A DNA stretch of 64,000 nucleotides from Kordia antarctica. Lineage in GTDB: Bacteria > Bacteroidota > Bacteroidia > Flavobacteriales > Flavobacteriaceae. The stretch covers positions 5,051,501 through 5,115,500 of the forward strand of contig NZ_CP019288.1 in the NCBI RefSeq assembly GCF_009901525.1. The letters run 5' to 3'. Position 1 is the first letter of the stretch. Each line of letters opens with the position of its first letter. The translations under genes and the position numbers were made by a program. This document shows, one piece after another, positions 1 to 64,000 of the stretch. The notes under the pieces were generated by a model. That model was not told where the DNA came from. It saw only the letters and a program-made list of their open reading frames with translations, and made no database searches.

Positions 1-130
1 AAAAATGAATTTGAGAAAGATTGGTTTTATTTGTTAATGCTACGATAAATTTTTCGAAAGCATATCCACCTCTCGGACCAATTCCTATAATCCCTATTTT
101 TCTAATATTTGCTATTGTTGATTTTTTCAA
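1..130 (-). CDS. FAD/NAD(P)-binding protein, N-terminus only
   Basis: Only the first 43 codons are inside the window; the gene runs off the left edge. Reading leftwards, the frame gives a Rossmann dinucleotide-binding start, KIGIIGIGPRGGYAFEK, with the GxGPRG loop typical of FAD-NAD(P)-binding proteins of the NAD_binding_9 type. No ATG lies between the upstream in-frame stop and this motif, so a TTG at 128-130 is the likely start, unless translation begins at another rare codon. The specific substrate cannot be told from this fragment. Confidence 0.6.
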   Translation of the reverse strand, partial: MKKSTIANIRKIGIIGIGPRGGYAFEKFIVALTNKTNLSQIHF

Positions 131-186
131 TGTTGATTTATTCTTTAATTTATTGACACATAATTTGTAGTCTTAAAGATATAAAA

Positions 187-220
187 AAAACGACGTATTC
201 TGAAAAGAGTACGTCGTTTT
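187..220 (-). terminator. Rho-independent terminator after the PhnA-like gene
   Basis: An 11-bp perfect stem (AAAACGACGTA at 187-197, TACGTCGTTTT at 210-220) with a 12-nt loop lies 24 nt past the stop of the gene at 245-823. A run of A on the plus strand at 183-190 gives a U tract on the minus transcript. Confidence 0.8.
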
Positions 221-244
221 GTAATTTTTTATGTTGTAGAATGC

Positions 245-823
245 TTATGTCTTCTTCACATATTTTGTAATAATTACAATATGTTGCCCGTTTAAGCGAC
301 CTTCAATATGTTCGGCATTATCATGTGTTAGTGAAATGTTACGAACTGCCGATCCGCGTTTTGCAACAAAACCTGCGCCTTTTACGTTTAAATCTTTAAT
401 TAAAACTACGCTATCGCCAGCTTGTAATTGTACGCCATTTACATCTAAATGTTTGATTGCGTTTTCTTTATCGTCCGCTTCTCCAGTTGCTTTTGCCCAA
501 GCTATATCGTCTTCATCCAAATACATCATATCGAGCAAATCTTGTGGCCAACCTTCTTTTTTCAGTCTGTGTAGCATTCGCCAAGAAACAATTTGAACCG
601 CTTTCACTTCGCTCCACATGCAATCATTTAAACAACGCCAATGATTGGAATCCATTAGTTCAGGATCTTCAATTTGAGAAATACACGTATTGCAAGCGTA
701 TATAGATTTCTCTAATTGATTTTCGTGATTTGGTGGTATATTATAAACGGATAATTTTTCCGTCGCGCTACATAATTCACATGTAGAATTGCTTCGTTTT
801 TGTAGTTCTCTTTCAATGCTCAT
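245..823 (-). CDS. PhnA family zinc-ribbon protein
   Basis: 192 aa. The N-terminus has two CxxC pairs (Cys15/Cys18 and Cys44/Cys47) that would form a zinc ribbon. The C-terminal third, from about residue 125, matches the PhnA domain: an SH3-like beta domain around GDSVVLIKDLNVKGAG. The family is named after E. coli PhnA, whose genetic link to phosphonate use is historical; the molecular role of these stand-alone proteins is not settled. The gene is single, has its own terminator at 187-220, and its neighbour at 899 is unrelated. Family assignment is firm, function is not. Confidence 0.85.
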   Translation of the reverse strand: MSIERELQKRSNSTCELCSATEKLSVYNIPPNHENQLEKSIYACNTCISQIEDPELMDSNHWRCLNDCMWSEVKAVQIVSWRMLHRLKKEGWPQDLLDMMYLDEDDIAWAKATGEADDKENAIKHLDVNGVQLQAGDSVVLIKDLNVKGAGFVAKRGSAVRNISLTHDNAEHIEGRLNGQHIVIITKYVKKT

Positions 824-898
824 TCTAGAAATTCTTTAATTCGAGACAAAAGTATAGGTTTCGCTCAGATATAAAAGTAGATTGTCTTCTTATTTGGA

Positions 899-1768
899 TT
901 ATTCTACAGTAAGATCAAAAGAAGTTTCAAAGCTTTTATCAGATTTTTTATCTCTTATTTTAAAAAGACACGTTACAGGATTGTCAATACTACCTTCTGT
1001 AATGGAAAGTGAAGCGTATAATTGATCTTTTAAATCTTTAGCACTCACAGGTTCCGGGAATAATTCGCCTACTTCATTGATAACTTTTCCTTTTGCATCC
1101 GTTAAACTGATAGAAGCGCTCAAATCTACTTTTCCATTTTCGTCAACATCATAACCTTCTAAATTTTCTAATAGAATGTATACACTTTCGTTTGGACTAA
1201 TTTTATCATCAATGATGGCAAGGTCCCGCGTTTGTGAGTATAAATACAATACATCATACGTTAAGCCAACTGTTTTTGTTTTTAGTAACGGATTGTCAAC
1301 AATTGAAAAATCTTTCTTTACATTATAATATCCGTCGCCATTTTTATCACTTATATTGATATGCATTTGATACGAATTTTTCGGCATCATTGGTGTCGCA
1401 AATGTAAGTTTGCTTCGTAAATTCAGATCCTTTTCCGTATACGCTTCTTTGGTGTTTTTAAATAAATTCTTTTGAGAAAGTACGGTGTCACCTTTTTTAT
1501 TAGTTACAAAAATGTCCATATCTGGATACGCCAAGCTGTCTTGTAGCACGAATCCTGTCATATTTTCATAAAACAGCGTGATTTTTTCTCCATACGAAAA
1601 CTCATCTTTGTTGATTTTCCCTGTGTGATTTTCCATCGTAATTTTGTCACAAGACAATTTGCTGTTATCAATTGTAGCTGTAACGTGATCTTGATTTTGC
1701 GAAGTTCCATTTCCGCATGAAAAACATATGGAAATAAGTAGTAGGAGATAGGTGTAGTTTAGTTTCAT
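899..1768 (-). CDS. Putative secreted lipoprotein of unknown function
   Basis: 289 aa from the ATG at 1766-1768. That start opens a classical leader, MKLNYTYLLLLISICFSCGN, ending in a cysteine that suits a relaxed Bacteroidetes lipobox (FSC-GN). The reading frame is open further upstream, but that extension overlaps the DUF1456 gene and puts a hydrophilic tail before the leader, so it is rejected. The mature part looks like two or more beta-sandwich segments of about 100 residues, with repeated phrases such as GEKITLFYENMTGFVLQD and NESVYILLENLEGYDVDE, which may be an internal duplication. No catalytic motif was recognised. Confidence 0.7.
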   Translation of the reverse strand: MKLNYTYLLLLISICFSCGNGTSQNQDHVTATIDNSKLSCDKITMENHTGKINKDEFSYGEKITLFYENMTGFVLQDSLAYPDMDIFVTNKKGDTVLSQKNLFKNTKEAYTEKDLNLRSKLTFATPMMPKNSYQMHINISDKNGDGYYNVKKDFSIVDNPLLKTKTVGLTYDVLYLYSQTRDLAIIDDKISPNESVYILLENLEGYDVDENGKVDLSASISLTDAKGKVINEVGELFPEPVSAKDLKDQLYASLSITEGSIDNPVTCLFKIRDKKSDKSFETSFDLTVE

Positions 1769-1775
1769 AATATAA

Positions 1776-2060
1776 TTATTTATTCTCCTTCCGTTTAGAG
1801 GTCGAAGGTGTTGATTTTGGTTTGTCTTCTTTCTTCGGCATCGGACCACGTAAGTGAATCACCAAAGCATTTAGGAAGTTACGTAAAATTTGATCGCCAC
1901 AGTTTTTATATTTTGGATGATCTTCCGTACGGAAAAATGCGCCCAATTCACTTTTAGTGATTCTAAAATCTACGAGTTCTAATATTTTTACAATATCGTC
2001 ATCACGGAGCTTTAATGCCACGCGAAGTTTTTTGAAAATGTCGTTGTTTGTTAATGCCAT
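1776..2060 (-). CDS. DUF1456 family protein (YehS-like), single repeat
   Basis: 94 aa. The region from residue 3 to 72 matches the DUF1456 unit: NNDIFKKLRVALKLRDDDIV, a middle section with an FFRTED turn, and a final NFLNALVIHLRG. E. coli YehS carries two such units in about 156 residues; this protein has one, followed by a Lys/Ser-rich tail. The function of the family is unknown. The stop lies 7 bp before the start of the lipoprotein gene at 1768, so the two may be co-transcribed. Confidence 0.8.
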   Translation of the reverse strand: MALTNNDIFKKLRVALKLRDDDIVKILELVDFRITKSELGAFFRTEDHPKYKNCGDQILRNFLNALVIHLRGPMPKKEDKPKSTPSTSKRKENK

Positions 2061-2165
2061 ATAGCAAATATACTTATTTTAATGTGAGTTCATAATAATG
2101 ATTTCAAAATATAATCGTACTTTTTATAAGTAAAGCATTGGTTAAATATTTCGTTATCAGCACAT

Positions 2166-2417
2166 TAATTTCATTTTCTTTGCTCGCACAAAGAAAACAG
2201 AAACAAAAGAAAGTGCGCTTTTAGTTCGTGTGATTTCTATTTTATATTTTGGAACTCATGAATCTTCGATTTCCAGATGTATTTTTAGTTTTTCTTTTAG
2301 GGAAAAACTAAAACCGCATGAATTTTTCTAAATTTTCTCCAAGGATTCGAAAATTCCCTGCTATACTGCGGAAAAGACAAAAAAAACACTCTGTAATTTT
2401 ACATCGAACTCAGGTTA
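2166..2417 (-). repeat. 295-bp dispersed element, decayed copy A
   Basis: Reverse-oriented copy of the element found intact at 5054, 17982, 45217 and 62206. The outer inverted repeat TCGAACTCAGGTT is kept at 2404-2416; the other end is lost. It carries a 48-bp extra block at 2223-2270 that is shared, with one mismatch, only with copy D (29298-29345). It lies on the same strand and 3' of the cold-shock gene, after its terminator. Confidence 0.8.
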
Positions 2418-2478
2418 CTATTAAATATATTAGTTTTTTTGTAATAACAAGTAGTAAATCGTAAAAATAAGACACAAA

Positions 2479-2504
2479 AAAAGCCTATCAATTGATAGGC
2501 TTTT
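2479..2504 (-). terminator. Terminator of the cold-shock gene
   Basis: Perfect 26-bp palindrome (AAAAGCCTATCAA followed by its complement) 31 nt beyond the stop of the cold-shock gene. The A run at 2476-2482 gives a U tract on the minus transcript. Confidence 0.85.
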
Positions 2505-2535
2505 ACTTCATTTAAGAATTAAATATAAATATATA

Positions 2536-2727
2536 TTAAATTACTTTTACGTTCACGGCATTAAGACCTTTACGTCCTTCTTGTAAGTCGAATTCAACTT
2601 CATCTCCTTCACGAACTTCGTCGATTAATCCAGAAATGTGTACAAAATGTTCACTGTTTGAACCTTCTTCAACGATAAATCCAAATCCTTTTGCGTCGTT
2701 GAAAAATTTTACTGTTCCTTTGCTCAT
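2536..2727 (-). CDS. Cold-shock domain protein (CspA family)
   Basis: 63 aa, the usual length for a single cold-shock domain. RNP1 (KGFGFI, residues 13-18) and RNP2 (HFVHIS, about residues 27-32) are intact, so it should bind single-stranded RNA or DNA and act as an RNA chaperone in the cytoplasm. The gene is flanked by a strong promoter at 2761-2791 and a perfect palindromic terminator at 2479-2504, so it forms a single-gene transcript. The predicted 5' leader is only about 28 nt, far shorter than the long thermosensing leader of E. coli cspA. Confidence 0.93.
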   Translation of the reverse strand: MSKGTVKFFNDAKGFGFIVEEGSNSEHFVHISGLIDEVREGDEVEFDLQEGRKGLNAVNVKVI

Positions 2728-2760
2728 TGTAATAAATTTTAATAATTGTTATGATATACG

Positions 2761-2791
2761 CAAAGATAATATCAAAATGCAAATGTTCAAC
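2761..2791 (-). promoter_or_regulatory. Bacteroidetes-type promoter of the cold-shock gene
   Basis: Minus strand reads GTTG, a 19-nt spacer, then TATCTTTG. This matches the Bacteroidetes consensus of a -33 TTG and a -7 TAnnTTTG. The -7 box ends 33 nt before the start codon. Confidence 0.7.
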
Positions 2792-2822
2792 AAATTCTGT
2801 ATTTTTTTTAAGTTCGTTACAA

Positions 2823-3503
2823 TTATTTAATATTGAATTTTCTTATTTTTTCACTCAAACCCACGTCTTTCATGAGGTTCTCAATGATTTTAAAATCTTT
2901 ATTCTTTACAGATTTTTTTATTTTACCTGCCATTAAGTAATGTAAATCGTCGCAAGTGTCTTGTAATGTGGAGAATATATGCAAGGAAAGGATGATTATT
3001 TTACCTTTTTCTTTGAGTAATTTCAGCAATTCTTTAATAATAAGATTGCTTTGAATATCAACACCATTGAATGGCTCATCCAAGATAAAAACATCATTAT
3101 TTTGAAGTAAAACACCTGTCATCGCTAATTTCTTTTTCATTCCTGTGGAATAGGTTTCTGCGTATTGCTGCAATGGCAACTCAAAAATATTCTTTTCTTT
3201 AAAGTCTACATTTTTAATATTTCGCGCATTACAGAGTAATTGTAAATATTCTTTTCCTGTAATTTTAGATAGAAACTCTGGATTCGTTTCTAAAAACCCA
3301 ACAACATTTTTGATATTTCTTTTTTCATATTGAATGTTTCCTTCGTATGATTCCAAACCCGCAATACATTTGAATAAGGTTGTTTTTCCTGCGCCATTTT
3401 CGCCAACAATTCCGTGAATTTCTCCCGAATTGAAATGCAATTCTATTTCATTTAGAATTTGCTTTTTCCCGTATGATTTTGAAAGATTGATAACACTTAA
3501 CAT
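2823..3503 (-). CDS. ABC transporter ATP-binding protein
   Basis: 226 aa. Walker A GENGAGKTT at residues 34-42, signature YSTGMKKKLAM near 117-127, and Walker B FILDEP near 138-143 are all intact. It should power the membrane protein encoded just upstream: its start overlaps the last 7 bp of the gene at 3497-4543, a sign of translational coupling. The closest general type is the ABC-2 exporter ATPase. The cargo is unknown; the last 30 residues past the H-loop are short and lysine-rich. Confidence 0.88.
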   Translation of the reverse strand: MLSVINLSKSYGKKQILNEIELHFNSGEIHGIVGENGAGKTTLFKCIAGLESYEGNIQYEKRNIKNVVGFLETNPEFLSKITGKEYLQLLCNARNIKNVDFKEKNIFELPLQQYAETYSTGMKKKLAMTGVLLQNNDVFILDEPFNGVDIQSNLIIKELLKLLKEKGKIIILSLHIFSTLQDTCDDLHYLMAGKIKKSVKNKDFKIIENLMKDVGLSEKIRKFNIK

Positions 3504-4543
3504 ACTAATATAGAATTAAGTTTTTTGATAGATCGTTTGTAGAAATATGGAATAATCAGAATTAAAAGTGGCGGAAACAGTAAGCAAACCAGCATGGCAA
3601 GTGTTTGAAATAGATGAACTTGTGATGGATAATTACTGTATTTCCCTATAATTGTTAATAGGATAAAAGAATACCCTAACACTGTGAACAACAATGTAAT
3701 TTGTAATCTTTCAAGCGAAAAAAATAAAGACAATCCAATGACAATTGGCAGTACTAAAAAACTGCTGAAAAGGATTGCTGTTTTTATTTTATGGTTTAAA
3801 AATTCTTTTGATGTCATACTGTGAATCCAAATATAATATAAAGGTTCTTGTTTTGAATAAAACGACATGCAACATACAAAAACTGCAATCAGGCTAAAAA
3901 CTCCTAAGTTATAATTATCAACAAAAACAGCAATATAGGTGAGTATGTAGAGTACAGGAAATAACCAAAAAGTATTTCGAAAACCTATGACAAATTCAAA
4001 TGGGTTTTTGCCAAAAGGTGTTGGAATTGTAATGCTTCTGATACCTAGATTATTAAAAAATGATAGCATTATAGCACCAACATGAATGATAATTATTTCT
4101 ATAAAAGCTTGTTTGTAGCAGAGAAAACCACTAAACGGAAGCACAAATAGCGTATTTTCTAACATGCGTACTTTCCAAAATGTTTCTAGCGGAAAGCATT
4201 TTTGTAAAAAGACAGTTCGTTTTATGTTTCCTAACTTCAAAGTTAACAATAAGCCAATACCAATATAGTAATACGAAGCTTGCGAAATATTTTTAAAAAT
4301 AGCTTCAGAAACCCAACTAAAAAGTGCAAGTAATAGCGCAAAACCAATCAGCGGAATGACGCCAAATTCGTCAATATGACGATAGATTCTTTTAAATTGT
4401 AGGGTGAAGTAGAAGTTCAATTTTGTAGTTTTGAGTTTTCTGAAAATCGAATATACATATAAAATTAAGTTTTTAATCTGAAGAAGTTCTGCATTGCTAA
4501 ACTTTAGCGAATTCTTAACAAATCTCGTTAAAGTTGCAAACAC
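3497..4543 (-). CDS. Multi-spanning membrane protein, probable ABC exporter permease
   Basis: 348 aa with about eight or nine hydrophobic segments, after an N-terminal basic stretch of some 70 residues. No family motif was recognised by eye; the permease role is inferred from the coupled ATPase gene (7-bp overlap) and from the segment pattern, which is like ABC-2 permeases encoded next to stand-alone ATPases. The start lies 120 bp from the divergent gene at 4664, so the gap should hold both promoters. Confidence 0.65.
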   Translation of the reverse strand: MFATLTRFVKNSLKFSNAELLQIKNLILYVYSIFRKLKTTKLNFYFTLQFKRIYRHIDEFGVIPLIGFALLLALFSWVSEAIFKNISQASYYYIGIGLLLTLKLGNIKRTVFLQKCFPLETFWKVRMLENTLFVLPFSGFLCYKQAFIEIIIIHVGAIMLSFFNNLGIRSITIPTPFGKNPFEFVIGFRNTFWLFPVLYILTYIAVFVDNYNLGVFSLIAVFVCCMSFYSKQEPLYYIWIHSMTSKEFLNHKIKTAILFSSFLVLPIVIGLSLFFSLERLQITLLFTVLGYSFILLTIIGKYSNYPSQVHLFQTLAMLVCLLFPPLLILIIPYFYKRSIKKLNSILVC

Positions 4544-4663
4544 GTAGTTTTACGTATTTTTTAGCTTCCAGAATAGTTTGCACGATTTTGCCAATTAGTT
4601 TTCTTACTTTTATAAATGGCATAGCTACTGAAAAAACATTTTATAAATTAAAATAAAAACGAT

Positions 4664-5050
4664 ATGTCAGTTCCAAAAACAGGTACGTACGCGCCATTAA
4701 ACAAAACATTGACAATTACAATTGAAAGTGCAGATCCTTCCGATGGTCAAATTCAAGGAACATATGTACATAATTTTACGCCAGAAGGACCAATTACAGT
4801 TTCGGGGAAAGTTGGCGGGTATGCTTGGGTCAAAAATAATGATGGCGGAACCGGAACAGCACCATTTCATATCAACTTTACAGCTTCTGTTCGTCCAGAA
4901 GGTTCGCCGTATTGTATTGTTGATTTTTGGAACGGATTCTACACAAATGATGATACAATTGTAATTACAGGCAGTCGTTCATACGTGAAAAATGATGGCA
5001 CAACGCAGTCTATTGGTTTAGGAACTTTAGAACTGTATTTGCAATCTTAA
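4664..5050 (+). CDS. Small beta-rich protein, possibly avidin-like
   Basis: 128 aa, no signal peptide. The sequence alternates short polar and hydrophobic runs typical of a beta barrel, with GTYAPLNKTLTITI, then DGQIQGTYVH, then PFHINFTASV, and an FWNGFY strand. The order of GT-[YW], QGTY, hydrophobic-N-F and W-x-G-x-[FY] resembles the avidin/streptavidin barrel, but several avidin biotin-binding tryptophans cannot be placed, so this is a weak suggestion. The stop codon is only 3 nt before copy B of the 295-bp element, which may serve as its 3' end. Confidence 0.6.
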   Translation: MSVPKTGTYAPLNKTLTITIESADPSDGQIQGTYVHNFTPEGPITVSGKVGGYAWVKNNDGGTGTAPFHINFTASVRPEGSPYCIVDFWNGFYTNDDTIVITGSRSYVKNDGTTQSIGLGTLELYLQS

Positions 5051-5053
5051 AAA

Positions 5054-5349
5054 AACGTGAGTTCGATATAAAATTTCAGAGTATTGTTTTGTCTTTTCCG
5101 CAGTATAGCAGGGATTTTTCGTTAAGAATTTTCGAAGCCTTGGAGAAAATTTAGAAAAATTCATGCGGTTTTAGTTTTTCCCCTAAAAGAAAAACTAAAA
5201 ATACCTCTGGAAAAGCGCACTTTCTTTTGTTTCTTTTCTTTGTGCGAGCAAAGAAAACGAAAATAACAGAATGAAAATCAAATGCTTAGCAGTTATTTCA
5301 AAGCTATGTTCAAAATTTTATTTGAGTAAACTTACATCAAACTCACGTT
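5054..5349 (+). repeat. 295-bp dispersed element, intact copy B
   Basis: 296 bp bounded by AACGTGAGTTCGA (5054-5066) and TCAAACTCACGTT (5337-5349), one mismatch to the perfect inverted repeat. It holds the hairpins TTTTAGTTTTTC/GAAAAACTAAAA and TTTTCTTTG/CAAAGAAAA and a 26-codon frame at 5271-5351 (MKIKCLAVISKLCSKF...). It starts 3 nt after the stop of the gene at 4664-5050. The flanking AAAA on each side could be a target duplication but is uninformative. Confidence 0.9.
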
Positions 5350-5391
5350 AAAAAAGTATATTTTCTCATAAAAGCATTAGTGTGTCGAAAC

Positions 5392-7380
5392 TTATAGCTT
5401 CTCTTGCAACAACTTAATTTCATCACGATATTTCGCAGCGTCCATAAAATTCAACTCTTTTGCGGCAGTTTCCATTGCTTTTCGCTTTTCGCGAATTAAC
5501 TTTTCTAGTTGTGCTTTGGTCAAGTATTCCAAATCTGGTTCGGCAGCAGCTTTCGCCTTAATTTCATCTTCCCAAGCCAAACTATCATCTTTCCCAAGAA
5601 TTGAACTCAAAGCTTTGTTCAATCCTGTTGGTGTAATGCCATGTTTTGTATTGTATTCTATTTGTTTCTCGCGCCTGTATTCGGTTTCGTCCATTGTTTT
5701 TTGCATACTTTTCGTAATTCTATCCGCATACAAAATTGCTCTTCCATTCACGTTTCTCGCAGCTCTACCAATAGTTTGTGTTAGTGATCGCGCGGAACGT
5801 AAAAAACCTTCTTTATCCGCATCTAAAATCGCTACTAATGATACTTCTGGTAAATCCAATCCTTCACGAAGTAAGTTGATACCAACCAACACATCAAAGA
5901 TACCTTTTCGCAAATCTTGCATAATTTGTACACGTTCCAACGTATCAACATCACTGTGAATGTAGCGACATCGAATTTGAATTCGCGATAGATATTTTGT
6001 CAATTCTTCTGCCATTCTTTTGGTTAAAGTTGTCACCAACACACGTTCATCTTTTTCGGTGCGAAGATGAATTTCTTCTACCAAATTATCAATCTGATTT
6101 AAACTTGGACGCACTTCAATAATCGGATCTAATAATCCTGTCGGACGAATTACTTGTTCTACAACTACGCCTTCTGTTTTGTGCAATTCATAATCCGCAG
6201 GCGTTGCACTTACATAAATTACTTGGTTTTGAATGACTTCAAATTCTTCAAATTTCAAAGGTCGGTTGTCCATTGCGGCTGGCAATCTGAAACCGTATTC
6301 TACTAAGTTTTCTTTTCTACTTCTATCGCCGCCGTACATCGCATGCACTTGCGAAATAGTTACGTGACTTTCATCGACAATCATTAAATAATCATCTGGA
6401 AAATAGTCTAACAAACAAAAAGGACGCGTTCCTGGCGCTCTTCCATCTAAATATCTAGAGTAGTTTTCAATTCCAGAACAATAGCCTAATTCACGAATCA
6501 TTTCCAAGTCAAAATTTGTGCGTTCTTCCAAACGTTTTGCTTCTAAATGTTTTCCTATTTCCTTGAAATAATCTACTTGTTTTACCATATCTTCCTGAAT
6601 TTGATGAATGGCATTTTGCAACACATCTTGCGAGGTTACAAACATATTTGCAGGATAAATGGTGAGTTCTTCGTATTTTTCCAACACATTATTTGTGGCA
6701 GGATCAAACGATTCTATTTCTTCTATTTCATCGCCAAAGAAGTGAATTCTGAATGCAAAATCGGCATAACCAGGAAAAACATCCACCACATCACCTTTCA
6801 CACGAAACGAACCGCGTAAAAAATCGGCTTCCGTTCTGGAATATAAACTTTGCACCAAACGATGTAATAATTTAGTTCGTGAAATCACTTGCTCACGTTC
6901 TAAAGTGATGACATTTTTCTGAAATTCCACAGGATTTCCAATACCATATAAACAGGAAACTGACGCAACTACAATGACATCGCGACGTCCCGAAAGTAGG
7001 GAAGAAGTTGTGCTGAGTCGCAATTTTTCAATTTCTTCGTTAATGGATAAATCTTTTTCAATATACGTTCCCGAAGACGGCATATACGCTTCTGGCTGAT
7101 AATAATCGTAGTAAGACACAAAATATTCCACTGCATTTTCAGGAAAGAATAGCTTAAATTCTGAGTACAATTGTGCTGCCAACGTTTTATTATGTGCTAA
7201 AACAAGCGTTGGTTTTTGAACTTCTTCAATCACATTGGCAACGGTAAATGTTTTTCCCGATCCGGTAACTCCTAACAAGGTTTGATAGCGTTCGTCAGCT
7301 TCAATTCCTGCAATTAATTCTTTGATGGCTTGCGGTTGATCTCCAGTAGGGGAAAAGTCAGATACTAATTTGAATTTCAT
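5392..7380 (-). CDS. uvrB: Excinuclease ABC subunit B
   Basis: 662 aa from the ATG at 7378-7380, which opens the standard UvrB N-terminus (MKFKLVSDFSPTGDQPQAI). Visible features are Walker A GVTGSGKT at residues 37-44, the beta-hairpin region YDYYQPEAY that inserts between DNA strands, helicase motifs with DESH and SATP, and a C-terminal UVR motif for UvrC binding. It acts with UvrA and UvrC in nucleotide excision repair. A longer frame to 7485 is open only because it reads through an intergenic repeat (the spurious phrase WIPAFAGMT), so it is not used. Confidence 0.97.
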   Translation of the reverse strand: MKFKLVSDFSPTGDQPQAIKELIAGIEADERYQTLLGVTGSGKTFTVANVIEEVQKPTLVLAHNKTLAAQLYSEFKLFFPENAVEYFVSYYDYYQPEAYMPSSGTYIEKDLSINEEIEKLRLSTTSSLLSGRRDVIVVASVSCLYGIGNPVEFQKNVITLEREQVISRTKLLHRLVQSLYSRTEADFLRGSFRVKGDVVDVFPGYADFAFRIHFFGDEIEEIESFDPATNNVLEKYEELTIYPANMFVTSQDVLQNAIHQIQEDMVKQVDYFKEIGKHLEAKRLEERTNFDLEMIRELGYCSGIENYSRYLDGRAPGTRPFCLLDYFPDDYLMIVDESHVTISQVHAMYGGDRSRKENLVEYGFRLPAAMDNRPLKFEEFEVIQNQVIYVSATPADYELHKTEGVVVEQVIRPTGLLDPIIEVRPSLNQIDNLVEEIHLRTEKDERVLVTTLTKRMAEELTKYLSRIQIRCRYIHSDVDTLERVQIMQDLRKGIFDVLVGINLLREGLDLPEVSLVAILDADKEGFLRSARSLTQTIGRAARNVNGRAILYADRITKSMQKTMDETEYRREKQIEYNTKHGITPTGLNKALSSILGKDDSLAWEDEIKAKAAAEPDLEYLTKAQLEKLIREKRKAMETAAKELNFMDAAKYRDEIKLLQEKL

Positions 7381-7407
7381 AAAATGTATTTGCTTATGTC
7401 TGTATTT

Positions 7408-7518
7408 GGGCGTTACCACAAGGGTCAGGCTTTCGGCAGTCGCTTTTTGCATTGTCATTCCTGCGAAGGCAGGAATCCAACACAAAAGAGCTCCAACAAT
7501 GCCTTAATCCTTAACGCG
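7408..7518. repeat. GGGCGT...ACGCG intergenic element, copy 1
   Basis: Begins GGGCGTTACC, continues GGTCAGGCTTTCGGCAGTCG and ends CCTTAACGCG. The same frame of motifs recurs at 44644-44795. Here it lies 28 bp upstream of the uvrB start and has the CCTGCGAAGGCAGG palindrome nested inside. Confidence 0.6.
7454..7479. repeat. REP-like palindrome CCTGCGAAGGCAGG, copy 1
   Basis: A 26-bp unit containing TTCCTGCGAAGGCAGGAA, identical to the unit at 40129-40154. One of its frames gives the familiar spurious peptide WIPAFAGMT. Confidence 0.8.
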
Positions 7519-7585
7519 CTGAAGTGCAAAAATAATGAAAACTACTGAAGAAGTTGCAGTTGTGAGGAAATGTGTCTGTAAAACT

Positions 7586-8332
7586 TTAAACTAAAAAATC
7601 AGTATTTCGCATTTCATAATTGAGACCTTGATAATTTTCTTTGTCAATCTGTTTTAAAACAAAATCTAAATGCCAAATTAATCTATTGTATGATCCATTA
7701 TCAATAGCTCTTTGACCAGTAAGCATACTTGTGAAAAATACAGGAGTACCTTCCAACTCTGAATTGTTTATAATAATTTCTGTTCCTAATTCTGGATTAA
7801 ATTCAAACTCAAAGTTTGTAGATATTTTGTGTTTATTTTGTTTCATAAAATATCTGGCAGCAGTATTAGAAACTACAATAATTTTTGGCTTTGCAGATAG
7901 GATTATTTCTCTTGAAATTTGTAATTGCTTATCAAGGAAATCCTTACTGATATTATCTTTCAGTAATTCATCTACAAAACGTTGTTTTGTTTCTCGAAAG
8001 AAAAAAAAATCTAAATGAGACCATTTAATGCTTAGTTTATTCGAAATATCAACAAACTTTTTAAAATAAGGATGAATTTTTCCTTCTAAATTGTTTTCAG
8101 TCTGATCCATGCTAAAAAAGTGACTTTTTGTATCTGATCCTTTTTTAAAAGATGGATTGATACCAATAAAAAGAATCGAATTCTTAATTACTTCTTTGTG
8201 AATTGCATAACCTCTAGATATAATTCTGTCATGAACTTTGTCAGCATTATTCCAAACTGTTATTTCTTGAAACTTTGGGTTTTTCCAAATTTCTTCAATT
8301 TCATCAGAATACTTTTCTTCAATTTGAACCAT
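7586..8332 (-). CDS. Uracil-DNA glycosylase-like protein
   Basis: 248 aa. The phrase SILFIGINPSFKKGS (about residues 50-64) resembles the catalytic GxNPG loop of the uracil-DNA glycosylase superfamily, PKIIVVSNTAAR (about 149-160) resembles its central strand and helix, and VFFTSMLTGQRAIDNGS near the C-terminus lies where the family has its second motif. The protein may remove damaged bases or may be a catalytically altered relative; the usual catalytic histidine motif is not obvious. It stands alone, downstream of the large adhesin gene, with about 110 bp between them. Confidence 0.5.
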   Translation of the reverse strand: MVQIEEKYSDEIEEIWKNPKFQEITVWNNADKVHDRIISRGYAIHKEVIKNSILFIGINPSFKKGSDTKSHFFSMDQTENNLEGKIHPYFKKFVDISNKLSIKWSHLDFFFFRETKQRFVDELLKDNISKDFLDKQLQISREIILSAKPKIIVVSNTAARYFMKQNKHKISTNFEFEFNPELGTEIIINNSELEGTPVFFTSMLTGQRAIDNGSYNRLIWHLDFVLKQIDKENYQGLNYEMRNTDFLV

Positions 8333-8445
8333 ATATATAGTATTATGAAATGATTTTTAGGTTGAATGTTGTAAGCTAACAATTGTTTCTTCCCCAAAAA
8401 ATAAACCTAAAATGAATACAACTATTTTAATTTTTCCCATAGATA

Positions 8446-11400
8446 TTACCGTTTCAACGTAAAATGACCTTTTACATCAAATGATGTTGGACCATCTTTT
8501 ATTTCTGCTAAAAACCAATAATCGCTTGAAGGCAGTTTACGACCTCTGTACGTTCCGTCCCAACCACGATCGCCAGCACGTAAGGTTTTGATGAGTTTTC
8601 CATATCTGTCAAAGATATATACTATCGATTTTGGAAGCGTTTCGATTCCGATAATGTGCCAAGTGTCATTGAAACCATCATTGTTTGGCGTCACAAATTG
8701 AATGTAATCAATGACTACAGCTTCTTCGCTTACTTCGCCACAACCATTTACATCTGAAACAGTTACCGTATGATATCCTGGGCCGACAAATTCAAATACA
8801 TTTGAAACTTGCGGCGTTCCACCATCTAACGAATATAAGTAATCTCCGTTTCCACTTGCGGTTACGGTGATTGTATTGTTGTCAGAGAAGTGTACGACAT
8901 CAATATCAACAATAGTAGCCAATTCCGATTCGTTTACCGTAAAACTTGCCATTGCTGAACAACCAAACGGACTTGTGACAGTTACGTCGTAGGTTCCGAT
9001 GGAAGTAATATTAATAGAAGCTGTCGTTTCACTTGTTGACCAAGCGTATGTGTTTCCAGTTGCCGAACCTGCGGTTACTGTTAGTGGAAGATCGTTTAGA
9101 CATAAGGTAATATCTTCTGGAAGATTTACTTCTGGCAAAGGGTGAATTATGGTATTGAATTGAGTTGTGTCATAACAACCTGTTGTATTGTTTTCGACAC
9201 GGATATGAATAATTTGTCCGTTAAACGCGCTGTATAATGTTGGTAATGGAGCTACATCATTTTGTGCATCTTCAATACTTACATGATAACTTGCTGTAAA
9301 TAATGCTGGATTTTGCGCTCCTAATACGGTTGCTGTTTGTTGTGATAGATTGAATACTTGCGTAGAATCTGTACTGTTACTGATACAGGCTTCCATATCA
9401 CTGACAGGATTTGCATCTGGATTCGGATTGATGTTAATGTCAATACTATCTACAAAATAACAAGTTGTATCATCATTTTCTGCTCTGATAAAGATTGTTT
9501 CTGGATTTGTAGCATAGGTGTAAATATCAGGAAGCGGATTGGTTTCAGTGTCTGCGTCTGCCGCCGAATTGTAATATGATAAGGAAACACCTGTAGCATC
9601 ATCAATGATGATTTCGTCTATTTGGCGTAAATCGACTGTTCCAGGTATTTCGGCTTCACAGAAAGTAGCTTCTGTAACATTGTTTAGCAATGGTGGTAAA
9701 TTCACATGTAATGTAAACGGAATTACGACATAACAACCCGAAATGGTATTGATTAATCGTACAAAAATTGGTTGCGGATTGGTTACGTTTGTATAATTTG
9801 TTGGGTCAGGAATTGCGTTGGTTCCATCGTCTGCATCTTCTTGTGTTTCGTGATAGGTGATGACAACATTATCTTGTCTGATATTTAATATAAAGAATTC
9901 AGCTTCTGTCAAATCGAAAAGAACTTGTCCATCATAATCTGTATCACAAACCGTTACATCTGGTGCCGGATTTGTTTCAGGAACTTGAATTACATTTAAT
10001 TCAAAATCGACCACAATCATACAGTCAGAATCATTTGTAATTCTGGTATATATTGCATGCGGATTTGTAACGTTGGTAAATGTATTTCCAATCGGATCTA
10101 CATTATTCGTTGCATCATCAAAAGATAAGTGAAAAGAGATGACTAAGTTTTGTGAAATTCCCGCACGGATTTCTGCTTCTGTGTCGGTAAGATCAAACGT
10201 GTCAATTCCGTCATTACTAGCATCATCACAGACAAAAATATCTGTTGGCTCATTATACATTGGCGCAGGACTTACTTGAATTACAAAGGAAGAAACTGCA
10301 AAACAATCTGGATCTGTATCATTTTCAATACGCACATGAATTGTTTGCGGATTTGTTTGGTTTGCGTATGAAACCGTTTTGTCAATTTCGTTTGTTTTGT
10401 CCAAAGCATCTTGATCCGTTGGATAGTAGAAAACTGTCATTGCTGTTTGACCATTTAAGATTTCATCATCTTTGATCTCCATAATGAAGTTTTCAGTTTG
10501 ATCTGCATCTGTTTCACACAATTGATAAAAATCTGTGGCAATAACTTCTGGAATTGTATTTACAATAATCGGTAGTTCTACTACTGTAAAACAGCCTGTT
10601 GTAGCATTTTCTACACGAACATATGCAGATGATGTTGCTGTATTATAGACAGTAGGATCTGGAATTATGTTGGTATTCTCAAAAGCATCTGCTTCCAAGG
10701 AATGATAGCTAATGTTGATATTGGTTAAGTCTGCAATAATTTCTGGTTGACTTTGCGTTAAATCTACATCTGCAATACCGTCAGTATCTTCATCACATCT
10801 TAACAAGGTAGACGGTTGCATAACTGTTGGTGCTGGCAATATTTCAATAAGAAACGATGAAATTTCTGTACAGTTCGTTGCAGGATTGGTATACCTATAA
10901 AATATTTCTTGTGGATTGGATGAGTTTACATACGGAGCTACAATAGGATTGGCAAAAACGTTCGCATCGCCTGGTGTTTCATAATAAGATATAGTATATG
11001 TGGTATTTGCGCCTTGAATTGTGGATGTAAATGTAGTTAAATCAATTGCTACAACGAAGTCATCATCGGTGTCGCAATACGTTAACGTGCCAAGGTTTGG
11101 AGCCGTAACATTCGGATGCACAGTTAAGGTAATCTCAGCAAAATCTTCACAGCCCATATCATCTGAAAGTGTTAGGAAAATATCTTGCGGATTGGAAGTG
11201 TTTGAATATAGAACTGTAATGTCAATAGGATTTACAGCATTGGTTCTATCATCTTCACTTTCGTAAAATACAATACCCACATAATCCAAATTATTTTGAA
11301 TCCTATCAAAAACCGTTTGAAGGTTGAATTCAAAAATACCATCATTACTCGGATCATCACAACGAATGACGTTTTCAATATTTGTAGCGGTTAATAACGC

Positions 11401-13266
11401 ATTACTGTGTACCACAAATTGCGTGACCGTAAAACAACCAGCAGCATCCACAACTCTAATATATAGTGTTTGTAGGTCAATAACGGTATTGTCAAAAGCT
11501 GTTACGTCAGGAACCGGATTGGCACCAGTATTAGCATCATCAGAAGAAGTATGTACCGTAGTTGTAACGCCCGTTAATCCCATGGTAACTTCATTGAGGA
11601 AATCTGTAAAGTCAAATGTTGCAAAGCCATCGTGATCAGCATCACAAGCGTCAATTAAGTTTCGGTCAGGAGGATTCAACATAGGCGAAGTGCTAACATT
11701 TACTTGTAATGTTGTCGTTATTGCACAACCAGTTTGTGTATCTACAACACGCACAAAAACAGTATCATTTGGTGATGAATTTGTGTAGTTTCCAATGATT
11801 GGATTCAAATTGTTGTCCGCATCATTTTGCGAATTGTGATAGGTAACTCCAAGTACAGGATTCATTCCTGTGATTTCATCGTTTCGTACCGTTAAATCGA
11901 TAGCAGCCGTACCGTTATCAGAACAAATATCAAAAGGTGTTGGTTGTGTAATGATAGGCATCGGATTTACCACTAAGTTGAAACTTGTAAACGCCAAACA
12001 ACCATTGTCAATGTCTAACACACGTACAAAAACTTCTTGTGGCGATGTTGTATTTTGAATTGTATTTGGATGTGCATTTGTATCGTTATCGGCGTCGTTT
12101 TGTGTTGGATAATACGTAACCGTATAATTTGCAGGCGGCACAGTAGTTAGAATTTCAGCTTCTTTAGTGGTTAAATTGAAACTCTCAATTCCATCTAGTG
12201 AAGCATCATCACACAATTCAAAATCTGTGATTGGTCCAGCAGATTGAGGAGAATTTAGCGTTATTTCAACAGTATCTTCAATGACACATAGCTCAGTTCC
12301 TATCGGAATTGTGATTTCAACTCTGTGTGTTCCAGTCAGTACAGCATCATGTGTACTAGCAACACTTCCAGGAATGGTAACTCCGTTTCTAAACCATTCA
12401 AAAGTTGCTAAAGGGTTTCCAATATCTGCATTTAGTAAGTATGAATCTGCACATGTAATTACATCTGGACCTAAATCAACCGTGGCATTGAAACTATTTC
12501 CTTGAATAAAAATAGCAGAATCTGCATTTTGGTCGGTTCCGTCTGCAATAATTAATTTGATATGATACTGTTGATTCGGAATTAAGCTCGCTGTTGCTGT
12601 CAATACCGTAGTTCGTCCGTTGTAGTTGGTGTCGCCTAAGTTATAGCCTTCAAAAAATTGTTCGTTTTCGGCAGGGCAGAAGCCAACAATTTCATCGTGA
12701 ATAACACTTGTACTTACAGAAATAGTTGTTCCTGGTACAACTGCAATGTTTGTATATGGTGCTGTACTTCCCGTTTCTCGGATTAAGAAAGCAAAACTAT
12801 CAGAAAATCGACACGGAAAATCCTCCGCATATTCTTCCGAAGCTAATAAATAATTAAAACTTATTTGATTCGTAGCTGAGATAAAATCGAATTCTATGGA
12901 AGTTGCATTTATAGTATTCATCACGCCCAAAGCGGTTTCAATATCTGGATCCGTTCCCCAAGTTGTAGTTCCACTATTCAATGGCGCTGTATTTACGGGA
13001 GTTCCAGCTTCAGATGCACGACCAGAAGTTAGTACCAAACCATTTGCAAAAGGAAAGCCAGAACCAGCTTGATCGAAATAGGCATAACTATTAAAACCAT
13101 TTACATTTCCGTTGATAGAGGATGAAACATTTGAAACTTCTACACATCCTTGAACCAATTGATCTACCAATTCTTGTAGTGTAAATGACTCGTTTGTAGT
13201 TACTTGCTGGGCAGAAACTATTTGGTAAGCGAAAAGGGTAAAAAGTGTGAAAAAAACTTTTTTCAT
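8446..13266 (-). CDS. Type IX-secreted repeat protein with choice-of-anchor L domain
   Basis: 1606 aa. Signal peptide MKKVFFTLFTLFAYQIVSAQ; a choice-of-anchor L-type domain at about residues 25-265 (LVQGCVEVSNVSSSINGNV onwards, with SFNYLLASEEY-like phrase); an Ig/PKD-like domain to about 345; then eleven repeats of some 95 residues, each opening with a Cys-Asp-rich phrase such as CDDASNDGIDTFDLT and closing with a VRVxNxxTGC strand. A PKD-like and an SprB-like unit follow, and the last 85 residues form the gliding-motility-associated type B sorting domain (TPNNDGFNDTW, FDRYGKLI, GWDGTYRG). It should be secreted by the type IX system and held at, or released from, the surface. The Asp-rich loops suggest calcium binding. 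Confidence 0.9.
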   Translation of the reverse strand: MKKVFFTLFTLFAYQIVSAQQVTTNESFTLQELVDQLVQGCVEVSNVSSSINGNVNGFNSYAYFDQAGSGFPFANGLVLTSGRASEAGTPVNTAPLNSGTTTWGTDPDIETALGVMNTINATSIEFDFISATNQISFNYLLASEEYAEDFPCRFSDSFAFLIRETGSTAPYTNIAVVPGTTISVSTSVIHDEIVGFCPAENEQFFEGYNLGDTNYNGRTTVLTATASLIPNQQYHIKLIIADGTDQNADSAIFIQGNSFNATVDLGPDVITCADSYLLNADIGNPLATFEWFRNGVTIPGSVASTHDAVLTGTHRVEITIPIGTELCVIEDTVEITLNSPQSAGPITDFELCDDASLDGIESFNLTTKEAEILTTVPPANYTVTYYPTQNDADNDTNAHPNTIQNTTSPQEVFVRVLDIDNGCLAFTSFNLVVNPMPIITQPTPFDICSDNGTAAIDLTVRNDEITGMNPVLGVTYHNSQNDADNNLNPIIGNYTNSSPNDTVFVRVVDTQTGCAITTTLQVNVSTSPMLNPPDRNLIDACDADHDGFATFDFTDFLNEVTMGLTGVTTTVHTSSDDANTGANPVPDVTAFDNTVIDLQTLYIRVVDAAGCFTVTQFVVHSNALLTATNIENVIRCDDPSNDGIFEFNLQTVFDRIQNNLDYVGIVFYESEDDRTNAVNPIDITVLYSNTSNPQDIFLTLSDDMGCEDFAEITLTVHPNVTAPNLGTLTYCDTDDDFVVAIDLTTFTSTIQGANTTYTISYYETPGDANVFANPIVAPYVNSSNPQEIFYRYTNPATNCTEISSFLIEILPAPTVMQPSTLLRCDEDTDGIADVDLTQSQPEIIADLTNINISYHSLEADAFENTNIIPDPTVYNTATSSAYVRVENATTGCFTVVELPIIVNTIPEVIATDFYQLCETDADQTENFIMEIKDDEILNGQTAMTVFYYPTDQDALDKTNEIDKTVSYANQTNPQTIHVRIENDTDPDCFAVSSFVIQVSPAPMYNEPTDIFVCDDASNDGIDTFDLTDTEAEIRAGISQNLVISFHLSFDDATNNVDPIGNTFTNVTNPHAIYTRITNDSDCMIVVDFELNVIQVPETNPAPDVTVCDTDYDGQVLFDLTEAEFFILNIRQDNVVITYHETQEDADDGTNAIPDPTNYTNVTNPQPIFVRLINTISGCYVVIPFTLHVNLPPLLNNVTEATFCEAEIPGTVDLRQIDEIIIDDATGVSLSYYNSAADADTETNPLPDIYTYATNPETIFIRAENDDTTCYFVDSIDININPNPDANPVSDMEACISNSTDSTQVFNLSQQTATVLGAQNPALFTASYHVSIEDAQNDVAPLPTLYSAFNGQIIHIRVENNTTGCYDTTQFNTIIHPLPEVNLPEDITLCLNDLPLTVTAGSATGNTYAWSTSETTASINITSIGTYDVTVTSPFGCSAMASFTVNESELATIVDIDVVHFSDNNTITVTASGNGDYLYSLDGGTPQVSNVFEFVGPGYHTVTVSDVNGCGEVSEEAVVIDYIQFVTPNNDGFNDTWHIIGIETLPKSIVYIFDRYGKLIKTLRAGDRGWDGTYRGRKLPSSDYWFLAEIKDGPTSFDVKGHFTLKR

Positions 13267-13294
13267 AGGAATGGGGTTAAGTCATTGTTTCCGA

Positions 13295-13324
13295 CAAACA
13301 TGATTTTAGTTGGGCAAACTGCAA
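13295..13324 (-). promoter_or_regulatory. Candidate promoter of the 1606-aa adhesin gene
   Basis: Minus strand reads TTG, 19 nt, then CATGTTTG, close to the Bacteroidetes -33/-7 pattern. The -7 box ends 28 nt before the start codon. Confidence 0.4.
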
Positions 13325-13477
13325 TCATTCGTGTTGTATAGGCTATATAGATTATGCGCAAATATATACATAATATAATGCCTGTGAAACTATTTTTGGA
13401 GGCAACGACTTGTTTTTTAATTAACTACACATTAATACTAAAATACAGAAATCCTATGATATTAACGTAAAATGAGC

Positions 13478-15574
13478 TTAATTATTCTGTAAATAAACCC
13501 AACCTGTATACGTTTGTTCAAGTAATAAAGGACTTGCTAAGGTATTTTGGTCATTCAAATACAATACATAAAAGTAGGTTCCTGTGGGTAATTTTTTATC
13601 TTTTGGAGTTCCTCTATTCGCGTAACCATTCCAGCGAGAAGTTGCTTTGTTACCAATAAATATCAGCGTTCCGTACCTGTTATAAATATGAATTTCATGA
13701 TTTGGATGTGCTTCTAGGTTTAGAATATTAAACACATCATTTTTTCCATCGCCATTAGGCGAAAAACCATTTGGAATGTAAATTTCACAATCTTCAACTA
13801 GGATCTCAAAAGAAGTAGAATTTGTACAACCATTTGTATTTGTAACAATTATATAAATTGTTTGTGGATTGAATGTGTTGTCGTAAGCAGTTGGCATTGT
13901 AATTTCATCTTGAAACGTTCCGTCAGCATTTGCCGTTTCGTAATACGTAAAAATGTTATTTGCTGTTGAATTTATAGTGGATTCGTTTAATGTTAAATTA
14001 AAAGTAACGGAATCTATATCGTTTAATTTACACGCGATTAAATTTGCTGGTTCATTTGCTGTTGGACTTTCTAAAAGGAGCAATTCAAAATCTCCAATAG
14101 AAGTACACAACGTAGTACTGTTTGTAGCTTTTATATACATTGTTGTTGGATAATTTACACTACTATACGAATCAGCATTGATAATCATATTCGTATTGTT
14201 TGAAGCATCTTGGAACGTTTCAAAATACCCAAATGTTAGCGAAGTTTCGGTGAATAACGCTTCTTGCGAAGTCAAATTGAAAAGTAGATTCTCGCTATTG
14301 TCACACAATTGCAGAGAAGGCAAAATTGGAAGAATGGGCGAAGTTGGAAGCAATGTCAATTCTAAGGCATTGTTATTATCTTCATTAATTTCATCAACAG
14401 TTCCTGTACCAGTTCCATCATCATCAACGACAATTAGTAAATCAAAAGTATTCGGAATCGTTGCAGGAATTGTAACCGTAATCGTTTGTTGAATGTTTCC
14501 GCCAATTGGAAGTTCTACCTGAGTTACATCGGTTGCAATCAAAATTCCATTTGCATAAAAAGCAATCGGCGTATTTTGAGGTAAAGCCGCAGTACTATTC
14601 GTATTCGAGATTGTATAGGTAAGGTCTAATTCTCTGGAATCGCATGCTGAATCAACTTGATTAATCGTAACAGTTGCATCAGGAAGTTGACTGTTTAAAA
14701 CGGTGATAATATTATTAATCATCACAAAATCCTGTCCAGAAGTCAATGAAATTGTCGCTTGTGTATCGCCAATCGCTATAAAATTTTGAATGCCGTACAC
14801 ATCAATATCCATGTTGTATAAATTGGTCGCGCCTGTAAAACTATTTGTTCCGTTGAATGCATTATCTGCTGGATTTAGCGGAAAATTTTCTATAATATTT
14901 CCATTAATTCGCAACGTTTCGTTTACGCTTATAGCACGATCACCTTCCCATGCAATAAAGCCAATTTTTGCGCCCATATTGTCAAAAACGTTGAGGTTGG
15001 AAAGCGTAATTTCCAACATATCAGGCACACTTTCCAAACCATCATATACATTGAGTTGATTCAGCGGAAGCGCAGGATTTTCATAAATTACTGTCATTGC
15101 CCAACCGCCAAAATTCGTTCCTGTCGGGCAATACGGAGCAATCACGGACGTTAAATCGAATTCACTTACCGTATAATTTCCATTGCCTATCGTTTGCACA
15201 ATGCTTGTGACATCGGCAAAAGCTGCAAAAAACGTTCTATTTGCATTCAAAGAATCACTAAACGTACGTTGTGCTGTGACGGGAATTCCGTTGAGTTCTA
15301 TATTAAAATCGCCATCGTCCGAACCTGCCCAATATAAATAGGCGGCAACCATAGTTTCATTTGGATTTAAAAATAAGCTTGCGCTAGAAGATGTATTGAT
15401 TACGCAAATGCCTCCAGCACCATTTTCGACAGTATTGAGTGTGTTTCCAAGTGCTGTATAATCGTACCGACCATTGAATTGTTGGAACAGGGAAATATCT
15501 TGCGCAGCCGTTTTGAACGTGTTTAAAAAACAACCTAAAAAGAGAAAAATACTGATGTACGTTAGCTTGTTCAC
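13478..15574 (-). CDS. Type IX-secreted protein with CARDB-like and adhesin repeats
   Basis: 698 aa. Signal peptide ending near TAAQ (residues 1-25). Residues 26-300 form a large beta-rich domain of unknown type (YLYWAGSDDGDFNIELNG, NFGGWAMTVIYENP). Residues 300-415 look like a CARDB-type Ig domain with the DDDGTGTGTVDEINEDNN stretch. Two copies of the 95-residue repeat found in the flanking giant proteins follow, and the C-terminus carries the type B sorting domain (SPNGDGKNDVF, NRYGTLIF, TGTYFYVLY). Predicted to be exported by the type IX system. It is 210 bp upstream of the 1606-aa gene on the same strand. Confidence 0.88.
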   Translation of the reverse strand: MNKLTYISIFLFLGCFLNTFKTAAQDISLFQQFNGRYDYTALGNTLNTVENGAGGICVINTSSSASLFLNPNETMVAAYLYWAGSDDGDFNIELNGIPVTAQRTFSDSLNANRTFFAAFADVTSIVQTIGNGNYTVSEFDLTSVIAPYCPTGTNFGGWAMTVIYENPALPLNQLNVYDGLESVPDMLEITLSNLNVFDNMGAKIGFIAWEGDRAISVNETLRINGNIIENFPLNPADNAFNGTNSFTGATNLYNMDIDVYGIQNFIAIGDTQATISLTSGQDFVMINNIITVLNSQLPDATVTINQVDSACDSRELDLTYTISNTNSTAALPQNTPIAFYANGILIATDVTQVELPIGGNIQQTITVTIPATIPNTFDLLIVVDDDGTGTGTVDEINEDNNNALELTLLPTSPILPILPSLQLCDNSENLLFNLTSQEALFTETSLTFGYFETFQDASNNTNMIINADSYSSVNYPTTMYIKATNSTTLCTSIGDFELLLLESPTANEPANLIACKLNDIDSVTFNLTLNESTINSTANNIFTYYETANADGTFQDEITMPTAYDNTFNPQTIYIIVTNTNGCTNSTSFEILVEDCEIYIPNGFSPNGDGKNDVFNILNLEAHPNHEIHIYNRYGTLIFIGNKATSRWNGYANRGTPKDKKLPTGTYFYVLYLNDQNTLASPLLLEQTYTGWVYLQNN

Positions 15575-15750
15575 ACAAAATTGATTAATGCTTTCAAAGT
15601 AACAAATTCTGAGTTGATAAAAAAATGGGAGTTGTTTTTCTTTGGGATTTGGGTGTTTTTGGAGTATAATAATTTGTATGTTCTTCTTTGAAAACTCAAG
15701 TATTTGTTAATATTACGCTAGCGAAACCATTAATATTTACTTATGTAGTT

Positions 15751-16984
15751 CAGGGCAGAATCATACTTTTTAAGACAATATAATCATTTATTTGCCTGAT
15801 TATTAATTGTTTAAGTTATCAATTATTCGTATATTATACTGATAATCAATTACTTAACTCAATGAAACCATCTGATAACTTAAAAGACATTTTTGGGCAA
15901 ATACAAGACCACAGAAGCCATATAAACAAGCTTCATAATTTAGTAGATATCCTTCTTATTGGTATAATTGCAGTGATTTCTGGGGCAGAAACTTGGGAAC
16001 AAATGGCTGGGTTTGCCAAATCAAAAGAACCTTTTTTAAAGAAATTCTTAGAATTACCTAACGGTATTCCTTCGAAAGTAACTATCAATAGAGTCTTTTC
16101 AGCTATTGATAGTGAACAATTTGAATCTTGTTTTATTGATTGGGTCAATTCAATTGCAAATTTAAGTAAAGGTCAAATAATTGCGATTGATGGTAAAACG
16201 ATACGTGGCGCAAAGTCTCATGGTAAAAAATCGCCAATTCACATGGTTAGTGCTTGGGCTTGCGAAAACAATCTTGTTCTAGGTCAAGTTAAAACAGCTG
16301 AAAAGTCAAACGAAATTACTGCGATACCAGAATTACTGAACATCCTTAGTATTGCAGGAAATACTATTACAATAGATGCTATGGGAACTCAAAAAGAAAT
16401 TGCAAAAAAAATAATTGAACTAGATGCTGATTATATTTTAGCAGTTAAAGCAAATCAACCGCAGTTATTAGAACATATTGAAGATGAGTTTCGGTTTTCC
16501 AAACAACTAGAAACATACACTAAACATGATTTAGATCATGGGCGTATTGAAACTAGAACATGTAGCGTAATTACTGATTTTAAGTTTATTGAACAGGACA
16601 ATCAATGGAAAAATTTACAAAGTATTATAAAAATAGATAGCATTCGTGAATTTAAAAATAGTGATAAAGCGACAGAAAAAGCGACACGATATTATATTTC
16701 AAGTTTACGAAATGATGCTAGTGAATTTCAATCTAAAATACGCTCGCATTGGGCGGTAGAAAATAAATTACATTGGACTTTAGATGTAGCTTTCTCTGAA
16801 GATGCTTCTAGAAAAAGAGCAGGAAATGCTGCTCAAAATTATTCTATTCTGCTTAAAATTGCTTTAAATCTATTGAAAAATGAAACCTCTAAAAAGCTAT
16901 CTATGAAAAGCAAAAGACTTGAAGCTGGATGGAATGAAGACTATTTACTCAGAATATTAAATTTAAAAGTATGATTCTGCCCTG
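15751..16984 (+). mobile_element. Complete ISAs1-family insertion sequence
   Basis: 1234 bp. Perfect 20-bp terminal inverted repeats: CAGGGCAGAATCATACTTTT at 15751-15770 and its complement at 16965-16984. A 10-bp target duplication, TTATGTAGTT, flanks it at 15741-15750 and 16985-16994. Perfect ends, perfect duplication and an uninterrupted transposase gene all point to recent insertion. The empty site falls between genes and breaks no recognisable frame. Confidence 0.97.
15862..16974 (+). CDS. ISAs1-family DDE transposase
   Basis: 370 aa, typical length for the family. The N-terminal domain includes DHRSHINKLHNLVDILLIGI and SGAETWEQM, both characteristic. The catalytic triad can be placed in IIAIDGKTIRG (first Asp), ITIDAMGTQ (second Asp) and SHWAVENKLHW (Glu). 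The stop lies 10 bp inside the right inverted repeat. The gene fills almost the whole insertion sequence, carries no frameshift and should be active. Confidence 0.96.
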   Translation: MKPSDNLKDIFGQIQDHRSHINKLHNLVDILLIGIIAVISGAETWEQMAGFAKSKEPFLKKFLELPNGIPSKVTINRVFSAIDSEQFESCFIDWVNSIANLSKGQIIAIDGKTIRGAKSHGKKSPIHMVSAWACENNLVLGQVKTAEKSNEITAIPELLNILSIAGNTITIDAMGTQKEIAKKIIELDADYILAVKANQPQLLEHIEDEFRFSKQLETYTKHDLDHGRIETRTCSVITDFKFIEQDNQWKNLQSIIKIDSIREFKNSDKATEKATRYYISSLRNDASEFQSKIRSHWAVENKLHWTLDVAFSEDASRKRAGNAAQNYSILLKIALNLLKNETSKKLSMKSKRLEAGWNEDYLLRILNLKV

Positions 16985-17098
16985 TTATGTAGTTGCTTCT
17001 ACTTTCAGATTCATTAAAAAACGGTTAGATTTGTAAGAAACATATATTTTATAATGAGCATGTGTTCATTATAAATACGTTAGCTATAATACGAAAAA

Positions 17099-17944
17099 AT
17101 GAAAAGAACCTGCTTTATTATAATGCCAATAAGTGATAACCCCAATTATTCAAAAGGTCATTTCTTAAGAGTTTACGAATACATAATTAAACCTGCTTGT
17201 ATATTGGCTGACTTCAAACCTGTAAGAGCGGATGATGTACTTAATACAAACCACATTGCGTTAGATATTTTAAAAAGAATTATTGATTCTGATATGGCAC
17301 TCTGTGATTTAAGTACACAGAACCCTAATGTACTATATGAGCTTGGTATTAGACAAGCATTTAATAAGCCAGTCGTTTTAATAAAGGATTCTAAAACAAA
17401 TAGAATATTTGATATTCAAGGATTCAGAGATTTAGAATATGATGAAAATTTAAGAATTGATAACGTGCAAGATATTGTCGAAAACTTAGCAGAAATTATA
17501 AAAGTAACTTTTAAAGAAAAAGACACACAAATAAACTCATTAGTAAAATTACTTGGAATAACCCCAGCAGAATTAAATGGCTCAACAAATATCTCTATTG
17601 AAACTGAATTAATTCTGAATAATTTAAGTTCTATCGACAAACGATTAAACAATATTGAAAACTTTTCAAAACCTCAAACAAGAGACAATAATCCTAAACC
17701 AGTTAATGAAGAACCTTTATTTGATGAATTTGATTCTAGCGAAGAGAAATTAACTGTAACAGAAATCAGCCAATTAAAAAAAGGAGACAAAGTTGCTCAT
17801 ATTCGATTCGGAATAGGTACACTAGTTAAAATTGAAGGAAATCTAGAAGATTTAAATTCTTTTATTGGAGAATTCAACTTTAAAAAAGGTGGTTACAAAA
17901 AGCTTCTATTGAGATATGCCAATCTATATAAATCCAGTAGGTAA
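17099..17944 (+). CDS. Nucleoside deoxyribosyltransferase-like protein with C-terminal tudor-like domain
   Basis: 281 aa. Residues 4-140 follow the nucleoside 2-deoxyribosyltransferase-like fold: FIIMPIS at the start, IIDSDMALCDLSTQNPNVLYELGIR at about 61-85 and KPVVLIKD at 90-97. A coiled or linker region (about 165-210) follows. Residues 220-280 (LKKGDKVAHIRFGIGTLVKI ... KLLLRYANLYK) resemble the tudor-like tail of UvrD/PcrA helicases. The first domain is common in signalling and phage-defence proteins; the tail could bind another protein. It sits between the insertion sequence and copy C of the 295-bp element. Function is inferred, not shown. Confidence 0.65.
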   Translation: MKRTCFIIMPISDNPNYSKGHFLRVYEYIIKPACILADFKPVRADDVLNTNHIALDILKRIIDSDMALCDLSTQNPNVLYELGIRQAFNKPVVLIKDSKTNRIFDIQGFRDLEYDENLRIDNVQDIVENLAEIIKVTFKEKDTQINSLVKLLGITPAELNGSTNISIETELILNNLSSIDKRLNNIENFSKPQTRDNNPKPVNEEPLFDEFDSSEEKLTVTEISQLKKGDKVAHIRFGIGTLVKIEGNLEDLNSFIGEFNFKKGGYKKLLLRYANLYKSSR

Positions 17945-17981
17945 TAGCTGTTCGTTGGACAAGCCTATAATGCTTACTATG

Positions 17982-18276
17982 AACCTGAGTTCGATCTAAA
18001 ATTTCAGAGTATTTTTTTGTCTTTTCCGCAGTATAGCAGGGATTTTTCGTTAAGAATTTTCGAATCCTTGGAGAAAATTTAGAAAAATTCATGCGGTTTT
18101 AGTTTTTCCCTAAAAGAAAAACTAAAAATACCTCTGGAAAAGCGCACTTTCTTTTGTTTCTTTTCTTTGTGCGAGCAAAGAAAACGAAAATAATGATATG
18201 AAAATGAGATACTTATTACTTATTGCGAAAATGTGTTCAAAATTTTATTTGAGTAAACTTATGTCGAACTCACGTT
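17982..18276 (+). repeat. 295-bp dispersed element, intact copy C
   Basis: 295 bp bounded by AACCTGAGTTCGA (17982-17994) and TCGAACTCACGTT (18264-18276). ATG lies directly outside each end (17979-17981 and 18277-18279), a possible 3-bp target duplication. Nearly identical to copy E. The internal frame MKMRYLLLIAKMCSKFYLSK starts at 18198; here it has no stop at the element end and runs on into flanking DNA. It begins 37 nt after the stop of the deoxyribosyltransferase-like gene. Confidence 0.92.
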
Positions 18277-18304
18277 ATGAAGTTATAAGTCAATCCAACT
18301 TCAT

Positions 18305-18341
18305 AAAAAAACCGAAGAGTTTTATATGCTTCGGTTTTTTT
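18305..18341. terminator. Bidirectional terminator between convergent genes
   Basis: 13-bp perfect stem (AAAAAAACCGAAG at 18305-18317, complement at 18329-18341), 11-nt loop, A and T runs on both sides. It serves the gene ending at 17944 (plus) and the 2234-aa gene ending at 18442 (minus). Confidence 0.85.
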
Positions 18342-18441
18342 AAAATATCTTTTTTTGCTCAAAAACACTAAAATACACTTCGTTGAGAAAGTCTATTATC
18401 TTGTGTCTTTCAGCAAAGCGGTCTAAAGTCTTTTATCTAAA

Positions 18442-21400
18442 CTATCTCTTCAACGAAAAATGATTTATAAATTCTTTTAGCGTTCCACTAAATGGATCTA
18501 CATATTCTACTTTAAACCAATAATCCGCTGATGGCATTGGCGTTCCGTTGTATGTTCCATCCCAACCTTGTCCTGCTGGACTTATTTGTTTCAATAGTTT
18601 TCCATATCTGTCAAAGATGTAAATTCGTGCACCTGGTTGATTTCTAAGTCCGATAATATTCCATGTCGGATGGTATTCATCGCCGTTTGGTGTAAAGAAT
18701 TGCATAAAGTCGATTAACTCGAAGGTTCTTACCAATTCTCCACAACCGTTAGTATCTCTTACTGTTACAGTATGTTCACCTGGTTGTAAGTCTAAGAATG
18801 TTCCATCTATTTGCCAATTTCCATCATCTAATTGATATTCGTAATTGCCTGATCCGCCACTTGCCGTTGCCACAACATTATGCGTATCTGCAAAAGCTGG
18901 TGTGGTCACTTGTATGTCTAAAATACTTGGCGCTGATGATGCCTGATACGTCACACTATCATCAAAAGTACAATTGGTTGCATTGTTTCCATCGGTCACA
19001 ATTACGCTGTACGTTCCTGCCATATCTACAGTAACTGTTGCGTTTGTTGATGTTCCATTTGGTGTTGTCCACTGATAGGTGAATCCTGCGCCAAAGTCTG
19101 AACCAATAGTCCTGATATCTGATGCGATTCCTGTATTTGCATTGACACACAGAATATCATCTGCTGGCAAGCTAAATATAGGCAATGGATTTACTTGTAA
19201 CATTACTAGTATTGGATCGGATAAACAACCTGTTATGGTTTGTCTTACACGTGCAAATAGCGTTTGTGGGTTTGAAGTGTTTGTATAACTCGTTGCATTT
19301 GCAATTGCGTTGCTGTCTGCGTCTGCATCTGTCATGTTTTCATAATACGCTACTGCCATGTCCATTTGCCCGTTTATGATTGTAGCATCAAGCGAAGTTA
19401 AATCAAATACGGCGGTATTTTGATCTGCTTGATCTGTTGCACAAAGTTCATAGGTTGGTGGCGCAGTTGCCGTTGGAATTGGTTCTACACTGAGCTCCAA
19501 ACTTGCAATGTTATTGGTGTTTACACATCCTGTAGTTGTATTTACTACGCGAATGAAAACCGTTTGTGGATCGGTGGTGTTTTCAAATCCGTTGGCTAAT
19601 GCCGCTGTTCCTGCTAATGCATCTGCCACAGTTGGATGATACGTTACGGTAAAGTCTGCTACATCTTGCGGAGTTGTTAATAAATCTAGCGAAGCTGTGA
19701 CAACATCCCAATCAAATTGACCTACATTATCATTGTCATATTCACAGAAAACATAGGTAAAAGCAATATCTGTAAGCACAGGAAGTGGATTTACCACAAC
19801 TGGTAATTCTACAATTTTATAACATGGAAGCATGTTGCTATCAATCTGAATGTCGCTTTCTACTCGCACATAGATAATGACTTGTCCGTTTGCATTGGCG
19901 TTTGCCATGTCAACGTTATACATCGTTGGATCAATAATTGGATTGATATCATCATCTGCGTCCATTTGTGTAGTATGATAACTTACGCTCACATTACTTT
20001 CATTGTCTACAATTTCATCTTCTGATTGAGTTAAATCGAAAATCAGCATTCCGTTAGTTGCATCTCCATCGCTGTCGTCATCACACGCTTCTAAGATTGT
20101 TGGCGTAGTGTTTGGTGTTGGAATTGGAAGTACACGAAGTGTCATGGTAATATCTGTAGTACATCCTGCTGGATTAGTTGCTTGAATGTAAATCACTTGC
20201 GGATTCGTTACGTTTTGATACGCTGTTGGATCTGCTATTGGAGTATTACTGTTTAAATCTGCTTGATTTGCGTAATAAGTCAATGTTAAACTCGTATTTC
20301 CACCTGTGATTTCGATGTATTTTTCAGTAAGATCGAAGGTTGAAATTTCATCACTTTCATCGCCACTTTCGAGGTCATCACATAATGAAAATGCTGTTGG
20401 TTGCACAAGTACTGGCGGACCAACTACAATGATATCAAAGTCTTCAATTGCATAACAATCCGTTGCATTGTCTTCTAATCGCACCCAAATTGTTTGTTGA
20501 TTGATTGTGGTATTTGTGTAATTGGTAAGATTTACAATTGGCGAAACATCATCAATGGCATCTTGTTCAGTTTCGTGATAGCTTAGCGTGAAGTTTCCTG
20601 GCGTTTGTGTTCCGTAGATTTCTGTTTGTGTTTCTGTCAAATCGAACATTGCAAAACCATCTAAATTGTCTGCATCGTCACATTCTTCTAAATCTGTGAT
20701 GTTGAGTGGCAATACAGGAATTGGAATGACATTTAATTGTAATGGAGTTACCGTGAAACAACCTGTAACCGTATTTGTAGCAAGCACATAAATCGTTTGA
20801 TTATCCATTACAATGTTTGTATATGGACTATTTAGCGCGTTTAAGTTATTATTCGCGTCCGCTTCTGTTTCATGGAAAGTGTAGACTACATCTGGTTCGT
20901 TGTTGATAATATCGCTGATTAGGGCATTTAAATCAAAAGCAGTAAAACCGTCATTGTCATCATCACACGTTTCTGTATCAAGCATTCCACTTGGATTTAG
21001 TGTTGGACTTGGCAGTGGATTTACTCTAAGATCAAAAGTAATTGTGTTTTCACAGCCTGTAGTATCGTTCGTCGCTTTTACAAAAATGGTTTGTACGCCA
21101 ATTTCTGTATTGCTATACATGGTTGGCGTAGCAATTGGCGCATCGTTGGTTAAATCAGCCATGTTTGCATAGTATTGCAAGCTGATTCCTGGAACGTTGT
21201 TTAGTAATTGTTCTGCTAATGAAGTTAAATCAAAAACTTCAATTCCGTTGTTTAAAGAAATCGCATCACAGGCTTCTAATCCTGCAAGTTGCATCAGTAC
21301 TGGAAGCTCGTTTACAATCAGCGTTAAGTTTGTAATACTAAAACAGTCTGTTACTATATCTTCCACACGAACCCAAATCACTTGTGGACTTGGTGGAATG

Positions 21401-24400
21401 TTGCTGTAAGCGTTTGTATTGTTAATTTCTCCTGTGTTTGTTCCCGCAATAGCGTTTGCTTGCGTATTGTAATACCGAACTGTATGCGTGGTTGGATCTT
21501 CTCCATTTAGAATGTCTGTTTCACTTTGGGTGAGGTCGAACTGCGCAATATCATCTGCGGAAGCGTCATCACATTCTGCTAAACTTACCACATCTAACCC
21601 AGCAATTTCTGGAGAATCATGCACAATCAGCGCAAGTGGAACTACATTGAAACAACCTGTAATTACATTTTCCACACGAACATAAATTGTTTGATTGTAT
21701 GCGTTGATATTTGTATATGTATCAGCAAGTGGATTCACATCATTGTCTGCATCTTCTGGAGTTTCGTGGTAAGTAACTGTTACTTGCCCTGGAATTACGC
21801 CGCCTGTAACTTCACTTTCTGTACTTCTGATATCAAAAATACCAAAACCGTCGTTGTCTGTGTCGCAGTATTCTAAAGGTGTTGGAGTGTTTGCTACTGG
21901 TGCTTCACTCACAATGATATCAAAGTTAGTCACACTAAAACAACCTGTTGTACCATTTTCAACTCTGACATGTATGGTTTGTGGATTACTTGTGTTTGCA
22001 TATGGGCTGGCAAGTGGATTTGTGTCGTTTAGGGCATCATTCGGAGTCAGGTAATATTGAACAGATACACCAGTTTGCGAGCCAATTATTTCTGCTGATT
22101 TTATGTTTAAATCTACGGAAGTGAACCCATCAAAAGGAGTTTCGTCACACACATTTAAGTCTGTTGGCATGTTTGCAACAGGGTTTTCATTGATTATCAA
22201 ATCAAAATTCATGGTCGTATTTACACAACCAGTTACATTGTTTACCGCGCGAACATATATTGTTCTAGGAAACGTTGTGTACGGACTTGGAATTGCGCCT
22301 GTATTTGCTTCCGCTTCCGCTTGAGATTCGTGATAAGTAACATCAATATTTGATTGTCCGTTGATAATTTCTGCATCTTTCGTAGTTAAATCAAATGTAA
22401 ATTGATTGGCAACATCACTACAAACAATATAGTCCGTAATTGCATTTTGAACTGGTAACGGATTTACTGTTAGTGTAATGTGTTCTCCTAATCCTAAACA
22501 TGCATTGTTAGCGTCACTATCTACACGAACTACAATGTTTTGAACATTTGGCGACGCGTCATTTCTGTGATTACTAATATCTGGAATCGCGTTTATTTCC
22601 GCTAATGCATCTGCAAAGTTTTCGTAATATGTGATTGTTAAGTTTTGACCAACTGGAAATAATGCGTTGATTTGCGCTTCCGCAGAACTAAAATCGAACG
22701 TAGCAATTCCGTTTGTGTTATCATTGTCTATTTCTTCATCGTCACATACTTCATATGTTAATTGAAACGAGTTTGGAATTTGAGTTGTGGTAACGACTAA
22801 ATTTACTTCTCCAGTTCTGAAACAACCATTTACCGTTTCAATTCGAGCAAAAACTTGTCCGCCATTTCCGCTATTATATGCAGTATCGTTTGGAATTGCA
22901 TTCACAGCATTTTGCGCATCTGCTAAATTTGTATAGTATGTAAATGTTTCATTAGCTGAATCATTAGATAGTAACGGATTTGCTTCTGTAAGATTGAAAT
23001 CAGAAAAACCATCCGTATCATCATCACATTGACTTAACGCAACAGGTTGCATGATTACAGGAAGCGGATTCACCACAACATTAAATGGAATTGTACTGTA
23101 ACAATTAGCATTATCTACATTTTCAATACGCGCTACTACTGGATTTCCGCCAGCAGTTGTGTTTGTGTATGTTGTTGCTAATACATTCATAGAATCGTCT
23201 GCATCTGCTTGATTTGCATAATACGAAACATTGAATTGCATTGTATCTTGAGTCAATACTACTTGTGTATCAATTGTTGTTAGATCAAAGGTTGAAAAAC
23301 CATTGGTATCATCGCCATCAGTTGCATCATCACAAACTTCATAGTCTGTAACGGCGTTTGCAGTTGGCTGATCGAACACATCGAAATCAAAAGAAATGAT
23401 AGCATTACAAGTAATATTGTCATTATTTTCAACACGAACAAAAATAGTTTCTAAAGCATATGCAGTTTGATTTGTATATGGACTCGGTAATGGATTTGTG
23501 TTTACGTCAGCATCAGCTTGACTTGAATGATATGTTACTGAAAATAACATAGGATCTTGCGCTCCTAAAGCTGTAGCCGTTAGCGCATCTAAATCTAAGT
23601 TCCAAAGTCCGTCATTGTTATCATCACATATAAATTGATCGTCAACCGCATTTGCAACAGGAAGCGTAAATATAAAAACCGTTGCTTGTCCAATTAGAGG
23701 ACATTCTCCATTGTTTTGATCTATTCTAACGTCATATAATCCTGCATCTGCAAGTGTCACATTTGTTAAGTTTAACTGAAAAGTGGTTTCCGCTAACGGA
23801 TTTCCTTCAAACGTCCATGTATAAGTTGCTCCAGGAATATTATCAGCCATTAGCGTGTAATCTTGCGTGGTACACAATGATAAATCTGTAGTTGAAACTC
23901 CATTCTGAATAATATCTACGGGAGTGGCAAATAATGATTGAATAAAAGGCGGAAGTCCAATTCGCGAAAGATTTGTATTTGTATTCGTAATGTCTACTAA
24001 AATTCCATTTTCATTGTAAACAACTAAACCAGCAGCTGCTTCAGGGTTTTCAATAATACCTAAAAACCGACCTGATCCATTGATATTGTTAAAATCGAGT
24101 AAAGCTCTATAAATTCTTCCATCAATTCCTACTTGAATCGCTCCAGCAGAAAATGTAGAAGAATTATCCACGGTAAATTGTGATCCAGGAATGTCAGCAG
24201 CCAATAAGTCATATTGTAATAATAAGCTGTTTCCAGTTCCGCTATTTCCCAATCCTACAGTAGCGTATAATTTTGTAGCTTCAGGAGAAAATTCTACACC
24301 ATAAGGCGCATCTCCATTATATAATTCTAATTCATTACTTACTACTCCAGAAGTGTTATTAAAATCATACAACATTACTTTTCCAGGCGCATTTCCACCT

Positions 24401-25146
24401 TCAACAATCGCTAGACCTAAGTGTGCTGCAGCTAGTTTGTCTCCTTGCGGAGAAGCTTTTAAATATCCTAAAGCATTTCGTCTGTAACCAGAAATAGGAA
24501 CTTCTAACGGAGTATTACTAATAACTGGCGTTGTGTTCACTCCTGCGATATCTACTTTAAACGCGTAAAAATTATCAATAAAGTGTGTTAATACCCAAAA
24601 TGATTCGCAGTCTGAACTTTTTACTGCGGATATTTTTTCGGAACATTTAAAACGAGTTTCAGCTGGATTCCCAGTATCATATGTAATTAATGGAATGTTT
24701 TTTTGTGAATTATCTACAAAACCAATTCCGTCTGTCATGTCGACTACGGAATAATTTAATCCGTTGTTAACGCCGCCATCATTATGATGTGGCTCATCAA
24801 CCGTGAAAATATAGTAAATGTTTGGATCTTGTGGTTTTGGAACAATTAGCGCGGAAGATGTACTTGAACTATCGCCATTCAAACCATTTCCATTAACCAT
24901 GATGTTATGATTTTGGTTCCAAACTGTGATTCCATCGGTATAGAATAATAAGCCACCATCTGGATCTGAAATAGAAGCACAACCTTCAAGCGTATCCAAA
25001 CTTCCGTTTGTAACTGCGGTTACGGTTCCTGTCATAGGATCAAATTGCAATCCTGCATTCTGACCAAAATACCAGTTTGCGGCTTCGCCTTGCGCGAATA
25101 TAAAAATTGGTAATACTGTAAAAATGAATAGTAAAAGTTTTTTCAT
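18442..25146 (-). CDS. Giant type IX-secreted repeat protein (2234 aa)
   Basis: Signal peptide MKKLLLFIFTVLPIFIFAQ; residues 20-395 form a propeller-like domain (NWYFGQNAGLQFDP, GGLLFYTDGITVWNQNH, YYIFTVDEPHH); an Ig/PKD-like unit follows to about 490. Then come fifteen repeats of about 95-105 residues opening with phrases such as ICDDNNDGLWNLDL and CDTDNDGFGIFDI and closing on VRVENxxTGCF. A PKD-like and an SprB-like unit precede the C-terminal type B sorting domain (TPNGDEYHPTW, FDRYGKLL, GWDGTYNG). Same architecture as the 1606-aa protein with a different head. It should reach the surface by the type IX system. The repeats are diverged from each other, so the array is old. Confidence 0.9.
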   Translation of the reverse strand: MKKLLLFIFTVLPIFIFAQGEAANWYFGQNAGLQFDPMTGTVTAVTNGSLDTLEGCASISDPDGGLLFYTDGITVWNQNHNIMVNGNGLNGDSSSTSSALIVPKPQDPNIYYIFTVDEPHHNDGGVNNGLNYSVVDMTDGIGFVDNSQKNIPLITYDTGNPAETRFKCSEKISAVKSSDCESFWVLTHFIDNFYAFKVDIAGVNTTPVISNTPLEVPISGYRRNALGYLKASPQGDKLAAAHLGLAIVEGGNAPGKVMLYDFNNTSGVVSNELELYNGDAPYGVEFSPEATKLYATVGLGNSGTGNSLLLQYDLLAADIPGSQFTVDNSSTFSAGAIQVGIDGRIYRALLDFNNINGSGRFLGIIENPEAAAGLVVYNENGILVDITNTNTNLSRIGLPPFIQSLFATPVDIIQNGVSTTDLSLCTTQDYTLMADNIPGATYTWTFEGNPLAETTFQLNLTNVTLADAGLYDVRIDQNNGECPLIGQATVFIFTLPVANAVDDQFICDDNNDGLWNLDLDALTATALGAQDPMLFSVTYHSSQADADVNTNPLPSPYTNQTAYALETIFVRVENNDNITCNAIISFDFDVFDQPTANAVTDYEVCDDATDGDDTNGFSTFDLTTIDTQVVLTQDTMQFNVSYYANQADADDSMNVLATTYTNTTAGGNPVVARIENVDNANCYSTIPFNVVVNPLPVIMQPVALSQCDDDTDGFSDFNLTEANPLLSNDSANETFTYYTNLADAQNAVNAIPNDTAYNSGNGGQVFARIETVNGCFRTGEVNLVVTTTQIPNSFQLTYEVCDDEEIDNDNTNGIATFDFSSAEAQINALFPVGQNLTITYYENFADALAEINAIPDISNHRNDASPNVQNIVVRVDSDANNACLGLGEHITLTVNPLPVQNAITDYIVCSDVANQFTFDLTTKDAEIINGQSNIDVTYHESQAEAEANTGAIPSPYTTFPRTIYVRAVNNVTGCVNTTMNFDLIINENPVANMPTDLNVCDETPFDGFTSVDLNIKSAEIIGSQTGVSVQYYLTPNDALNDTNPLASPYANTSNPQTIHVRVENGTTGCFSVTNFDIIVSEAPVANTPTPLEYCDTDNDGFGIFDIRSTESEVTGGVIPGQVTVTYHETPEDADNDVNPLADTYTNINAYNQTIYVRVENVITGCFNVVPLALIVHDSPEIAGLDVVSLAECDDASADDIAQFDLTQSETDILNGEDPTTHTVRYYNTQANAIAGTNTGEINNTNAYSNIPPSPQVIWVRVEDIVTDCFSITNLTLIVNELPVLMQLAGLEACDAISLNNGIEVFDLTSLAEQLLNNVPGISLQYYANMADLTNDAPIATPTMYSNTEIGVQTIFVKATNDTTGCENTITFDLRVNPLPSPTLNPSGMLDTETCDDDNDGFTAFDLNALISDIINNEPDVVYTFHETEADANNNLNALNSPYTNIVMDNQTIYVLATNTVTGCFTVTPLQLNVIPIPVLPLNITDLEECDDADNLDGFAMFDLTETQTEIYGTQTPGNFTLSYHETEQDAIDDVSPIVNLTNYTNTTINQQTIWVRLEDNATDCYAIEDFDIIVVGPPVLVQPTAFSLCDDLESGDESDEISTFDLTEKYIEITGGNTSLTLTYYANQADLNSNTPIADPTAYQNVTNPQVIYIQATNPAGCTTDITMTLRVLPIPTPNTTPTILEACDDDSDGDATNGMLIFDLTQSEDEIVDNESNVSVSYHTTQMDADDDINPIIDPTMYNVDMANANANGQVIIYVRVESDIQIDSNMLPCYKIVELPVVVNPLPVLTDIAFTYVFCEYDNDNVGQFDWDVVTASLDLLTTPQDVADFTVTYHPTVADALAGTAALANGFENTTDPQTVFIRVVNTTTGCVNTNNIASLELSVEPIPTATAPPTYELCATDQADQNTAVFDLTSLDATIINGQMDMAVAYYENMTDADADSNAIANATSYTNTSNPQTLFARVRQTITGCLSDPILVMLQVNPLPIFSLPADDILCVNANTGIASDIRTIGSDFGAGFTYQWTTPNGTSTNATVTVDMAGTYSVIVTDGNNATNCTFDDSVTYQASSAPSILDIQVTTPAFADTHNVVATASGGSGNYEYQLDDGNWQIDGTFLDLQPGEHTVTVRDTNGCGELVRTFELIDFMQFFTPNGDEYHPTWNIIGLRNQPGARIYIFDRYGKLLKQISPAGQGWDGTYNGTPMPSADYWFKVEYVDPFSGTLKEFINHFSLKR

Positions 25147-25393
25147 CTGTAATTGATATTTTTCAAAGCATAAAAAATGCCCAATAATCTGCTATAATAA
25201 CTCTTTTCTAAAGCTATTATTTTATGATTTTGAGAATTGTTATTTTTCTAAAGAGAGTACATTTGAAATAACAAATTATAAAAAATACCTACGCTTACTC
25301 GTTTTAGGGAAATAAGAGCAATTTTATAGTGAGATACTTCATAGCAATTTTGAACACTCTACAACTGCCAAATATACTAATTACGAAACAAAA

Positions 25394-25417
25394 AAAGAGC
25401 GAATTTATCCGCTCTTT
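25394..25417 (-). terminator. Terminator of the ABC exporter pair
   Basis: 8-bp stem AAAGAGCG/CGCTCTTT with an 8-nt loop, 30 nt after the permease stop; A run at 25390-25396 gives a U tract on the minus strand. The rest of the 300-bp gap (25147-25446) shows only AT-rich DNA. Confidence 0.75.
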
Positions 25418-25446
25418 CTGTTAAATCTGTATAATTTGTATGTTTT

Positions 25447-26274
25447 TTATAAATCTCTACGTTTTAAAAGCTTGTATGATAAAAAGATGTAAATAAAAAC
25501 CCAAACAGCGGCAATTACAAGTTCGTACCAATGTACAGCAAAGTCAGATGTAAATGTTTTGGTAGGTTCATGTATACTTGCAAGTCTGTACGCTGGCTGA
25601 TTGATTAAGTTATACATTGATGTAAACGGAAAAAACTGCGCAACATTGTCGGCAATTTGTTCATTAAACAATTCAAAACGCATTAATGGATATGCAATCC
25701 ATTCTACAATATTTACAACGAATAAAAACGCCAATGCAAACACTGAGCGTTTTGTTAATACACTCGCAAATAAACAGAAACTAAAGAATGTTAAAATCTT
25801 TAAAAAGTAAGCCAGTATAAATTCGGTATCATTGAAAACGATGTCTAAATATAAATCTTGCGATGGCGCATTCAAAACACCAATAATAAGTGTAATGATA
25901 AATACTACAGTAGTCATAGCAAGGCAATATGCTACAATAAAGTAAAACTTAGAAAGGATAAGTTCTTTTTTACTTAAACCATCAATAAGGTTTTGCTTTA
26001 AAGTTCGGTTACTGTATTCGTTTCCAATCATGAATACGACGACAATAGCAAAAAATATTTTGAAATAAGCGACAAAAAATGGCACAACATGCCAAATGTA
26101 TGGGAACTCAAATATCTTGGTTTGAGATAAATCAATAGGATATCCGAAGAAATTAATTTTTACAGAGGAAAGGATTAATATGGAAAGCGGTAAAATAAAC
26201 GAGATGTAAATTAACACTTTACTCATTTTATTTAACCACAATTTTTGAAATTCTATTTTTAATAAACGGATCAT
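25447..26274 (-). CDS. ABC-2 type exporter permease
   Basis: 275 aa with six hydrophobic segments, an N-terminal MIRLLKIEFQKLWLNKMSK lead typical of ABC-2 permeases, and a large loop between the first two segments. It is 18 bp downstream of the ATPase gene and surely shares its transcript. Pairs of this kind include lantibiotic and bacitracin exporters and gliding-motility components; nothing in the sequence decides between them. Confidence 0.85.
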   Translation of the reverse strand: MIRLLKIEFQKLWLNKMSKVLIYISFILPLSILILSSVKINFFGYPIDLSQTKIFEFPYIWHVVPFFVAYFKIFFAIVVVFMIGNEYSNRTLKQNLIDGLSKKELILSKFYFIVAYCLAMTTVVFIITLIIGVLNAPSQDLYLDIVFNDTEFILAYFLKILTFFSFCLFASVLTKRSVFALAFLFVVNIVEWIAYPLMRFELFNEQIADNVAQFFPFTSMYNLINQPAYRLASIHEPTKTFTSDFAVHWYELVIAAVWVFIYIFLSYKLLKRRDL

Positions 26275-26292
26275 AGTCGGTAAGGAATGAAA

Positions 26293-27204
26293 TTAGTTAG
26301 ATTGGTTTTCAGTAAGGATTAAGAATTGCTCTTCCAAGCTTTCTTTTCGTTGCACTAAGTGTGATAATACAATGCCTTCTTGAAACATTTTGGTGTTAAA
26401 TTCGGATGAACTCAATGGTGCATTTAAGAAAGCAGTAATAAGTCCGTCTTCTTGTTTAATTTTACCAAAAGTGGAATCATTCTCTAAATAAGAAAGTAAT
26501 TTGTCTTTATGCTCCGTTTTGAGTTCAAAAAATCCTTGACTCGAAACCATTTCATCTACACGACCCGAATATATTTTTTCTCCTTTTCGTAAAATTACAA
26601 CGTGCGAACATACTTTTTCAACTTCATCCAAAAGGTGAGAAGCTAATAAAATGGTTGTTCCTTGTGAAGCAATTCGTTTTATAATCTCTCTAATTTGATG
26701 AATTCCTTGCGGATCCAATCCGTTAGTTGGTTCATCTAAAATTAAAATTTCAGGATCATTCAATAGGGCAGAAGCAATGGCTAAACGTTGTTTCATTCCT
26801 AAAGAATAGGTTCGGAATTTACTATTTTTTCGTTCTAACAAACCAACGAGTTCCAATTTGTCGTTAATTTTATCAGTAGATACATTTTTAATCCTACACA
26901 CTAACCTTAAATTATCGAAAGCTGACATGTACGGGTAAAAATTTGGATGTTCAATAATAGCACCGACTTTCTTTAACGCATCGTGTACAGCAACATCGCC
27001 GTTGAACCAATGGAAATCTCCAGAAGATTTATTGACAACATTTAAAACCATTCCTAATGTGGTAGATTTTCCACTTCCGTTAGGCCCCAAAATGCCGTAT
27101 ACATTTCCCTTTTCTATGGTAAATGATAAGTTTTGTACTGCTTTTATATACCCGAAATTTTTACTCAGGTTTTGCAGTGATAGAATAGAATTCGAATTTT
27201 TCAA
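26293..27204 (-). CDS. ABC-2 type exporter ATP-binding protein (BcrA-like)
   Basis: 303 aa. Walker A GPNGSGKSTT at residues 40-49, signature YSLGMKQRLAIA near 132-143, Walker B ILILDEPTNGLDP near 154-166 and an H-loop (LASHLLDEV). The 90-residue C-terminal extension past the ATPase core is usual in the drug and bacteriocin exporter branch. It pairs with the permease at 25447-26274, which follows after 18 bp. The cargo is unknown. Confidence 0.9.
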   Translation of the reverse strand: MKNSNSILSLQNLSKNFGYIKAVQNLSFTIEKGNVYGILGPNGSGKSTTLGMVLNVVNKSSGDFHWFNGDVAVHDALKKVGAIIEHPNFYPYMSAFDNLRLVCRIKNVSTDKINDKLELVGLLERKNSKFRTYSLGMKQRLAIASALLNDPEILILDEPTNGLDPQGIHQIREIIKRIASQGTTILLASHLLDEVEKVCSHVVILRKGEKIYSGRVDEMVSSQGFFELKTEHKDKLLSYLENDSTFGKIKQEDGLITAFLNAPLSSSEFNTKMFQEGIVLSHLVQRKESLEEQFLILTENQSN

Positions 27205-27275
27205 TATAAATTGGTTTTTTGATTGATTGTATATAGTTGACGACTCAAATTAGGATTTGTTACAAAAGATAAATA

Positions 27276-27308
27276 AAAAGCCCTTATTCGTAAGGAATAA
27301 GGGCTTTT
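27276..27308 (-). terminator. Terminator of the ndpA-like gene
   Basis: 14-bp perfect stem AAAAGCCCTTATTC/GAATAAGGGCTTTT with a 5-nt loop, 19 nt past the stop. Confidence 0.85.
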
Positions 27309-27327
27309 CTATAATTGGAATAATTTA

Positions 27328-28386
27328 CTAAGATTTCTCTTCTTTATTAAAATAAACCAAGTAATAATACATTTGCTTTTCTTCATCCCAACCTTTTTCT
27401 ACAAACTTCTCTGCAGATTCTGGATTGATAAAGTCAAGCTTAATTTGAATATGTGTATCTAAATTAATCGTGTTCTTAATGCTCTTTCTTGCCGAAGAAA
27501 CTGCTTTGTTAGCAATTGGGAAAGTTGAAATATCTTCAATGCTATATTTCGGGCCTTTTTCTACTTTGTAATGCTTAAATTCTGGAATCAAATCTGGGTT
27601 TTCAATCACGTCGTTTAAAAATTCTGTCTCTTCAAACGTATCGTTTTTGGCAAAATGATTCACGGCTCTGTTCATAAACATTACCTCTTCTTTTTTATCT
27701 TCCGCAGGAAAAACAACATCTTTTGCAAAATTTTGACAGAACTTTAAATATTTCTTTGTGTAAAAGTTTTCATCGGCAAATGCGTCAACTCCTAAAAAGT
27801 GATCCAACCAATATTTAGTATCGTATTTATTACTGTCAACAGAAAGAATTTTGTAACCTTCTTCTTTTTTTACATTAAAAATGATGCAACCTTTGTCCAA
27901 CTTATTCAATGAAACTCCTTGTTGAAACAACACTTCTAAATTAGTTCCTTTTTCTTCGAATTGAAGGAAATCGTTTTTAATCTCTGATTTGAAAATTCCG
28001 ATAGCGTCAACTTTCTCGTTGTCAATCACTACATTTTCAAAATAACCAACGAATACTTCACCATTTTTAATATGTGGATGTTTTGATTGTTCAAACAATA
28101 AAGAAGTGATCTTTTTTGAATTTTCATGAACTGAAGATGGATCGTTAAAAATAGCCGTTGCAATTGTATATAATTGATTGAATTCTAAATCAACTTCATT
28201 AACAAATTGAAAATAATTTTCTTCTTTCTCTCTAAATGGTTTAAAAAAATACTCTTTCAATAAAGGCGTCAATTCGTCTGTTAACTGATATGGCGTTTCC
28301 GAAAGGAATATTTCTTCATTTCTACTTTTGTTTCCTACTTTATGAATAGAAAGGGAATCTATTTGTGCACTGTATAAATTGATCAT
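27328..28386 (-). CDS. Nucleoid-associated protein (NdpA/YejK family)
   Basis: 352 aa, close to the usual 330-350. The body matches the 37-kDa nucleoid-associated family: IDSLSIHKVGNKSRNEEIFL at the start, FVGYFENVVIDNEKVDAIGI in the middle and KGCIIFNVKKEEGYKIL further on. The E. coli member binds DNA and is spread over the nucleoid; the cellular role in flavobacteria is not known. Single gene with its own terminator at 27276-27308. Confidence 0.85.
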   Translation of the reverse strand: MINLYSAQIDSLSIHKVGNKSRNEEIFLSETPYQLTDELTPLLKEYFFKPFREKEENYFQFVNEVDLEFNQLYTIATAIFNDPSSVHENSKKITSLLFEQSKHPHIKNGEVFVGYFENVVIDNEKVDAIGIFKSEIKNDFLQFEEKGTNLEVLFQQGVSLNKLDKGCIIFNVKKEEGYKILSVDSNKYDTKYWLDHFLGVDAFADENFYTKKYLKFCQNFAKDVVFPAEDKKEEVMFMNRAVNHFAKNDTFEETEFLNDVIENPDLIPEFKHYKVEKGPKYSIEDISTFPIANKAVSSARKSIKNTINLDTHIQIKLDFINPESAEKFVEKGWDEEKQMYYYLVYFNKEEKS

Positions 28387-28542
28387 TATAGTGTGTTTGT
28401 TTATTTCGTGTAAATGTAGTCTTCGAGTGCCTCAGACTACGTTTTTGATACAATAATAAGTTTTATTTTTCAAAAATTAGTATTTCTAAAAACTGTCTAA
28501 AGAACTCAAAGAATGTTGGCTGAGCTTTTGTCGAAGCCGAAG

Positions 28543-29067
28543 CTAGTTCCAGTTTTCGTCAAAATTTAAACTATCATAATCGTTGACATCCAAATCGTCA
28601 TCGTGTTCGTCAAATCCGTATGGATCTTCGTCTTGGTCAGCTTCAAACTGCTTGTCTGGCGCGCTATCAGGAAGTACTCCGTGAGAAAATAATAAGTTTG
28701 GATAAATCTGTCCAGTTAGCGGATCTGCAATTTCAGCAAGTTCGACCAAAAGTGTCCACATATTCATGAAATCGTATACGTAAATCATTTTGAGTTGCGC
28801 TTCCGAAAAAATACTATCTAGCTTGGTTTCATTCATCAATAAAATAGAATCGTGTCCTTCACTCATATCAAACTGAGAAATTTCTTCTCCTTGATTCCAT
28901 TCATCATCACTCACATAAAAAGAAGCCATTTCCATTCCGTCAAATCCAAACGCTTGAATAATAGCGTTGTGGAAATCTTCAAAAGTGGCATCTTCTTGAA
29001 TTTCAATATCTCTAAAGACATCTTCTTTTGCATCTAATATTACTCTGAATCTATAAATCATGCTCAT
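28543..29067 (-). CDS. pRiA4b ORF-3-like family protein
   Basis: 174 aa. Residues 3-120 match the PRiA4_ORF3 fold: IYRFRVILDAKEDVFRDIEI, the FEDFHNAIIQAFGF helix and the ASFYVSDDEW strand. The last 40 residues are strongly acidic (DQDEDPYGFDEHDDDLDVND). The family also occurs as a passenger of mobile elements and is widespread in Bacteroidetes chromosomes, but its function is unknown. No mobile-element ends are next to it. Confidence 0.85.
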   Translation of the reverse strand: MSMIYRFRVILDAKEDVFRDIEIQEDATFEDFHNAIIQAFGFDGMEMASFYVSDDEWNQGEEISQFDMSEGHDSILLMNETKLDSIFSEAQLKMIYVYDFMNMWTLLVELAEIADPLTGQIYPNLLFSHGVLPDSAPDKQFEADQDEDPYGFDEHDDDLDVNDYDSLNFDENWN

Positions 29068-29149
29068 TAAAAAAATTGGATTGCAAATTTACGAAGTTTT
29101 CTTTATTCTTCAAGATGCTTGTTGATATTTATTTAAAGCCATTTCGGTA

Positions 29150-29506
29150 TAATAAATACTGCTTTTTTTCGCAATCCGTCCTTTTTCCGAAGTGTAGTAT
29201 TTATTTTTCGTTAAGAATTTTTGAAGCCTTGGAAAAAATTTAGAAAAATGAATGCGGTTTTAGTTTTTCAGAGAAAAAACTAAAAACACCTCTGGAAATC
29301 GAAGATTCATGAGTTCTAAAATATAAAATAGAAATCACACGAACTAAAAACGCACTTTCTTTTGTTGACGCCTGTGCTGAACTTGATTCAGTATTCTTTG
29401 TGCGAACAAAGAAAAAGAAAATTAGAACCTGAAAATGAAGTTTAAATTTCTAAGTTTTGTTAAAAATTATCTATGTGTTATTTGAAAAACTCATATTGAA
29501 TTTACA
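29150..29506 (+). repeat. 295-bp dispersed element, decayed copy D
   Basis: Recognisable from the CGTTAAGAATTTT segment, the TTTTAGTTTTTC/GAAAAAACTAAAA hairpin and the TTTGTGCGAACAAAG hairpin, but both inverted-repeat ends are eroded. It carries the 48-bp block shared with copy A (29298-29345) and is interrupted by a second repeat containing GCTGAACTTGATTCAG near 29377. The mini-ORF is cut short by an early stop. Unlike the other copies it is antisense to the flanking genes. It fills most of the 440-bp gap. Confidence 0.7.
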
Positions 29507-30520
29507 TTATTTACTAAATCGATGCAACGTGTACGTCATAGCCGAAAGCAAGAAAAATGCACCAACCTGATGTGCAACACCTAATATAACGGGAACATTC
29601 AGTACTAATGTGAGTACGCCTAAGATAAATTGTACGCCAACTAATAACAACAATGCGTAAATTCCTTTCTGTTGCAATGTGTTAATTGTCATGCTTTTAG
29701 ACTTTCGCCAAATGATAACAATAAGAATGACAACTATATACGCCAAATAGCGATGTACAAACTGAACACCACTTTTTCCTTGATAAAAATTCGCTAAAAA
29801 TGAAGGTTGTTCTGAGTAAACGGTTTCATGAATCAACTTTCCATCAGTCATTAATGGCCAATAATTATGAATAAAACCTGCGTCTAATCCTGCGACAAAT
29901 GCTCCGTAAATAATTTGAAGTATTAATATGGCGAGTGTCCATTTTAGGAGTTTTCTGAATTTTAAATCTACTTTTTTTAGTGTCGGATACATCAAATCTA
30001 ACGCAACCCAAAATGTATATGCAAACGTAATAAAGGCAGTTGTTAAATGTGCCGCCAATCTAAAATGTGAAACATCTGGTCTGTCAACCAAACCACTTTT
30101 TACCATATACCAACCCAAAAATCCTTGAAAACCGCCTAAAATCATTAATATAATCGATTTCTTTATAGTTGCTTTGCTGAGTTGTTTCTTCCATAAAAAA
30201 TATAAAAACGGTACAAAGAAAACGAGTCCTATAAAGCGTCCAATAACACGATGAAGCCATTCCCAAAAATAAATATCTTTAAAATCTTCTAATGAAAAGT
30301 GATTGTTTAATTTCTGATACTCAGGATATTGCTTATACAAATCAAAAGCTTCTTTCCATTCAATTTCATTCATTGGCGGAATGGTGCCTGAAATAAGTTT
30401 ATAATTTGAAATGGACAATCCAGAATGTGTCAATCTTGTAATTCCACCAACGACAACCATGATGAAAATAAGTATGCAACCTGTTAACAACCAGTATATA
30501 ACTCTTTTGTTATCTTTCAT
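29507..30520 (-). CDS. ctaA: Heme A synthase
   Basis: 337 aa, eight membrane segments. The conserved histidines sit in HRVIGRFIG (about residue 90), HFRLAAHLTTAF (about 150), QFVHRYLAY (about 255) and GVAHQVGAFFLL (about 315), with GGITRLTHSGLSI at the start, all hallmarks of the COX15/CtaA family. It turns heme O into heme A for cytochrome oxidase in the inner membrane. It follows the cca gene by 5 bp and is likely co-transcribed. The stop overlaps the edge of decayed copy D. Confidence 0.95.
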   Translation of the reverse strand: MKDNKRVIYWLLTGCILIFIMVVVGGITRLTHSGLSISNYKLISGTIPPMNEIEWKEAFDLYKQYPEYQKLNNHFSLEDFKDIYFWEWLHRVIGRFIGLVFFVPFLYFLWKKQLSKATIKKSIILMILGGFQGFLGWYMVKSGLVDRPDVSHFRLAAHLTTAFITFAYTFWVALDLMYPTLKKVDLKFRKLLKWTLAILILQIIYGAFVAGLDAGFIHNYWPLMTDGKLIHETVYSEQPSFLANFYQGKSGVQFVHRYLAYIVVILIVIIWRKSKSMTINTLQQKGIYALLLLVGVQFILGVLTLVLNVPVILGVAHQVGAFFLLSAMTYTLHRFSK

Positions 30521-30525
30521 AAGTC

Positions 30526-31941
30526 TTAGTTTTTGACTAAACCTAATTCTTTTCCTTTGGCAAGCATAAATTGATATGCTGCTTCGTGTTCATTTAGAAT
30601 TTCGCCTTCTAAAATGGCTTCTTTAATAGCATCTTTAATGATTCCGATTTCTCGGGAAGGTTTCAAGTTAAAAGCTTCCATAATCTCTTCACCAGAAACT
30701 GGCGGCTGAAAATTTCGCACATGATCGCGTTCTTCAACTTCCACAATCTTCTCACGAACAATCTTGAAATTATTGTGATACTTATTAAACTTTCTAGGAT
30801 TTTTTGTAGTGATATCTGCTTCGCAAAGTGTCATCAAATCTTCGACATAATCGCCTGCATCAAATACCAAACGACGAACCGCAGAATCCGTAACTCCATC
30901 TTGTGATAACACAATTGGTCGCGAACTCATCATCACCATTTTTTCAACAAACTTCACTTTTTCATTCAGTGGCATTTTCAAACGCTTAAAGAGTTTACGA
31001 ACCATTTTTCCACCAATAAATTCATGTCCATGAAATGTCCAACCAATCTTTTTATGAAAACGTTTGGTTGGCGCTTTTCCAATATCGTGTAACAAAGCTG
31101 CCCAACGCAACCAAACATCATTTGTGTTTTCAGAAATATTATCTACGACTTCCAACGTGTGATAAAAATTGTCTTTATGTGTTTGCCCATCTTTTTCGTC
31201 AATTCCTTTTAAAGCGACTAATTCTGGTAATATATGACCTAAAAGGTTAGTTTTTTCTAATAATATAAAACCAGTTGAAGGTGTATTACTTAATAAAATT
31301 TTATTCAATTCGACCACAATTCGTTCTTCCGAAATAATCTCAATCCGATTGGAATTTCGTGTAATTGCTTCCAACGAAACCGCATCAATAGTAAAATTTA
31401 ATTGAGAAGCAAATCGGATGGCGCGCATCATTCGTAACGGATCGTCCGAATACGTAATATCAGGATCAAGTGGCGTTACAATCCGTTGATCTTCTAGGTC
31501 TTGCAAACCGTTAAACGGATCGAGTAAATCTCCAAAAGTGGTTTCGTTCAGGCTTAACGCCATTGCATTCATTGTAAAATCGCGCCGATTTTGATCATCT
31601 TGAAGCGTTCCATTTTCCACCGCAGGATTTCTACTTCCGCGTTCGTAACTTTCTTTTCGTGCGCCTACAAACTCGATCTCAATCTCTTTCGTTTTAATCA
31701 TGGCAGTACCATAACTTTTAAACACTTGTACTTTTGGTTTTCCAGGAAGAAGTGAAGCTACTTTTTTGGCAAGCGCAATTCCGCTTCCAACAGCAACAAT
31801 GTCAATATCTTTTGCGTCGCCGCGTTTCAATAAAAAATCACGCACAAAACCACCAATTACATACGTTTCAAGCTGTAATTCGGTTGCTGCTTTTGAAATT
31901 GTTGAAAATATATCGAGTTGTAATGCTTCTTTGTAATTCAT
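30526..31941 (-). CDS. cca: CCA tRNA nucleotidyltransferase with HD domain
   Basis: 471 aa. Nucleotidyltransferase head with [11 protein letters not shown] and the DID metal-binding triad, [11 protein letters not shown] and the [12 protein letters not shown] helix; an HD domain with LLHDIGKAP near residue 280 follows. It adds or repairs the 3' CCA end of tRNA. The HD domain is common in bacterial members and may give phosphatase activity. ctaA follows after 5 bp; tsaC lies upstream, 74 bp away. Confidence 0.95.
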
Positions 31942-32015
31942 TGAATTTTGTTGTTAGTTTTTTGTTGTTGGTTGTTAGCTTTCAAACAACTAATAACTAA
32001 CAACGAGCGACTACA
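31942..32015. repeat. GTTGTTAG-rich spacer with hairpin
   Basis: Spacer between tsaC and cca made of reiterated GTTGTTAG/GTTGTTGG and its complement CTAATAACTAACAAC, able to fold into a 15-bp stem with two mismatches. Similar GTTATCAG/GTTGTCAG runs follow the genes ending at 40102 and 53981. Confidence 0.5.
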
Positions 32016-32576
32016 TTACGCTCTAATAACCTTAATCTCTCCATTCGATCGCAATTGAATAATTGTTGAAGGTTTGGAGGCTTTTTTATTGTTTTGCAAA
32101 TTTACAACATAGTCAACACCTTTTAAAATCTCAGGACTAATTTCTTTATAGGTTTTAGGCGTTGGTTGTCCTGCGATATTTGCCGAAGTTGACACAATTG
32201 GACGTTTGAATTTTCGAATGAGTTTCTGGCAAAATTCATCATCAGGAATTCGGATTGCCAATGTTTTATCTGCCGAAACTAAATTTTTAGCAATACCAAC
32301 AGGATTATCGTAAATAATGGTAGTTGGAGTATTTGTTGCTTCCAATAATTCGTAGGCAACTTCTGGAATTTCTTCAATATAACGTTCCAACATGCGAATA
32401 TCACTTACCAAACAAATCAATGCTTTGCTTTCTTCACGATTTTTCAATGCGTAAATTTTAGCGACAGCTTCCGCATTTGTAGCATCGCAACCCAATCCCC
32501 AAACTGTATCTGTTGGATATAAAATGGTGTTTCCCGATTGTAACTGATCAAATGCTTTGTTGATTTCTTCTGTCAT
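32016..32576 (-). CDS. tsaC: L-threonylcarbamoyladenylate synthase (YrdC/Sua5 type)
   Basis: 186 aa, the size of a stand-alone YrdC domain without the Sua5 tail. YPTDTVWGLGCDATN (about residues 21-35), KNREESKALICLV (about 45-57) and IVSTSANIAGQPTP (about 127-140) are the family signatures. It makes the threonylcarbamoyl-AMP used for the t6A modification of ANN-decoding tRNAs. It is 2 bp downstream of a glycosyltransferase gene. Confidence 0.93.
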   Translation of the reverse strand: MTEEINKAFDQLQSGNTILYPTDTVWGLGCDATNAEAVAKIYALKNREESKALICLVSDIRMLERYIEEIPEVAYELLEATNTPTTIIYDNPVGIAKNLVSADKTLAIRIPDDEFCQKLIRKFKRPIVSTSANIAGQPTPKTYKEISPEILKGVDYVVNLQNNKKASKPSTIIQLRSNGEIKVIRA

Positions 32577-32578
32577 GA

Positions 32579-33481
32579 TTAAAATCGAATTTGCTGTTTT
32601 TGTTTCAACGATTCAGACAAATGTGCACCTTTCCAAACCAACGAAAGCATAAACCATTTTTTAGGTTTGATGAGGAAACTCAAACAATAATACATCCGAA
32701 TAAAAAGATACTTTGCGTACGAGTAATTTTTTCGAATTACATACATATGTGACAACATTCCTTCTTTGCTAATTGCCTCAGAAACGCCTGTGCTGACGCC
32801 TTGATAATGCAGTATTTTTGCTTCTGGAATTAACACACTTGTATAATTATGCTGTCTCATGCGGAAACAAATGTCCATTTCTTCAAAATAGAGAAAAATA
32901 TTAGTGTCAAATCCGCCAACTTTCTCAAAAATATCGCGTCTAAAAAACATAAACGCACCGTTTACGAAGTTTACTGAAATAGGTTCGGTATATTCTTTTT
33001 TGCGTTTTGGAAACTGCTTTGACCAATTTTTTTCTAAGAAACTTCTACCTAATAACAACTTTCTGATTCCTTTATCATGATCGAACGAAATCACATGTTT
33101 ATTATGTTCGTCGTAGTTTTGAGCAGTTGTCACACCAACTTTTGGATGTTTTTCCATATAGGAATGCAAAATTGACAAACAATCATTTTGCAACATTGCA
33201 TCATTATTCAAAAACAAAATATAGGTTCCGTTGGTAAATTGTGCACCAAACATATTTCCGCCGCCAAAACCAGTATTAATCACACTTCTATGTAAAGAAA
33301 CATGTGCGTGTTTTGGGAAATTTTCTTCTAAATGTAAAAAATCTTCAAGTTTGGAATTATTATCAACTACAACAATCTCATACGACAACGATTTGTCTGT
33401 GAATTTAATAACGGAAGCTACACATTCTAGCGTGTATTTTGCCGTGTTGTAATTGATGATAACAATAGAAATATCTTTCAT
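32579..33481 (-). CDS. Family 2 glycosyltransferase (rhamnosyltransferase-like)
   Basis: 300 aa. GT-A fold: ISIVIINYNTAKYTLECVAS at the start, VVVDNNS at about 36-42, the metal-binding LFLNNDA near residue 93, and a FLYFEEMDICFRMRQ acceptor segment near 200. A hydrophobic C-terminal stretch may touch the membrane. It should transfer a sugar in cell-surface glycan building. It begins 73 bp from the divergent methyltransferase gene at 33555 and leads into tsaC with a 2-bp gap, a mixed operon. Confidence 0.88.
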   Translation of the reverse strand: MKDISIVIINYNTAKYTLECVASVIKFTDKSLSYEIVVVDNNSKLEDFLHLEENFPKHAHVSLHRSVINTGFGGGNMFGAQFTNGTYILFLNNDAMLQNDCLSILHSYMEKHPKVGVTTAQNYDEHNKHVISFDHDKGIRKLLLGRSFLEKNWSKQFPKRKKEYTEPISVNFVNGAFMFFRRDIFEKVGGFDTNIFLYFEEMDICFRMRQHNYTSVLIPEAKILHYQGVSTGVSEAISKEGMLSHMYVIRKNYSYAKYLFIRMYYCLSFLIKPKKWFMLSLVWKGAHLSESLKQKQQIRF

Positions 33482-33554
33482 AAATGCAGTTGTTGAGCAA
33501 AATTACATAATTTGGATTGAATTTTATACTTTTGCGCAAACACAAACCACAATT

Positions 33555-34151
33555 ATGGGACTTCGATCAAAATTAAAAAAATACCTTTTACATAAAAGAT
33601 TACCAATGGAAACCTATGTTCCTATCAAAAAAACCAAGCCTGAAAAAATGGTGGAAATGGTTACAGCTTGGGCTGGATTGGAATTAATTATTGAAGATAT
33701 TTTGGAGCGTTTCAATATTGGTCGCGATTCTTGTATCGAATTTGGAGTGGAATTTGGCTATTCTTCCGTTGTGTTTTCAAACTATTTCAAAGAAGTAAAA
33801 GGAATTGATATTTTTATCGGAGACGAACATACAGATCATAAAGGAGATCATTACGATAAAACTAAAGCTTCGTTAGCGGAGTTTACAAATATTGAATTAA
33901 TCAAGTCAGATTACCGTGATTGGATTCAAAAAGATACAAAGCAATACAACTTTTCGCATGTAGATATTGTTCACAATTACAAAGAAACCTACGAATGCGG
34001 ATTGTGGGCAGCACAACATAGTGAATGTACTGTTTTTCATGATACAGAAAGCTTTCCAGAAGTACGACGTGCAGTAATTGACATTGCAAAAGCGACAGGA
34101 AAACGCGTGTACAACTATCCACATTGCAACGGATTGGGAATTATTGTCTAA
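33555..34151 (+). CDS. SAM-dependent methyltransferase
   Basis: 198 aa from the ATG at 33555; a longer frame to 33453 overlaps the divergent gene and is rejected. SCIEFGVEFGYSSVVFSNYF (about 62-81) is motif I of a class I methyltransferase with an E-F-G-V-E variant, and VKGIDIFIGDEH places the ribose-binding acid. It belongs with proteins annotated as Methyltransf_24 or cephalosporin hydroxylase-like, common in glycan clusters. The next gene starts at the base after its stop. A TACTTTTG box at 33527-33534 may be its -7 element. Confidence 0.75.
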   Translation: MGLRSKLKKYLLHKRLPMETYVPIKKTKPEKMVEMVTAWAGLELIIEDILERFNIGRDSCIEFGVEFGYSSVVFSNYFKEVKGIDIFIGDEHTDHKGDHYDKTKASLAEFTNIELIKSDYRDWIQKDTKQYNFSHVDIVHNYKETYECGLWAAQHSECTVFHDTESFPEVRRAVIDIAKATGKRVYNYPHCNGLGIIV

Positions 34152-35108
34152 TTGAATTCTCCTAAAAAAATACTCATCATTGCGCCTTTTGCGTTCGGTT
34201 ACACGGCGCATATTCAAAAGGCTTTACAACAATATAAAACTATTGATGCGGAGATTTTATACCTAGATCAACCTGCATTTTCATATAAAAATACGTTTCA
34301 CAAAGCGCAGAATTTCTTTTCGAAATTGTTTTTAGGAAAGAACTTGAAAAAGACGTTTGTCACGGATAGAATTAAAAAATCAATTGAAAAACTGGGCAAA
34401 CAAGATGAAATTTTTATCATTCGTCCAGATATATTATCTGATGACTTATTGAATTTCATAAAAAGCTTCACAAACAAATTCATTGCGTATTATTACGACA
34501 GCACACGCCGTTTTCCACGAAAAGTAGATCTCATTCCAATGTTTGATAAAATATATAGTTACGATCGTTTAGATGTGTCAACATATAACTTGTCTTTTTT
34601 GACGAATTATATTTTTGAAGAAAGCAATCATGTTAAATACGACTATCAATTCTTCAACATTTCTACGAATGATTATCGTTTTCCATTGCTTGAAAATCTA
34701 GCAAACTATTTGAAGCAACACAAATGGACTTACAACATTCAGGTTTACAACGGAAGCGAAATGCCTGCGGAACATGTGGAAATTATCACGACGCAGAAAT
34801 CAATTTTAGAAGTTTCCGAGTTGATTCAGAAAGCAAAAATCATTGTGGAAATTCAACGAACGGAACAAGTTGGTTTGTCATTTCGAATCTTTGAAGCGTT
34901 AGGACATCGTAAAAAGTTGATTACAACCAATAAAGATATTGTAAACTACGATTTCTATCATTCGCAAAACATTCTCGTTGTAGACGAAAATAACATAGAA
35001 ATTCCCGAAGATTTTGTGACTTCTCCATATATGGAAATTGACGAAACAATTCTATCAAACTATAAAATTGAAAATTGGGTGAAGCCGATTTTTGGGGTTG
35101 CGAAGTGA
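34152..35108 (+). CDS. Glycosyltransferase-like protein (CgeB-related), TTG start
   Basis: 318 aa. Starts with TTG directly after the TAA of the previous gene; no nearby ATG is in frame before the KKILIIAPFAFGYTAHIQKAL lead. The C-terminal half has AKIIVEIQRTEQVGLSFRIFEALGHRKKLITTN, the conserved donor-binding region of CgeB-like group 1 transferases. Likely to act in surface-glycan building together with the methyltransferase before it. Confidence 0.75.
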   Translation: MNSPKKILIIAPFAFGYTAHIQKALQQYKTIDAEILYLDQPAFSYKNTFHKAQNFFSKLFLGKNLKKTFVTDRIKKSIEKLGKQDEIFIIRPDILSDDLLNFIKSFTNKFIAYYYDSTRRFPRKVDLIPMFDKIYSYDRLDVSTYNLSFLTNYIFEESNHVKYDYQFFNISTNDYRFPLLENLANYLKQHKWTYNIQVYNGSEMPAEHVEIITTQKSILEVSELIQKAKIIVEIQRTEQVGLSFRIFEALGHRKKLITTNKDIVNYDFYHSQNILVVDENNIEIPEDFVTSPYMEIDETILSNYKIENWVKPIFGVAK

Positions 35109-35129
35109 CGATTGTTCATTTATTCAAGG

Positions 35130-35227
35130 CGTCAGTTCGAGTTGAGTCGAAGACGAAGTATCGAGAACTAATTTGAAGTAAAAAAGGTATTTTAATTATA
35201 AAAGGACTTCTCGATACAATTTTCTTC
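35130..35227. repeat. TTCTCGATAC-type intergenic repeat, copy 1
   Basis: CGTCAGTTCGAG (35130-35141), GTATCGAGAA (35158-35167) and its complement TTCTCGATAC (35218-35227). The same words occur in reverse order at 37333-37398. The rest of the 35109-35366 gap holds a TTCAGCTT word near 35292 and a run of CAATCTTT-like units at 35328-35365. Confidence 0.6.
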
Positions 35228-35366
35228 ATTTCATTCAAAAAATTACTCGAAGCGACGAAAGACCCAAAACCCAAAAGTAAAGCGACCTAAAGCAAACTAG
35301 ATTCAGCTTCCCACAACGGTGATTTTTCAATCTTTCAATCTTTGAATTTTTCAATCTTTCAATTTA

Positions 35367-36434
35367 TTAAATCAAACTCCGATACACATCTTCATATTGC
35401 TTCGCAGTTGCATTCCAATCAAATCTTTTTGCACGTTTTATGTATGCTTTTTCATAGCTTTCTTTGTTGTTTTCAAACGTATGCATTCCTTTTTCAAAAA
35501 CTTCAGCCATATATTTCGGATCGTAATTTTCCCAAAAAAATGCGTGCTCGCCACCAATTTCTGGTAACGATGTATTGTGTGATAAAAAGACAGGTTTTCC
35601 GAATCGCATGGCTTCAATTGGAGGAATTCCAAAACCTTCTCGCAACGACGGAAATACAAAAGCAGTGCAATTTTGCAGGTAATATTGTTTGTCTAAATCG
35701 TCAATTTTGCCTGTAATTAGCACACGATCTTGTAAATTGTGTTTCTGAATCGTTTCTGCGAGTTTTCCGCTTGCGTATTCTGTAGTATTATTTCCCGAAA
35801 GGATTAAATTAAAATCGGGGAGAAGTGCCAACATTTCTACTAATGTATGGAAATTTTTCCGTGGAGTAAATTCGCCAATAGAAAATAAAAACGGTCTTTT
35901 AGAAATTTGTTTTGGTTGATGATTTTGAGGAAGTGTGACTTCACGAATCGGATTTCCGTTATAAATCACGTATTCAGGAACGTTTGGAACGTCAAAATGT
36001 TCATGCGTAGACGCTTTTGCAAAATTTGAAATATATGTAATTGCGCTACTTCGTTCTAGCTTTTCGCGAAAACGGACATTGCGTTCGTGATTCATATCGC
36101 TCGATTCTTCTTCAATGAAATTCACATCATGAACCGTCAACAAATACGGAATATCGTGATATGGTTCAATCTTTATATTTTGATTCAGCGAATGCCATAA
36201 ATCATACTTTTTACGAATTCGTAACAATGGATATCGCCGAAATGATTGATATTTTTTATAATCAAAGTAATTTCCAAATTCGTTTTGTAATTTACTGAGG
36301 TTTTTCGCGTGAAGCGTCATTTTAAAATCATCAATTTCAGCTTGATACAGTCCTTTTATCAAATGATAATTAAACTGTCCAAACCCAAAATGTAGGTTTT
36401 TAATATTGTGAGATTCTAAAAAAACGTTCTTCAT
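35367..36434 (-). CDS. Family 4 (GT-B) glycosyltransferase
   Basis: 355 aa. The C-terminal half shows PFLFSIGEFTPRKNFHTLVE (about 187-206), DRVLITGKIDDLDKQYYLQN and the nucleotide-sugar site FPSLREGFGIPPIEAMRFGKPV (about 272-293), with the E-x7-E pattern of GT4 enzymes. Predicted to extend a cell-surface polysaccharide. It follows the gene at 36436 by one base, so the two form an operon. Confidence 0.9.
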   Translation of the reverse strand: MKNVFLESHNIKNLHFGFGQFNYHLIKGLYQAEIDDFKMTLHAKNLSKLQNEFGNYFDYKKYQSFRRYPLLRIRKKYDLWHSLNQNIKIEPYHDIPYLLTVHDVNFIEEESSDMNHERNVRFREKLERSSAITYISNFAKASTHEHFDVPNVPEYVIYNGNPIREVTLPQNHQPKQISKRPFLFSIGEFTPRKNFHTLVEMLALLPDFNLILSGNNTTEYASGKLAETIQKHNLQDRVLITGKIDDLDKQYYLQNCTAFVFPSLREGFGIPPIEAMRFGKPVFLSHNTSLPEIGGEHAFFWENYDPKYMAEVFEKGMHTFENNKESYEKAYIKRAKRFDWNATAKQYEDVYRSLI

Positions 36435-36435
36435 T

Positions 36436-37191
36436 TTAGTCTATTTTTCGGTACATAGTCCATAATTGCAAATAGCGTTTAAACACTGAAAACGCATGCA
36501 CATAACACAAAATAAATCCTTCTTTTCCATCCAAAAAGCCAAAGCGCAAAAAATATTGGTGAATAAAACGATAGAAAGGTCTAAAAATAAAATGATACAC
36601 ATTTGGACGTACATTTTTCTTATATAATGCTTCCGCTTGCAAACGACTGTAATGACTTAGTTTTTGATTGTAATTGTCAAAATTTTTATACGTTTGATGC
36701 GCAACAGCATGTTCTAATAATCCAATATTTTCGGTAGTTTCAATCGTTTCATGAACAGGTTTTCCGTTGTAACGACAATAATTTTTGTGAAACAATCGCA
36801 CCGAAATATCAGTTTGAAAACCACTATATTTCATTCGTTTTCCCATGAAATGGAAATCACGTTTAACACGATATGCTTTCTCTGGATTTGCTAAATTTAC
36901 AGTAGAAATAATTTCGTCAGCTAATGCTTTCGGAACTTCTTCATCCAAGTCAAAAAAGACAATCCAATCATTATTAGCTTGATCGATGGCAAAATTTTTC
37001 TGCTTCGAAAAATCATCAAATTTGCGTTGAATCAGCGTGACATTGTATTTTTTGGCAAGTTCTACAGTTTTATCAGTACTAAACGAATCCACGATGATAA
37101 TTTCATCGGCAAAGGAAAGTTGTTGAATATAGTTTTCAATATGATCTTCCTCATTATATGTAATCGCTAAAGCACTAATTTTTGTGTTCAT
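36436..37191 (-). CDS. Family 2 glycosyltransferase (WaaE/KdtX-like)
   Basis: 251 aa. ISALAITYNEEDHIENYI, DEIIIVDSFSTDKTVELA, RKFDDFSKQKNFAID and WIVFFDLDEEVP follow exactly the pattern of WaaE-type LPS core glycosyltransferases. A near paralogue lies at 38496-39233. The C-terminal 60 residues (YHFIFRPFYRFIHQYFLRFGFLDG) form a membrane-facing amphipathic region common in these proteins. Operon with the GT4 gene downstream. Confidence 0.9.
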   Translation of the reverse strand: MNTKISALAITYNEEDHIENYIQQLSFADEIIIVDSFSTDKTVELAKKYNVTLIQRKFDDFSKQKNFAIDQANNDWIVFFDLDEEVPKALADEIISTVNLANPEKAYRVKRDFHFMGKRMKYSGFQTDISVRLFHKNYCRYNGKPVHETIETTENIGLLEHAVAHQTYKNFDNYNQKLSHYSRLQAEALYKKNVRPNVYHFIFRPFYRFIHQYFLRFGFLDGKEGFILCYVHAFSVFKRYLQLWTMYRKID

Positions 37192-37332
37192 ATAAAGATT
37201 CAGCTACTTTTTTTCCGTTGAAAATGATATTCTACGAACAAAAGTAATAATTTTACGAGGATTTAAGTAAATTAAAAGATTTAAGAATTTAAACATTGAA
37301 AGATTGTAATTCTTGAAGCGTTCAAAATAAGA

Positions 37333-37477
37333 TTCTCGATACAAATTTTTATCTATTTCGGTTGTAACCGATAGGATAAATAAGCACTCGAATTGACGCT
37401 TTTAGAAATCAAATTACGTCATGCTGAACCACGTGCGGAACTTCTACACTGAGCGAAGCCAAAGTGTGATTCAGCAT
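37333..37477. repeat. Repeat-rich spacer: TTCTCGATAC copy 2 and an ATGCTGAA palindrome
   Basis: Within the 395-bp gap 37192-37587: TTCTCGATAC at 37333-37342 with CTCGAATTGACG at 37387-37398 (reverse copy of the 35130 unit), then ATGCTGAA at 37421-37428 facing TTCAGCAT at 37470-37477, with an inner ACACT/AGTGT pair, forming a cruciform-like unit. No gene was seen in the gap. Confidence 0.65.
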
Positions 37478-37587
37478 CACATAAGAAGCTAAAACAGTTG
37501 ATATATAATTTAATAAACATCTCGACTGTACTAAATGCAACATTGAATTTTTGAATCCTTGAATCTTTGAATTTTTAACAAAAACCT

Positions 37588-38316
37588 ATGCCAAAATTAC
37601 CAATTTTAATGTATCACGGAGTTTCCACAAAAGCTTCTGAAAGTAAAAATTTAACGATTTCTACCGAAAATTTAGAAGCGCAATTCCGCTATTTAAAAGA
37701 AAACGGATATACAAGTCTGCATTTTAGAAAATTGCAAAACATGAAATCAACCACTGATTTTCCTGAAAAAGCCGTGATTATTACATTCGATGATGTCTAC
37801 GTAAATCAATTGGAATTGGCATATCCGTTATTGCAAAAATATGGATTGAAAGCAAGTTTCTTCATTCCTTTCAAATACGTTAATGGAGTTGACGAATGGA
37901 ATACTGGAAATGAAAAATTGATGTCTGTTGCGCAATTAAAAAGTATGGACGAAGCTACGATTGAATTGGGTTTACATTCGTTTTCGCACAAAAAATACCA
38001 CGAATTATCTACTGAAGAAATTGATGAAGATTTCGAAAAATGCAAAGAATTTATTGTTTCTAATCAGTTGAATGTGAGTAATATATTGGCATATCCGTAT
38101 GGGAAATATCCGCGAAAAAATCCTGAGAAAGATGTGTTTTTTAACTCCTTATTAAAACATAAAGTTGCATTCGGATTGCGAATTGGAAATCGGGTAAATA
38201 CATTTCCTTTCAAAGATAATTACGAAGTACAACGTATTGATATTAAAGGAGAAGATTCTTTATCGAAATTCAAGTCCAAATTGCGGTATGGGAAATCTCG
38301 CTTCTTTTTGTTTTAG
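37588..38316 (+). CDS. Polysaccharide deacetylase family protein
   Basis: 242 aa without a signal peptide. ILMYHGVS near the start, VIITFDDVYVNQ (about 65-76, the catalytic and metal-binding Asp pair) and LGLHSFSHKKYH (about 131-142, metal-binding His residues) are the NodB-domain motifs. It may remove acetyl groups from a surface sugar. It lies among glycosyltransferases and ends at a strong hairpin (38327). Confidence 0.88.
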   Translation: MPKLPILMYHGVSTKASESKNLTISTENLEAQFRYLKENGYTSLHFRKLQNMKSTTDFPEKAVIITFDDVYVNQLELAYPLLQKYGLKASFFIPFKYVNGVDEWNTGNEKLMSVAQLKSMDEATIELGLHSFSHKKYHELSTEEIDEDFEKCKEFIVSNQLNVSNILAYPYGKYPRKNPEKDVFFNSLLKHKVAFGLRIGNRVNTFPFKDNYEVQRIDIKGEDSLSKFKSKLRYGKSRFFLF

Positions 38317-38326
38317 TATTAAAAGA

Positions 38327-38357
38327 CAAAAGAGTTCTTTAGGGAAGAACTCTTTTG
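38327..38357 (+). terminator. Terminator after the deacetylase gene
   Basis: 13-bp perfect stem CAAAAGAGTTCTT/AAGAACTCTTTTG with a 5-nt loop, 11 nt past the stop; outer TTTAGTATT/AATACTAAA can extend it. Confidence 0.8.
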
Positions 38358-38495
38358 CTAATACTAAAAAAGGGTAATGTATTTATAAAAATACACTGCT
38401 CAAAACTACAATGAAATTGTTCAGCAGTTTGATTTTTTAGATAAATGAAAGGGAATTCGTAGACGAATAGTAGTAGTATGATCTTTAATCAAGCT

Positions 38496-39233
38496 TTACT
38501 TGATTCCTTTTTGAAGTAAAATCAATTTTACATAGCGTGAAAAAACGCCATACGCGTTAATTCCGGCGACAGCCAAACCAGGAACGCCATCCATAAATCC
38601 ACGTTTTACAATATATTCATGGAAAAAACGGTACATAGGTTTAAAAGCCAAATGAAAATACGTGGCTTTTTTACCTTTTTCCAACATGCGTTCTGCTTGA
38701 AACCACGCATATGTATCTTTTTTGCTGATATAATGTAATAAACCTTTATATGTGTAATGAAGGACTTTGTTTTTTAACTGTCCAACAGTTCCGTCAACAA
38801 TCAATTTTTCATGCACATTTCCTTCAAAATGACACTTTTCACGAATAACCAAACGCGTTACATCGTTGTTATGATGATACAAAAAACGATTCATGTAAAA
38901 GTGCGGAAAATTCAATTTATACGCTGTATGATTTCCCGAATTTATCGCGGCAATAATCTCTTTTTGAAGTTGATACGTTATGCGTTCGTCTCCATCTAAA
39001 AACAAAACCCAATCGCACGTAGCAAATTGCAATGCATGATTTTTTTGATTGGAAAAATTATCAAACTTCCTAGAAATTACGTTGCAATTATGTGCTTCTG
39101 CAATCGCAACTGTTTCGTCTGTACTAAGTGAATCGATCACAATAATTTCATCCGCAAATTGCACCGAATACAGAGCATCTTTTAGATACAAAGCTTCGTT
39201 ATACGTTGGAATTATGACAGATAGTGTTGGCAT
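38496..39233 (-). CDS. Family 2 glycosyltransferase (WaaE-like), paralogue
   Basis: 245 aa from the ATG at 39231-39233, chosen because it directly opens PTLSVIIPTYNEALYLKDA. DEIIVIDSLSTDETVAIAEA, SRKFDNFSNQKNHAL and WVLFLDGDERI repeat the motif order of the gene at 36436-37191, so the two are paralogues. The C-terminus again has FKPMYRFFHEYIVKRGFMDG. It should act in LPS core or surface-glycan assembly. Divergent from the gene at 39284 with a 50-bp gap. Confidence 0.9.
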   Translation of the reverse strand: MPTLSVIIPTYNEALYLKDALYSVQFADEIIVIDSLSTDETVAIAEAHNCNVISRKFDNFSNQKNHALQFATCDWVLFLDGDERITYQLQKEIIAAINSGNHTAYKLNFPHFYMNRFLYHHNNDVTRLVIREKCHFEGNVHEKLIVDGTVGQLKNKVLHYTYKGLLHYISKKDTYAWFQAERMLEKGKKATYFHLAFKPMYRFFHEYIVKRGFMDGVPGLAVAGINAYGVFSRYVKLILLQKGIK

Positions 39234-39267
39234 GATAAATTTAAAACACAAATTTACTAAAAAACTT

Positions 39268-39275
39268 TATATTTG
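39268..39275 (+). promoter_or_regulatory. -7 box of the glycosyltransferase at 39284
   Basis: TATATTTG, a perfect TAnnTTTG box ending 8 nt before the ATG, so the transcript would be almost leaderless. No clear -33 TTG at the ideal distance. Confidence 0.4.
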
Positions 39276-39283
39276 CAGTCTGT

Positions 39284-40102
39284 ATGACAACAATAGACAC
39301 TTCCATAATTATAAGTACGTACAACTCTCCTGAGTGGTTGGCGAAAGTTTTGCACGGATATAACAATCAAACGTATCGATTGTTCGAAATTGTAATTGCT
39401 GATGATGGTTCGAAACAAGAAACCATCGATTTAATCGAAAAAATAAGCAAAGAAGTCTTTTACCCAATTGTGCATGTTTGGCATGAAGATAACGGATTTC
39501 AGAAGTCACAAATCTTAAATAAAGCCATTGTAAAATGTAGTTCGCCATACATCATAATGTCGGATGGCGATTGCATTCCGCGCGCGGATTTTGTAGAACA
39601 ACATGTAAAGCAGCGTGAAGAAGGTTTTTTCCTTTCGGGAGGATACTTTATGCTTCCAATGAATATTTCAGAACTTATAACCAAAGAAGATATTTACGAA
39701 GGCAATTGTTTTGATGTTGCATGGTTGAAGCAACACGGTTTAAAAACTTCCTTTAAGAACAATAAATTGACTTCGGCTGGCTTAAAATCTCGCTTTCTAA
39801 ATGCAATTACACCAACAAATGCAAGCTGGAATGGACATAGTTCTTCTGGTTGGAAAAAAGATATTGTTGCCATTAACGGATTCGACGAACGCATGCAATA
39901 TGGCGGACAAGATAGAGAACTCGGCGAACGTTTATTCAACTACGGATTAAAAAGTAAGCAAATTAGATACAGCGCGGTTTGTGTACATTTAGATCATCCG
40001 AGAGGTTATAAAAACCAAGAATCGATTAATAAAAACTTAGCGATCCGAAAAACTACGAAAGACGAGAATAAGAAGTGGACGGATTTTGGAATCATCAAAT
40101 AG
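39284..40102 (+). CDS. Family 2 glycosyltransferase with galactosyltransferase-type C-terminus
   Basis: 272 aa. TSIIISTYNSPEWLAKVLHG, IVIADDGSK (about 35-43), YIIMSDGDCIPR (about 89-100, the DxD site) and, near residue 200, GFDERMQYGGQDRELGERL, the acceptor-site motif of the glycosyltransferase 2 / galactosyltransferase C-terminal family. Likely a surface-glycan transferase. GTTATCAG-like repeats and a REP-like palindrome follow the stop. Confidence 0.9.
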   Translation: MTTIDTSIIISTYNSPEWLAKVLHGYNNQTYRLFEIVIADDGSKQETIDLIEKISKEVFYPIVHVWHEDNGFQKSQILNKAIVKCSSPYIIMSDGDCIPRADFVEQHVKQREEGFFLSGGYFMLPMNISELITKEDIYEGNCFDVAWLKQHGLKTSFKNNKLTSAGLKSRFLNAITPTNASWNGHSSSGWKKDIVAINGFDERMQYGGQDRELGERLFNYGLKSKQIRYSAVCVHLDHPRGYKNQESINKNLAIRKTTKDENKKWTDFGIIK

Positions 40103-40128
40103 TTGTCAGTTATCAGTTGTGAGTTTTT

Positions 40129-40154
40129 GTCATTCCTGCGAAGGCAGGAATCCA
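40129..40154. repeat. REP-like palindrome CCTGCGAAGGCAGG, copy 2
   Basis: Identical over 26 bp to 7454-7479; 26 bp beyond the stop of the glycosyltransferase gene. Confidence 0.8.
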
Positions 40155-40190
40155 TTCGTTATGCAGGGTTTGAGTTTTTAGAATATTTTC

Positions 40191-40574
40191 TTATTTAAAC
40201 TGCTCGTGATATGCTTTCACATGATGCGAAAATTCTTCTTCGTAAAAAGGATATGAAATACCATAAATTGAAATTTCAAATGCAAGTTGATCAGAACCCG
40301 TTATTTGATTCCCAATACCTATAATTTCTGTATTTTCTTCAGATTTTACTATTAAATTTTTAATTGTTGAAGTGTCTAGGAATTTTTCTTCTGGATCATC
40401 ACAAACCAGTTCTATTGCGTGTTCATTGCAAAATTTTTTAAAATAATCGTATCCAAAATGATCAGATAAAAAAGTTATTTCACCAAAAACAACGCCCATC
40501 GGCGCATCAGCTTTTTCAAGGAAAGTAGTTCCAATTTTAATGTTTTTTAGAAATATAGAATATACTTTTTTCAT
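40191..40574 (-). CDS. Hypothetical protein
   Basis: 127 aa, soluble, no signal peptide. Starts MKKVYSIFLKNIKIGTTFLEKADAPMGVVFGEI and mixes strands and helices with many acidic residues. No family recognised. The codon use and a clear ATG make it a credible gene. It stands alone between repeats, downstream of the glycan genes, without an evident partner. Confidence 0.6.
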   Translation of the reverse strand: MKKVYSIFLKNIKIGTTFLEKADAPMGVVFGEITFLSDHFGYDYFKKFCNEHAIELVCDDPEEKFLDTSTIKNLIVKSEENTEIIGIGNQITGSDQLAFEISIYGISYPFYEEEFSHHVKAYHEQFK

Positions 40575-40740
40575 AAGATGAACTTTCTAACAAAATTAAC
40601 AATCAAACATAGAAAAACTACTTTGATTTTATACTATTCATCGATAGTTCTGCTGAGTTTACCCAAGCACAATTTTCTGTCGAAAATCATTCCAAATGAC
40701 GTTTTGTGTATGTGAGAATTAGAACTTCAATCTATATTTC

Positions 40741-40790
40741 GTCAAGCTGAACTTTTACATTGAACAAAGTCGAAATGTGATTCAGCTTCC
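40741..40790. repeat. AAGCTGAA/TTCAGCTT palindromic unit
   Basis: AAGCTGAA at 40744-40751 faces TTCAGCTT at 40781-40788, the same design as the unit at 37421-37477. The stretch 40575-40828 holds no gene. Confidence 0.55.
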
Positions 40791-40828
40791 CACAACTAGC
40801 TAAAAATTTAAAATTTAGCATTCAACAC

Positions 40829-41398
40829 TTATAATTTATATGCTCCAACTTTCCAATACGTTTTCTCTTCATCCGTTTTTACCGTAGAAAAATCGAGTTG
40901 TTGTAGTTTTTCGAAGTATTCCCAACAACCAATTCCTTCACGGTAAATAGAGACAATCAAAATTCCGTTTTCTTCTAAATGTGATAACATTCGGTCAAGA
41001 ACGTGTTGCTTTTCAGTTTCATGTACATAATAAAATGCTTCATTAAAAATTATCACATCAAACTTACGCGTTGGTTTATACGTGTGAATATCCGCAGTGA
41101 CAAATTCGGCTTTCGGAAAGTTTTTGGTTTTTGCTTTTTGAATCGAGACATCGGAAAAATCCATTCCTAAAAAATAACTAAACATTTCAGCATCTAAATA
41201 TTCGTTTAAAACGCCTTCGCCAGCACCTAAATCAAGAATACTTGGTTGTTTTTTTCCGTGCGATTTAATAAAATTGATAATCGTATTGTAACGAGAAGCT
41301 TCAATCGGATTGCGCAAATTGTCCCAACGCCCTTTTTTATATTGCTTATTCCAACGTTGTTTTCTGCGCCAATTATGAAATTTATCTATGATATTCAT
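40829..41398 (-). CDS. Class I SAM-dependent methyltransferase
   Basis: 189 aa. Motif I is SILDLGAGEGVLNEYL (about residues 53-68); FSYFLGMDFSDVSIQKA gives the motif II acid and FDVIIFNEAFYYVHE motif IV. The substrate is unknown, perhaps a sugar or lipid in the glycan pathway, since the gene follows the heptosyltransferase-like gene by a single base. Confidence 0.85.
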   Translation of the reverse strand: MNIIDKFHNWRRKQRWNKQYKKGRWDNLRNPIEASRYNTIINFIKSHGKKQPSILDLGAGEGVLNEYLDAEMFSYFLGMDFSDVSIQKAKTKNFPKAEFVTADIHTYKPTRKFDVIIFNEAFYYVHETEKQHVLDRMLSHLEENGILIVSIYREGIGCWEYFEKLQQLDFSTVKTDEEKTYWKVGAYKL

Positions 41399-41399
41399 G

Positions 41400-42464
41400 C
41401 TATTTTTTTAAGTGTAACGCTAAAAATTGTTCCAACTTCGGAATAATCATTTCAGGTGTTAATTGTTTGTATAAATCATGCGGATTTTCTTCAATTTTCT
41501 TGCGTTCTTCAAATGTAAACGTATCAAATAAATCGGGTTTTTCCTCTAATAAATGAATGGATTCGTGTTGTTTCCCATCTTCAAAACTCGCCCAATGATC
41601 TTTATTTACATACGGAGAAAATATCGTAAACGTTTGTTTGTTCAACGCTTTCGCAATGTGAACTATTCCACCTTCATTCGCAACCATTAAATCGCATGCA
41701 GACATTAATCGCACAAAACCGCGAATACTATCTTCATAAATGTCCAAAATAATACTTTGCTTATTCGCGCAAAGCTCATAAATTTTATCTGCTTCCACTT
41801 TTTGATTCGGCGCATAATTAAACAAAATATGAACTTTATAATTCGAGGTAATATAATCAACCAATTCGGCAATGTATTCGTACGGCATTGATTTTTGTGG
41901 TGTACTTCCTAAAATGCCCAACATCAACACAGGATGTTTGTAATTGTCAAGTTTTTTATAATTTTTTTCAGCTTCCGTTAGTGTGATTTTTGGTTCGTAA
42001 TCAGGATTCTTCAACGGAAAAACCGACGTAATCAAATTGATTCGATCTTCAATTGCTTTTCCACAAATTTGTGTTTTTTCGTCTAATAAATTAATCGGAT
42101 GCGAATAGAAGTGAAGCGGTAATTTTTTATGTTTTCGTTTATTTCCAATTCTGTATGCAGCTTTTGAAAAATAACAAATCAAGCGACTTTGCAATTTGGA
42201 ATACGGATCAAAAATGATATCATACTTAGCTTTTCGAATTTTGAAAATCATTTTAATCAAATTTGGAATCTTTTTCAGTTCCTTTTCATTGATCGGAATG
42301 ATGTTATCAATATTCGGATTGTTCTCTAAAACGCCTGTGGTAAAGTCATACGCCATAAAATCTACACGACTTTCGGGGAATACTTTTTTAATATTATTCG
42401 CAATTACAGAACTTATCAAGACATCTCCAATACGTTTATTCTGTATAATTAATATTTTTTTCAT
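41400..42464 (-). CDS. Family 9 glycosyltransferase (heptosyltransferase-like)
   Basis: 354 aa. KKILIIQNKRIGDVLISSVIANNI is the GT9 N-terminal signature; LMLGILGSTPQKSMPYEYIAELVDYI (about 180-205) and LMVANEGGIVHIAKALNKQTFTIFSP (about 262-287) form the donor site, as in WaaC/WaaF. It should add a heptose or similar sugar to the LPS core. A methyltransferase gene follows after 1 bp, and the WaaP-like kinase gene at 42601 is divergent. Confidence 0.9.
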   Translation of the reverse strand: MKKILIIQNKRIGDVLISSVIANNIKKVFPESRVDFMAYDFTTGVLENNPNIDNIIPINEKELKKIPNLIKMIFKIRKAKYDIIFDPYSKLQSRLICYFSKAAYRIGNKRKHKKLPLHFYSHPINLLDEKTQICGKAIEDRINLITSVFPLKNPDYEPKITLTEAEKNYKKLDNYKHPVLMLGILGSTPQKSMPYEYIAELVDYITSNYKVHILFNYAPNQKVEADKIYELCANKQSIILDIYEDSIRGFVRLMSACDLMVANEGGIVHIAKALNKQTFTIFSPYVNKDHWASFEDGKQHESIHLLEEKPDLFDTFTFEERKKIEENPHDLYKQLTPEMIIPKLEQFLALHLKK

Positions 42465-42575
42465 GTAGTATAATTGATGAAACAGGCAATATGTGCAAAA
42501 TATTATTTTTTCGGGGTTTATTAAAATTTCATTTCATCTATTTATAATTTTTATTTTATTTCTGTCAATTTCACA

Positions 42576-42583
42576 TATCTTTG
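42576..42583 (+). promoter_or_regulatory. -7 box of the WaaP-like kinase gene
   Basis: TATCTTTG, a perfect TAnnTTTG box ending 17 nt before the start codon. Confidence 0.45.
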
Positions 42584-42600
42584 AAAAATAACTTTATAGT

Positions 42601-43359
42601 ATGCAAATCGTACATATTCACGCAAAATATCAAGATAAAAGAGACGAATTACTCGCTTTTATCAATGCATTTGAAACCAACGGTGAATATGTAACTAAAG
42701 GCGAACGAAACGTAATTAAATCGTTTAATTTACAAGGCGAAAAGATAAATGTGAAATCGTTTCGTGTGCCGAAAGTATTCAATAGTTTTGTGTATAAATT
42801 TATCAGACCTTCAAAAGCAAAACGTTCATTTGAATATGCAGAAAAGTTATTGTTGAATGCCATAAAAACGCCTTTTCCAATTGCGTATGTGGAAAATTAT
42901 TCCGCTTTTGGCTTGAAAGAAAGTTATTATGTGAGTTTACATATTAACTATGATTTCGATTTTCGCGCGTTAATTCACGATCCATTATTTAAAGATCGCC
43001 GAATTATTTTGGAACAGTTTGCCGAATTTTGCTTTCAGTTGCATGAAAATAACGTCAACTTTTTAGATCATTCTCCAGGAAACACGTTGGTTGTAAAACG
43101 AGACAATAACTATGATTTTTATCTAATCGATTTGAACCGAATGAAGTTTGAATCCATGAATCTTGACAAACGCATGGAAAACCTAAAACGTTTGTGGCTT
43201 TCCAAACAAATGGTTCATATTATTAGTAAGCGTTATTCAGAACTTGCCAACAAACAACTCTACGAAGTACAAGATGTATTACTCAAACACAGTACGAAAT
43301 TCAAGCGGAAAATTAATCGCAAAAAGTATTTGAAGAAGAAATATTTGAAGAAGAAGTAG
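42601..43359 (+). CDS. LPS core kinase-like protein (WaaP/Kdo kinase family)
   Basis: 252 aa. A minimal protein-kinase-like fold: NVKSFRVPKVFN carries the ATP-binding lysine, FCFQLHENNVNFLDHSPGNTLV (about 155-176) is the catalytic loop with the D-x4-N pair, and YDFYLIDLNRM gives the metal-binding Asp. The last 20 residues are lysine-rich. It should phosphorylate an LPS core sugar on the inner side of the membrane. Divergent from the heptosyltransferase operon, which fits LPS assembly. Confidence 0.85.
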   Translation: MQIVHIHAKYQDKRDELLAFINAFETNGEYVTKGERNVIKSFNLQGEKINVKSFRVPKVFNSFVYKFIRPSKAKRSFEYAEKLLLNAIKTPFPIAYVENYSAFGLKESYYVSLHINYDFDFRALIHDPLFKDRRIILEQFAEFCFQLHENNVNFLDHSPGNTLVVKRDNNYDFYLIDLNRMKFESMNLDKRMENLKRLWLSKQMVHIISKRYSELANKQLYEVQDVLLKHSTKFKRKINRKKYLKKKYLKKK

Positions 43360-43371
43360 TTTTTTAGTATT

Positions 43372-43620
43372 GAGTTATGAGTTATGAGTTATGAGTTTGG
43401 ATTCGCTCTGCTTTTGGATCGCTTACGCTCTTAGATTTTTAGACTCGCTTTGCTTTTGGAATATTAGTATCGCTGTCGCTTTTGGAAACGACTTTGCTTT
43501 TAGTATCACTACGCTTTTGGTATTTTGGTATGTGAATTATTTACATATTAGATAAACTTATAAACCTTTCAACTTTTAAACTAAAATTTTACTGTTAGAC
43601 TCGCTTTGCTTTTGGTCGCA
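43372..43620. repeat. Degenerate repeats of GAGTTAT and CGCTTTGCTTTTGG
   Basis: Three units of the heptamer GAGTTAT (43375-43395) are followed by about seven imperfect copies of TCGCTTTGCTTTTGG/TAG (43402-43620). The heptamer is the complement of the ATAACTC array at 54242-54276. No gene lies in the gap 43360-43791. Confidence 0.6.
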
Positions 43621-43650
43621 TCTAGATATTTTCGATTTTTATTCATAAAA

Positions 43651-43675
43651 AAGCGGACTGAGAAAATCTCAGCCC
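43651..43675 (-). terminator. Probable terminator downstream of dapD
   Basis: Stem CTGAGA/TCTCAG with a 3-nt loop, extended by a GG/CC pair; an A run at 43647-43652 gives a U tract on the minus strand. It is about 120 nt past the dapD stop. Confidence 0.5.
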
Positions 43676-43791
43676 ACAATTATATATTTTCTAAACTTCG
43701 ACTCCGCTCAGTTTACTTTGTCCAATAAGTCCAACAATCCAAGCTAGTCTAACAAAGTCCAACGATCTAAGTAGCCTGAGGCACTCGAAGG

Positions 43792-44607
43792 CTAAACCGC
43801 TACATCATGTTCGCGCAAAGCATCATTCAAAGACGTCTTTTTGTTCGTACTTTCTTTACGTTTCCCGATGATTAATGCACATGGAACTTGATATTCTCCT
43901 GCAGGAAATTTTTTCGTATAACTTCCCGGAATTACCACTGATCGAGAAGGCACAATTCCTTTCATTTGAATTGGTTCATCGCCAGTAATATCTATAATTT
44001 TTGTAGAAGCTGTCAACACAACATTTGCGCCTAAAACGGCTTCTTTTTCAACCCGAACGCCTTCCACGACAATACATCTGGAGCCAATAAAAGCATTATC
44101 TTCAATAATAACTGGTGCCGCTTGCAAAGGTTCTAAAACGCCACCAATTCCAACGCCGCCAGATAAATGTACGTTTTTACCAATTTGCGCACAACTTCCA
44201 ACAGTTGCCCACGTATCAACCATAGTTCCAGCGTCAACATATGCGCCAATATTTATATAACTTGGCATCATAATCACACCTTTAGAAATGTACGCGCCAT
44301 GACGTGCAATCGCATGTGGAACAACTCTGATTCCTTTTTCGGCATATCCTCTTTTCAGTGGAATTTTATCGTGAAATTCAAAAATTCCAGCTTCCATCGT
44401 TACCATTTTCTGAATCGGGAAATATAAAACGACTGCTTTTTTAATCCATTCGTTCACTTGCCAACCAGTTGAAGTTGGTTCTGCAACGCGCAATTCTCCA
44501 ACATCCAATAAGTCAATTACCTTTCGAATTACGGCTTGTGTATCCGAATTTTTCAATAATTCTCGGTTTTCCCAAGCGTTTTCAATGGCTTCTTTTAGTG
44601 CGATCAT
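43792..44607 (-). CDS. dapD: 2,3,4,5-tetrahydropyridine-2,6-dicarboxylate N-succinyltransferase
   Basis: 271 aa, the normal length. N-terminal helices lead into a left-handed beta helix of hexapeptide turns (GVIMMPSYINIGAYVDAGTMVDTWATVGSCAQIG, shown here only as the run near residues 110-145), followed by SRSVVIPGSYTK. It succinylates tetrahydrodipicolinate in the succinylase branch of lysine and diaminopimelate synthesis. The promoter region contains a GGGCGT...CACGCG element that starts 36 bp upstream of the ATG, as also found before uvrB. Confidence 0.96.
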   Translation of the reverse strand: MIALKEAIENAWENRELLKNSDTQAVIRKVIDLLDVGELRVAEPTSTGWQVNEWIKKAVVLYFPIQKMVTMEAGIFEFHDKIPLKRGYAEKGIRVVPHAIARHGAYISKGVIMMPSYINIGAYVDAGTMVDTWATVGSCAQIGKNVHLSGGVGIGGVLEPLQAAPVIIEDNAFIGSRCIVVEGVRVEKEAVLGANVVLTASTKIIDITGDEPIQMKGIVPSRSVVIPGSYTKKFPAGEYQVPCALIIGKRKESTNKKTSLNDALREHDVAV

Positions 44608-44643
44608 GTATCTGTGTTTTTAGTAACTTTTTATATATTTTTT

Positions 44644-44795
44644 GGGCGTGTCCTCCGAAAAAACGGAGGTCAGGCTATTCGCTGTATCTTTTTGGTTCAT
44701 TTCGATAGCTACGCTAGGTATTATCAATCAAAATGTATTTTGATTTCAATAATGCTCAATGTGCCAAAAAGGATGCCGCTTCTATCCTTCACGCG
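44644..44795. repeat. GGGCGT...ACGCG intergenic element, copy 2
   Basis: Begins GGGCGTGTCC, has the hairpin CCTCCG/CGGAGG, then GGTCAGGCTATTCGC and ends CTATCCTTCACGCG; same outline as 7408-7518. It takes up much of the 430-bp gap 44608-45038; the rest, 44820-45038, is AT-rich leader DNA of the peptide gene. Confidence 0.6.
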
Positions 44796-45038
44796 TGTGC
44801 TGAATAGCGTGGAAGTGCAAATATAAAATCTTCCAGAGAATATTTAGACAAAAAAGAAATATCTAACAGATTCTATCAATTTTAGAAGAAATTTATGGTT
44901 TTTAAACAGTTTGTTATTTGTTAAGAATCATCTAGTAAATAAGCTACTCTAAATTTATAAATGCCGAGAATCATTTGTTGTGTATTCAATTTAGTTAACA
45001 TAATATTGAGTAATACATAACCACAAAAACTTTATGCC

Positions 45039-45215
45039 ATGAAAAAAAGAAATCTTAAAAATTTGAACTTAAACAAAAAATCTATCTCTAATTTAAGTAA
45101 AAACGAAATTAAAGGAGGAACAGTACTAACAGCATTTTGTTGGTCAAATCTTTCATGTCCATCTTTAACCTGTTCAGAAGGTGTTGTATGTGATTTTATA
45201 AAAGAAAAACTCTAA
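45039..45215 (+). CDS. RiPP precursor peptide 1 (class I lanthipeptide-like leader)
   Basis: 58 aa. The leader KKRNLKNLNLNKKSISNLSKNE has the LxLxKxxIxxL motif of Bacteroidetes class I lanthipeptide-type precursors and ends with a GG pair (residues 26-27) fit for cleavage. The core, TVLTAFCWSNLSCPSLTCSE and on, has four Cys and several Ser/Thr. A second gene at 45904-46098 shares the leader almost perfectly and the core pattern CWS-x-LSCPSLTC. No modification enzyme or peptidase is within the window. The stop codon overlaps the edge of copy E of the 295-bp element. AAAGGAGG inside the gene encodes KGG and is not a ribosome site. Confidence 0.8.
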   Translation: MKKRNLKNLNLNKKSISNLSKNEIKGGTVLTAFCWSNLSCPSLTCSEGVVCDFIKEKL

Positions 45216-45216
45216 T

Positions 45217-45510
45217 AACCTGAGTTCGATATAAAATTTCAGAGTTTTTTTTGGCTTTTCCGCAGTATAGCAGGGATTTTTCGTTAAGAATTTTCGAATC
45301 CTTGGAGAAAATTTAGAAAAAATCATGCGGTTTTAGTTTTTCCCTAAAAGAAAAACTAAAAATACCTCTGGAAAAGCGCACTTTCTTTTGTTTCTTTTCT
45401 TTGTGCGAGCAAAGAAAACGAAAATAATGATATGAAAATGAGACACTTATTACTTATTGCGAAAATGTGTTCAAAATTTTATTTGAGTAAACTTATGTCG
45501 AACTCACGTT
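45217..45510 (+). repeat. 295-bp dispersed element, intact copy E
   Basis: 294 bp bounded by AACCTGAGTTCGA (45217-45229) and TCGAACTCACGTT (45498-45510), a perfect match apart from one base. AAT is on both sides (45214-45216 and 45511-45513), a likely 3-bp target duplication lying in the stop codon of the peptide gene. The mini-ORF is at 45432-45512. Downstream DNA resumes the terminator seen after the second peptide gene, so the element was inserted between gene and terminator. Confidence 0.93.
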
Positions 45511-45521
45511 AATAGATTAAG

Positions 45522-45549
45522 AAAAGTAAGCGTTTCGACGTTCACTTTT
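45522..45549 (+). terminator. Displaced terminator of RiPP gene 1
   Basis: AAAAGTAAGCG and CGTTCACTTTT with a 6-nt loop, one mismatch and one wobble, followed by a T run. It is the counterpart of the terminator at 46116-46145 after the second peptide gene, now 307 nt from its own gene. Confidence 0.7.
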
Positions 45550-45655
45550 TGTTTTTATACTCGTATTTTAAAGCTCTTTGTTTCTAATTAAGTAACAAAT
45601 AAACAAAAGGAATCAAGCCTGAAACTGCTACAATTTATACAGTTACCTCTTGTTA

Positions 45656-45814
45656 TACCAATTATTATTTAAAAGGAGCCTAAAATAATTTGAATTATAG
45701 TGTTTCCAGATGAAATAGAAAATCAAAGCATAGCATCGTTACGGTTTTATTTTATATTGAAATATGGGCGCAATAGAAACAAATTATTAGGTGCATTTTA
45801 AGTGATAATTGGTA
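45656..45814. mobile_element. MITE-like element with long imperfect inverted repeats
   Basis: 159 bp. Left end TACCAATTATTATTTAAAAG and right end (complement) TACCAATTATCACTTAAAAT; the similarity extends for about 34 bp (AGCCTAAAATAATTT against CACCTAATAATTT). No coding potential. Only one copy in the window. It fills much of the 350-bp gap between the two peptide genes. Confidence 0.6.
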
Positions 45815-45903
45815 TTAGTCATTTTATCTTATTCAACTATCAATTTTACAAACGGTGGAATATGCTCATCATTAAAATTTAATTAACCATAAAACTTTAT
45901 ACC

Positions 45904-46098
45904 ATGAAAAAAAGAAATCTTAAAAATTTAAACTTAAACAAAAAATCTATCTCTAATTTAAGTAAAAACGAAGTAAAAGCAGGAGCCGCTGCAAGTGTAC
46001 CGACTCTTACTGTACTTTCTTGTTGGTCATGTTTATCTTGTCCATCTTTAACATGTACCGAAGGTGTAATATGTGATTATATTAGAGATGAGATGTAA
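45904..46098 (+). CDS. RiPP precursor peptide 2 (class I lanthipeptide-like leader)
   Basis: 64 aa. Residues 1-23 are identical to precursor 1 except for one position (NEV for NEI); the GG site is replaced by KAGAAA. The core has five Cys: LSCWSCLSCPSLTCTEGVIC, with the block CPSLTCxEGVxCD shared. The DNA before the ATG (AACCATAAAACTTTATACC) also matches the leader of gene 1, so the duplication includes the control region. It has its own terminator at 46116. It may be a lanthipeptide or another Cys-modified peptide; no maturase is nearby. Confidence 0.8.
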   Translation: MKKRNLKNLNLNKKSISNLSKNEVKAGAAASVPTLTVLSCWSCLSCPSLTCTEGVICDYIRDEM

Positions 46099-46115
46099 AT
46101 TTTTAATAAATTAAG

Positions 46116-46145
46116 AAAAAGTGAACGTTTCGGCGTTCACTTTTT
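46116..46145 (+). terminator. Terminator of RiPP gene 2, overlapping the acyltransferase stop
   Basis: 12-bp stem AAAAAGTGAACG/CGTTCACTTTTT with a 6-nt loop and flanking T run. The right arm contains the stop codon and last two codons of the convergent acyltransferase gene. Confidence 0.85.
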
Positions 46146-47309
46146 GTTTTTAGCATACTTTCTTCCATTCAAAAATTTCCCGATAAATGTGTTTCGAACG
46201 AAAAAATGATACGTTACAAAACAAATTACTGTAGTTAAAAATGTGACTAATAAAAACTTTGGAATGGCTCCAATAGGTAACTTCCAGACTGCAATTGGTA
46301 AGATAATCGTTAGTGGTAAATGAATTAAATATACCCAATATGAAGCATCTGAAATGTAACGCATCCGCGCGGAATGTTTACTTCCGTACCGAATGAAAAG
46401 TCCTGTGATTCCGAAAATAAATAACCAAACAATCAACGCGCTAAAAAGAATTAAGAGCGAAGAATTACTCGTTGGTTTCAAGTCTAATCCTGAATATTGA
46501 ATAAGCACACCTTGACTTATCACTAATATAATTCCGAGAATTACACACAACCAATCGTAGTGCATAATTGTATCTAAATGTTGTTTCGACTTGTATAAAA
46601 TCCAGCCGACTATATAGAAAAATAGATAACAAATAAAGGTTTCAGCATTCGGAATTAAAGAAGTTGAAGCTGCAATCATTGGTGTTTTTAAAACTGAAAG
46701 TATCGCAAACATGATTCCTGAAAAAAATACAATTCGTACGAATGGTTTCTGAATAATCCAATCAAACACTTTTGTAATTTTGGAAGTCACTTTTGGGATT
46801 CTTTTCATGAGTAATGCCAGTAAAACTGAAAATCCTGTCGTATAGATTAAGTAATATAAAAACCATAAATGCGCCGTTCCATTTGGTAAGTAGCTGGAGA
46901 TTTCAGTAAAAGGAGCAATTGCTTTCGCGAAAGCATCTGGCAAACCGCTAAACGCAAAATTTGAATATCGAAATACAAATCCAAGAATTGGCGTTAAGAT
47001 TAACAGAAATACAACAAACGGAAATACAATTCGTGACACACGATTTTGAATCATTTTGAATGGTTTTCGCTCGTAAAAAAGCATCGCACCAAAAAAACCT
47101 GCAATCAGAAAAAAGATTGGCATTCGAAAGGAATGTATCAACAAAACTAAAAAATCGGTGGCAATATGTGTAGATTCAGGATCTTTTAAATTCCAAACTT
47201 CACCATGATCTGTTACATTATACGTCACTGCGGAATGCAACAAAATGCCAAGCAACATCATAATGGCGCGTAAAGAATCTAGGGAATGTATGCGTGTGGT
47301 TTTTTCCAA
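46137..47309 (-). CDS. Acyltransferase family membrane protein (OpgC-like)
   Basis: 390 aa with ten or so membrane segments. The N-terminus RIHSLDSLRAIMMLLGILLHSAVTY carries the conserved catalytic His region of the acyltransferase-3 family, and MPIFFLIAGFFGAMLF follows as in OpgC-type members. It would move acyl or succinyl groups onto a glucan or other envelope sugar. The stop lies inside the terminator of the convergent peptide gene. A further 27-bp coding overlap with other genes is absent; it stands alone. Confidence 0.88.
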   Translation of the reverse strand: MEKTTRIHSLDSLRAIMMLLGILLHSAVTYNVTDHGEVWNLKDPESTHIATDFLVLLIHSFRMPIFFLIAGFFGAMLFYERKPFKMIQNRVSRIVFPFVVFLLILTPILGFVFRYSNFAFSGLPDAFAKAIAPFTEISSYLPNGTAHLWFLYYLIYTTGFSVLLALLMKRIPKVTSKITKVFDWIIQKPFVRIVFFSGIMFAILSVLKTPMIAASTSLIPNAETFICYLFFYIVGWILYKSKQHLDTIMHYDWLCVILGIILVISQGVLIQYSGLDLKPTSNSSLLILFSALIVWLFIFGITGLFIRYGSKHSARMRYISDASYWVYLIHLPLTIILPIAVWKLPIGAIPKFLLVTFLTTVICFVTYHFFVRNTFIGKFLNGRKYAKNKK

Positions 47310-47407
47310 GAATTTGGTATTAGCTTTAAATTTTGACCAAGTTCCTGTTTTTTAATGAAAATTGATATACTTGTTGAGAAATAATTTTGTTTAAATTGAA
47401 AAAATAT

Positions 47408-47836
47408 CTAATCAAAAAAATCTTTGTCAAACACATTGCTTTTTGCGATTCTAGCAAGTGGAAGTAGTACAATGATGATTATTATATCAAGAATGAGTAG
47501 TGTGAGAAGTGCTGTAAATATATTTACTCCTTCACTATTATTATTATCAAACATTGGTGTGATTCCATAAAATATTGAATCAATAAATATGGCATTGAAT
47601 AATATTAAAATCACTACAACTATTTCTATTAAGGCTTTATATATAGCTGTAATAATGCTAGTTGCAATAGCATAAATTATCATTGTAGTAAAACTTGTAA
47701 CAATGAAAACAAGTACTTTTTTCCAAAAACCAAAGCTGGAAAAGGGTTCAATTTTATTCATAAAAACAATAAAAATAATCGCTGCTATAAAAAGTGTAAC
47801 TTGGAAAACTGACGATGGACCTGGTTTTTCTGACAT
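47408..47836 (-). CDS. Hypothetical membrane protein
   Basis: 142 aa with four hydrophobic segments (about residues 8-25, 35-62, 65-88 and 108-130) separated by short polar loops. Short cytoplasmic ends. No family recognised. It lies 98 bp upstream of the acyltransferase gene on the same strand, which may hint at a shared transcript. Confidence 0.6.
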   Translation of the reverse strand: MSEKPGPSSVFQVTLFIAAIIFIVFMNKIEPFSSFGFWKKVLVFIVTSFTTMIIYAIATSIITAIYKALIEIVVVILILFNAIFIDSIFYGITPMFDNNNSEGVNIFTALLTLLILDIIIIIVLLPLARIAKSNVFDKDFFD

Positions 47837-47920
47837 AATTAATTTAATTAAAGTTTTTTAATAAAATTAATAAGCAAATTTTGAAATTCATAACGGTTTC
47901 CCGTAAAGACATACATTTTA

Positions 47921-47960
47921 ACAATCCAACAATCCAACAATCCAACAATCCAACAATCCA
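47921..47960. repeat. Tandem octamer ACAATCCA x5
   Basis: Five perfect copies of ACAATCCA, followed by ACATTTCGACTTCGCTCAAT and a second similar unit at about 47993-48015. Located in the non-coding gap between the hypothetical membrane gene and ruvX. Confidence 0.85.
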
Positions 47961-48098
47961 ACATTTCGACTTCGCTCAATGCAAGCAATCCAACATTTCG
48001 ACTTCCCTCAATCCAAGTAATCCAACATGTCTAAAATAATAATTCCGCCAATCTTTATTCACATTAAAATATAAACCTTATTTTTGCCAAAATTTTAT

Positions 48099-48506
48099 AT
48101 GGCTCGTATTCTAGCAATTGATTATGGAAAGAAACGAACGGGAATTGCCGTTACCGACGAGATGCAACTCATTGCTTCTGGTTTAACGACAGTTCGTACG
48201 CACGATTTGATTCCATTCTTAAAAGAATATGTTGCCAAAGAAAAAGTGGAACTGTTTTTGGTAGGAGAACCGAAACAAATGAATTATGAAGCTTCCGAAA
48301 GTGAAGTCTTAATTGTAGAATTCATTCGATTGTTAACCAAAGCAATTCCAACAATTCCAATAAAACGTGAAGACGAACGTTTTACTTCAAAAATGGCGTT
48401 TCAAACCATGATTGATAGCGGATTGAAAAAGAAACAACGTCAAAATAAAAGTTTAATAGATGAAATAAGTGCAACGATTATTTTGCAATCTTATCTATAC
48501 AAATAA
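48099..48506 (+). CDS. ruvX: Holliday junction resolvase-like RuvX (YqgF)
   Basis: 135 aa from ATG 48099, which opens MARILAIDYGKKRTGIAVTD; the frame is open for five more codons upstream but that start is poorer. The D-Y-G-x-KRTG loop and FLVGEPKQMN follow the RNase H-like fold of YqgF, and DERFTSKMA and SLIDEISATIIL carry the other acidic residues. It is thought to work in 16S rRNA maturation or Holliday junction cutting. A TATTTTTG box at 48079-48086 may be its -7 element. def follows after 7 bp. Confidence 0.93.
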   Translation: MARILAIDYGKKRTGIAVTDEMQLIASGLTTVRTHDLIPFLKEYVAKEKVELFLVGEPKQMNYEASESEVLIVEFIRLLTKAIPTIPIKREDERFTSKMAFQTMIDSGLKKKQRQNKSLIDEISATIILQSYLYK

Positions 48507-48513
48507 TACGAAT

Positions 48514-49104
48514 ATGATAGTACCAATTGTCGCTTTTGGCGATCCAGTTTTACGAAAAGTATCCGAAGATATTACACCCGAATATCCAAATTTAGATACG
48601 CTGCTCGAAAATATGTTTGAAACCATGTACAATGCGTATGGTGTAGGATTGGCAGCACCACAAATAGGATTGCCAATTCGTTTGTTTATGATTGATGCGA
48701 CTGGTTTTGCAGAAGATGAAGAACTAAGCGAAGAACAACGTAAACAATTAGAAGGCATGAAAAAAGTGTTTATCAACGCAAAAATTACTGAGCGCGATGG
48801 TGAACCGTGGGTTTTCAATGAAGGTTGTTTGAGTATTCCAGATGTTCGTGAAGATGTTTTCCGTCCGGAAAGTATCAAAATTGAATACATGGACGAAAAC
48901 TTTGAAAAGCATGTAGAAGAATATGATGGTTTGGCGGCAAGAGTCATTCAGCATGAATACGATCATATCGAAGGAATTTTATTTACTGATAAACTATCTC
49001 CACTAAAAAGGCGTTTATTAAAAGGAAGATTGACAAACATTTCGCGCGGACGCATAAAAGTAGATTACAAAATGCGTTTTCCTGATGCCAAAAAAATACG
49101 ATGA
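48514..49104 (+). CDS. def: Peptide deformylase
   Basis: 196 aa from ATG 48514, opening MIVPIVAFGDPVLRKVSEDI. All three metal-site motifs are present: GVGLAAPQIG (about 47-56), EGCLSIP (about 107-113) and QHEYDHIEG (about 150-158). It removes the formyl group from new proteins. It starts 7 bp after ruvX, as in many flavobacteria. Confidence 0.97.
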   Translation: MIVPIVAFGDPVLRKVSEDITPEYPNLDTLLENMFETMYNAYGVGLAAPQIGLPIRLFMIDATGFAEDEELSEEQRKQLEGMKKVFINAKITERDGEPWVFNEGCLSIPDVREDVFRPESIKIEYMDENFEKHVEEYDGLAARVIQHEYDHIEGILFTDKLSPLKRRLLKGRLTNISRGRIKVDYKMRFPDAKKIR

Positions 49105-49132
49105 AATAAAATGATGGGAAACGTACAATCTG

Positions 49133-49140
49133 TATATTTG
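49133..49140 (+). promoter_or_regulatory. -7 box of the DUF5606 gene
   Basis: TATATTTG, a perfect TAnnTTTG box ending 28 nt before the ATG. No clear TTG at the -33 position. Confidence 0.4.
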
Positions 49141-49168
49141 CCATCCTAAATTTAGAAAAAAATAGACT

Positions 49169-49585
49169 ATGGGTTTAGATAAAATATTAGCGATTTCTGG
49201 GAAACCAGGACTTTATGAATTAAAAAAACAAACACGTAATGGTTTTGTTGCAGAATCATTAACTGATGGAAAAAAAATCTCTGTAAGTTTACGTCATAAC
49301 GTGAGTTTACTTTCTGAAATTGCTATTTATACGCAAACGGAAGAAGTTCCATTAGCACAAGTTTTAGAAAAAGTAAAAGAGAAAGAAAATGGTGCAATAA
49401 CGTCTGTAAATCATAAAGAATCAAAAACAGTATTAGCAAATTATTTTTCAGAAGTATTACCAGATTACGATGAAAGTAGAGTATATCCAAGTGATATTAA
49501 AAAAGTAATTCAGTGGTACAATTTGTTACATTCTAAAGGAATGACAGATTTCTCTGTGGAAGAAGTTTCTTCAGAAGAAGAATAA
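49169..49585 (+). CDS. DUF5606 domain protein
   Basis: 138 aa. The start GLDKILAISGKPGLYELKKQ is the family signature, followed by RNGFVAESLTDGKKISVSLR. It is conserved next to def in many Flavobacteriaceae; an RNA- or ribosome-linked role is only a guess from context. Ends with acidic EEVSSEEE and a strong terminator at 49611. Confidence 0.88.
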   Translation: MGLDKILAISGKPGLYELKKQTRNGFVAESLTDGKKISVSLRHNVSLLSEIAIYTQTEEVPLAQVLEKVKEKENGAITSVNHKESKTVLANYFSEVLPDYDESRVYPSDIKKVIQWYNLLHSKGMTDFSVEEVSSEEE

Positions 49586-49610
49586 CACACAAGTACAAAG
49601 TTTAGTCATA

Positions 49611-49639
49611 AAAAAATCCAGCAATTTGCTGGATTTTTT
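49611..49639. terminator. Bidirectional terminator between convergent genes
   Basis: 14-bp perfect stem AAAAAATCCAGCAA/TTGCTGGATTTTTT. It serves the DUF5606 gene (plus) and the gene ending at 49660 (minus). Confidence 0.85.
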
Positions 49640-49659
49640 AGTTCTATAAAAGTGTAAAA

Positions 49660-50157
49660 TTACTTTTTCTTAATCACTGAATTTGCTGCTTTTGCAACTG
49701 CGTCAGTGTATTTTTTGTCTGCACCTTCTTCAACCATTCCGATAAACATAATACATGTTTCAGCATCGTACTCTACACAATAAATCGTATTATTCAACGT
49801 TGTTCCTTCTGCTTCGCTTGTACCAGTCATATACAAAACCTTCACGCCATTAATTTCTTTTTCACCTCTATCGGTTACTTTAAATTTATCCGTTTCGTTT
49901 TCGTTCATCTTCTCTTTAGAAGCTGCATACGTTTCAGGAACCATCATTGTCATGATCACTGCTTTTGGACTTTCAGAAACATACGTATTTGGAGTAACAG
50001 CTGTAAAAAGTGTTTCATCGACATCGATGTCAACCTTTTTACTCATCATTTCCATCACTTTCTTAGCTTTCGCCTTGTCTTCTTCAGTTCCTGCCCCTTG
50101 TGCTTGCACATTGAATCCTACGAATAGAATACATAGTGCGATTAGTGTTTTTTTCAT
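49660..50157 (-). CDS. Small secreted protein of unknown function
   Basis: 165 aa. Signal peptide MKKTLIALCILFVGFNVQAQ with a clean cleavage site after QAQ. The mature part starts with a charged helix (GTEEDKAKAKKVMEMMSKKV) and then a beta-rich region with VLYMTGTSEAEG and TIYCVEYDAETCIMFIGMV, in which two Cys may form a disulfide. No family recognised. Located between the DUF5606 gene and the NACHT gene; likely periplasmic. Confidence 0.7.
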   Translation of the reverse strand: MKKTLIALCILFVGFNVQAQGAGTEEDKAKAKKVMEMMSKKVDIDVDETLFTAVTPNTYVSESPKAVIMTMMVPETYAASKEKMNENETDKFKVTDRGEKEINGVKVLYMTGTSEAEGTTLNNTIYCVEYDAETCIMFIGMVEEGADKKYTDAVAKAANSVIKKK

Positions 50158-50316
50158 TGTTATTTTAGTTTTAAGATTTCAAAAATACGAAATTGAATAT
50201 TATTTTTATTAAAATCCTGTATTTATATGGTTTAGGAGTAGACATAAAGTGTGCCAAAAAACGGTTTCAGCTTTTCTACTATTTTTTTTTGATTAATTTA
50301 TTTTAACTAAAAATTT

Positions 50317-53094
50317 TCATTCGAATAATTCATTTCCAATAATTGATGTATTCTTAGTTAATTTTTCGTCTGGAAGCGAATCTTTAATTAATTTATCTAA
50401 ATTATTTGGAGCAATCATTTTTTCACACAAATACAAATCTACTTTACTCATATTTGAAATTTCTGTAAAATTGCAATTTTCAAAACTCGCACTTAAATAG
50501 AAACACTTTAAAAAATCTGTATGTGCGAAATCACATTTTTCGACAATAATACTAGAAAGATTACAGTTGATCAAAGTGCAATATGAAATGTCTGTATCAT
50601 ATATCATAGCATACGAAAAGTCAATTCTGTGCAATTCAGAACTATAAAAATTTGATTTAGTGATAGATGCATTTTCAAATGATGCACCTTGTAAAGAGCA
50701 ATATGATAAATCGGTATGGTTTAAATCAACTTCATGAAAATTCACACCTTTCAGGTTTGAATGACTCAAATCTTGGTAGGACAAATTATAATACAAATGC
50801 CGTTGCGAAAGTGACCATTTTAACAATTGTACAAACGTATCTTTATATTGTGATGGAATATAATTTTTGTCAATATCTAAATGTGAAAAAATTGTCCAAA
50901 AGCCATAAAAAGTATTGATTGCGCTTTCAATTTGAGGACTTTTTTTTCGATTCGAATCGTGAAAATTTACATTCAAAAAAGAATTAAAATATAGCTGTAA
51001 ACGTTCTTTTAAATCGTTTTTGAGTCTAATATCCTTTTCATTCTGAATCAACTCAATCAAATATTCAGTAACTTCTTTTGATATAATTTTACTACTCAAA
51101 ATGTCGCTGATATGTTCCAATGCATCTTGCCAAGTATCAATAAAATATTCACCGTTGGCACGTTTATCAATTAATTCTAAAAACCCATGCCAAACCTTTT
51201 CAGCGACTAAATATTCCTGTAAAGATTTGTGTAAAAATTCAATGGCATAATTGCTACTGTCTTCTTCCACAGTATCTGTTTTTTTTCGTTTCACTTCTTG
51301 AAAGTAGAAGGAAATCATAATACTTTTCAAAGAATCTCTTAAATTATCTTTTTCAAGTTTATTTAAAAAACTCTGTGTAGCTGGTAATTCCTCCAAATCT
51401 TTTTTGCGAATATATTCGTAATCACCTTGAAAAATGGAAAGCGCAATATCTCTAATATATCTTCGTAAACTCGTTTTAGTAAGTCCAAGTAAATTATCAA
51501 TCTGTCCTTTCTTTTCCCACTTTCGTCCAATTAAAGTATCAAACAATTTATTGTAAATATCTGTCCTGTTGGAAAGTGCATCGTAATCAATTTCTACTTT
51601 AGAAATTAAATGTAACAAAATAGGTTGGCGAATCAACTCGGAAACATGTTCAATATTTTGGTTGATGTATTCCAATTGTTTACTATCTAAGTTAGAATCT
51701 GGATGAAATAAGCGATACTTTGCAACCCATTCTTGCTGACGTTCAACATCAAACTCATTCAGCGAAAGAACAATGAATTCGTTCTTTTTCAAGCGCTCTA
51801 AATTTACATAACCGTACCGAGAAGTGATAATGAATTTCGTGTTAGGTAAAAGCGTAGAAGCATTTCCCAACTCTCTACAAAATTCATCAATATCATTACT
51901 ATTTAAACCTTCTTTCATATACAATTCGTCCAAACCATCAAGTATCACAAGGTTTTCTTCTTTGCGCTCAAACTCTATTTCAAAAATATCAGCAACAAAA
52001 GAAGAAATAACCTTGATTGGATTATTGATTAATTCTTTAGTCTCAGAAATATTACGAAGTTTAATAAGATAATAATTTGTGTCAAGCTTTCTTCTTTCTT
52101 CTATCAAATTATACAACGTTCGGTAACACAAAGACGTTTTTCCTTGTCCAGGATATCCAAGAATCATCAAACAATTGGCTGCAGCATTTTCAAGCGTGTT
52201 TTCATCTTGAATCTCATTTTCTGTGTAATCATAAATGAGGTCGTGCACATTTCGATAGTTTCCCAAACTCCAAAAAACTCGTTCATTATGATACCGGTTT
52301 TTTTGCTCTTCTTTGGTAAGACATTCTTTAAAAACGGAAAAATCTGGAGCGACATATAAATTTGCTAATGTCATACCATTTTGATCGCCTAAGATTGTTG
52401 AGGTGTAAAACTTTGTTAAGTACAGTAAATAGAGTTCTTGAGATTTTCTATGTTGCGTAAAGTTTTTGAAAGGATCATTTTTATAAACTTGCCCAATTGA
52501 TTGATAGTAATAATCTTTAGAACTTCGTTCCTTAATCATAGCGATATATAAAAGCCTTTCAAAATTGAATGTTAAATTACCAGCGAATAGTTTTTCAACT
52601 CCTATGGTAATCATGCATTCTTGAAATAGAGTTGTAAAGTTTTGTATAAATTCATTTTTTTTGTAATTATAAAAAAAATCAAAATCAATTTCTATTTCCA
52701 ACCTTTCTAAATCCTCTTGTAGTGGTTTGGTGCAATTGATTTGTTTTGCAAAATTTATGTTTGAGAATAATTCTTGGTTAGACCAGATAATATGATAGCA
52801 AACTCTTTCCAGAGAATTGAAAATTAATCCATATACTTTTTTTTCATCAAGTTCAGCAACTTTTATGACATTCACATTGAAAAAAGTCGAAGCTATTTCA
52901 TCTATCGGTTTAGATGGATTGTCTTTAACAAGCAGGAAAAGATTTTTAAAAAATCCTTTTTCGATCTTAAATTTTCGATTATAATAGGCAATGGTTTCTT
53001 TTGGTATAATATTTTCAATCATAAATAACGTGAGAATTTCATCTAAAATAACCAAAATAAAAATCGTACCCAATAAGACTTTGACAAACAACAC
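50317..53094 (-). CDS. Membrane-anchored NACHT NTPase with C-terminal pentapeptide repeats
   Basis: 925 aa. A single N-terminal membrane helix (residues 3-25) comes first, then a helical region to about 300. The NACHT core has the P-loop LGYPGQGKTS at about 312-321 and Walker B LVILDGLDELY at about 381-391, followed by FIITSRYG and a helical arm. From about 765 to 880 come pentapeptide repeats (DLSHSNLKGVNF, DLNHTDLSYCSLQGASF), a right-handed beta helix in place of the LRR or TPR sensor of other NACHT proteins. bNACHT and Avs proteins of this general kind sense phage proteins. Single gene, no adjacent effector. Role in defence is inferred. Confidence 0.82.
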   Translation of the reverse strand: MLFVKVLLGTIFILVILDEILTLFMIENIIPKETIAYYNRKFKIEKGFFKNLFLLVKDNPSKPIDEIASTFFNVNVIKVAELDEKKVYGLIFNSLERVCYHIIWSNQELFSNINFAKQINCTKPLQEDLERLEIEIDFDFFYNYKKNEFIQNFTTLFQECMITIGVEKLFAGNLTFNFERLLYIAMIKERSSKDYYYQSIGQVYKNDPFKNFTQHRKSQELYLLYLTKFYTSTILGDQNGMTLANLYVAPDFSVFKECLTKEEQKNRYHNERVFWSLGNYRNVHDLIYDYTENEIQDENTLENAAANCLMILGYPGQGKTSLCYRTLYNLIEERRKLDTNYYLIKLRNISETKELINNPIKVISSFVADIFEIEFERKEENLVILDGLDELYMKEGLNSNDIDEFCRELGNASTLLPNTKFIITSRYGYVNLERLKKNEFIVLSLNEFDVERQQEWVAKYRLFHPDSNLDSKQLEYINQNIEHVSELIRQPILLHLISKVEIDYDALSNRTDIYNKLFDTLIGRKWEKKGQIDNLLGLTKTSLRRYIRDIALSIFQGDYEYIRKKDLEELPATQSFLNKLEKDNLRDSLKSIMISFYFQEVKRKKTDTVEEDSSNYAIEFLHKSLQEYLVAEKVWHGFLELIDKRANGEYFIDTWQDALEHISDILSSKIISKEVTEYLIELIQNEKDIRLKNDLKERLQLYFNSFLNVNFHDSNRKKSPQIESAINTFYGFWTIFSHLDIDKNYIPSQYKDTFVQLLKWSLSQRHLYYNLSYQDLSHSNLKGVNFHEVDLNHTDLSYCSLQGASFENASITKSNFYSSELHRIDFSYAMIYDTDISYCTLINCNLSSIIVEKCDFAHTDFLKCFYLSASFENCNFTEISNMSKVDLYLCEKMIAPNNLDKLIKDSLPDEKLTKNTSIIGNELFE

Positions 53095-53207
53095 TTTTCT
53101 TAGCTATACCGTTTTATTTGAACAAAAGTGTAAATGTCAGTTTTGATAGAATGAAACATAAAGATTCTTATTAAAATCAGTAATTTTGTCATTCTTAAAC
53201 GAACCTT

Positions 53208-53981
53208 ATGAATTCCAGAAAAGCACAAGTAGAAGCCTTTGATCGTTTGTTAACTATTATGGACGAATTGCGCGCGCAATGTCCGTGGGACAAAAAACAA
53301 ACGCTCGAAAGTTTACGCCATTTAACGATTGAAGAAACGTATGAGTTAGGCGACGCAATTCTGGAAAATGACTTAAATGAAGTCAAACAAGAACTCGGCG
53401 ATTTACTATTACACATCGTATTCTACGCAAAAATAGGAAGCGAAACGAACGATTTCGATATAGCAGATGTTGCAAACGGAATCTGTGAAAAACTCATCAA
53501 TCGTCATCCGCATATTTACAGTGATGTTGTGGTAAAAGATGAAGAAGAAGTGAAACGGAATTGGGAAAATCTGAAACTAAAAGAAGGAAAAAAATCGGTT
53601 TTACAAGGCGTTCCAAAAAGTTTACCAGCATTGGTAAAAGCAAACCGAATTCAAGATAAAGTTGCTGGCGTAGGATTTGATTGGGAAAAACCCGAACAAG
53701 TTTGGGAAAAACTAGAAGAAGAACTGGAAGAATTCAAAGTAGAAGTTGCAAAAAATGACAAAGAAGCAATGGAAGCCGAATTTGGAGATGTATTATTTTC
53801 GATGATTAATTACGCACGTTTCCTCAAAATAGATCCTGAAAATGCATTAGAGCGCACAAATAAGAAATTCATAAAGCGTTTTCAATACTTGGAACAAAAA
53901 GCCGCTTCGCAAAACAAACAACTCGTAGATATGACGCTTGCTGAAATGGACGTTTTCTGGGAAGAAGCTAAGAGGTTGTAG
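53208..53981 (+). CDS. mazG: Nucleoside triphosphate pyrophosphohydrolase (MazG)
   Basis: 257 aa with two MazG domains. RAQCPWDKKQTLESLRHLTIEETYELGDAI carries the first EExxE pattern; EVKQELGDLLLHIVFYAKI adds the ExxD metal site; the second domain has KLEEELEEFKVEV and MEAEFGDVLFSMINYAR. It cleaves dNTPs and NTPs to monophosphates, a house-cleaning role. A TAATTTTG box at 53181-53188 may be the -7 element. The reverse frame across its start is a shadow. Confidence 0.95.
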   Translation: MNSRKAQVEAFDRLLTIMDELRAQCPWDKKQTLESLRHLTIEETYELGDAILENDLNEVKQELGDLLLHIVFYAKIGSETNDFDIADVANGICEKLINRHPHIYSDVVVKDEEEVKRNWENLKLKEGKKSVLQGVPKSLPALVKANRIQDKVAGVGFDWEKPEQVWEKLEEELEEFKVEVAKNDKEAMEAEFGDVLFSMINYARFLKIDPENALERTNKKFIKRFQYLEQKAASQNKQLVDMTLAEMDVFWEEAKRL

Positions 53982-54091
53982 TTTTCAGTTGTCGGTTATC
54001 GGTTTTCAGTTTTGAGTTGATTTCGCTTTGCTCAATCATTTGTTCATTTGTCTATTTGTTTGTGATCTGTGTTTAAAATAGTGTTTCCGTC

Positions 54092-54112
54092 AAACCAAAC
54101 TTGATTTGGTTT
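54092..54112. repeat. Intergenic hairpin AAACCAAA/TTTGGTTT
   Basis: 8-bp perfect stem with a 5-nt loop, followed by a partial echo GATTTGGTGTGAAAC and the dispersed word CTTCGACTCCGCTCAG. It lies in the 322-bp gap 53982-54304, which has no gene. Confidence 0.5.
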
Positions 54113-54184
54113 CACATAACCGTGAGCCATGATTTGGTGTGAAACTGCACTTCGACTCCGCTCAGCACTCGGAATAAAAATCAA

Positions 54185-54216
54185 AAAAGCCGTTTAGTTT
54201 TAACTAAACGGCTTTT
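54185..54216. terminator. Bidirectional terminator between mazG and the DUF349 gene
   Basis: 15-bp perfect inverted repeat AAAAGCCGTTTAGTT/AACTAAACGGCTTTT with A and T runs on the outside, between convergent genes. Confidence 0.85.
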
Positions 54217-54241
54217 GTATATATAAAATATTCTATAATTT

Positions 54242-54276
54242 CATAACTCATAACTCATAACTCATAACTCATAACT
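54242..54276. repeat. Tandem heptamer CATAACT x5
   Basis: Five perfect copies of CATAACT. The complement, AGTTATG, is repeated three times at about 43374-43397. Confidence 0.85.
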
Positions 54277-54304
54277 GAGCATCGAGCAGAGCGAAATGCG
54301 AAAT

Positions 54305-56446
54305 CTACAATGATCGCAACTGATCCAATTTCCCTTTCCAAGTTTCTAACGCTTTCTTATGTCTATCAAGATCTTGGTGTACTTTTTTCAACATTGGACT
54401 GTTAGAAGACGAATTGGAGAAAAACTGTAAATTATTTTCCAACTGACGAATTTCGGCAGAAATCTCATCCGTTTTTCTACGAATAAAAATCTTCTCAGAA
54501 TTAATCTTTTCTGCATCTAAATTATCTAATCGATTGCTATACTTAATCAACTCAGATTCTTGCTTGTCAATATCCAATTTCTTGAACAATCCGTCAATAA
54601 CTTTATTGAACTTATTATCAATATTTTTCTTGCTAAACGGAACACGACCAATGGATTTCCATTCGGCAATTTTTTCCTTAATCGTTTCAATATCTTGTTT
54701 CGTATCGCCCGATAATTCTAGGGTTTCCATTGCTTCTAACAACGCTTTCTTTTTCTCTAAAGCTTCTTCTTCCTCTTTATTAGCTTCGTTTTTCTGTGCG
54801 TGTAACTTGTCAAAATAGTGATTACAAGCATTTTTAAATTGCTTCCAAACCTTGTCAGAAATTTTCTTTGGCACATGTCCAACCTTTTTCCAATCGGCTT
54901 GCACTTTCTTCATTCTTGGCGTCGTATCATTCCAATCGTCGTTATCTTTCAACGATTCTGCCAACTCAATCAACGCTAATTTCTTCGCTAAATTATCTTG
55001 TTGTTCTTTCTTTAAAGACTTGTAAAACGTATTTTTATTCGCATTAAAATCACGAACAGCATGCTTAAATTTTGACCAAGTTGCTTCGTTAACTTTAATC
55101 GGAACTTTTCCTGCTTTGAAAAATTCTTCACGTAACTTTTCAATCTCTTTAATCTTATTCTGCCACTGATTGTGAACTGTATAACTTCCAGTAGAAATAG
55201 CATTAATCTTCTCGATAATTTCTTCCTTTACGACTAAATTCTGTTCGTAAACCTTATCAATATTTTTAAAATAATCTTGACGCCTGTCATGAATTGACTT
55301 TGTAGCTGCGCTGAATTTATTCCAAATGTCTTCACGTAATTCTTTTGCAACAGGACCAATATCTTCTTTCCAAAGTCTGTGTAAATTTTGCAATTCGCGG
55401 AATGCGTGAATCACATCATTTTCCTGCGCTAATTCTTCAGCACGTGCTACAATTTTTTGTTTTTCAGTATAATTATGTTTAAAATCTAAATCGCGAAGAT
55501 CTCTATTCAAGTGTAAAAAGTCGTAAAAACGTTCTACATGATGATGATACGTTCGCCAAACATTATTGTATTGCGTTTTCGGAATAGAACCCGCAGTACG
55601 CCATTCTTCTTGAATTTTCTTAAATTGTTTATACGTTGTGTTGATGTTTTCTTCCACATTCAACAAACCTTTCAATTCTTCAATTAGTGCTAAACGTCTT
55701 GCTAAATTGGCATGTAAATCTTTCTCTAAACTCTTATAATAATCTGTGCGTTTGCTGCGATATGCATTGTACGCGACGTTAAATTTTCCTTTAATTGGCA
55801 ATGAAAAATGGAAGTCAATAATATTACCGCCTTCCGCTAAAAAGTCTTCTTTACTTTGTTCTAAAACTTCGTTGAATTTTTGATTGAATTCAGATTTAAT
55901 TCCATCAACATGATCTTTTATTGCTTGAACCTTCTCGTTTTGCACCAATTTTTCCAATTCTACAACCAATGCTTCCATAGTCATAGTATCATATTCTAGC
56001 ACAGGAATTTCGTGGCGTTTATTAGCACTTTCATCTTCCGAATCTTCGGCAACGCTTTCACTGACTTGCTTCACAGCTTCTTGATGTTCCTCTATCGTTT
56101 GCTCTGATTCATCTGCAACTTGTTCACTTTCAACTTCAGCAGTTTCTACAACAGTTTCATTTTCAGTGTTTTCAGCTTCAACTTCATTCTCACTTTCAAC
56201 TTCAGCAGTTTCTACAATCGTTTCATTTTCAGTAGTTTCAACTTCATTCTCGCTTTTAACTTCAGCAGTTTCATCTTCGGTAGCTTCAATTTCCGCTTCA
56301 ACTTCATTTTCAGTTTCTACAACTTCTTCACTTTCAGTGTTTTCAACTTCATTTTTAGCTTCAGTAGCTTCAACTTCATTGGTTGATTGTGATTCTAAAT
56401 TTCCTTCTGCGTTTTGCAGGTTATCATCTTTTTCTTCTAACATCAT
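54305..56446 (-). CDS. DUF349 repeat protein with acidic N-terminus
   Basis: 713 aa from the ATG at 56444-56446. The longer frame begins upstream, but the MMLEEKDDNLQ start is the more natural. Residues 1-150 are low-complexity Glu/Val/Thr, probably disordered. The rest is about five DUF349 units of 70-80 residues, each with a W-x-x-x-G-x-[VI]-P turn (WRTAGSIPKTQYN, FFKAGKVPIKVNEATW, WKKVGHVPKKISDKVW, WKSIGRVPFSKKN). Rich in Lys and Glu and helical throughout. Family members bear on stress response or chromosome-linked functions, but the biochemical role is unknown. Confidence 0.88.
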   Translation of the reverse strand: MMLEEKDDNLQNAEGNLESQSTNEVEATEAKNEVENTESEEVVETENEVEAEIEATEDETAEVKSENEVETTENETIVETAEVESENEVEAENTENETVVETAEVESEQVADESEQTIEEHQEAVKQVSESVAEDSEDESANKRHEIPVLEYDTMTMEALVVELEKLVQNEKVQAIKDHVDGIKSEFNQKFNEVLEQSKEDFLAEGGNIIDFHFSLPIKGKFNVAYNAYRSKRTDYYKSLEKDLHANLARRLALIEELKGLLNVEENINTTYKQFKKIQEEWRTAGSIPKTQYNNVWRTYHHHVERFYDFLHLNRDLRDLDFKHNYTEKQKIVARAEELAQENDVIHAFRELQNLHRLWKEDIGPVAKELREDIWNKFSAATKSIHDRRQDYFKNIDKVYEQNLVVKEEIIEKINAISTGSYTVHNQWQNKIKEIEKLREEFFKAGKVPIKVNEATWSKFKHAVRDFNANKNTFYKSLKKEQQDNLAKKLALIELAESLKDNDDWNDTTPRMKKVQADWKKVGHVPKKISDKVWKQFKNACNHYFDKLHAQKNEANKEEEEALEKKKALLEAMETLELSGDTKQDIETIKEKIAEWKSIGRVPFSKKNIDNKFNKVIDGLFKKLDIDKQESELIKYSNRLDNLDAEKINSEKIFIRRKTDEISAEIRQLENNLQFFSNSSSNSPMLKKVHQDLDRHKKALETWKGKLDQLRSL

Positions 56447-56571
56447 AAAAATGTTTGGGTTCGTTTCGTTTCTTTTTCTAGCTTTAAAACTCGAATATAC
56501 TAACAACTAACAAAACGACAAAGTTTTACAGATGAGAAACCTCCATAATCGGCGTAAAAAAGGTGGGTTTA

Positions 56572-57315
56572 TTAAGAATTCCATATTTTCCAAGCTTTTT
56601 CTGCTTGAAATTCTAACATTTTGGAACCATTTACAATTTGAGCGCCTTGTAAGCGTCCGAGTTTCAGAAAGGTAGTTTCGGACGGATTGTAGATTAAATC
56701 GAACAATAAAAAGTCTTTAGAAACATATTTATACGGAATATCTGGGCAATCTTCAATTTTTGGAAACGTACCTAAAGGCGTACAATTCACAATTATTGAA
56801 TGTGATTTCATGATTTTTTCGCTTAAATCTTGATAGGATATGGATTGATTATTTTTCGGTTTCCGAGAAACATATTTATACGAAATATTCAATTCTTCAA
56901 ACACAAATGCAATCGCTTTTGATGCGCCGCCAGTTCCTAAAATTAATGCTTTTTTATGATGCCTTTTAAGATGTGGTTTGATTGATTTTTCGAATCCGTA
57001 ACAATCTGTATTGTATCCTTTTAGACTTCCATCTTTTTGAATTTTAATCGTATTTACAGCACCAATTTTTTTTGCTTTTTTGTGTAAATCATCTAAGTAC
57101 GGAATTACCGTTTCTTTGTACGGAATTGTTACATTCATTCCTTTGATTGTGGTGTTTTTTTCAAAAATCTTAGGAAAATCTTCAATAGATGGAATATCAA
57201 AATTTACATATGAATAATTAGCTAGTTTTAGCACTTTAAATTTCTTCGTGAAATATCCTTTTGAAAACGAGTAGGAGATATGTTTTCCGAGCAATCCGAA
57301 TAGTGATTTAGACAT
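56572..57315 (-). CDS. aroE: Shikimate dehydrogenase
   Basis: 247 aa from the ATG at 57313-57315, chosen because FGLLGKHISYSFSKGYFT should be near the N-terminus; another ATG six codons upstream is possible. The catalytic lysine lies in MNVTIPYKETV, the shikimate-binding Asn/Asp in YNTDCYGFEKS, and the NADP loop in LILGTGGASKAIAF. It reduces 3-dehydroshikimate in aromatic amino acid synthesis. The start overlaps the end of the DUF368 gene by 8 bp. Confidence 0.93.
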   Translation of the reverse strand: MSKSLFGLLGKHISYSFSKGYFTKKFKVLKLANYSYVNFDIPSIEDFPKIFEKNTTIKGMNVTIPYKETVIPYLDDLHKKAKKIGAVNTIKIQKDGSLKGYNTDCYGFEKSIKPHLKRHHKKALILGTGGASKAIAFVFEELNISYKYVSRKPKNNQSISYQDLSEKIMKSHSIIVNCTPLGTFPKIEDCPDIPYKYVSKDFLLFDLIYNPSETTFLKLGRLQGAQIVNGSKMLEFQAEKAWKIWNS

Positions 57316-58345
57316 TTTTTGTTCGTTTTCCATACCAATCTATAGCTAACACTACTGAAATTCCGATGCCAATAAAAAATACAGCAATCCACGTTTCGCT
57401 TGCAGAAATATCAGGAATGAGTCGTTTGTAATTTTGAATAATTTGCTTTCCGTTTGAATCTTGCAAATAGACGCCAGCTTCGTTTACTTTGTAAATGGTT
57501 TCTTTCCAAGGCCAAACTACGCCAAGTGAACCAGAAATAAATCCAATAATTATTGCCGTTGTGATATTTTTGTAATGTTTTAAGACATAACTTAAAAGGT
57601 GCGATAATGTAACCAATCCGACAGCAGAACCTGCAGTAAATACTGCTAAAATCTTTAAATCGATAATGCGTTGAGAATCGCTAGTAAAAGAAAAATCGCC
57701 ACGAACTATATCTGAAATTGTGTCATATAATGCATTTACAGAATCGACCAATAATAATACATAGTTTCCGAGTAATATTAAGATAAACGAACCAGAAAGT
57801 CCAGGCAATGTCATTCCTGAAACACTGATAATTCCACATAAAAAGACAAAACCTAAATGATCATTTTTCATTGCAGGATTCATCAAACTAATGGCAATTC
57901 CAACAGAAATTCCAATCAGCAAACTTAGGATTGTAGTTCGATTCCAGTGGTTAAAATCTTTTGCGATGTAATAAATAGAACCGAGAATCATCCCAAAAAA
58001 AGCAGACCAAACATAGAGTTCGTAATGCTGAATGAAATAATCAAGGATTTTGGAAACACTAAAGTAACTGATTAACATTCCCAGAATCAATAAACTTAAA
58101 AACCGTCCGTTTATGTATTGATAGAAACCTTTAAATCGTCCGTTAAAAAGTAGTTTGAACGCTTTTCCATTAACGCGTTGCAACGAGAAGATAAATTCTT
58201 CGTAAAAACCAGCAACAAATGCTACGATTCCGCCAGAAACACCAGGAACTTTGTTCGCTGCGCCCATAGCCAAACCTTTGACGATAAGTAAGATTTTATC
58301 TTTGAGCGTTCGCGTGTTTTGCTTGCTTTTGTTCGTGTTAATCAT
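57308..58345 (-). CDS. DUF368 family membrane protein (PopT-like), copy 2
   Basis: 345 aa, about nine membrane segments. The signature MGAANKVPGVSGGIVAFVAGFYEEFI and the inner repeat SGMTLPGLSGSFILILLGNY are as in PopT, a DUF368 protein shown to recycle undecaprenyl phosphate across the membrane. It starts within the last four bases of the paralogue upstream (overlap ATGA) and leads into aroE. Two tandem copies may have different lipid or pH ranges. Confidence 0.9.
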   Translation of the reverse strand: MINTNKSKQNTRTLKDKILLIVKGLAMGAANKVPGVSGGIVAFVAGFYEEFIFSLQRVNGKAFKLLFNGRFKGFYQYINGRFLSLLILGMLISYFSVSKILDYFIQHYELYVWSAFFGMILGSIYYIAKDFNHWNRTTILSLLIGISVGIAISLMNPAMKNDHLGFVFLCGIISVSGMTLPGLSGSFILILLGNYVLLLVDSVNALYDTISDIVRGDFSFTSDSQRIIDLKILAVFTAGSAVGLVTLSHLLSYVLKHYKNITTAIIIGFISGSLGVVWPWKETIYKVNEAGVYLQDSNGKQIIQNYKRLIPDISASETWIAVFFIGIGISVVLAIDWYGKRTKNV

Positions 58346-59289
58346 TCATGATTTTTATTTTTTCGCGTTGCGAATTTTTCCATCATAAAAATAGTCAGAA
58401 ATCCGATAACCATCAACACAATTGCGAAAAGAAGTTTTGGATCTAAGTTATTTACAGTTTCAAACGTATTTGGTAAGATGCTTTTTCCGTACACATTTAC
58501 TTCTTCTCCATGCGAATCAACTCGTGTTCCGGTGATTATTTTCCAAGGCCAAATCTTATTTAAAGAACCTAATATGAAGCCTGTTAAAATGGCTAATGTC
58601 AGGTTTTTATAGTTGTTGAATAACCATTTTAAGATTTTTGAAAATGATAGTAAACCAATAATTGCTCCAACTGCAAAAATGGCAATGGTTTTAAAATCTC
58701 GCTCGTCAATTGCATTCAAAACTGGTTCGTATGCACCTAAAAGTACTAAGATAAATGCACCTGAAATTCCAGGAAGAATCATGGCGCAAATTGCCAATGC
58801 GCCAGCAACGAATATAAACCATGACGAATTTACACTTTCTTCGCCACCTGGTAATGTTGTAATGTAGTAGGCTACAATCGCGCCAAGCGTAAAACCTAGA
58901 ATAGTTTTCCAGTTCCAGCTTTCTATTTGTTTTCCGATGAATAGAATACTTGCAATGACCAAACCGAAGAAAAACGCCCATAATAATATAGGTTCCGTGT
59001 TTAGTAAGGTTTTTATGAGTTTTGCCAACGAAAGTATACTGATTCCGATTCCGATCATTAAGGCAAGCAGAAAGTTTCCGTTGAGTTGTGTCCAAGCAGC
59101 TTTAATTCCGTCTTTTCGTAAGGTTTTGAAAAGACTCAAATTTACATTGTTGATCGAAGTGATCAATTCTTCATAAATTCCAGAAATAAAAGCGATTGTT
59201 CCACCAGAAACGCCAGGCACAACATCGGCTGCGCCCATTGCTAAACCTTTGAATGTAATTATTAAATAATCGAATAGACTTCTATTCAT
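58342..59289 (-). CDS. DUF368 family membrane protein (PopT-like), copy 1
   Basis: 315 aa, paralogous to the gene that follows it by overlap. MGAADVVPGVSGGTIAFISGIYEELI and CAMILPGISGAFILVLLGAYEP are the duplicated half-motifs of the family. Both genes end with KIWPWK or similar near the last loop. The pair would return undecaprenyl phosphate to the cytoplasmic face for peptidoglycan and O-antigen building. Confidence 0.9.
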   Translation of the reverse strand: MNRSLFDYLIITFKGLAMGAADVVPGVSGGTIAFISGIYEELITSINNVNLSLFKTLRKDGIKAAWTQLNGNFLLALMIGIGISILSLAKLIKTLLNTEPILLWAFFFGLVIASILFIGKQIESWNWKTILGFTLGAIVAYYITTLPGGEESVNSSWFIFVAGALAICAMILPGISGAFILVLLGAYEPVLNAIDERDFKTIAIFAVGAIIGLLSFSKILKWLFNNYKNLTLAILTGFILGSLNKIWPWKIITGTRVDSHGEEVNVYGKSILPNTFETVNNLDPKLLFAIVLMVIGFLTIFMMEKFATRKNKNHE

Positions 59290-59358
59290 GTGTAGCTAGT
59301 TATTAGTTTAATTTCATTCATAAGTAATTATGAATACTACACGCAAAAGTATGGAATT

Positions 59359-60765
59359 TTATGTGGACGGTTTTTTAAATTCTGAAATAATATTTTTGAC
59401 CGAAACACGCATAAAAATACTTGGAAAAAGTTTTTCAAATTGCAAGTGTTGTGTAAAGTTGTTTCGCAATGCATTTTTTAGATGAAACGTTCCTTTTGTT
59501 TGTTCGCCTAGCGTGAAATAGATTCCTGCCAATCGGTATTCAATTTTTGAATGATCTGGAAAAAATTCCAACGCTTGCAAAAGTACATGAACGCCATTGC
59601 TGTATTCGCCTAGAAGCTTTAAAATATCTGCCCAAGCAATCCAAGTAGACAGTTCATAGTTTCCTAATTCGACCGTTTTTTGATAGGCAATATCTGCTTC
59701 TTCATAGAGTTGCAATGCTCTGTGAATTTCTGCACTTCGTCTCCAATATGAAACATTTTCAGTATCAATATTAATCGCTTTATTGATGTAATGCAACGCT
59801 TTTTGATAGTTTTCTTCCTTTATATAATAGTCTGTAATTGCTGTCCAACCTTTATCTAATAACGGATCTTCATGAACCGTTTTGTAGTAGAATTTTACTG
59901 CTAAGTCTTTTTTGCCTAGCTTTTCATAACATTTTCCAATGCGTAAGAATGCAAACGAAGTTGGATCGTCTAAATCTAACGTTATTTGATAGTTGTGAAT
60001 TGCTTCTTCGTATTCGCCTAGTTTTTCGAGTACTTTTCCTTTTTCAAGATATGCACCAATAAAACGATCGTCAGCAATAATAGCAAAGTCAAAAGCGGCT
60101 AATGCTTCTATAAATAATTTTTTGGTGTAATATTGTTTTCCTAATTGATGCCAAGCAACTTCCGAATACGGATTTTTGTCTATGTAACTGTTTAAGTATT
60201 CAATAGCGCCGTCAATATCTTCTAAAAACTCAAAACAATAAATCGCGTTGTATAAGGAAGAATAATCGTCCATATCAAACTCAATACACTTTAAAAAGTG
60301 ATGTTTTGCTTCTTTAAAATCTTCAATAAATAAATATTCCATTCCAATTAATGAGTTGACATCTGCCATATCATCTGTGAATTCCAACGCCATTTTTAAT
60401 AACTCAATGGCTTTGTAATGTTGATCTCTTTTGGAATAGATATTTGCTTTCTGAATATAGACTTCAGCATTATTCGTCTCTAAAACATAGAGTTTGTCTA
60501 GTAATTTTTCGGCTTCATTTAGTTTGTTTTCATACACCATCAATTCGATTTCCATGAGTTTTAAATTCACAGAACTCGGATGTTGTTCTAAACTTATTTT
60601 TATAGCTTTTTTGGCTAAGGCAACTTTCCCTGAATCTAAGTAATGATGAATGATATCTTCAAATTCAGAAGAGTCAAAAAACAAAACATTGTTTGTCTTC
60701 AACATCGATTCAAACTTCGAAAGCGCTAAATTTTGATCTTCATTAGAGCTAAATAGCATAAGCAA
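59359..60765 (-). CDS. Tetratricopeptide repeat protein
   Basis: 468 aa, soluble, no signal peptide. About ten or eleven TPR units can be traced, for example AEVYIQKANIYSKRDQHYKAIELL, SEVAWHQLGKQYYTKKLFIEAL and FIGAYLEKGKVLEKLGEYEEAI. Likely a protein-protein scaffold in the cytoplasm. It stands upstream of the DUF368 genes with 69 bp between, so co-transcription is possible. The partner is unknown. Confidence 0.9.
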   Translation of the reverse strand: MLMLFSSNEDQNLALSKFESMLKTNNVLFFDSSEFEDIIHHYLDSGKVALAKKAIKISLEQHPSSVNLKLMEIELMVYENKLNEAEKLLDKLYVLETNNAEVYIQKANIYSKRDQHYKAIELLKMALEFTDDMADVNSLIGMEYLFIEDFKEAKHHFLKCIEFDMDDYSSLYNAIYCFEFLEDIDGAIEYLNSYIDKNPYSEVAWHQLGKQYYTKKLFIEALAAFDFAIIADDRFIGAYLEKGKVLEKLGEYEEAIHNYQITLDLDDPTSFAFLRIGKCYEKLGKKDLAVKFYYKTVHEDPLLDKGWTAITDYYIKEENYQKALHYINKAINIDTENVSYWRRSAEIHRALQLYEEADIAYQKTVELGNYELSTWIAWADILKLLGEYSNGVHVLLQALEFFPDHSKIEYRLAGIYFTLGEQTKGTFHLKNALRNNFTQHLQFEKLFPSIFMRVSVKNIISEFKKPST

Positions 60766-60958
60766 TACGCGTTTTTAGATTTCTATAATATTAAAAGTAG
60801 TTGATGCAAGTGTTGTTTTTTGGGTTTGAAGCCAATTGTTTTCAACAAAGTAATCAACAAGTGTTAATTATTGCCTGTGAGACAATTAATTGATTTTTAG
60901 CGGTTTGTTCTATTTTTCGGTTGTTTTGATGACTATTTATAACGAATTTTGGTTTTAT

Positions 60959-62140
60959 TTAGTCTTTTATGGTTCGTAAAACTTTCATAATAACGGCGCA
61001 ACCTTGCTTAATTTCATCTTTTGAAATCGTTAATGGTGGCGTAATTCGCACGGCTTTTGGCTCAAATAATAGCCAAAAAAGGATCAAACCTTCTTCCAAA
61101 CAACCTAATATTATTTGATTCGCAACAGCTGCATTTTTCACAATTAGCGACAACATTAATCCTTTTCCGCGAATTTCTTCAATGTATTTGTGTTGTAATA
61201 ATTCTCGGAATAATTCTTCTTTTAGTACTGTTTGAGCCATTAAAGTACTTTCTGTAATTTCTTTTAATGTTGCCAAACTTGCTGCTGCAATTACTGGATG
61301 ACCGCCAAACGTTGTTATATGTCCTAGTTTTGGTTGCTCTTGTAACGTGTCCATTATTTCTGCGGAAGCTGTAAATGCTCCAACAGGCATTCCGCCGCCC
61401 ATTCCTTTTCCCATTACTAAAACATCTGGTATAACATCATAGTGTTGAAAGCCAAATAGTTTTCCTGTGCGACCAAATCCGGGTTGTATTTCGTCTAAAA
61501 TCAACAATGCGCCGACTTCTACACAACGTTGTTTTACTTTTTTTAAATAATTATTTGTTGGAACAATAAAACCTGCGCCACCTTGAATAGTTTCTAAAAT
61601 AACGCCAGCCGTTTTCGTTGTAATTTTCTCTAAATCTTCTTCATTATTGAACTGAATAAAATGGACATCGGGCAATAATGGTCTGAAAGCTTGTTTGCGT
61701 TCTTCAAAACCCATTACGCTCAATGCGCCATGTGTATTTCCGTGATACGCATTGTTTGCAGCAATTAATTCCGAACGTCCTGTGTAGCGTTTTGCTAATT
61801 TTAAAGCACCTTCAATAGCTTCTGTTCCTGAGTTTGTTAGGTATGTTTTTTCTAACGGATTTGGCAATAGAGAAGCTAACAATTTTGTCAATTCCACTGC
61901 TGATTTTTGCACATATTCTCCATAAACCATGACATGCAAATAGGAATCTAATTGCTTTTTAATCGCATTGACAACTCTTGGATGTCTGTGTCCTAAACTA
62001 CATGCAGAAACACCAGCTACAAAATCTAAATATTCTTTGTTATTTGTATCATAGATGTAACTTCCTTCCGCATGCGAAACTTCCATTGCGAGCGGATGCG
62101 GCGTTGTTTGTGCTTGGTATTTTAAAAAATCTTTTTTCAT
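60959..62140 (-). CDS. Class III PLP-dependent aminotransferase
   Basis: 393 aa from ATG 62138-62140 (MKKDFLKYQAQTTPHPLAME). YLTNSGTEAIEGALKLAKRYTGR is the PLP phosphate site, LILDEIQPGFGRTGKLF the Asp motif, and VMGKGMGGGMPVGAF bears the PLP lysine. It resembles acetylornithine, 4-aminobutyrate and related aminotransferases; the substrate cannot be told. The frame is open to 62284 only because the mini-ORF of copy F of the 295-bp element is in frame with it; the longer start is rejected. Confidence 0.92.
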   Translation of the reverse strand: MKKDFLKYQAQTTPHPLAMEVSHAEGSYIYDTNNKEYLDFVAGVSACSLGHRHPRVVNAIKKQLDSYLHVMVYGEYVQKSAVELTKLLASLLPNPLEKTYLTNSGTEAIEGALKLAKRYTGRSELIAANNAYHGNTHGALSVMGFEERKQAFRPLLPDVHFIQFNNEEDLEKITTKTAGVILETIQGGAGFIVPTNNYLKKVKQRCVEVGALLILDEIQPGFGRTGKLFGFQHYDVIPDVLVMGKGMGGGMPVGAFTASAEIMDTLQEQPKLGHITTFGGHPVIAAASLATLKEITESTLMAQTVLKEELFRELLQHKYIEEIRGKGLMLSLIVKNAAVANQIILGCLEEGLILFWLLFEPKAVRITPPLTISKDEIKQGCAVIMKVLRTIKD

Positions 62141-62205
62141 AGAAATTGTTTGCAAAGATACGAAGTTAATTGGTGGGTTTTTGATTGAAAAATTAAACAT
62201 TAAAT

Positions 62206-62501
62206 AACGTGAGTTCGACATAGTTTTACTTAAGTAAAATTTTGAACATATTTTAAAAATAAGTGCTAAGTATTTGATTTTCATTTTTTTTTATTTTCGT
62301 TTTCTTTGTTCGCACAAAGAAAAGAAACAAAAGAAAGTGCGCTTTTCCAGAGGTATTTTTAGTTTTTCTTTTAAGGAAAAACTAAAACCGCATGAATTTT
62401 TCTAAATTTTCTCCAAGGATTCGAAAATTCTTAACGAAAAATCCCTGCTATACTGCGGAAAAGACAAAAAACACTCTGAATTTTTATATCGAACTCAGGT
62501 T
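62206..62501 (-). repeat. 295-bp dispersed element, intact copy F
   Basis: 296 bp bounded by AACGTGAGTTCGA (62206-62218) and TCGAACTCAGGTT (62489-62501), flanked by AAAT on both sides (62202-62205 and 62502-62505), a possible 4-bp target duplication. The mini-ORF (MKIKYLALIFKICSKFYLSK) starts at 62284 on the minus strand and runs without a stop into the aminotransferase frame. It lies 65 bp before the aminotransferase start. The rest of the 663-bp gap holds the hairpin at 62637. Confidence 0.92.
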
Positions 62502-62636
62502 AAATATACAAAGTGATAATTTTGTAAGGGAATCTTGAAATTGTGTAAGACGTAATTGCCAATTCTGTTGCATCTTTGTAATGTAATTAAGAAATGAATT
62601 AGCAAATAATAAGAATATAAAGTTTTGGTTGGTTAT

Positions 62637-62674
62637 AAAAAGAGGATGATATCTACAAAAGTCATTCTCTTTTT
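62637..62674 (-). terminator. Hairpin downstream of the OstA-like gene, probable terminator
   Basis: 13-bp stem AAAAAGAGGATGA/TCATTCTCTTTTT with one wobble and a 12-nt loop. It lies 130 nt past the OstA-like stop. It could instead close a small RNA on the plus strand, as a T run follows there too. Confidence 0.5.
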
Positions 62675-62803
62675 TGTGTTTAAAGGTTTAAGAAATCTAT
62701 TCGAAAAAGAATAACGAACATCGATTTTTCATTTGAGAAGTTTCTCAAACTTGTTTCCCAATACCCAACAACCCAAAACCCAAATTCCTAAGACCTAAAA
62801 ACC

Positions 62804-64000
62804 CTATTCCTTTTTCACCTTCGGTTGCGCAACAAGTTTCTTCTTCTCGTAGACTTTCTCCTTTTTCTTCTCTGGAGGAACAGCTTTTACAGTAGGTTTT
62901 AAAGCTTTTTCATCAGAATCTCGTTTTTCTTCCAAAGGATCCATTGCATTGTTCACTCCGCGGATTACTGGTAAGACTAAATTATTATCATCTTCATCAA
63001 AAATATCCTCTTTGGAAAACATACGTTCATCGCCACGCCAAACAAAACCACGTAGTTTTCGGGCATTTTTTGGTAAATCTTTATCAGGATAAATGACGCC
63101 ATCTGGTCGTGTGAAAAAGGTAATATCTTCTATTTGACTCTCGTTTAAAGTCAGATTAATTGCGCTACAAATGGTTTTATTGATTCCAATAAATTCATTT
63201 TCATCATTGTACATATAATAGACAACTTCCGTGTTTTTTACGACATCAACTTCTCGCAGTTTGTTTTCTTCAAACTTTCCATATAAGTTCAATCCTTTAA
63301 CCTGATTGTAACCTTCGCCAAGCGTATCTTTATTCACAATAAAAGCATTGTTGATTACTTTTAAAGAGTCTAATTTTTCAGTTTTCACATTAGAAATCAA
63401 GAAAATTGTGTCGCCTGTCATTTGACTTTCGCCATTCCACAGAATTGGATTGTTCAGCATTTTGGTGATTCCCGATTTATTATCGGCAAACAAAGAATCA
63501 CATTTTCCGCTCATATCTGTTTTGAAAAACTTCACATTTTTATACGCACGAATCACTCTGTTTTCCGCTGGACCAGTGACTAACAATCGATCTCCGTGAA
63601 TGTACATCGAATCTGTTTCTACCAAACTAATCGCAACAGCGCGTTTGGTAATAAAGGCAGAATCTTTCGCTTTGTACACTTCGCCATAATGACCTTTTAG
63701 AATCATTTTATTAATGGTGTCCGTAATTTTTATATTGTTAGTTGCGGAAGCAAATTCGTTGTTTTTTTCAAAATATAAACTATCACCATTTATGATTCTA
63801 TTGTCATAATCAATCCGTGATTTTTTAATAAAATAGCCTTTTTCCGTGACTGTATTGTAAAATCCACGTTCGCAATAAATGGTATATTCATCTCCTTTTA
63901 TAGTTGATGGTCCATACATATACGCATGTTTGGAATCGGTATAATAATCCAATTGCGCAGAGTTTACCGTGTATTCTGGATTCGTAATATTTACTTCTTT
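62804..64000 (-). CDS. OstA-like outer-membrane LPS transport protein, C-terminal part
   Basis: The frame is open to the right window edge (399 codons, start missing), with QLDYYTDSKHAYMYGPSTI near the first residues in view. The repeating strands ENRVIRAYKNVKFFK, SQMTGDTIFLISN and TINGDSLYFEK-type phrases (DSLY, GDxxY) build the OstA/LptA beta-jellyroll; the tail is Lys/Pro-rich (VPPEKKKEKVYEKKK). Bacteroidetes OstA-like proteins act in LPS transport across the periplasm. The TTG at 63950-63952 is not taken as a start because the frame continues upstream. Confidence 0.85.
   Translation of the reverse strand, partial: KEVNITNPEYTVNSAQLDYYTDSKHAYMYGPSTIKGDEYTIYCERGFYNTVTEKGYFIKKSRIDYDNRIINGDSLYFEKNNEFASATNNIKITDTINKMILKGHYGEVYKAKDSAFITKRAVAISLVETDSMYIHGDRLLVTGPAENRVIRAYKNVKFFKTDMSGKCDSLFADNKSGITKMLNNPILWNGESQMTGDTIFLISNVKTEKLDSLKVINNAFIVNKDTLGEGYNQVKGLNLYGKFEENKLREVDVVKNTEVVYYMYNDENEFIGINKTICSAINLTLNESQIEDITFFTRPDGVIYPDKDLPKNARKLRGFVWRGDERMFSKEDIFDEDDNNLVLPVIRGVNNAMDPLEEKRDSDEKALKPTVKAVPPEKKKEKVYEKKKLVAQPKVKKE

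Follow-up and report, generated by a model that had tools for sequence, protein, structure and literature searches.

A mobile repeat of Kordia antarctica with IS982-like ends encloses a conserved structured RNA

The window, the whole 64,000-nucleotide stretch of Kordia antarctica DNA that we analysed, carries six copies of a repeat of about 295 bp. All six had been listed by a sequence-only reading, and the bounds of copy 1 (2166–2417 in that reading) and of the copy at 29150 needed correcting. The copies and their RNAs are as follows.

2081–2416, minus strand: copy 1, old, common to K. aestuariivivens; its second end is decayed, at 2081
2268–2382, minus strand: RNA core of copy 1; 13 nt lost, then a nested insert
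5054–5349, plus strand: copy 2, intact MITE with its left and right 13-bp ends; bordered by low-complexity AAAAA on either side
5087–5256, plus strand: RNA of copy 2; core 5087–5215 (model R2) and 3' hairpin with candidate pseudoknot
17982–18276, plus strand: copy 3, intact MITE; target duplication ATG; 98–99% identity to two other copies
18015–18183, plus strand: RNA of copy 3; core 18015–18142 and 3' hairpin with candidate pseudoknot
29150–29506, plus strand: copy 4, of whose ends only a strongly decayed right one is kept; core 29176–29300, hairpin region to 29414, two nested inserts
45217–45510, plus strand: copy 5, intact MITE; target duplication AAT; 98% identity to copy 3
45249–45417, plus strand: RNA of copy 5; core 45249–45376 and 3' hairpin with candidate pseudoknot
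62206–62501, minus strand: copy 6, intact MITE; target duplication ATTT, as read on the minus strand
62301–62469, minus strand: RNA of copy 6; core 62342–62469 and 3' hairpin with candidate pseudoknot

Copies 2, 3, 5 and 6 are intact, as first described, with 13-bp inverted ends AACSTGAGTTCGA / TCGAACTCASGTT (one mismatch in the right end of copy 2) and 91–98% identity over their full length. They code for no transposase and fall below transposase-coding length. An 18-bp end pattern, allowing up to two mismatches, matched 98 times in the whole genome versus 6 times for a reversed-pattern control; this excess and the full-length identity rule out a chance repeat.

The earlier guess of hundreds of copies in the genome proved too high. 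We found at least 111 core copies, a lower bound obtained with 150 of 5357 candidates scored, and many of these have no IS ends. Both 13-bp ends were kept in 41 of the 48 copies collected from the genome; in three of these 41 (at 912418, 1805693 and 4241264) the interior is shortened or differs. The class with one end (15 of 90 copies) is unreliable, an end being accepted with up to three mismatches; in random stretches of the window, such ends arose by chance in 42/400 cases at 330 nt and 5/400 at 65 nt.

Target duplications of 3–5 bp flanked 35 of the 41 two-ended copies (shuffle mean 6.9, maximum 17 in 10,000). The flanks of the four intact window copies failed to align up to both borders at base level, so emptiness was assessed against ten other Kordia at two sites elsewhere in the genome, both outside the window. 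For the copy at 2442132, the joined flanks matched across the junction in 10/10 of these genomes, indicating empty sites, and for the copy at 3345463 they did so in 9/10, over the full query in seven. The sites are thus not occupied alike in all relatives, although K. aestuariivivens also carries copy 1, and the repeat is both genuine and mobile. REP/BIME (RAYT) repeats are short palindromes without target duplication, and the suggestion of a REP-type family was rejected because the element, at about 295 bp, has IS ends and target duplications. An origin from a phage or plasmid was also rejected: one copy searched against phage and plasmid collections gave no match, nor did viral contigs contain an exact 35-mer pattern taken from the RNA's apical arm.

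The genome of K. algicida (G002) contains five identical 1015-bp IS982-family copies with 3-bp target duplications, and the 13-bp end occurs with no mismatch at both ends of all five. The family call (NF033520, 244.5 bits versus a cutoff of 130) was scored on the homologue in genome G005, to which the G002 transposase is 55% identical. Among the best 40 BLAST matches, likeness between the MITE and the IS is limited to the ends of the MITE, over 18–35 bp, which suggests that it was mobilised by IS982 and did not arise from the copies found by deletion alone. The MITE reading is upheld by terminal inverted repeats, by target duplications and empty sites, and by a same-ended IS982-family element in a sister species; judged by these sequence features the element is almost certainly an IS982 MITE. 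A transposase acting in trans would have moved the non-autonomous MITE, duplicating 3–5 bp of target. That the enzyme lies outside the window, as had been proposed, also held: one whole-genome search with a related transposase gave two fragments only, and no intact transposase of this lineage.

MITECca01 of Cardinium, as described in the available part of PMC9769881, is an IS982-derived MITE of about 240 bp with 169 copies, mostly intergenic. The Kordia element resembles it in its IS982-family ends, lack of a transposase and high copy number. However, MITECca01 is described there as IS-derived, with intact parental IS copies remaining, whereas the K. antarctica search yielded transposase fragments only, the match to the IS is confined to the 18–35 bp ends, and a conserved RNA family makes up the interior. 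The MITE half is therefore one more IS982-derived MITE, a kind already known; the RNA half is new.

The sequence-only reading was right about the MITE but missed this interior, a structured RNA family that other Flavobacteriaceae also have, independently of the MITE. The RNA comprises a core of about 125 nt, folded as a three-way junction, followed by a 3' hairpin. Pairing between the loop of this hairpin and the strand immediately before it gives a candidate pseudoknot (loop complementarity 4.39 versus 3.32 when swapped). The apical hairpin is nearly invariant in Kordia (UCGUUAARAAUUUUYGAARCCUUGGA...UUUAG). Of the cells in an alignment of 37 Kordia sequences, 96.4% are paired, and 19 of 44 pairs show double changes. 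The double compensatory cells numbered 107, compared with 31.0 after shuffling (49 in the highest of 300 shuffles) and no more than 12 when the pairing was slid; adding one MAG sequence gave 117 versus 31.8. Across genera there were 682 versus 204.6, in an alignment fitted to the model. This covariation shows that the fold is selected, of which we are nearly certain. The strand of the RNA is fixed by its G.U pairs (98 G.U versus 9 A.C cells in Kordia).

No Rfam family matched the core at gathering score in the window and 12 other loci, nor did any match cover it in 7 further loci, which rules out a known Rfam RNA; a permissive search with one copy returned 13 matches, none below E = 0.27. Nothing on this RNA was found in the available parts of the open-licence PMC literature, including PMC9723704 and PMC2864571. 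Strong covariation together with the lack of an Rfam match makes the family directly testable.

The RNA lies mostly in sense, soon after a stop codon. The upstream gene was co-oriented in 79/103 sites in one count and 68/90 in another, but convergent sites inflate these counts, and we therefore preferred the tandem gene pairs. In these, sense exceeded antisense by 41 to 16 in this genome and 13 to 4 in genome G001, and by 26 to 4 outside Kordia, where copies that share an operon are mutually dependent; the TIR-bearing G001 copies showed no sense bias (1 versus 3). The downstream gene had no orientation bias in Kordia (47/90), whereas outside Kordia, with the same dependence among copies, it was also co-oriented (32/46, p = 0.011). 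An intrinsic terminator was judged unlikely by eye, with A-rich DNA after the 3' hairpin and several copies inside operons.

Of 197 Flavobacteriaceae sampled outside Kordia, 36 had the RNA by a covariance model, mostly sense and intergenic, and 32 of the 36 genomes gave one to three copies. Absence outside the family was weakly tested, by a phylum search with eight candidates scored per genome. All copies found in five genomes sit in the phenylacetate (paa) operon; no single gene function shared by all sites was found. At orthologous sites, conservation of the RNA exceeded that of the upstream gene in 6/6 comparisons. Gene conversion may account for part of this pattern, since copies within one operon are alike (93.5% in G101) and orthologous paa copies (84–87%) are barely closer than different copies within G055 (78–86%). 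The short 3' spacer at paa sites is also conserved, at 82–88% over 33–41 nt.

These results are probably best explained by a two-layer element, in which a portable 3'-UTR or intercistronic mRNA element became the payload of a non-autonomous IS982-ended MITE. The RNA would be transcribed by read-through as part of the upstream gene's message and may act in cis on its stability or processing, or in uncoupling neighbouring cistrons. Such action on the upstream mRNA, to which we give an even chance, follows the model of ERIC/IRU and Correia/NEMIS repeats. These are MITE-like, about 100–200 bp long and transcribed into stem-loops; effects on adjacent mRNA have been proposed and ERIC orientation matters, according to the available part of PMC2229807. 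The Kordia element is likewise small and MITE-like, and its sense placement would fit co-transcription with the adjacent gene. In contrast to the long stem-loops described there, its RNA folds into a three-way junction and has a candidate pseudoknot; it can exist without the IS ends and covaries across genera.

More tentatively, the RNA could be a new complex class, a portable Flavobacteriaceae control module read by a conserved protein, placed repeatedly in the paa operon of several genera and turned into a regulon in Kordia via IS982.

It is unlikely that selection acts on a strand-specific fold of single-stranded DNA (REP/attC-like), with a recombinase or replication protein recognising it and spreading the core and the RNA irrelevant. 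In other genera the core is indeed scattered with no IS982 ends, and G063 has two sets of three copies at spacings of 361–391 bp; folded DNA also permits G.T pairs, so the G.U excess is compatible. However, the bias in Kordia is one of the upstream gene and of sense placement in tandem pairs, and is not seen for the downstream gene, whereas elsewhere it extends to both neighbours. Different genera retain the same sites, and a non-systematic look identified neither a target duplication nor an enzyme for core-only copies.

Less plausible still is a purely selfish MITE without host function, its core conserved by recent masters and homogenisation and its sense bias left by purging. Convergent sites were common and divergent ones rare (27 versus 6), as purging would give, the most similar copies are 98–99% identical, and same-operon copies can be alike; against this stand the strong covariation, the low copy numbers in most non-Kordia genomes and the orthologous-site identity. 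An independent small RNA gene in each copy, acting in trans from its own promoter, is very improbable: size, complexity and the apical arm, nearly invariant in Kordia, would suit such a gene, but the copies mostly follow stop codons closely in sense and the promoter-like motif TTG-N17-22-TAnnTTTG lay upstream of 1/90 copies versus 1.18 expected from base shuffles.

MITEs and conserved folded RNAs are usually studied separately, and this element unites the two. Under the payload reading, the IS982 ends would have made the RNA a dispersing module in Kordia; under the more tentative one, its capture by these ends and spread to dozens of sites could have built a new regulon acting after transcription. 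If the RNA acts on mRNA, Kordia would be a case of a transposase that was lost after seeding dozens of sites with a regulatory RNA. The concentration in the paa operon of five genomes offers a natural test case.

Flavo-1 (RF01705), a structured RNA listed for Bacteroidetes in the available part of PMC2864571, differs from the Kordia RNA in sequence and is a single hairpin in its model; one Flavo-1 RNA lies in the window and three lie in two paa-bearing loci.

All six repeats that the sequence-only reading had placed in the window were present, at exact or near-exact coordinates. An 18-bp end pattern (≤2 mismatches) matched the single-contig, 5,500,985-bp genome (window, 5051501–5115500) 98 times, against 6 matches for its reversed control. 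BLAST and pattern matches pooled gave 65 sites, 48 of which were at least 100 bp long; both 13-bp ends were kept (≤3 mismatches) in 41 of these 48, and the interior was shortened or different in 3 of the 41. Direct repeats flanked 35 of the 41 two-ended copies (3 bp, n = 12; 4 bp, n = 14; 5 bp, n = 9), compared with a mean of 6.9 and a maximum of 17 copies in 10,000 random pairings of left and right flanks. For two sites, joined flanks were queried against 10 other Kordia genomes. At 3345463 the match spanned the junction in 9/10 (in 7 along almost the full query length; no match in G009), and at 2442132 it did so in 10/10. In the K. aestuariivivens genome (G001) and in G006, the first part of the 3345463 query matched again about 3.1 kb away. 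Junction alignments (9 genomes for 3345463, 6 for 2442132) showed the flanks abutting without the element, with the target bases themselves diverged in some genomes. The RNA core of the element was not found in 60 kb of K. aestuariivivens syntenic with the window, and window copies 2–6 therefore lack a counterpart there; the exception was copy 1, whose counterpart is a core on another contig that occupies the matching position and shares the right-hand remnant and flank. The target duplications and the two empty sites bear out the proposed mobility, and these comparisons show a mobile element with IS982-type ends.

Lone ends found in sister species pointed to an IS982-type gene. The protein in the Kordia genome G005 was assigned to IS982 by NCBIfam (244.5 bits; cutoff 130) and to DDE_Tnp_1_3 by Pfam. 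K. algicida carries five identical IS copies of 1015 bp, each having a 297-aa ORF and perfect ends AACCTGAGTTCGA; their duplications read AAA, TCT, TCA, AAT and AAT. G007 carries a 1017-bp copy whose ORF is interrupted by stops. Some transposase match was obtained in 7 of 11 genomes. In this genome, a search with a related transposase matched only stretches of 44 and 24 residues, and no intact transposase of this lineage was found. The suggestion of an enzyme outside the window holds; the intact K. algicida elements bear the same ends. Similarity between MITE and IS was confined to these ends (18–35 bp in the best 40 BLAST rows), and the IS982 transposase would move the MITE in trans. Same-ended MITEs with unrelated, partly REP-like interiors were present in G000, G004 and G005; elements with these ends therefore carry several payloads. 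Related elements were as follows.

Genome 1805693–1805880 and 4241264–4241451; loci L128–L133, L134, L135 and L137: other MITEs, 188–216 bp, same IS982 ends, different interiors with REP-like pairs
L054:2501–6200 (genome 5377586–5381285): 3.7-kb unit between two element ends, CTA flanking each side, encoding an SMC/ABC-type ATPase (589 aa) and a PIN-domain protein (140 aa)
L126:2001–4040 (G005): IS982 frame continuing into the sequence of a Rep-like replication protein; a matching second IS end was not seen

The L054 unit may represent MITE ends moving cargo or a MITE split by cargo. The MITE half of the element is of an already known kind: PMC9769881 describes an IS982 MITE in Cardinium, and PMC2229807 presents ERIC/NEMIS as MITEs acting as RNA.

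The best matches in G002 (K. algicida) and G003 covered element positions 36–212 at 91–95% identity, with full-length matches at only 81–83%, and paired substitutions were seen on reading 36 loci with the exact core pattern. A first hand-drawn structure (38 Kordia sequences) paired 95.3% of cells, with 81 double-change cells versus 22.5 when shuffled and ≤15 when slid, and both sides changed in 3/5 pseudoknot pairs. Applied to this alignment, RNAalifold proposed two further helices, GUAU/AUAC (or GUGU/ACAC) and GAAUUUUY/RAAAAUUU, which were then adopted. The final structure comprises H1 (CUUUUCCG/UGGAAAAG), H1b, H2, H2b and H3. Among 37 Kordia sequences, 96.4% of cells pair, both sides change in 19/44 pairs, and 107 cells carry double changes, versus 31.0 on shuffling (at most 49 in 300 shuffles) and ≤12 with the partner slid. 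Adding one MAG sequence to the Kordia set gave 96.1%, 23/44 pairs and 117 versus 31.8 cells (slid, ≤17). Across genera, 682 double-change cells were counted versus 204.6 shuffled and ≤206 slid (38/44 pairs), in an alignment fitted to, and so biased towards, the model; the 38- and 37-sequence Kordia counts are free of that bias. A double change, GUAU/AUAC to GUGU/ACAC, distinguishes copy 1 from its K. aestuariivivens counterpart. In 36 chosen copies, mostly from non-Kordia genera, the hairpin loop matched its own upstream strand with a mean run of 4.39 versus 3.32 with another copy's (maximum 3.81 in 5,000 swaps), and the run was ≥4 in 31/36. One-sided changes gave 98 G.U versus 9 A.C cells in Kordia and 103 versus 11 across genera; since they are G.U in one orientation, the RNA strand is fixed, as the + strand at 17982. 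This covariation indicates that the interior is a structured RNA of defined strand. Rfam 15 gave no match to it, and no description was found in open-licence PMC papers. Nested inserts and a variant form were also observed.

Window 29176–29414, and L010 and L016 among other copies: a REP-like palindrome (GTGCTGAACTTGATTCAGTATTC) and a ~50-bp module starting AAATCGAAGATTCATGA, both recurring as nested mini-inserts in the core/hairpin region
L207:3362–3477 and 6946–7062; L194:6410–6523 and 10917–11031: variant RNA with similar outer helices and a different apical arm, without the CGUUAA...CCUUGG hairpin

The first covariance model (R1, 1e-4, 17 candidates scored per genome) matched 38 of 199 sampled Flavobacteriaceae genomes, two being Kordia. 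In a phylum sample with 8 candidates scored per genome, 5/395 genomes matched, this genome among them, all from the same family, so the RNA is spread within Flavobacteriaceae. The second model (R2, up to 150 candidates scored) found at least 111 cores in this genome, 73 in G001, 36 in G002, 3 in G005, 1 in G007 and none in G010, and 1–15 in each of 14 other genera picked for prior R1 matches. Copies are indeed many, but the guess of hundreds ran ahead of these counts (≥111 cores; 41 two-ended copies among 48). Among 90 own core copies examined, 39 had both IS ends, 15 had one, which arises by chance in about 1/10 of stretches, and 36 had none. In G063, L188:9056–12039 contains the RNA in two groups of three copies spaced 361–391 bp apart, suggesting tandem amplification.

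Where the upstream gene is co-oriented in this genome, the median stop-to-core distance was 57 nt. Tandem gene pairs, a fair test of orientation bias, gave 41 sense versus 16 antisense copies in this genome (P = 0.0013), 13 versus 4 in G001 (P = 0.049) and 26 versus 4 outside Kordia (P = 6e-5, although copies sharing an operon are not independent). Against this, TIR-bearing G001 copies were 1 sense versus 3 antisense. The downstream gene showed no orientation bias in this genome (47/90) and was biased outside Kordia (32/46 co-oriented). The tandem-pair counts show a sense bias, and the RNA would act in cis on the upstream gene's mRNA.

In five compared genomes (G055, 3/3; G101, 2/2; G151, 2/2; G039, 1/1; G095, 1/1), all copies found are intergenic within the phenylacetate (paa) operon, in sense and at several different gaps; in G106, 4 of 6 counted copies lie in this operon. 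PaaA, PaaB, thiolase and aldehyde dehydrogenase/MaoC domains were identified. G078, G167 and G178 each have one copy between nucleoside phosphorylase and methyltransferase genes. At the phosphorylase site, in three genera, core identity was 88.5–95.1% versus 75.5–80.0% for the upstream gene, with 67–81% (44–101 gap columns) in the 5' spacer and 82–88% in the 3' spacer (33–34 nt). At the paaA–paaB site, the RNA was 87%, the upstream gene 82%, and the 5' and 3' spacers 62% and 85% identical; the other two paa sites gave 84–85% (RNA), 80–82% (upstream gene) and 59–60% (5' spacer). Homogenisation of copies may account for part of the paa-site conservation, because copies within a genome are alike (78–86% in G055; 93.5% for the two in G101). 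The alignments show an RNA conserved in place. Flavo-1 RNAs share paa-operon regions with the new RNA, and these regions therefore collect intergenic RNAs.

L191:5904–5987, L193:9205–9323 and L193:15395–15469: Flavo-1 RNAs in paa-operon regions
Window 44664–44805 (−): Flavo-1 RNA (RF01705) whose loop contains a REP-like insert
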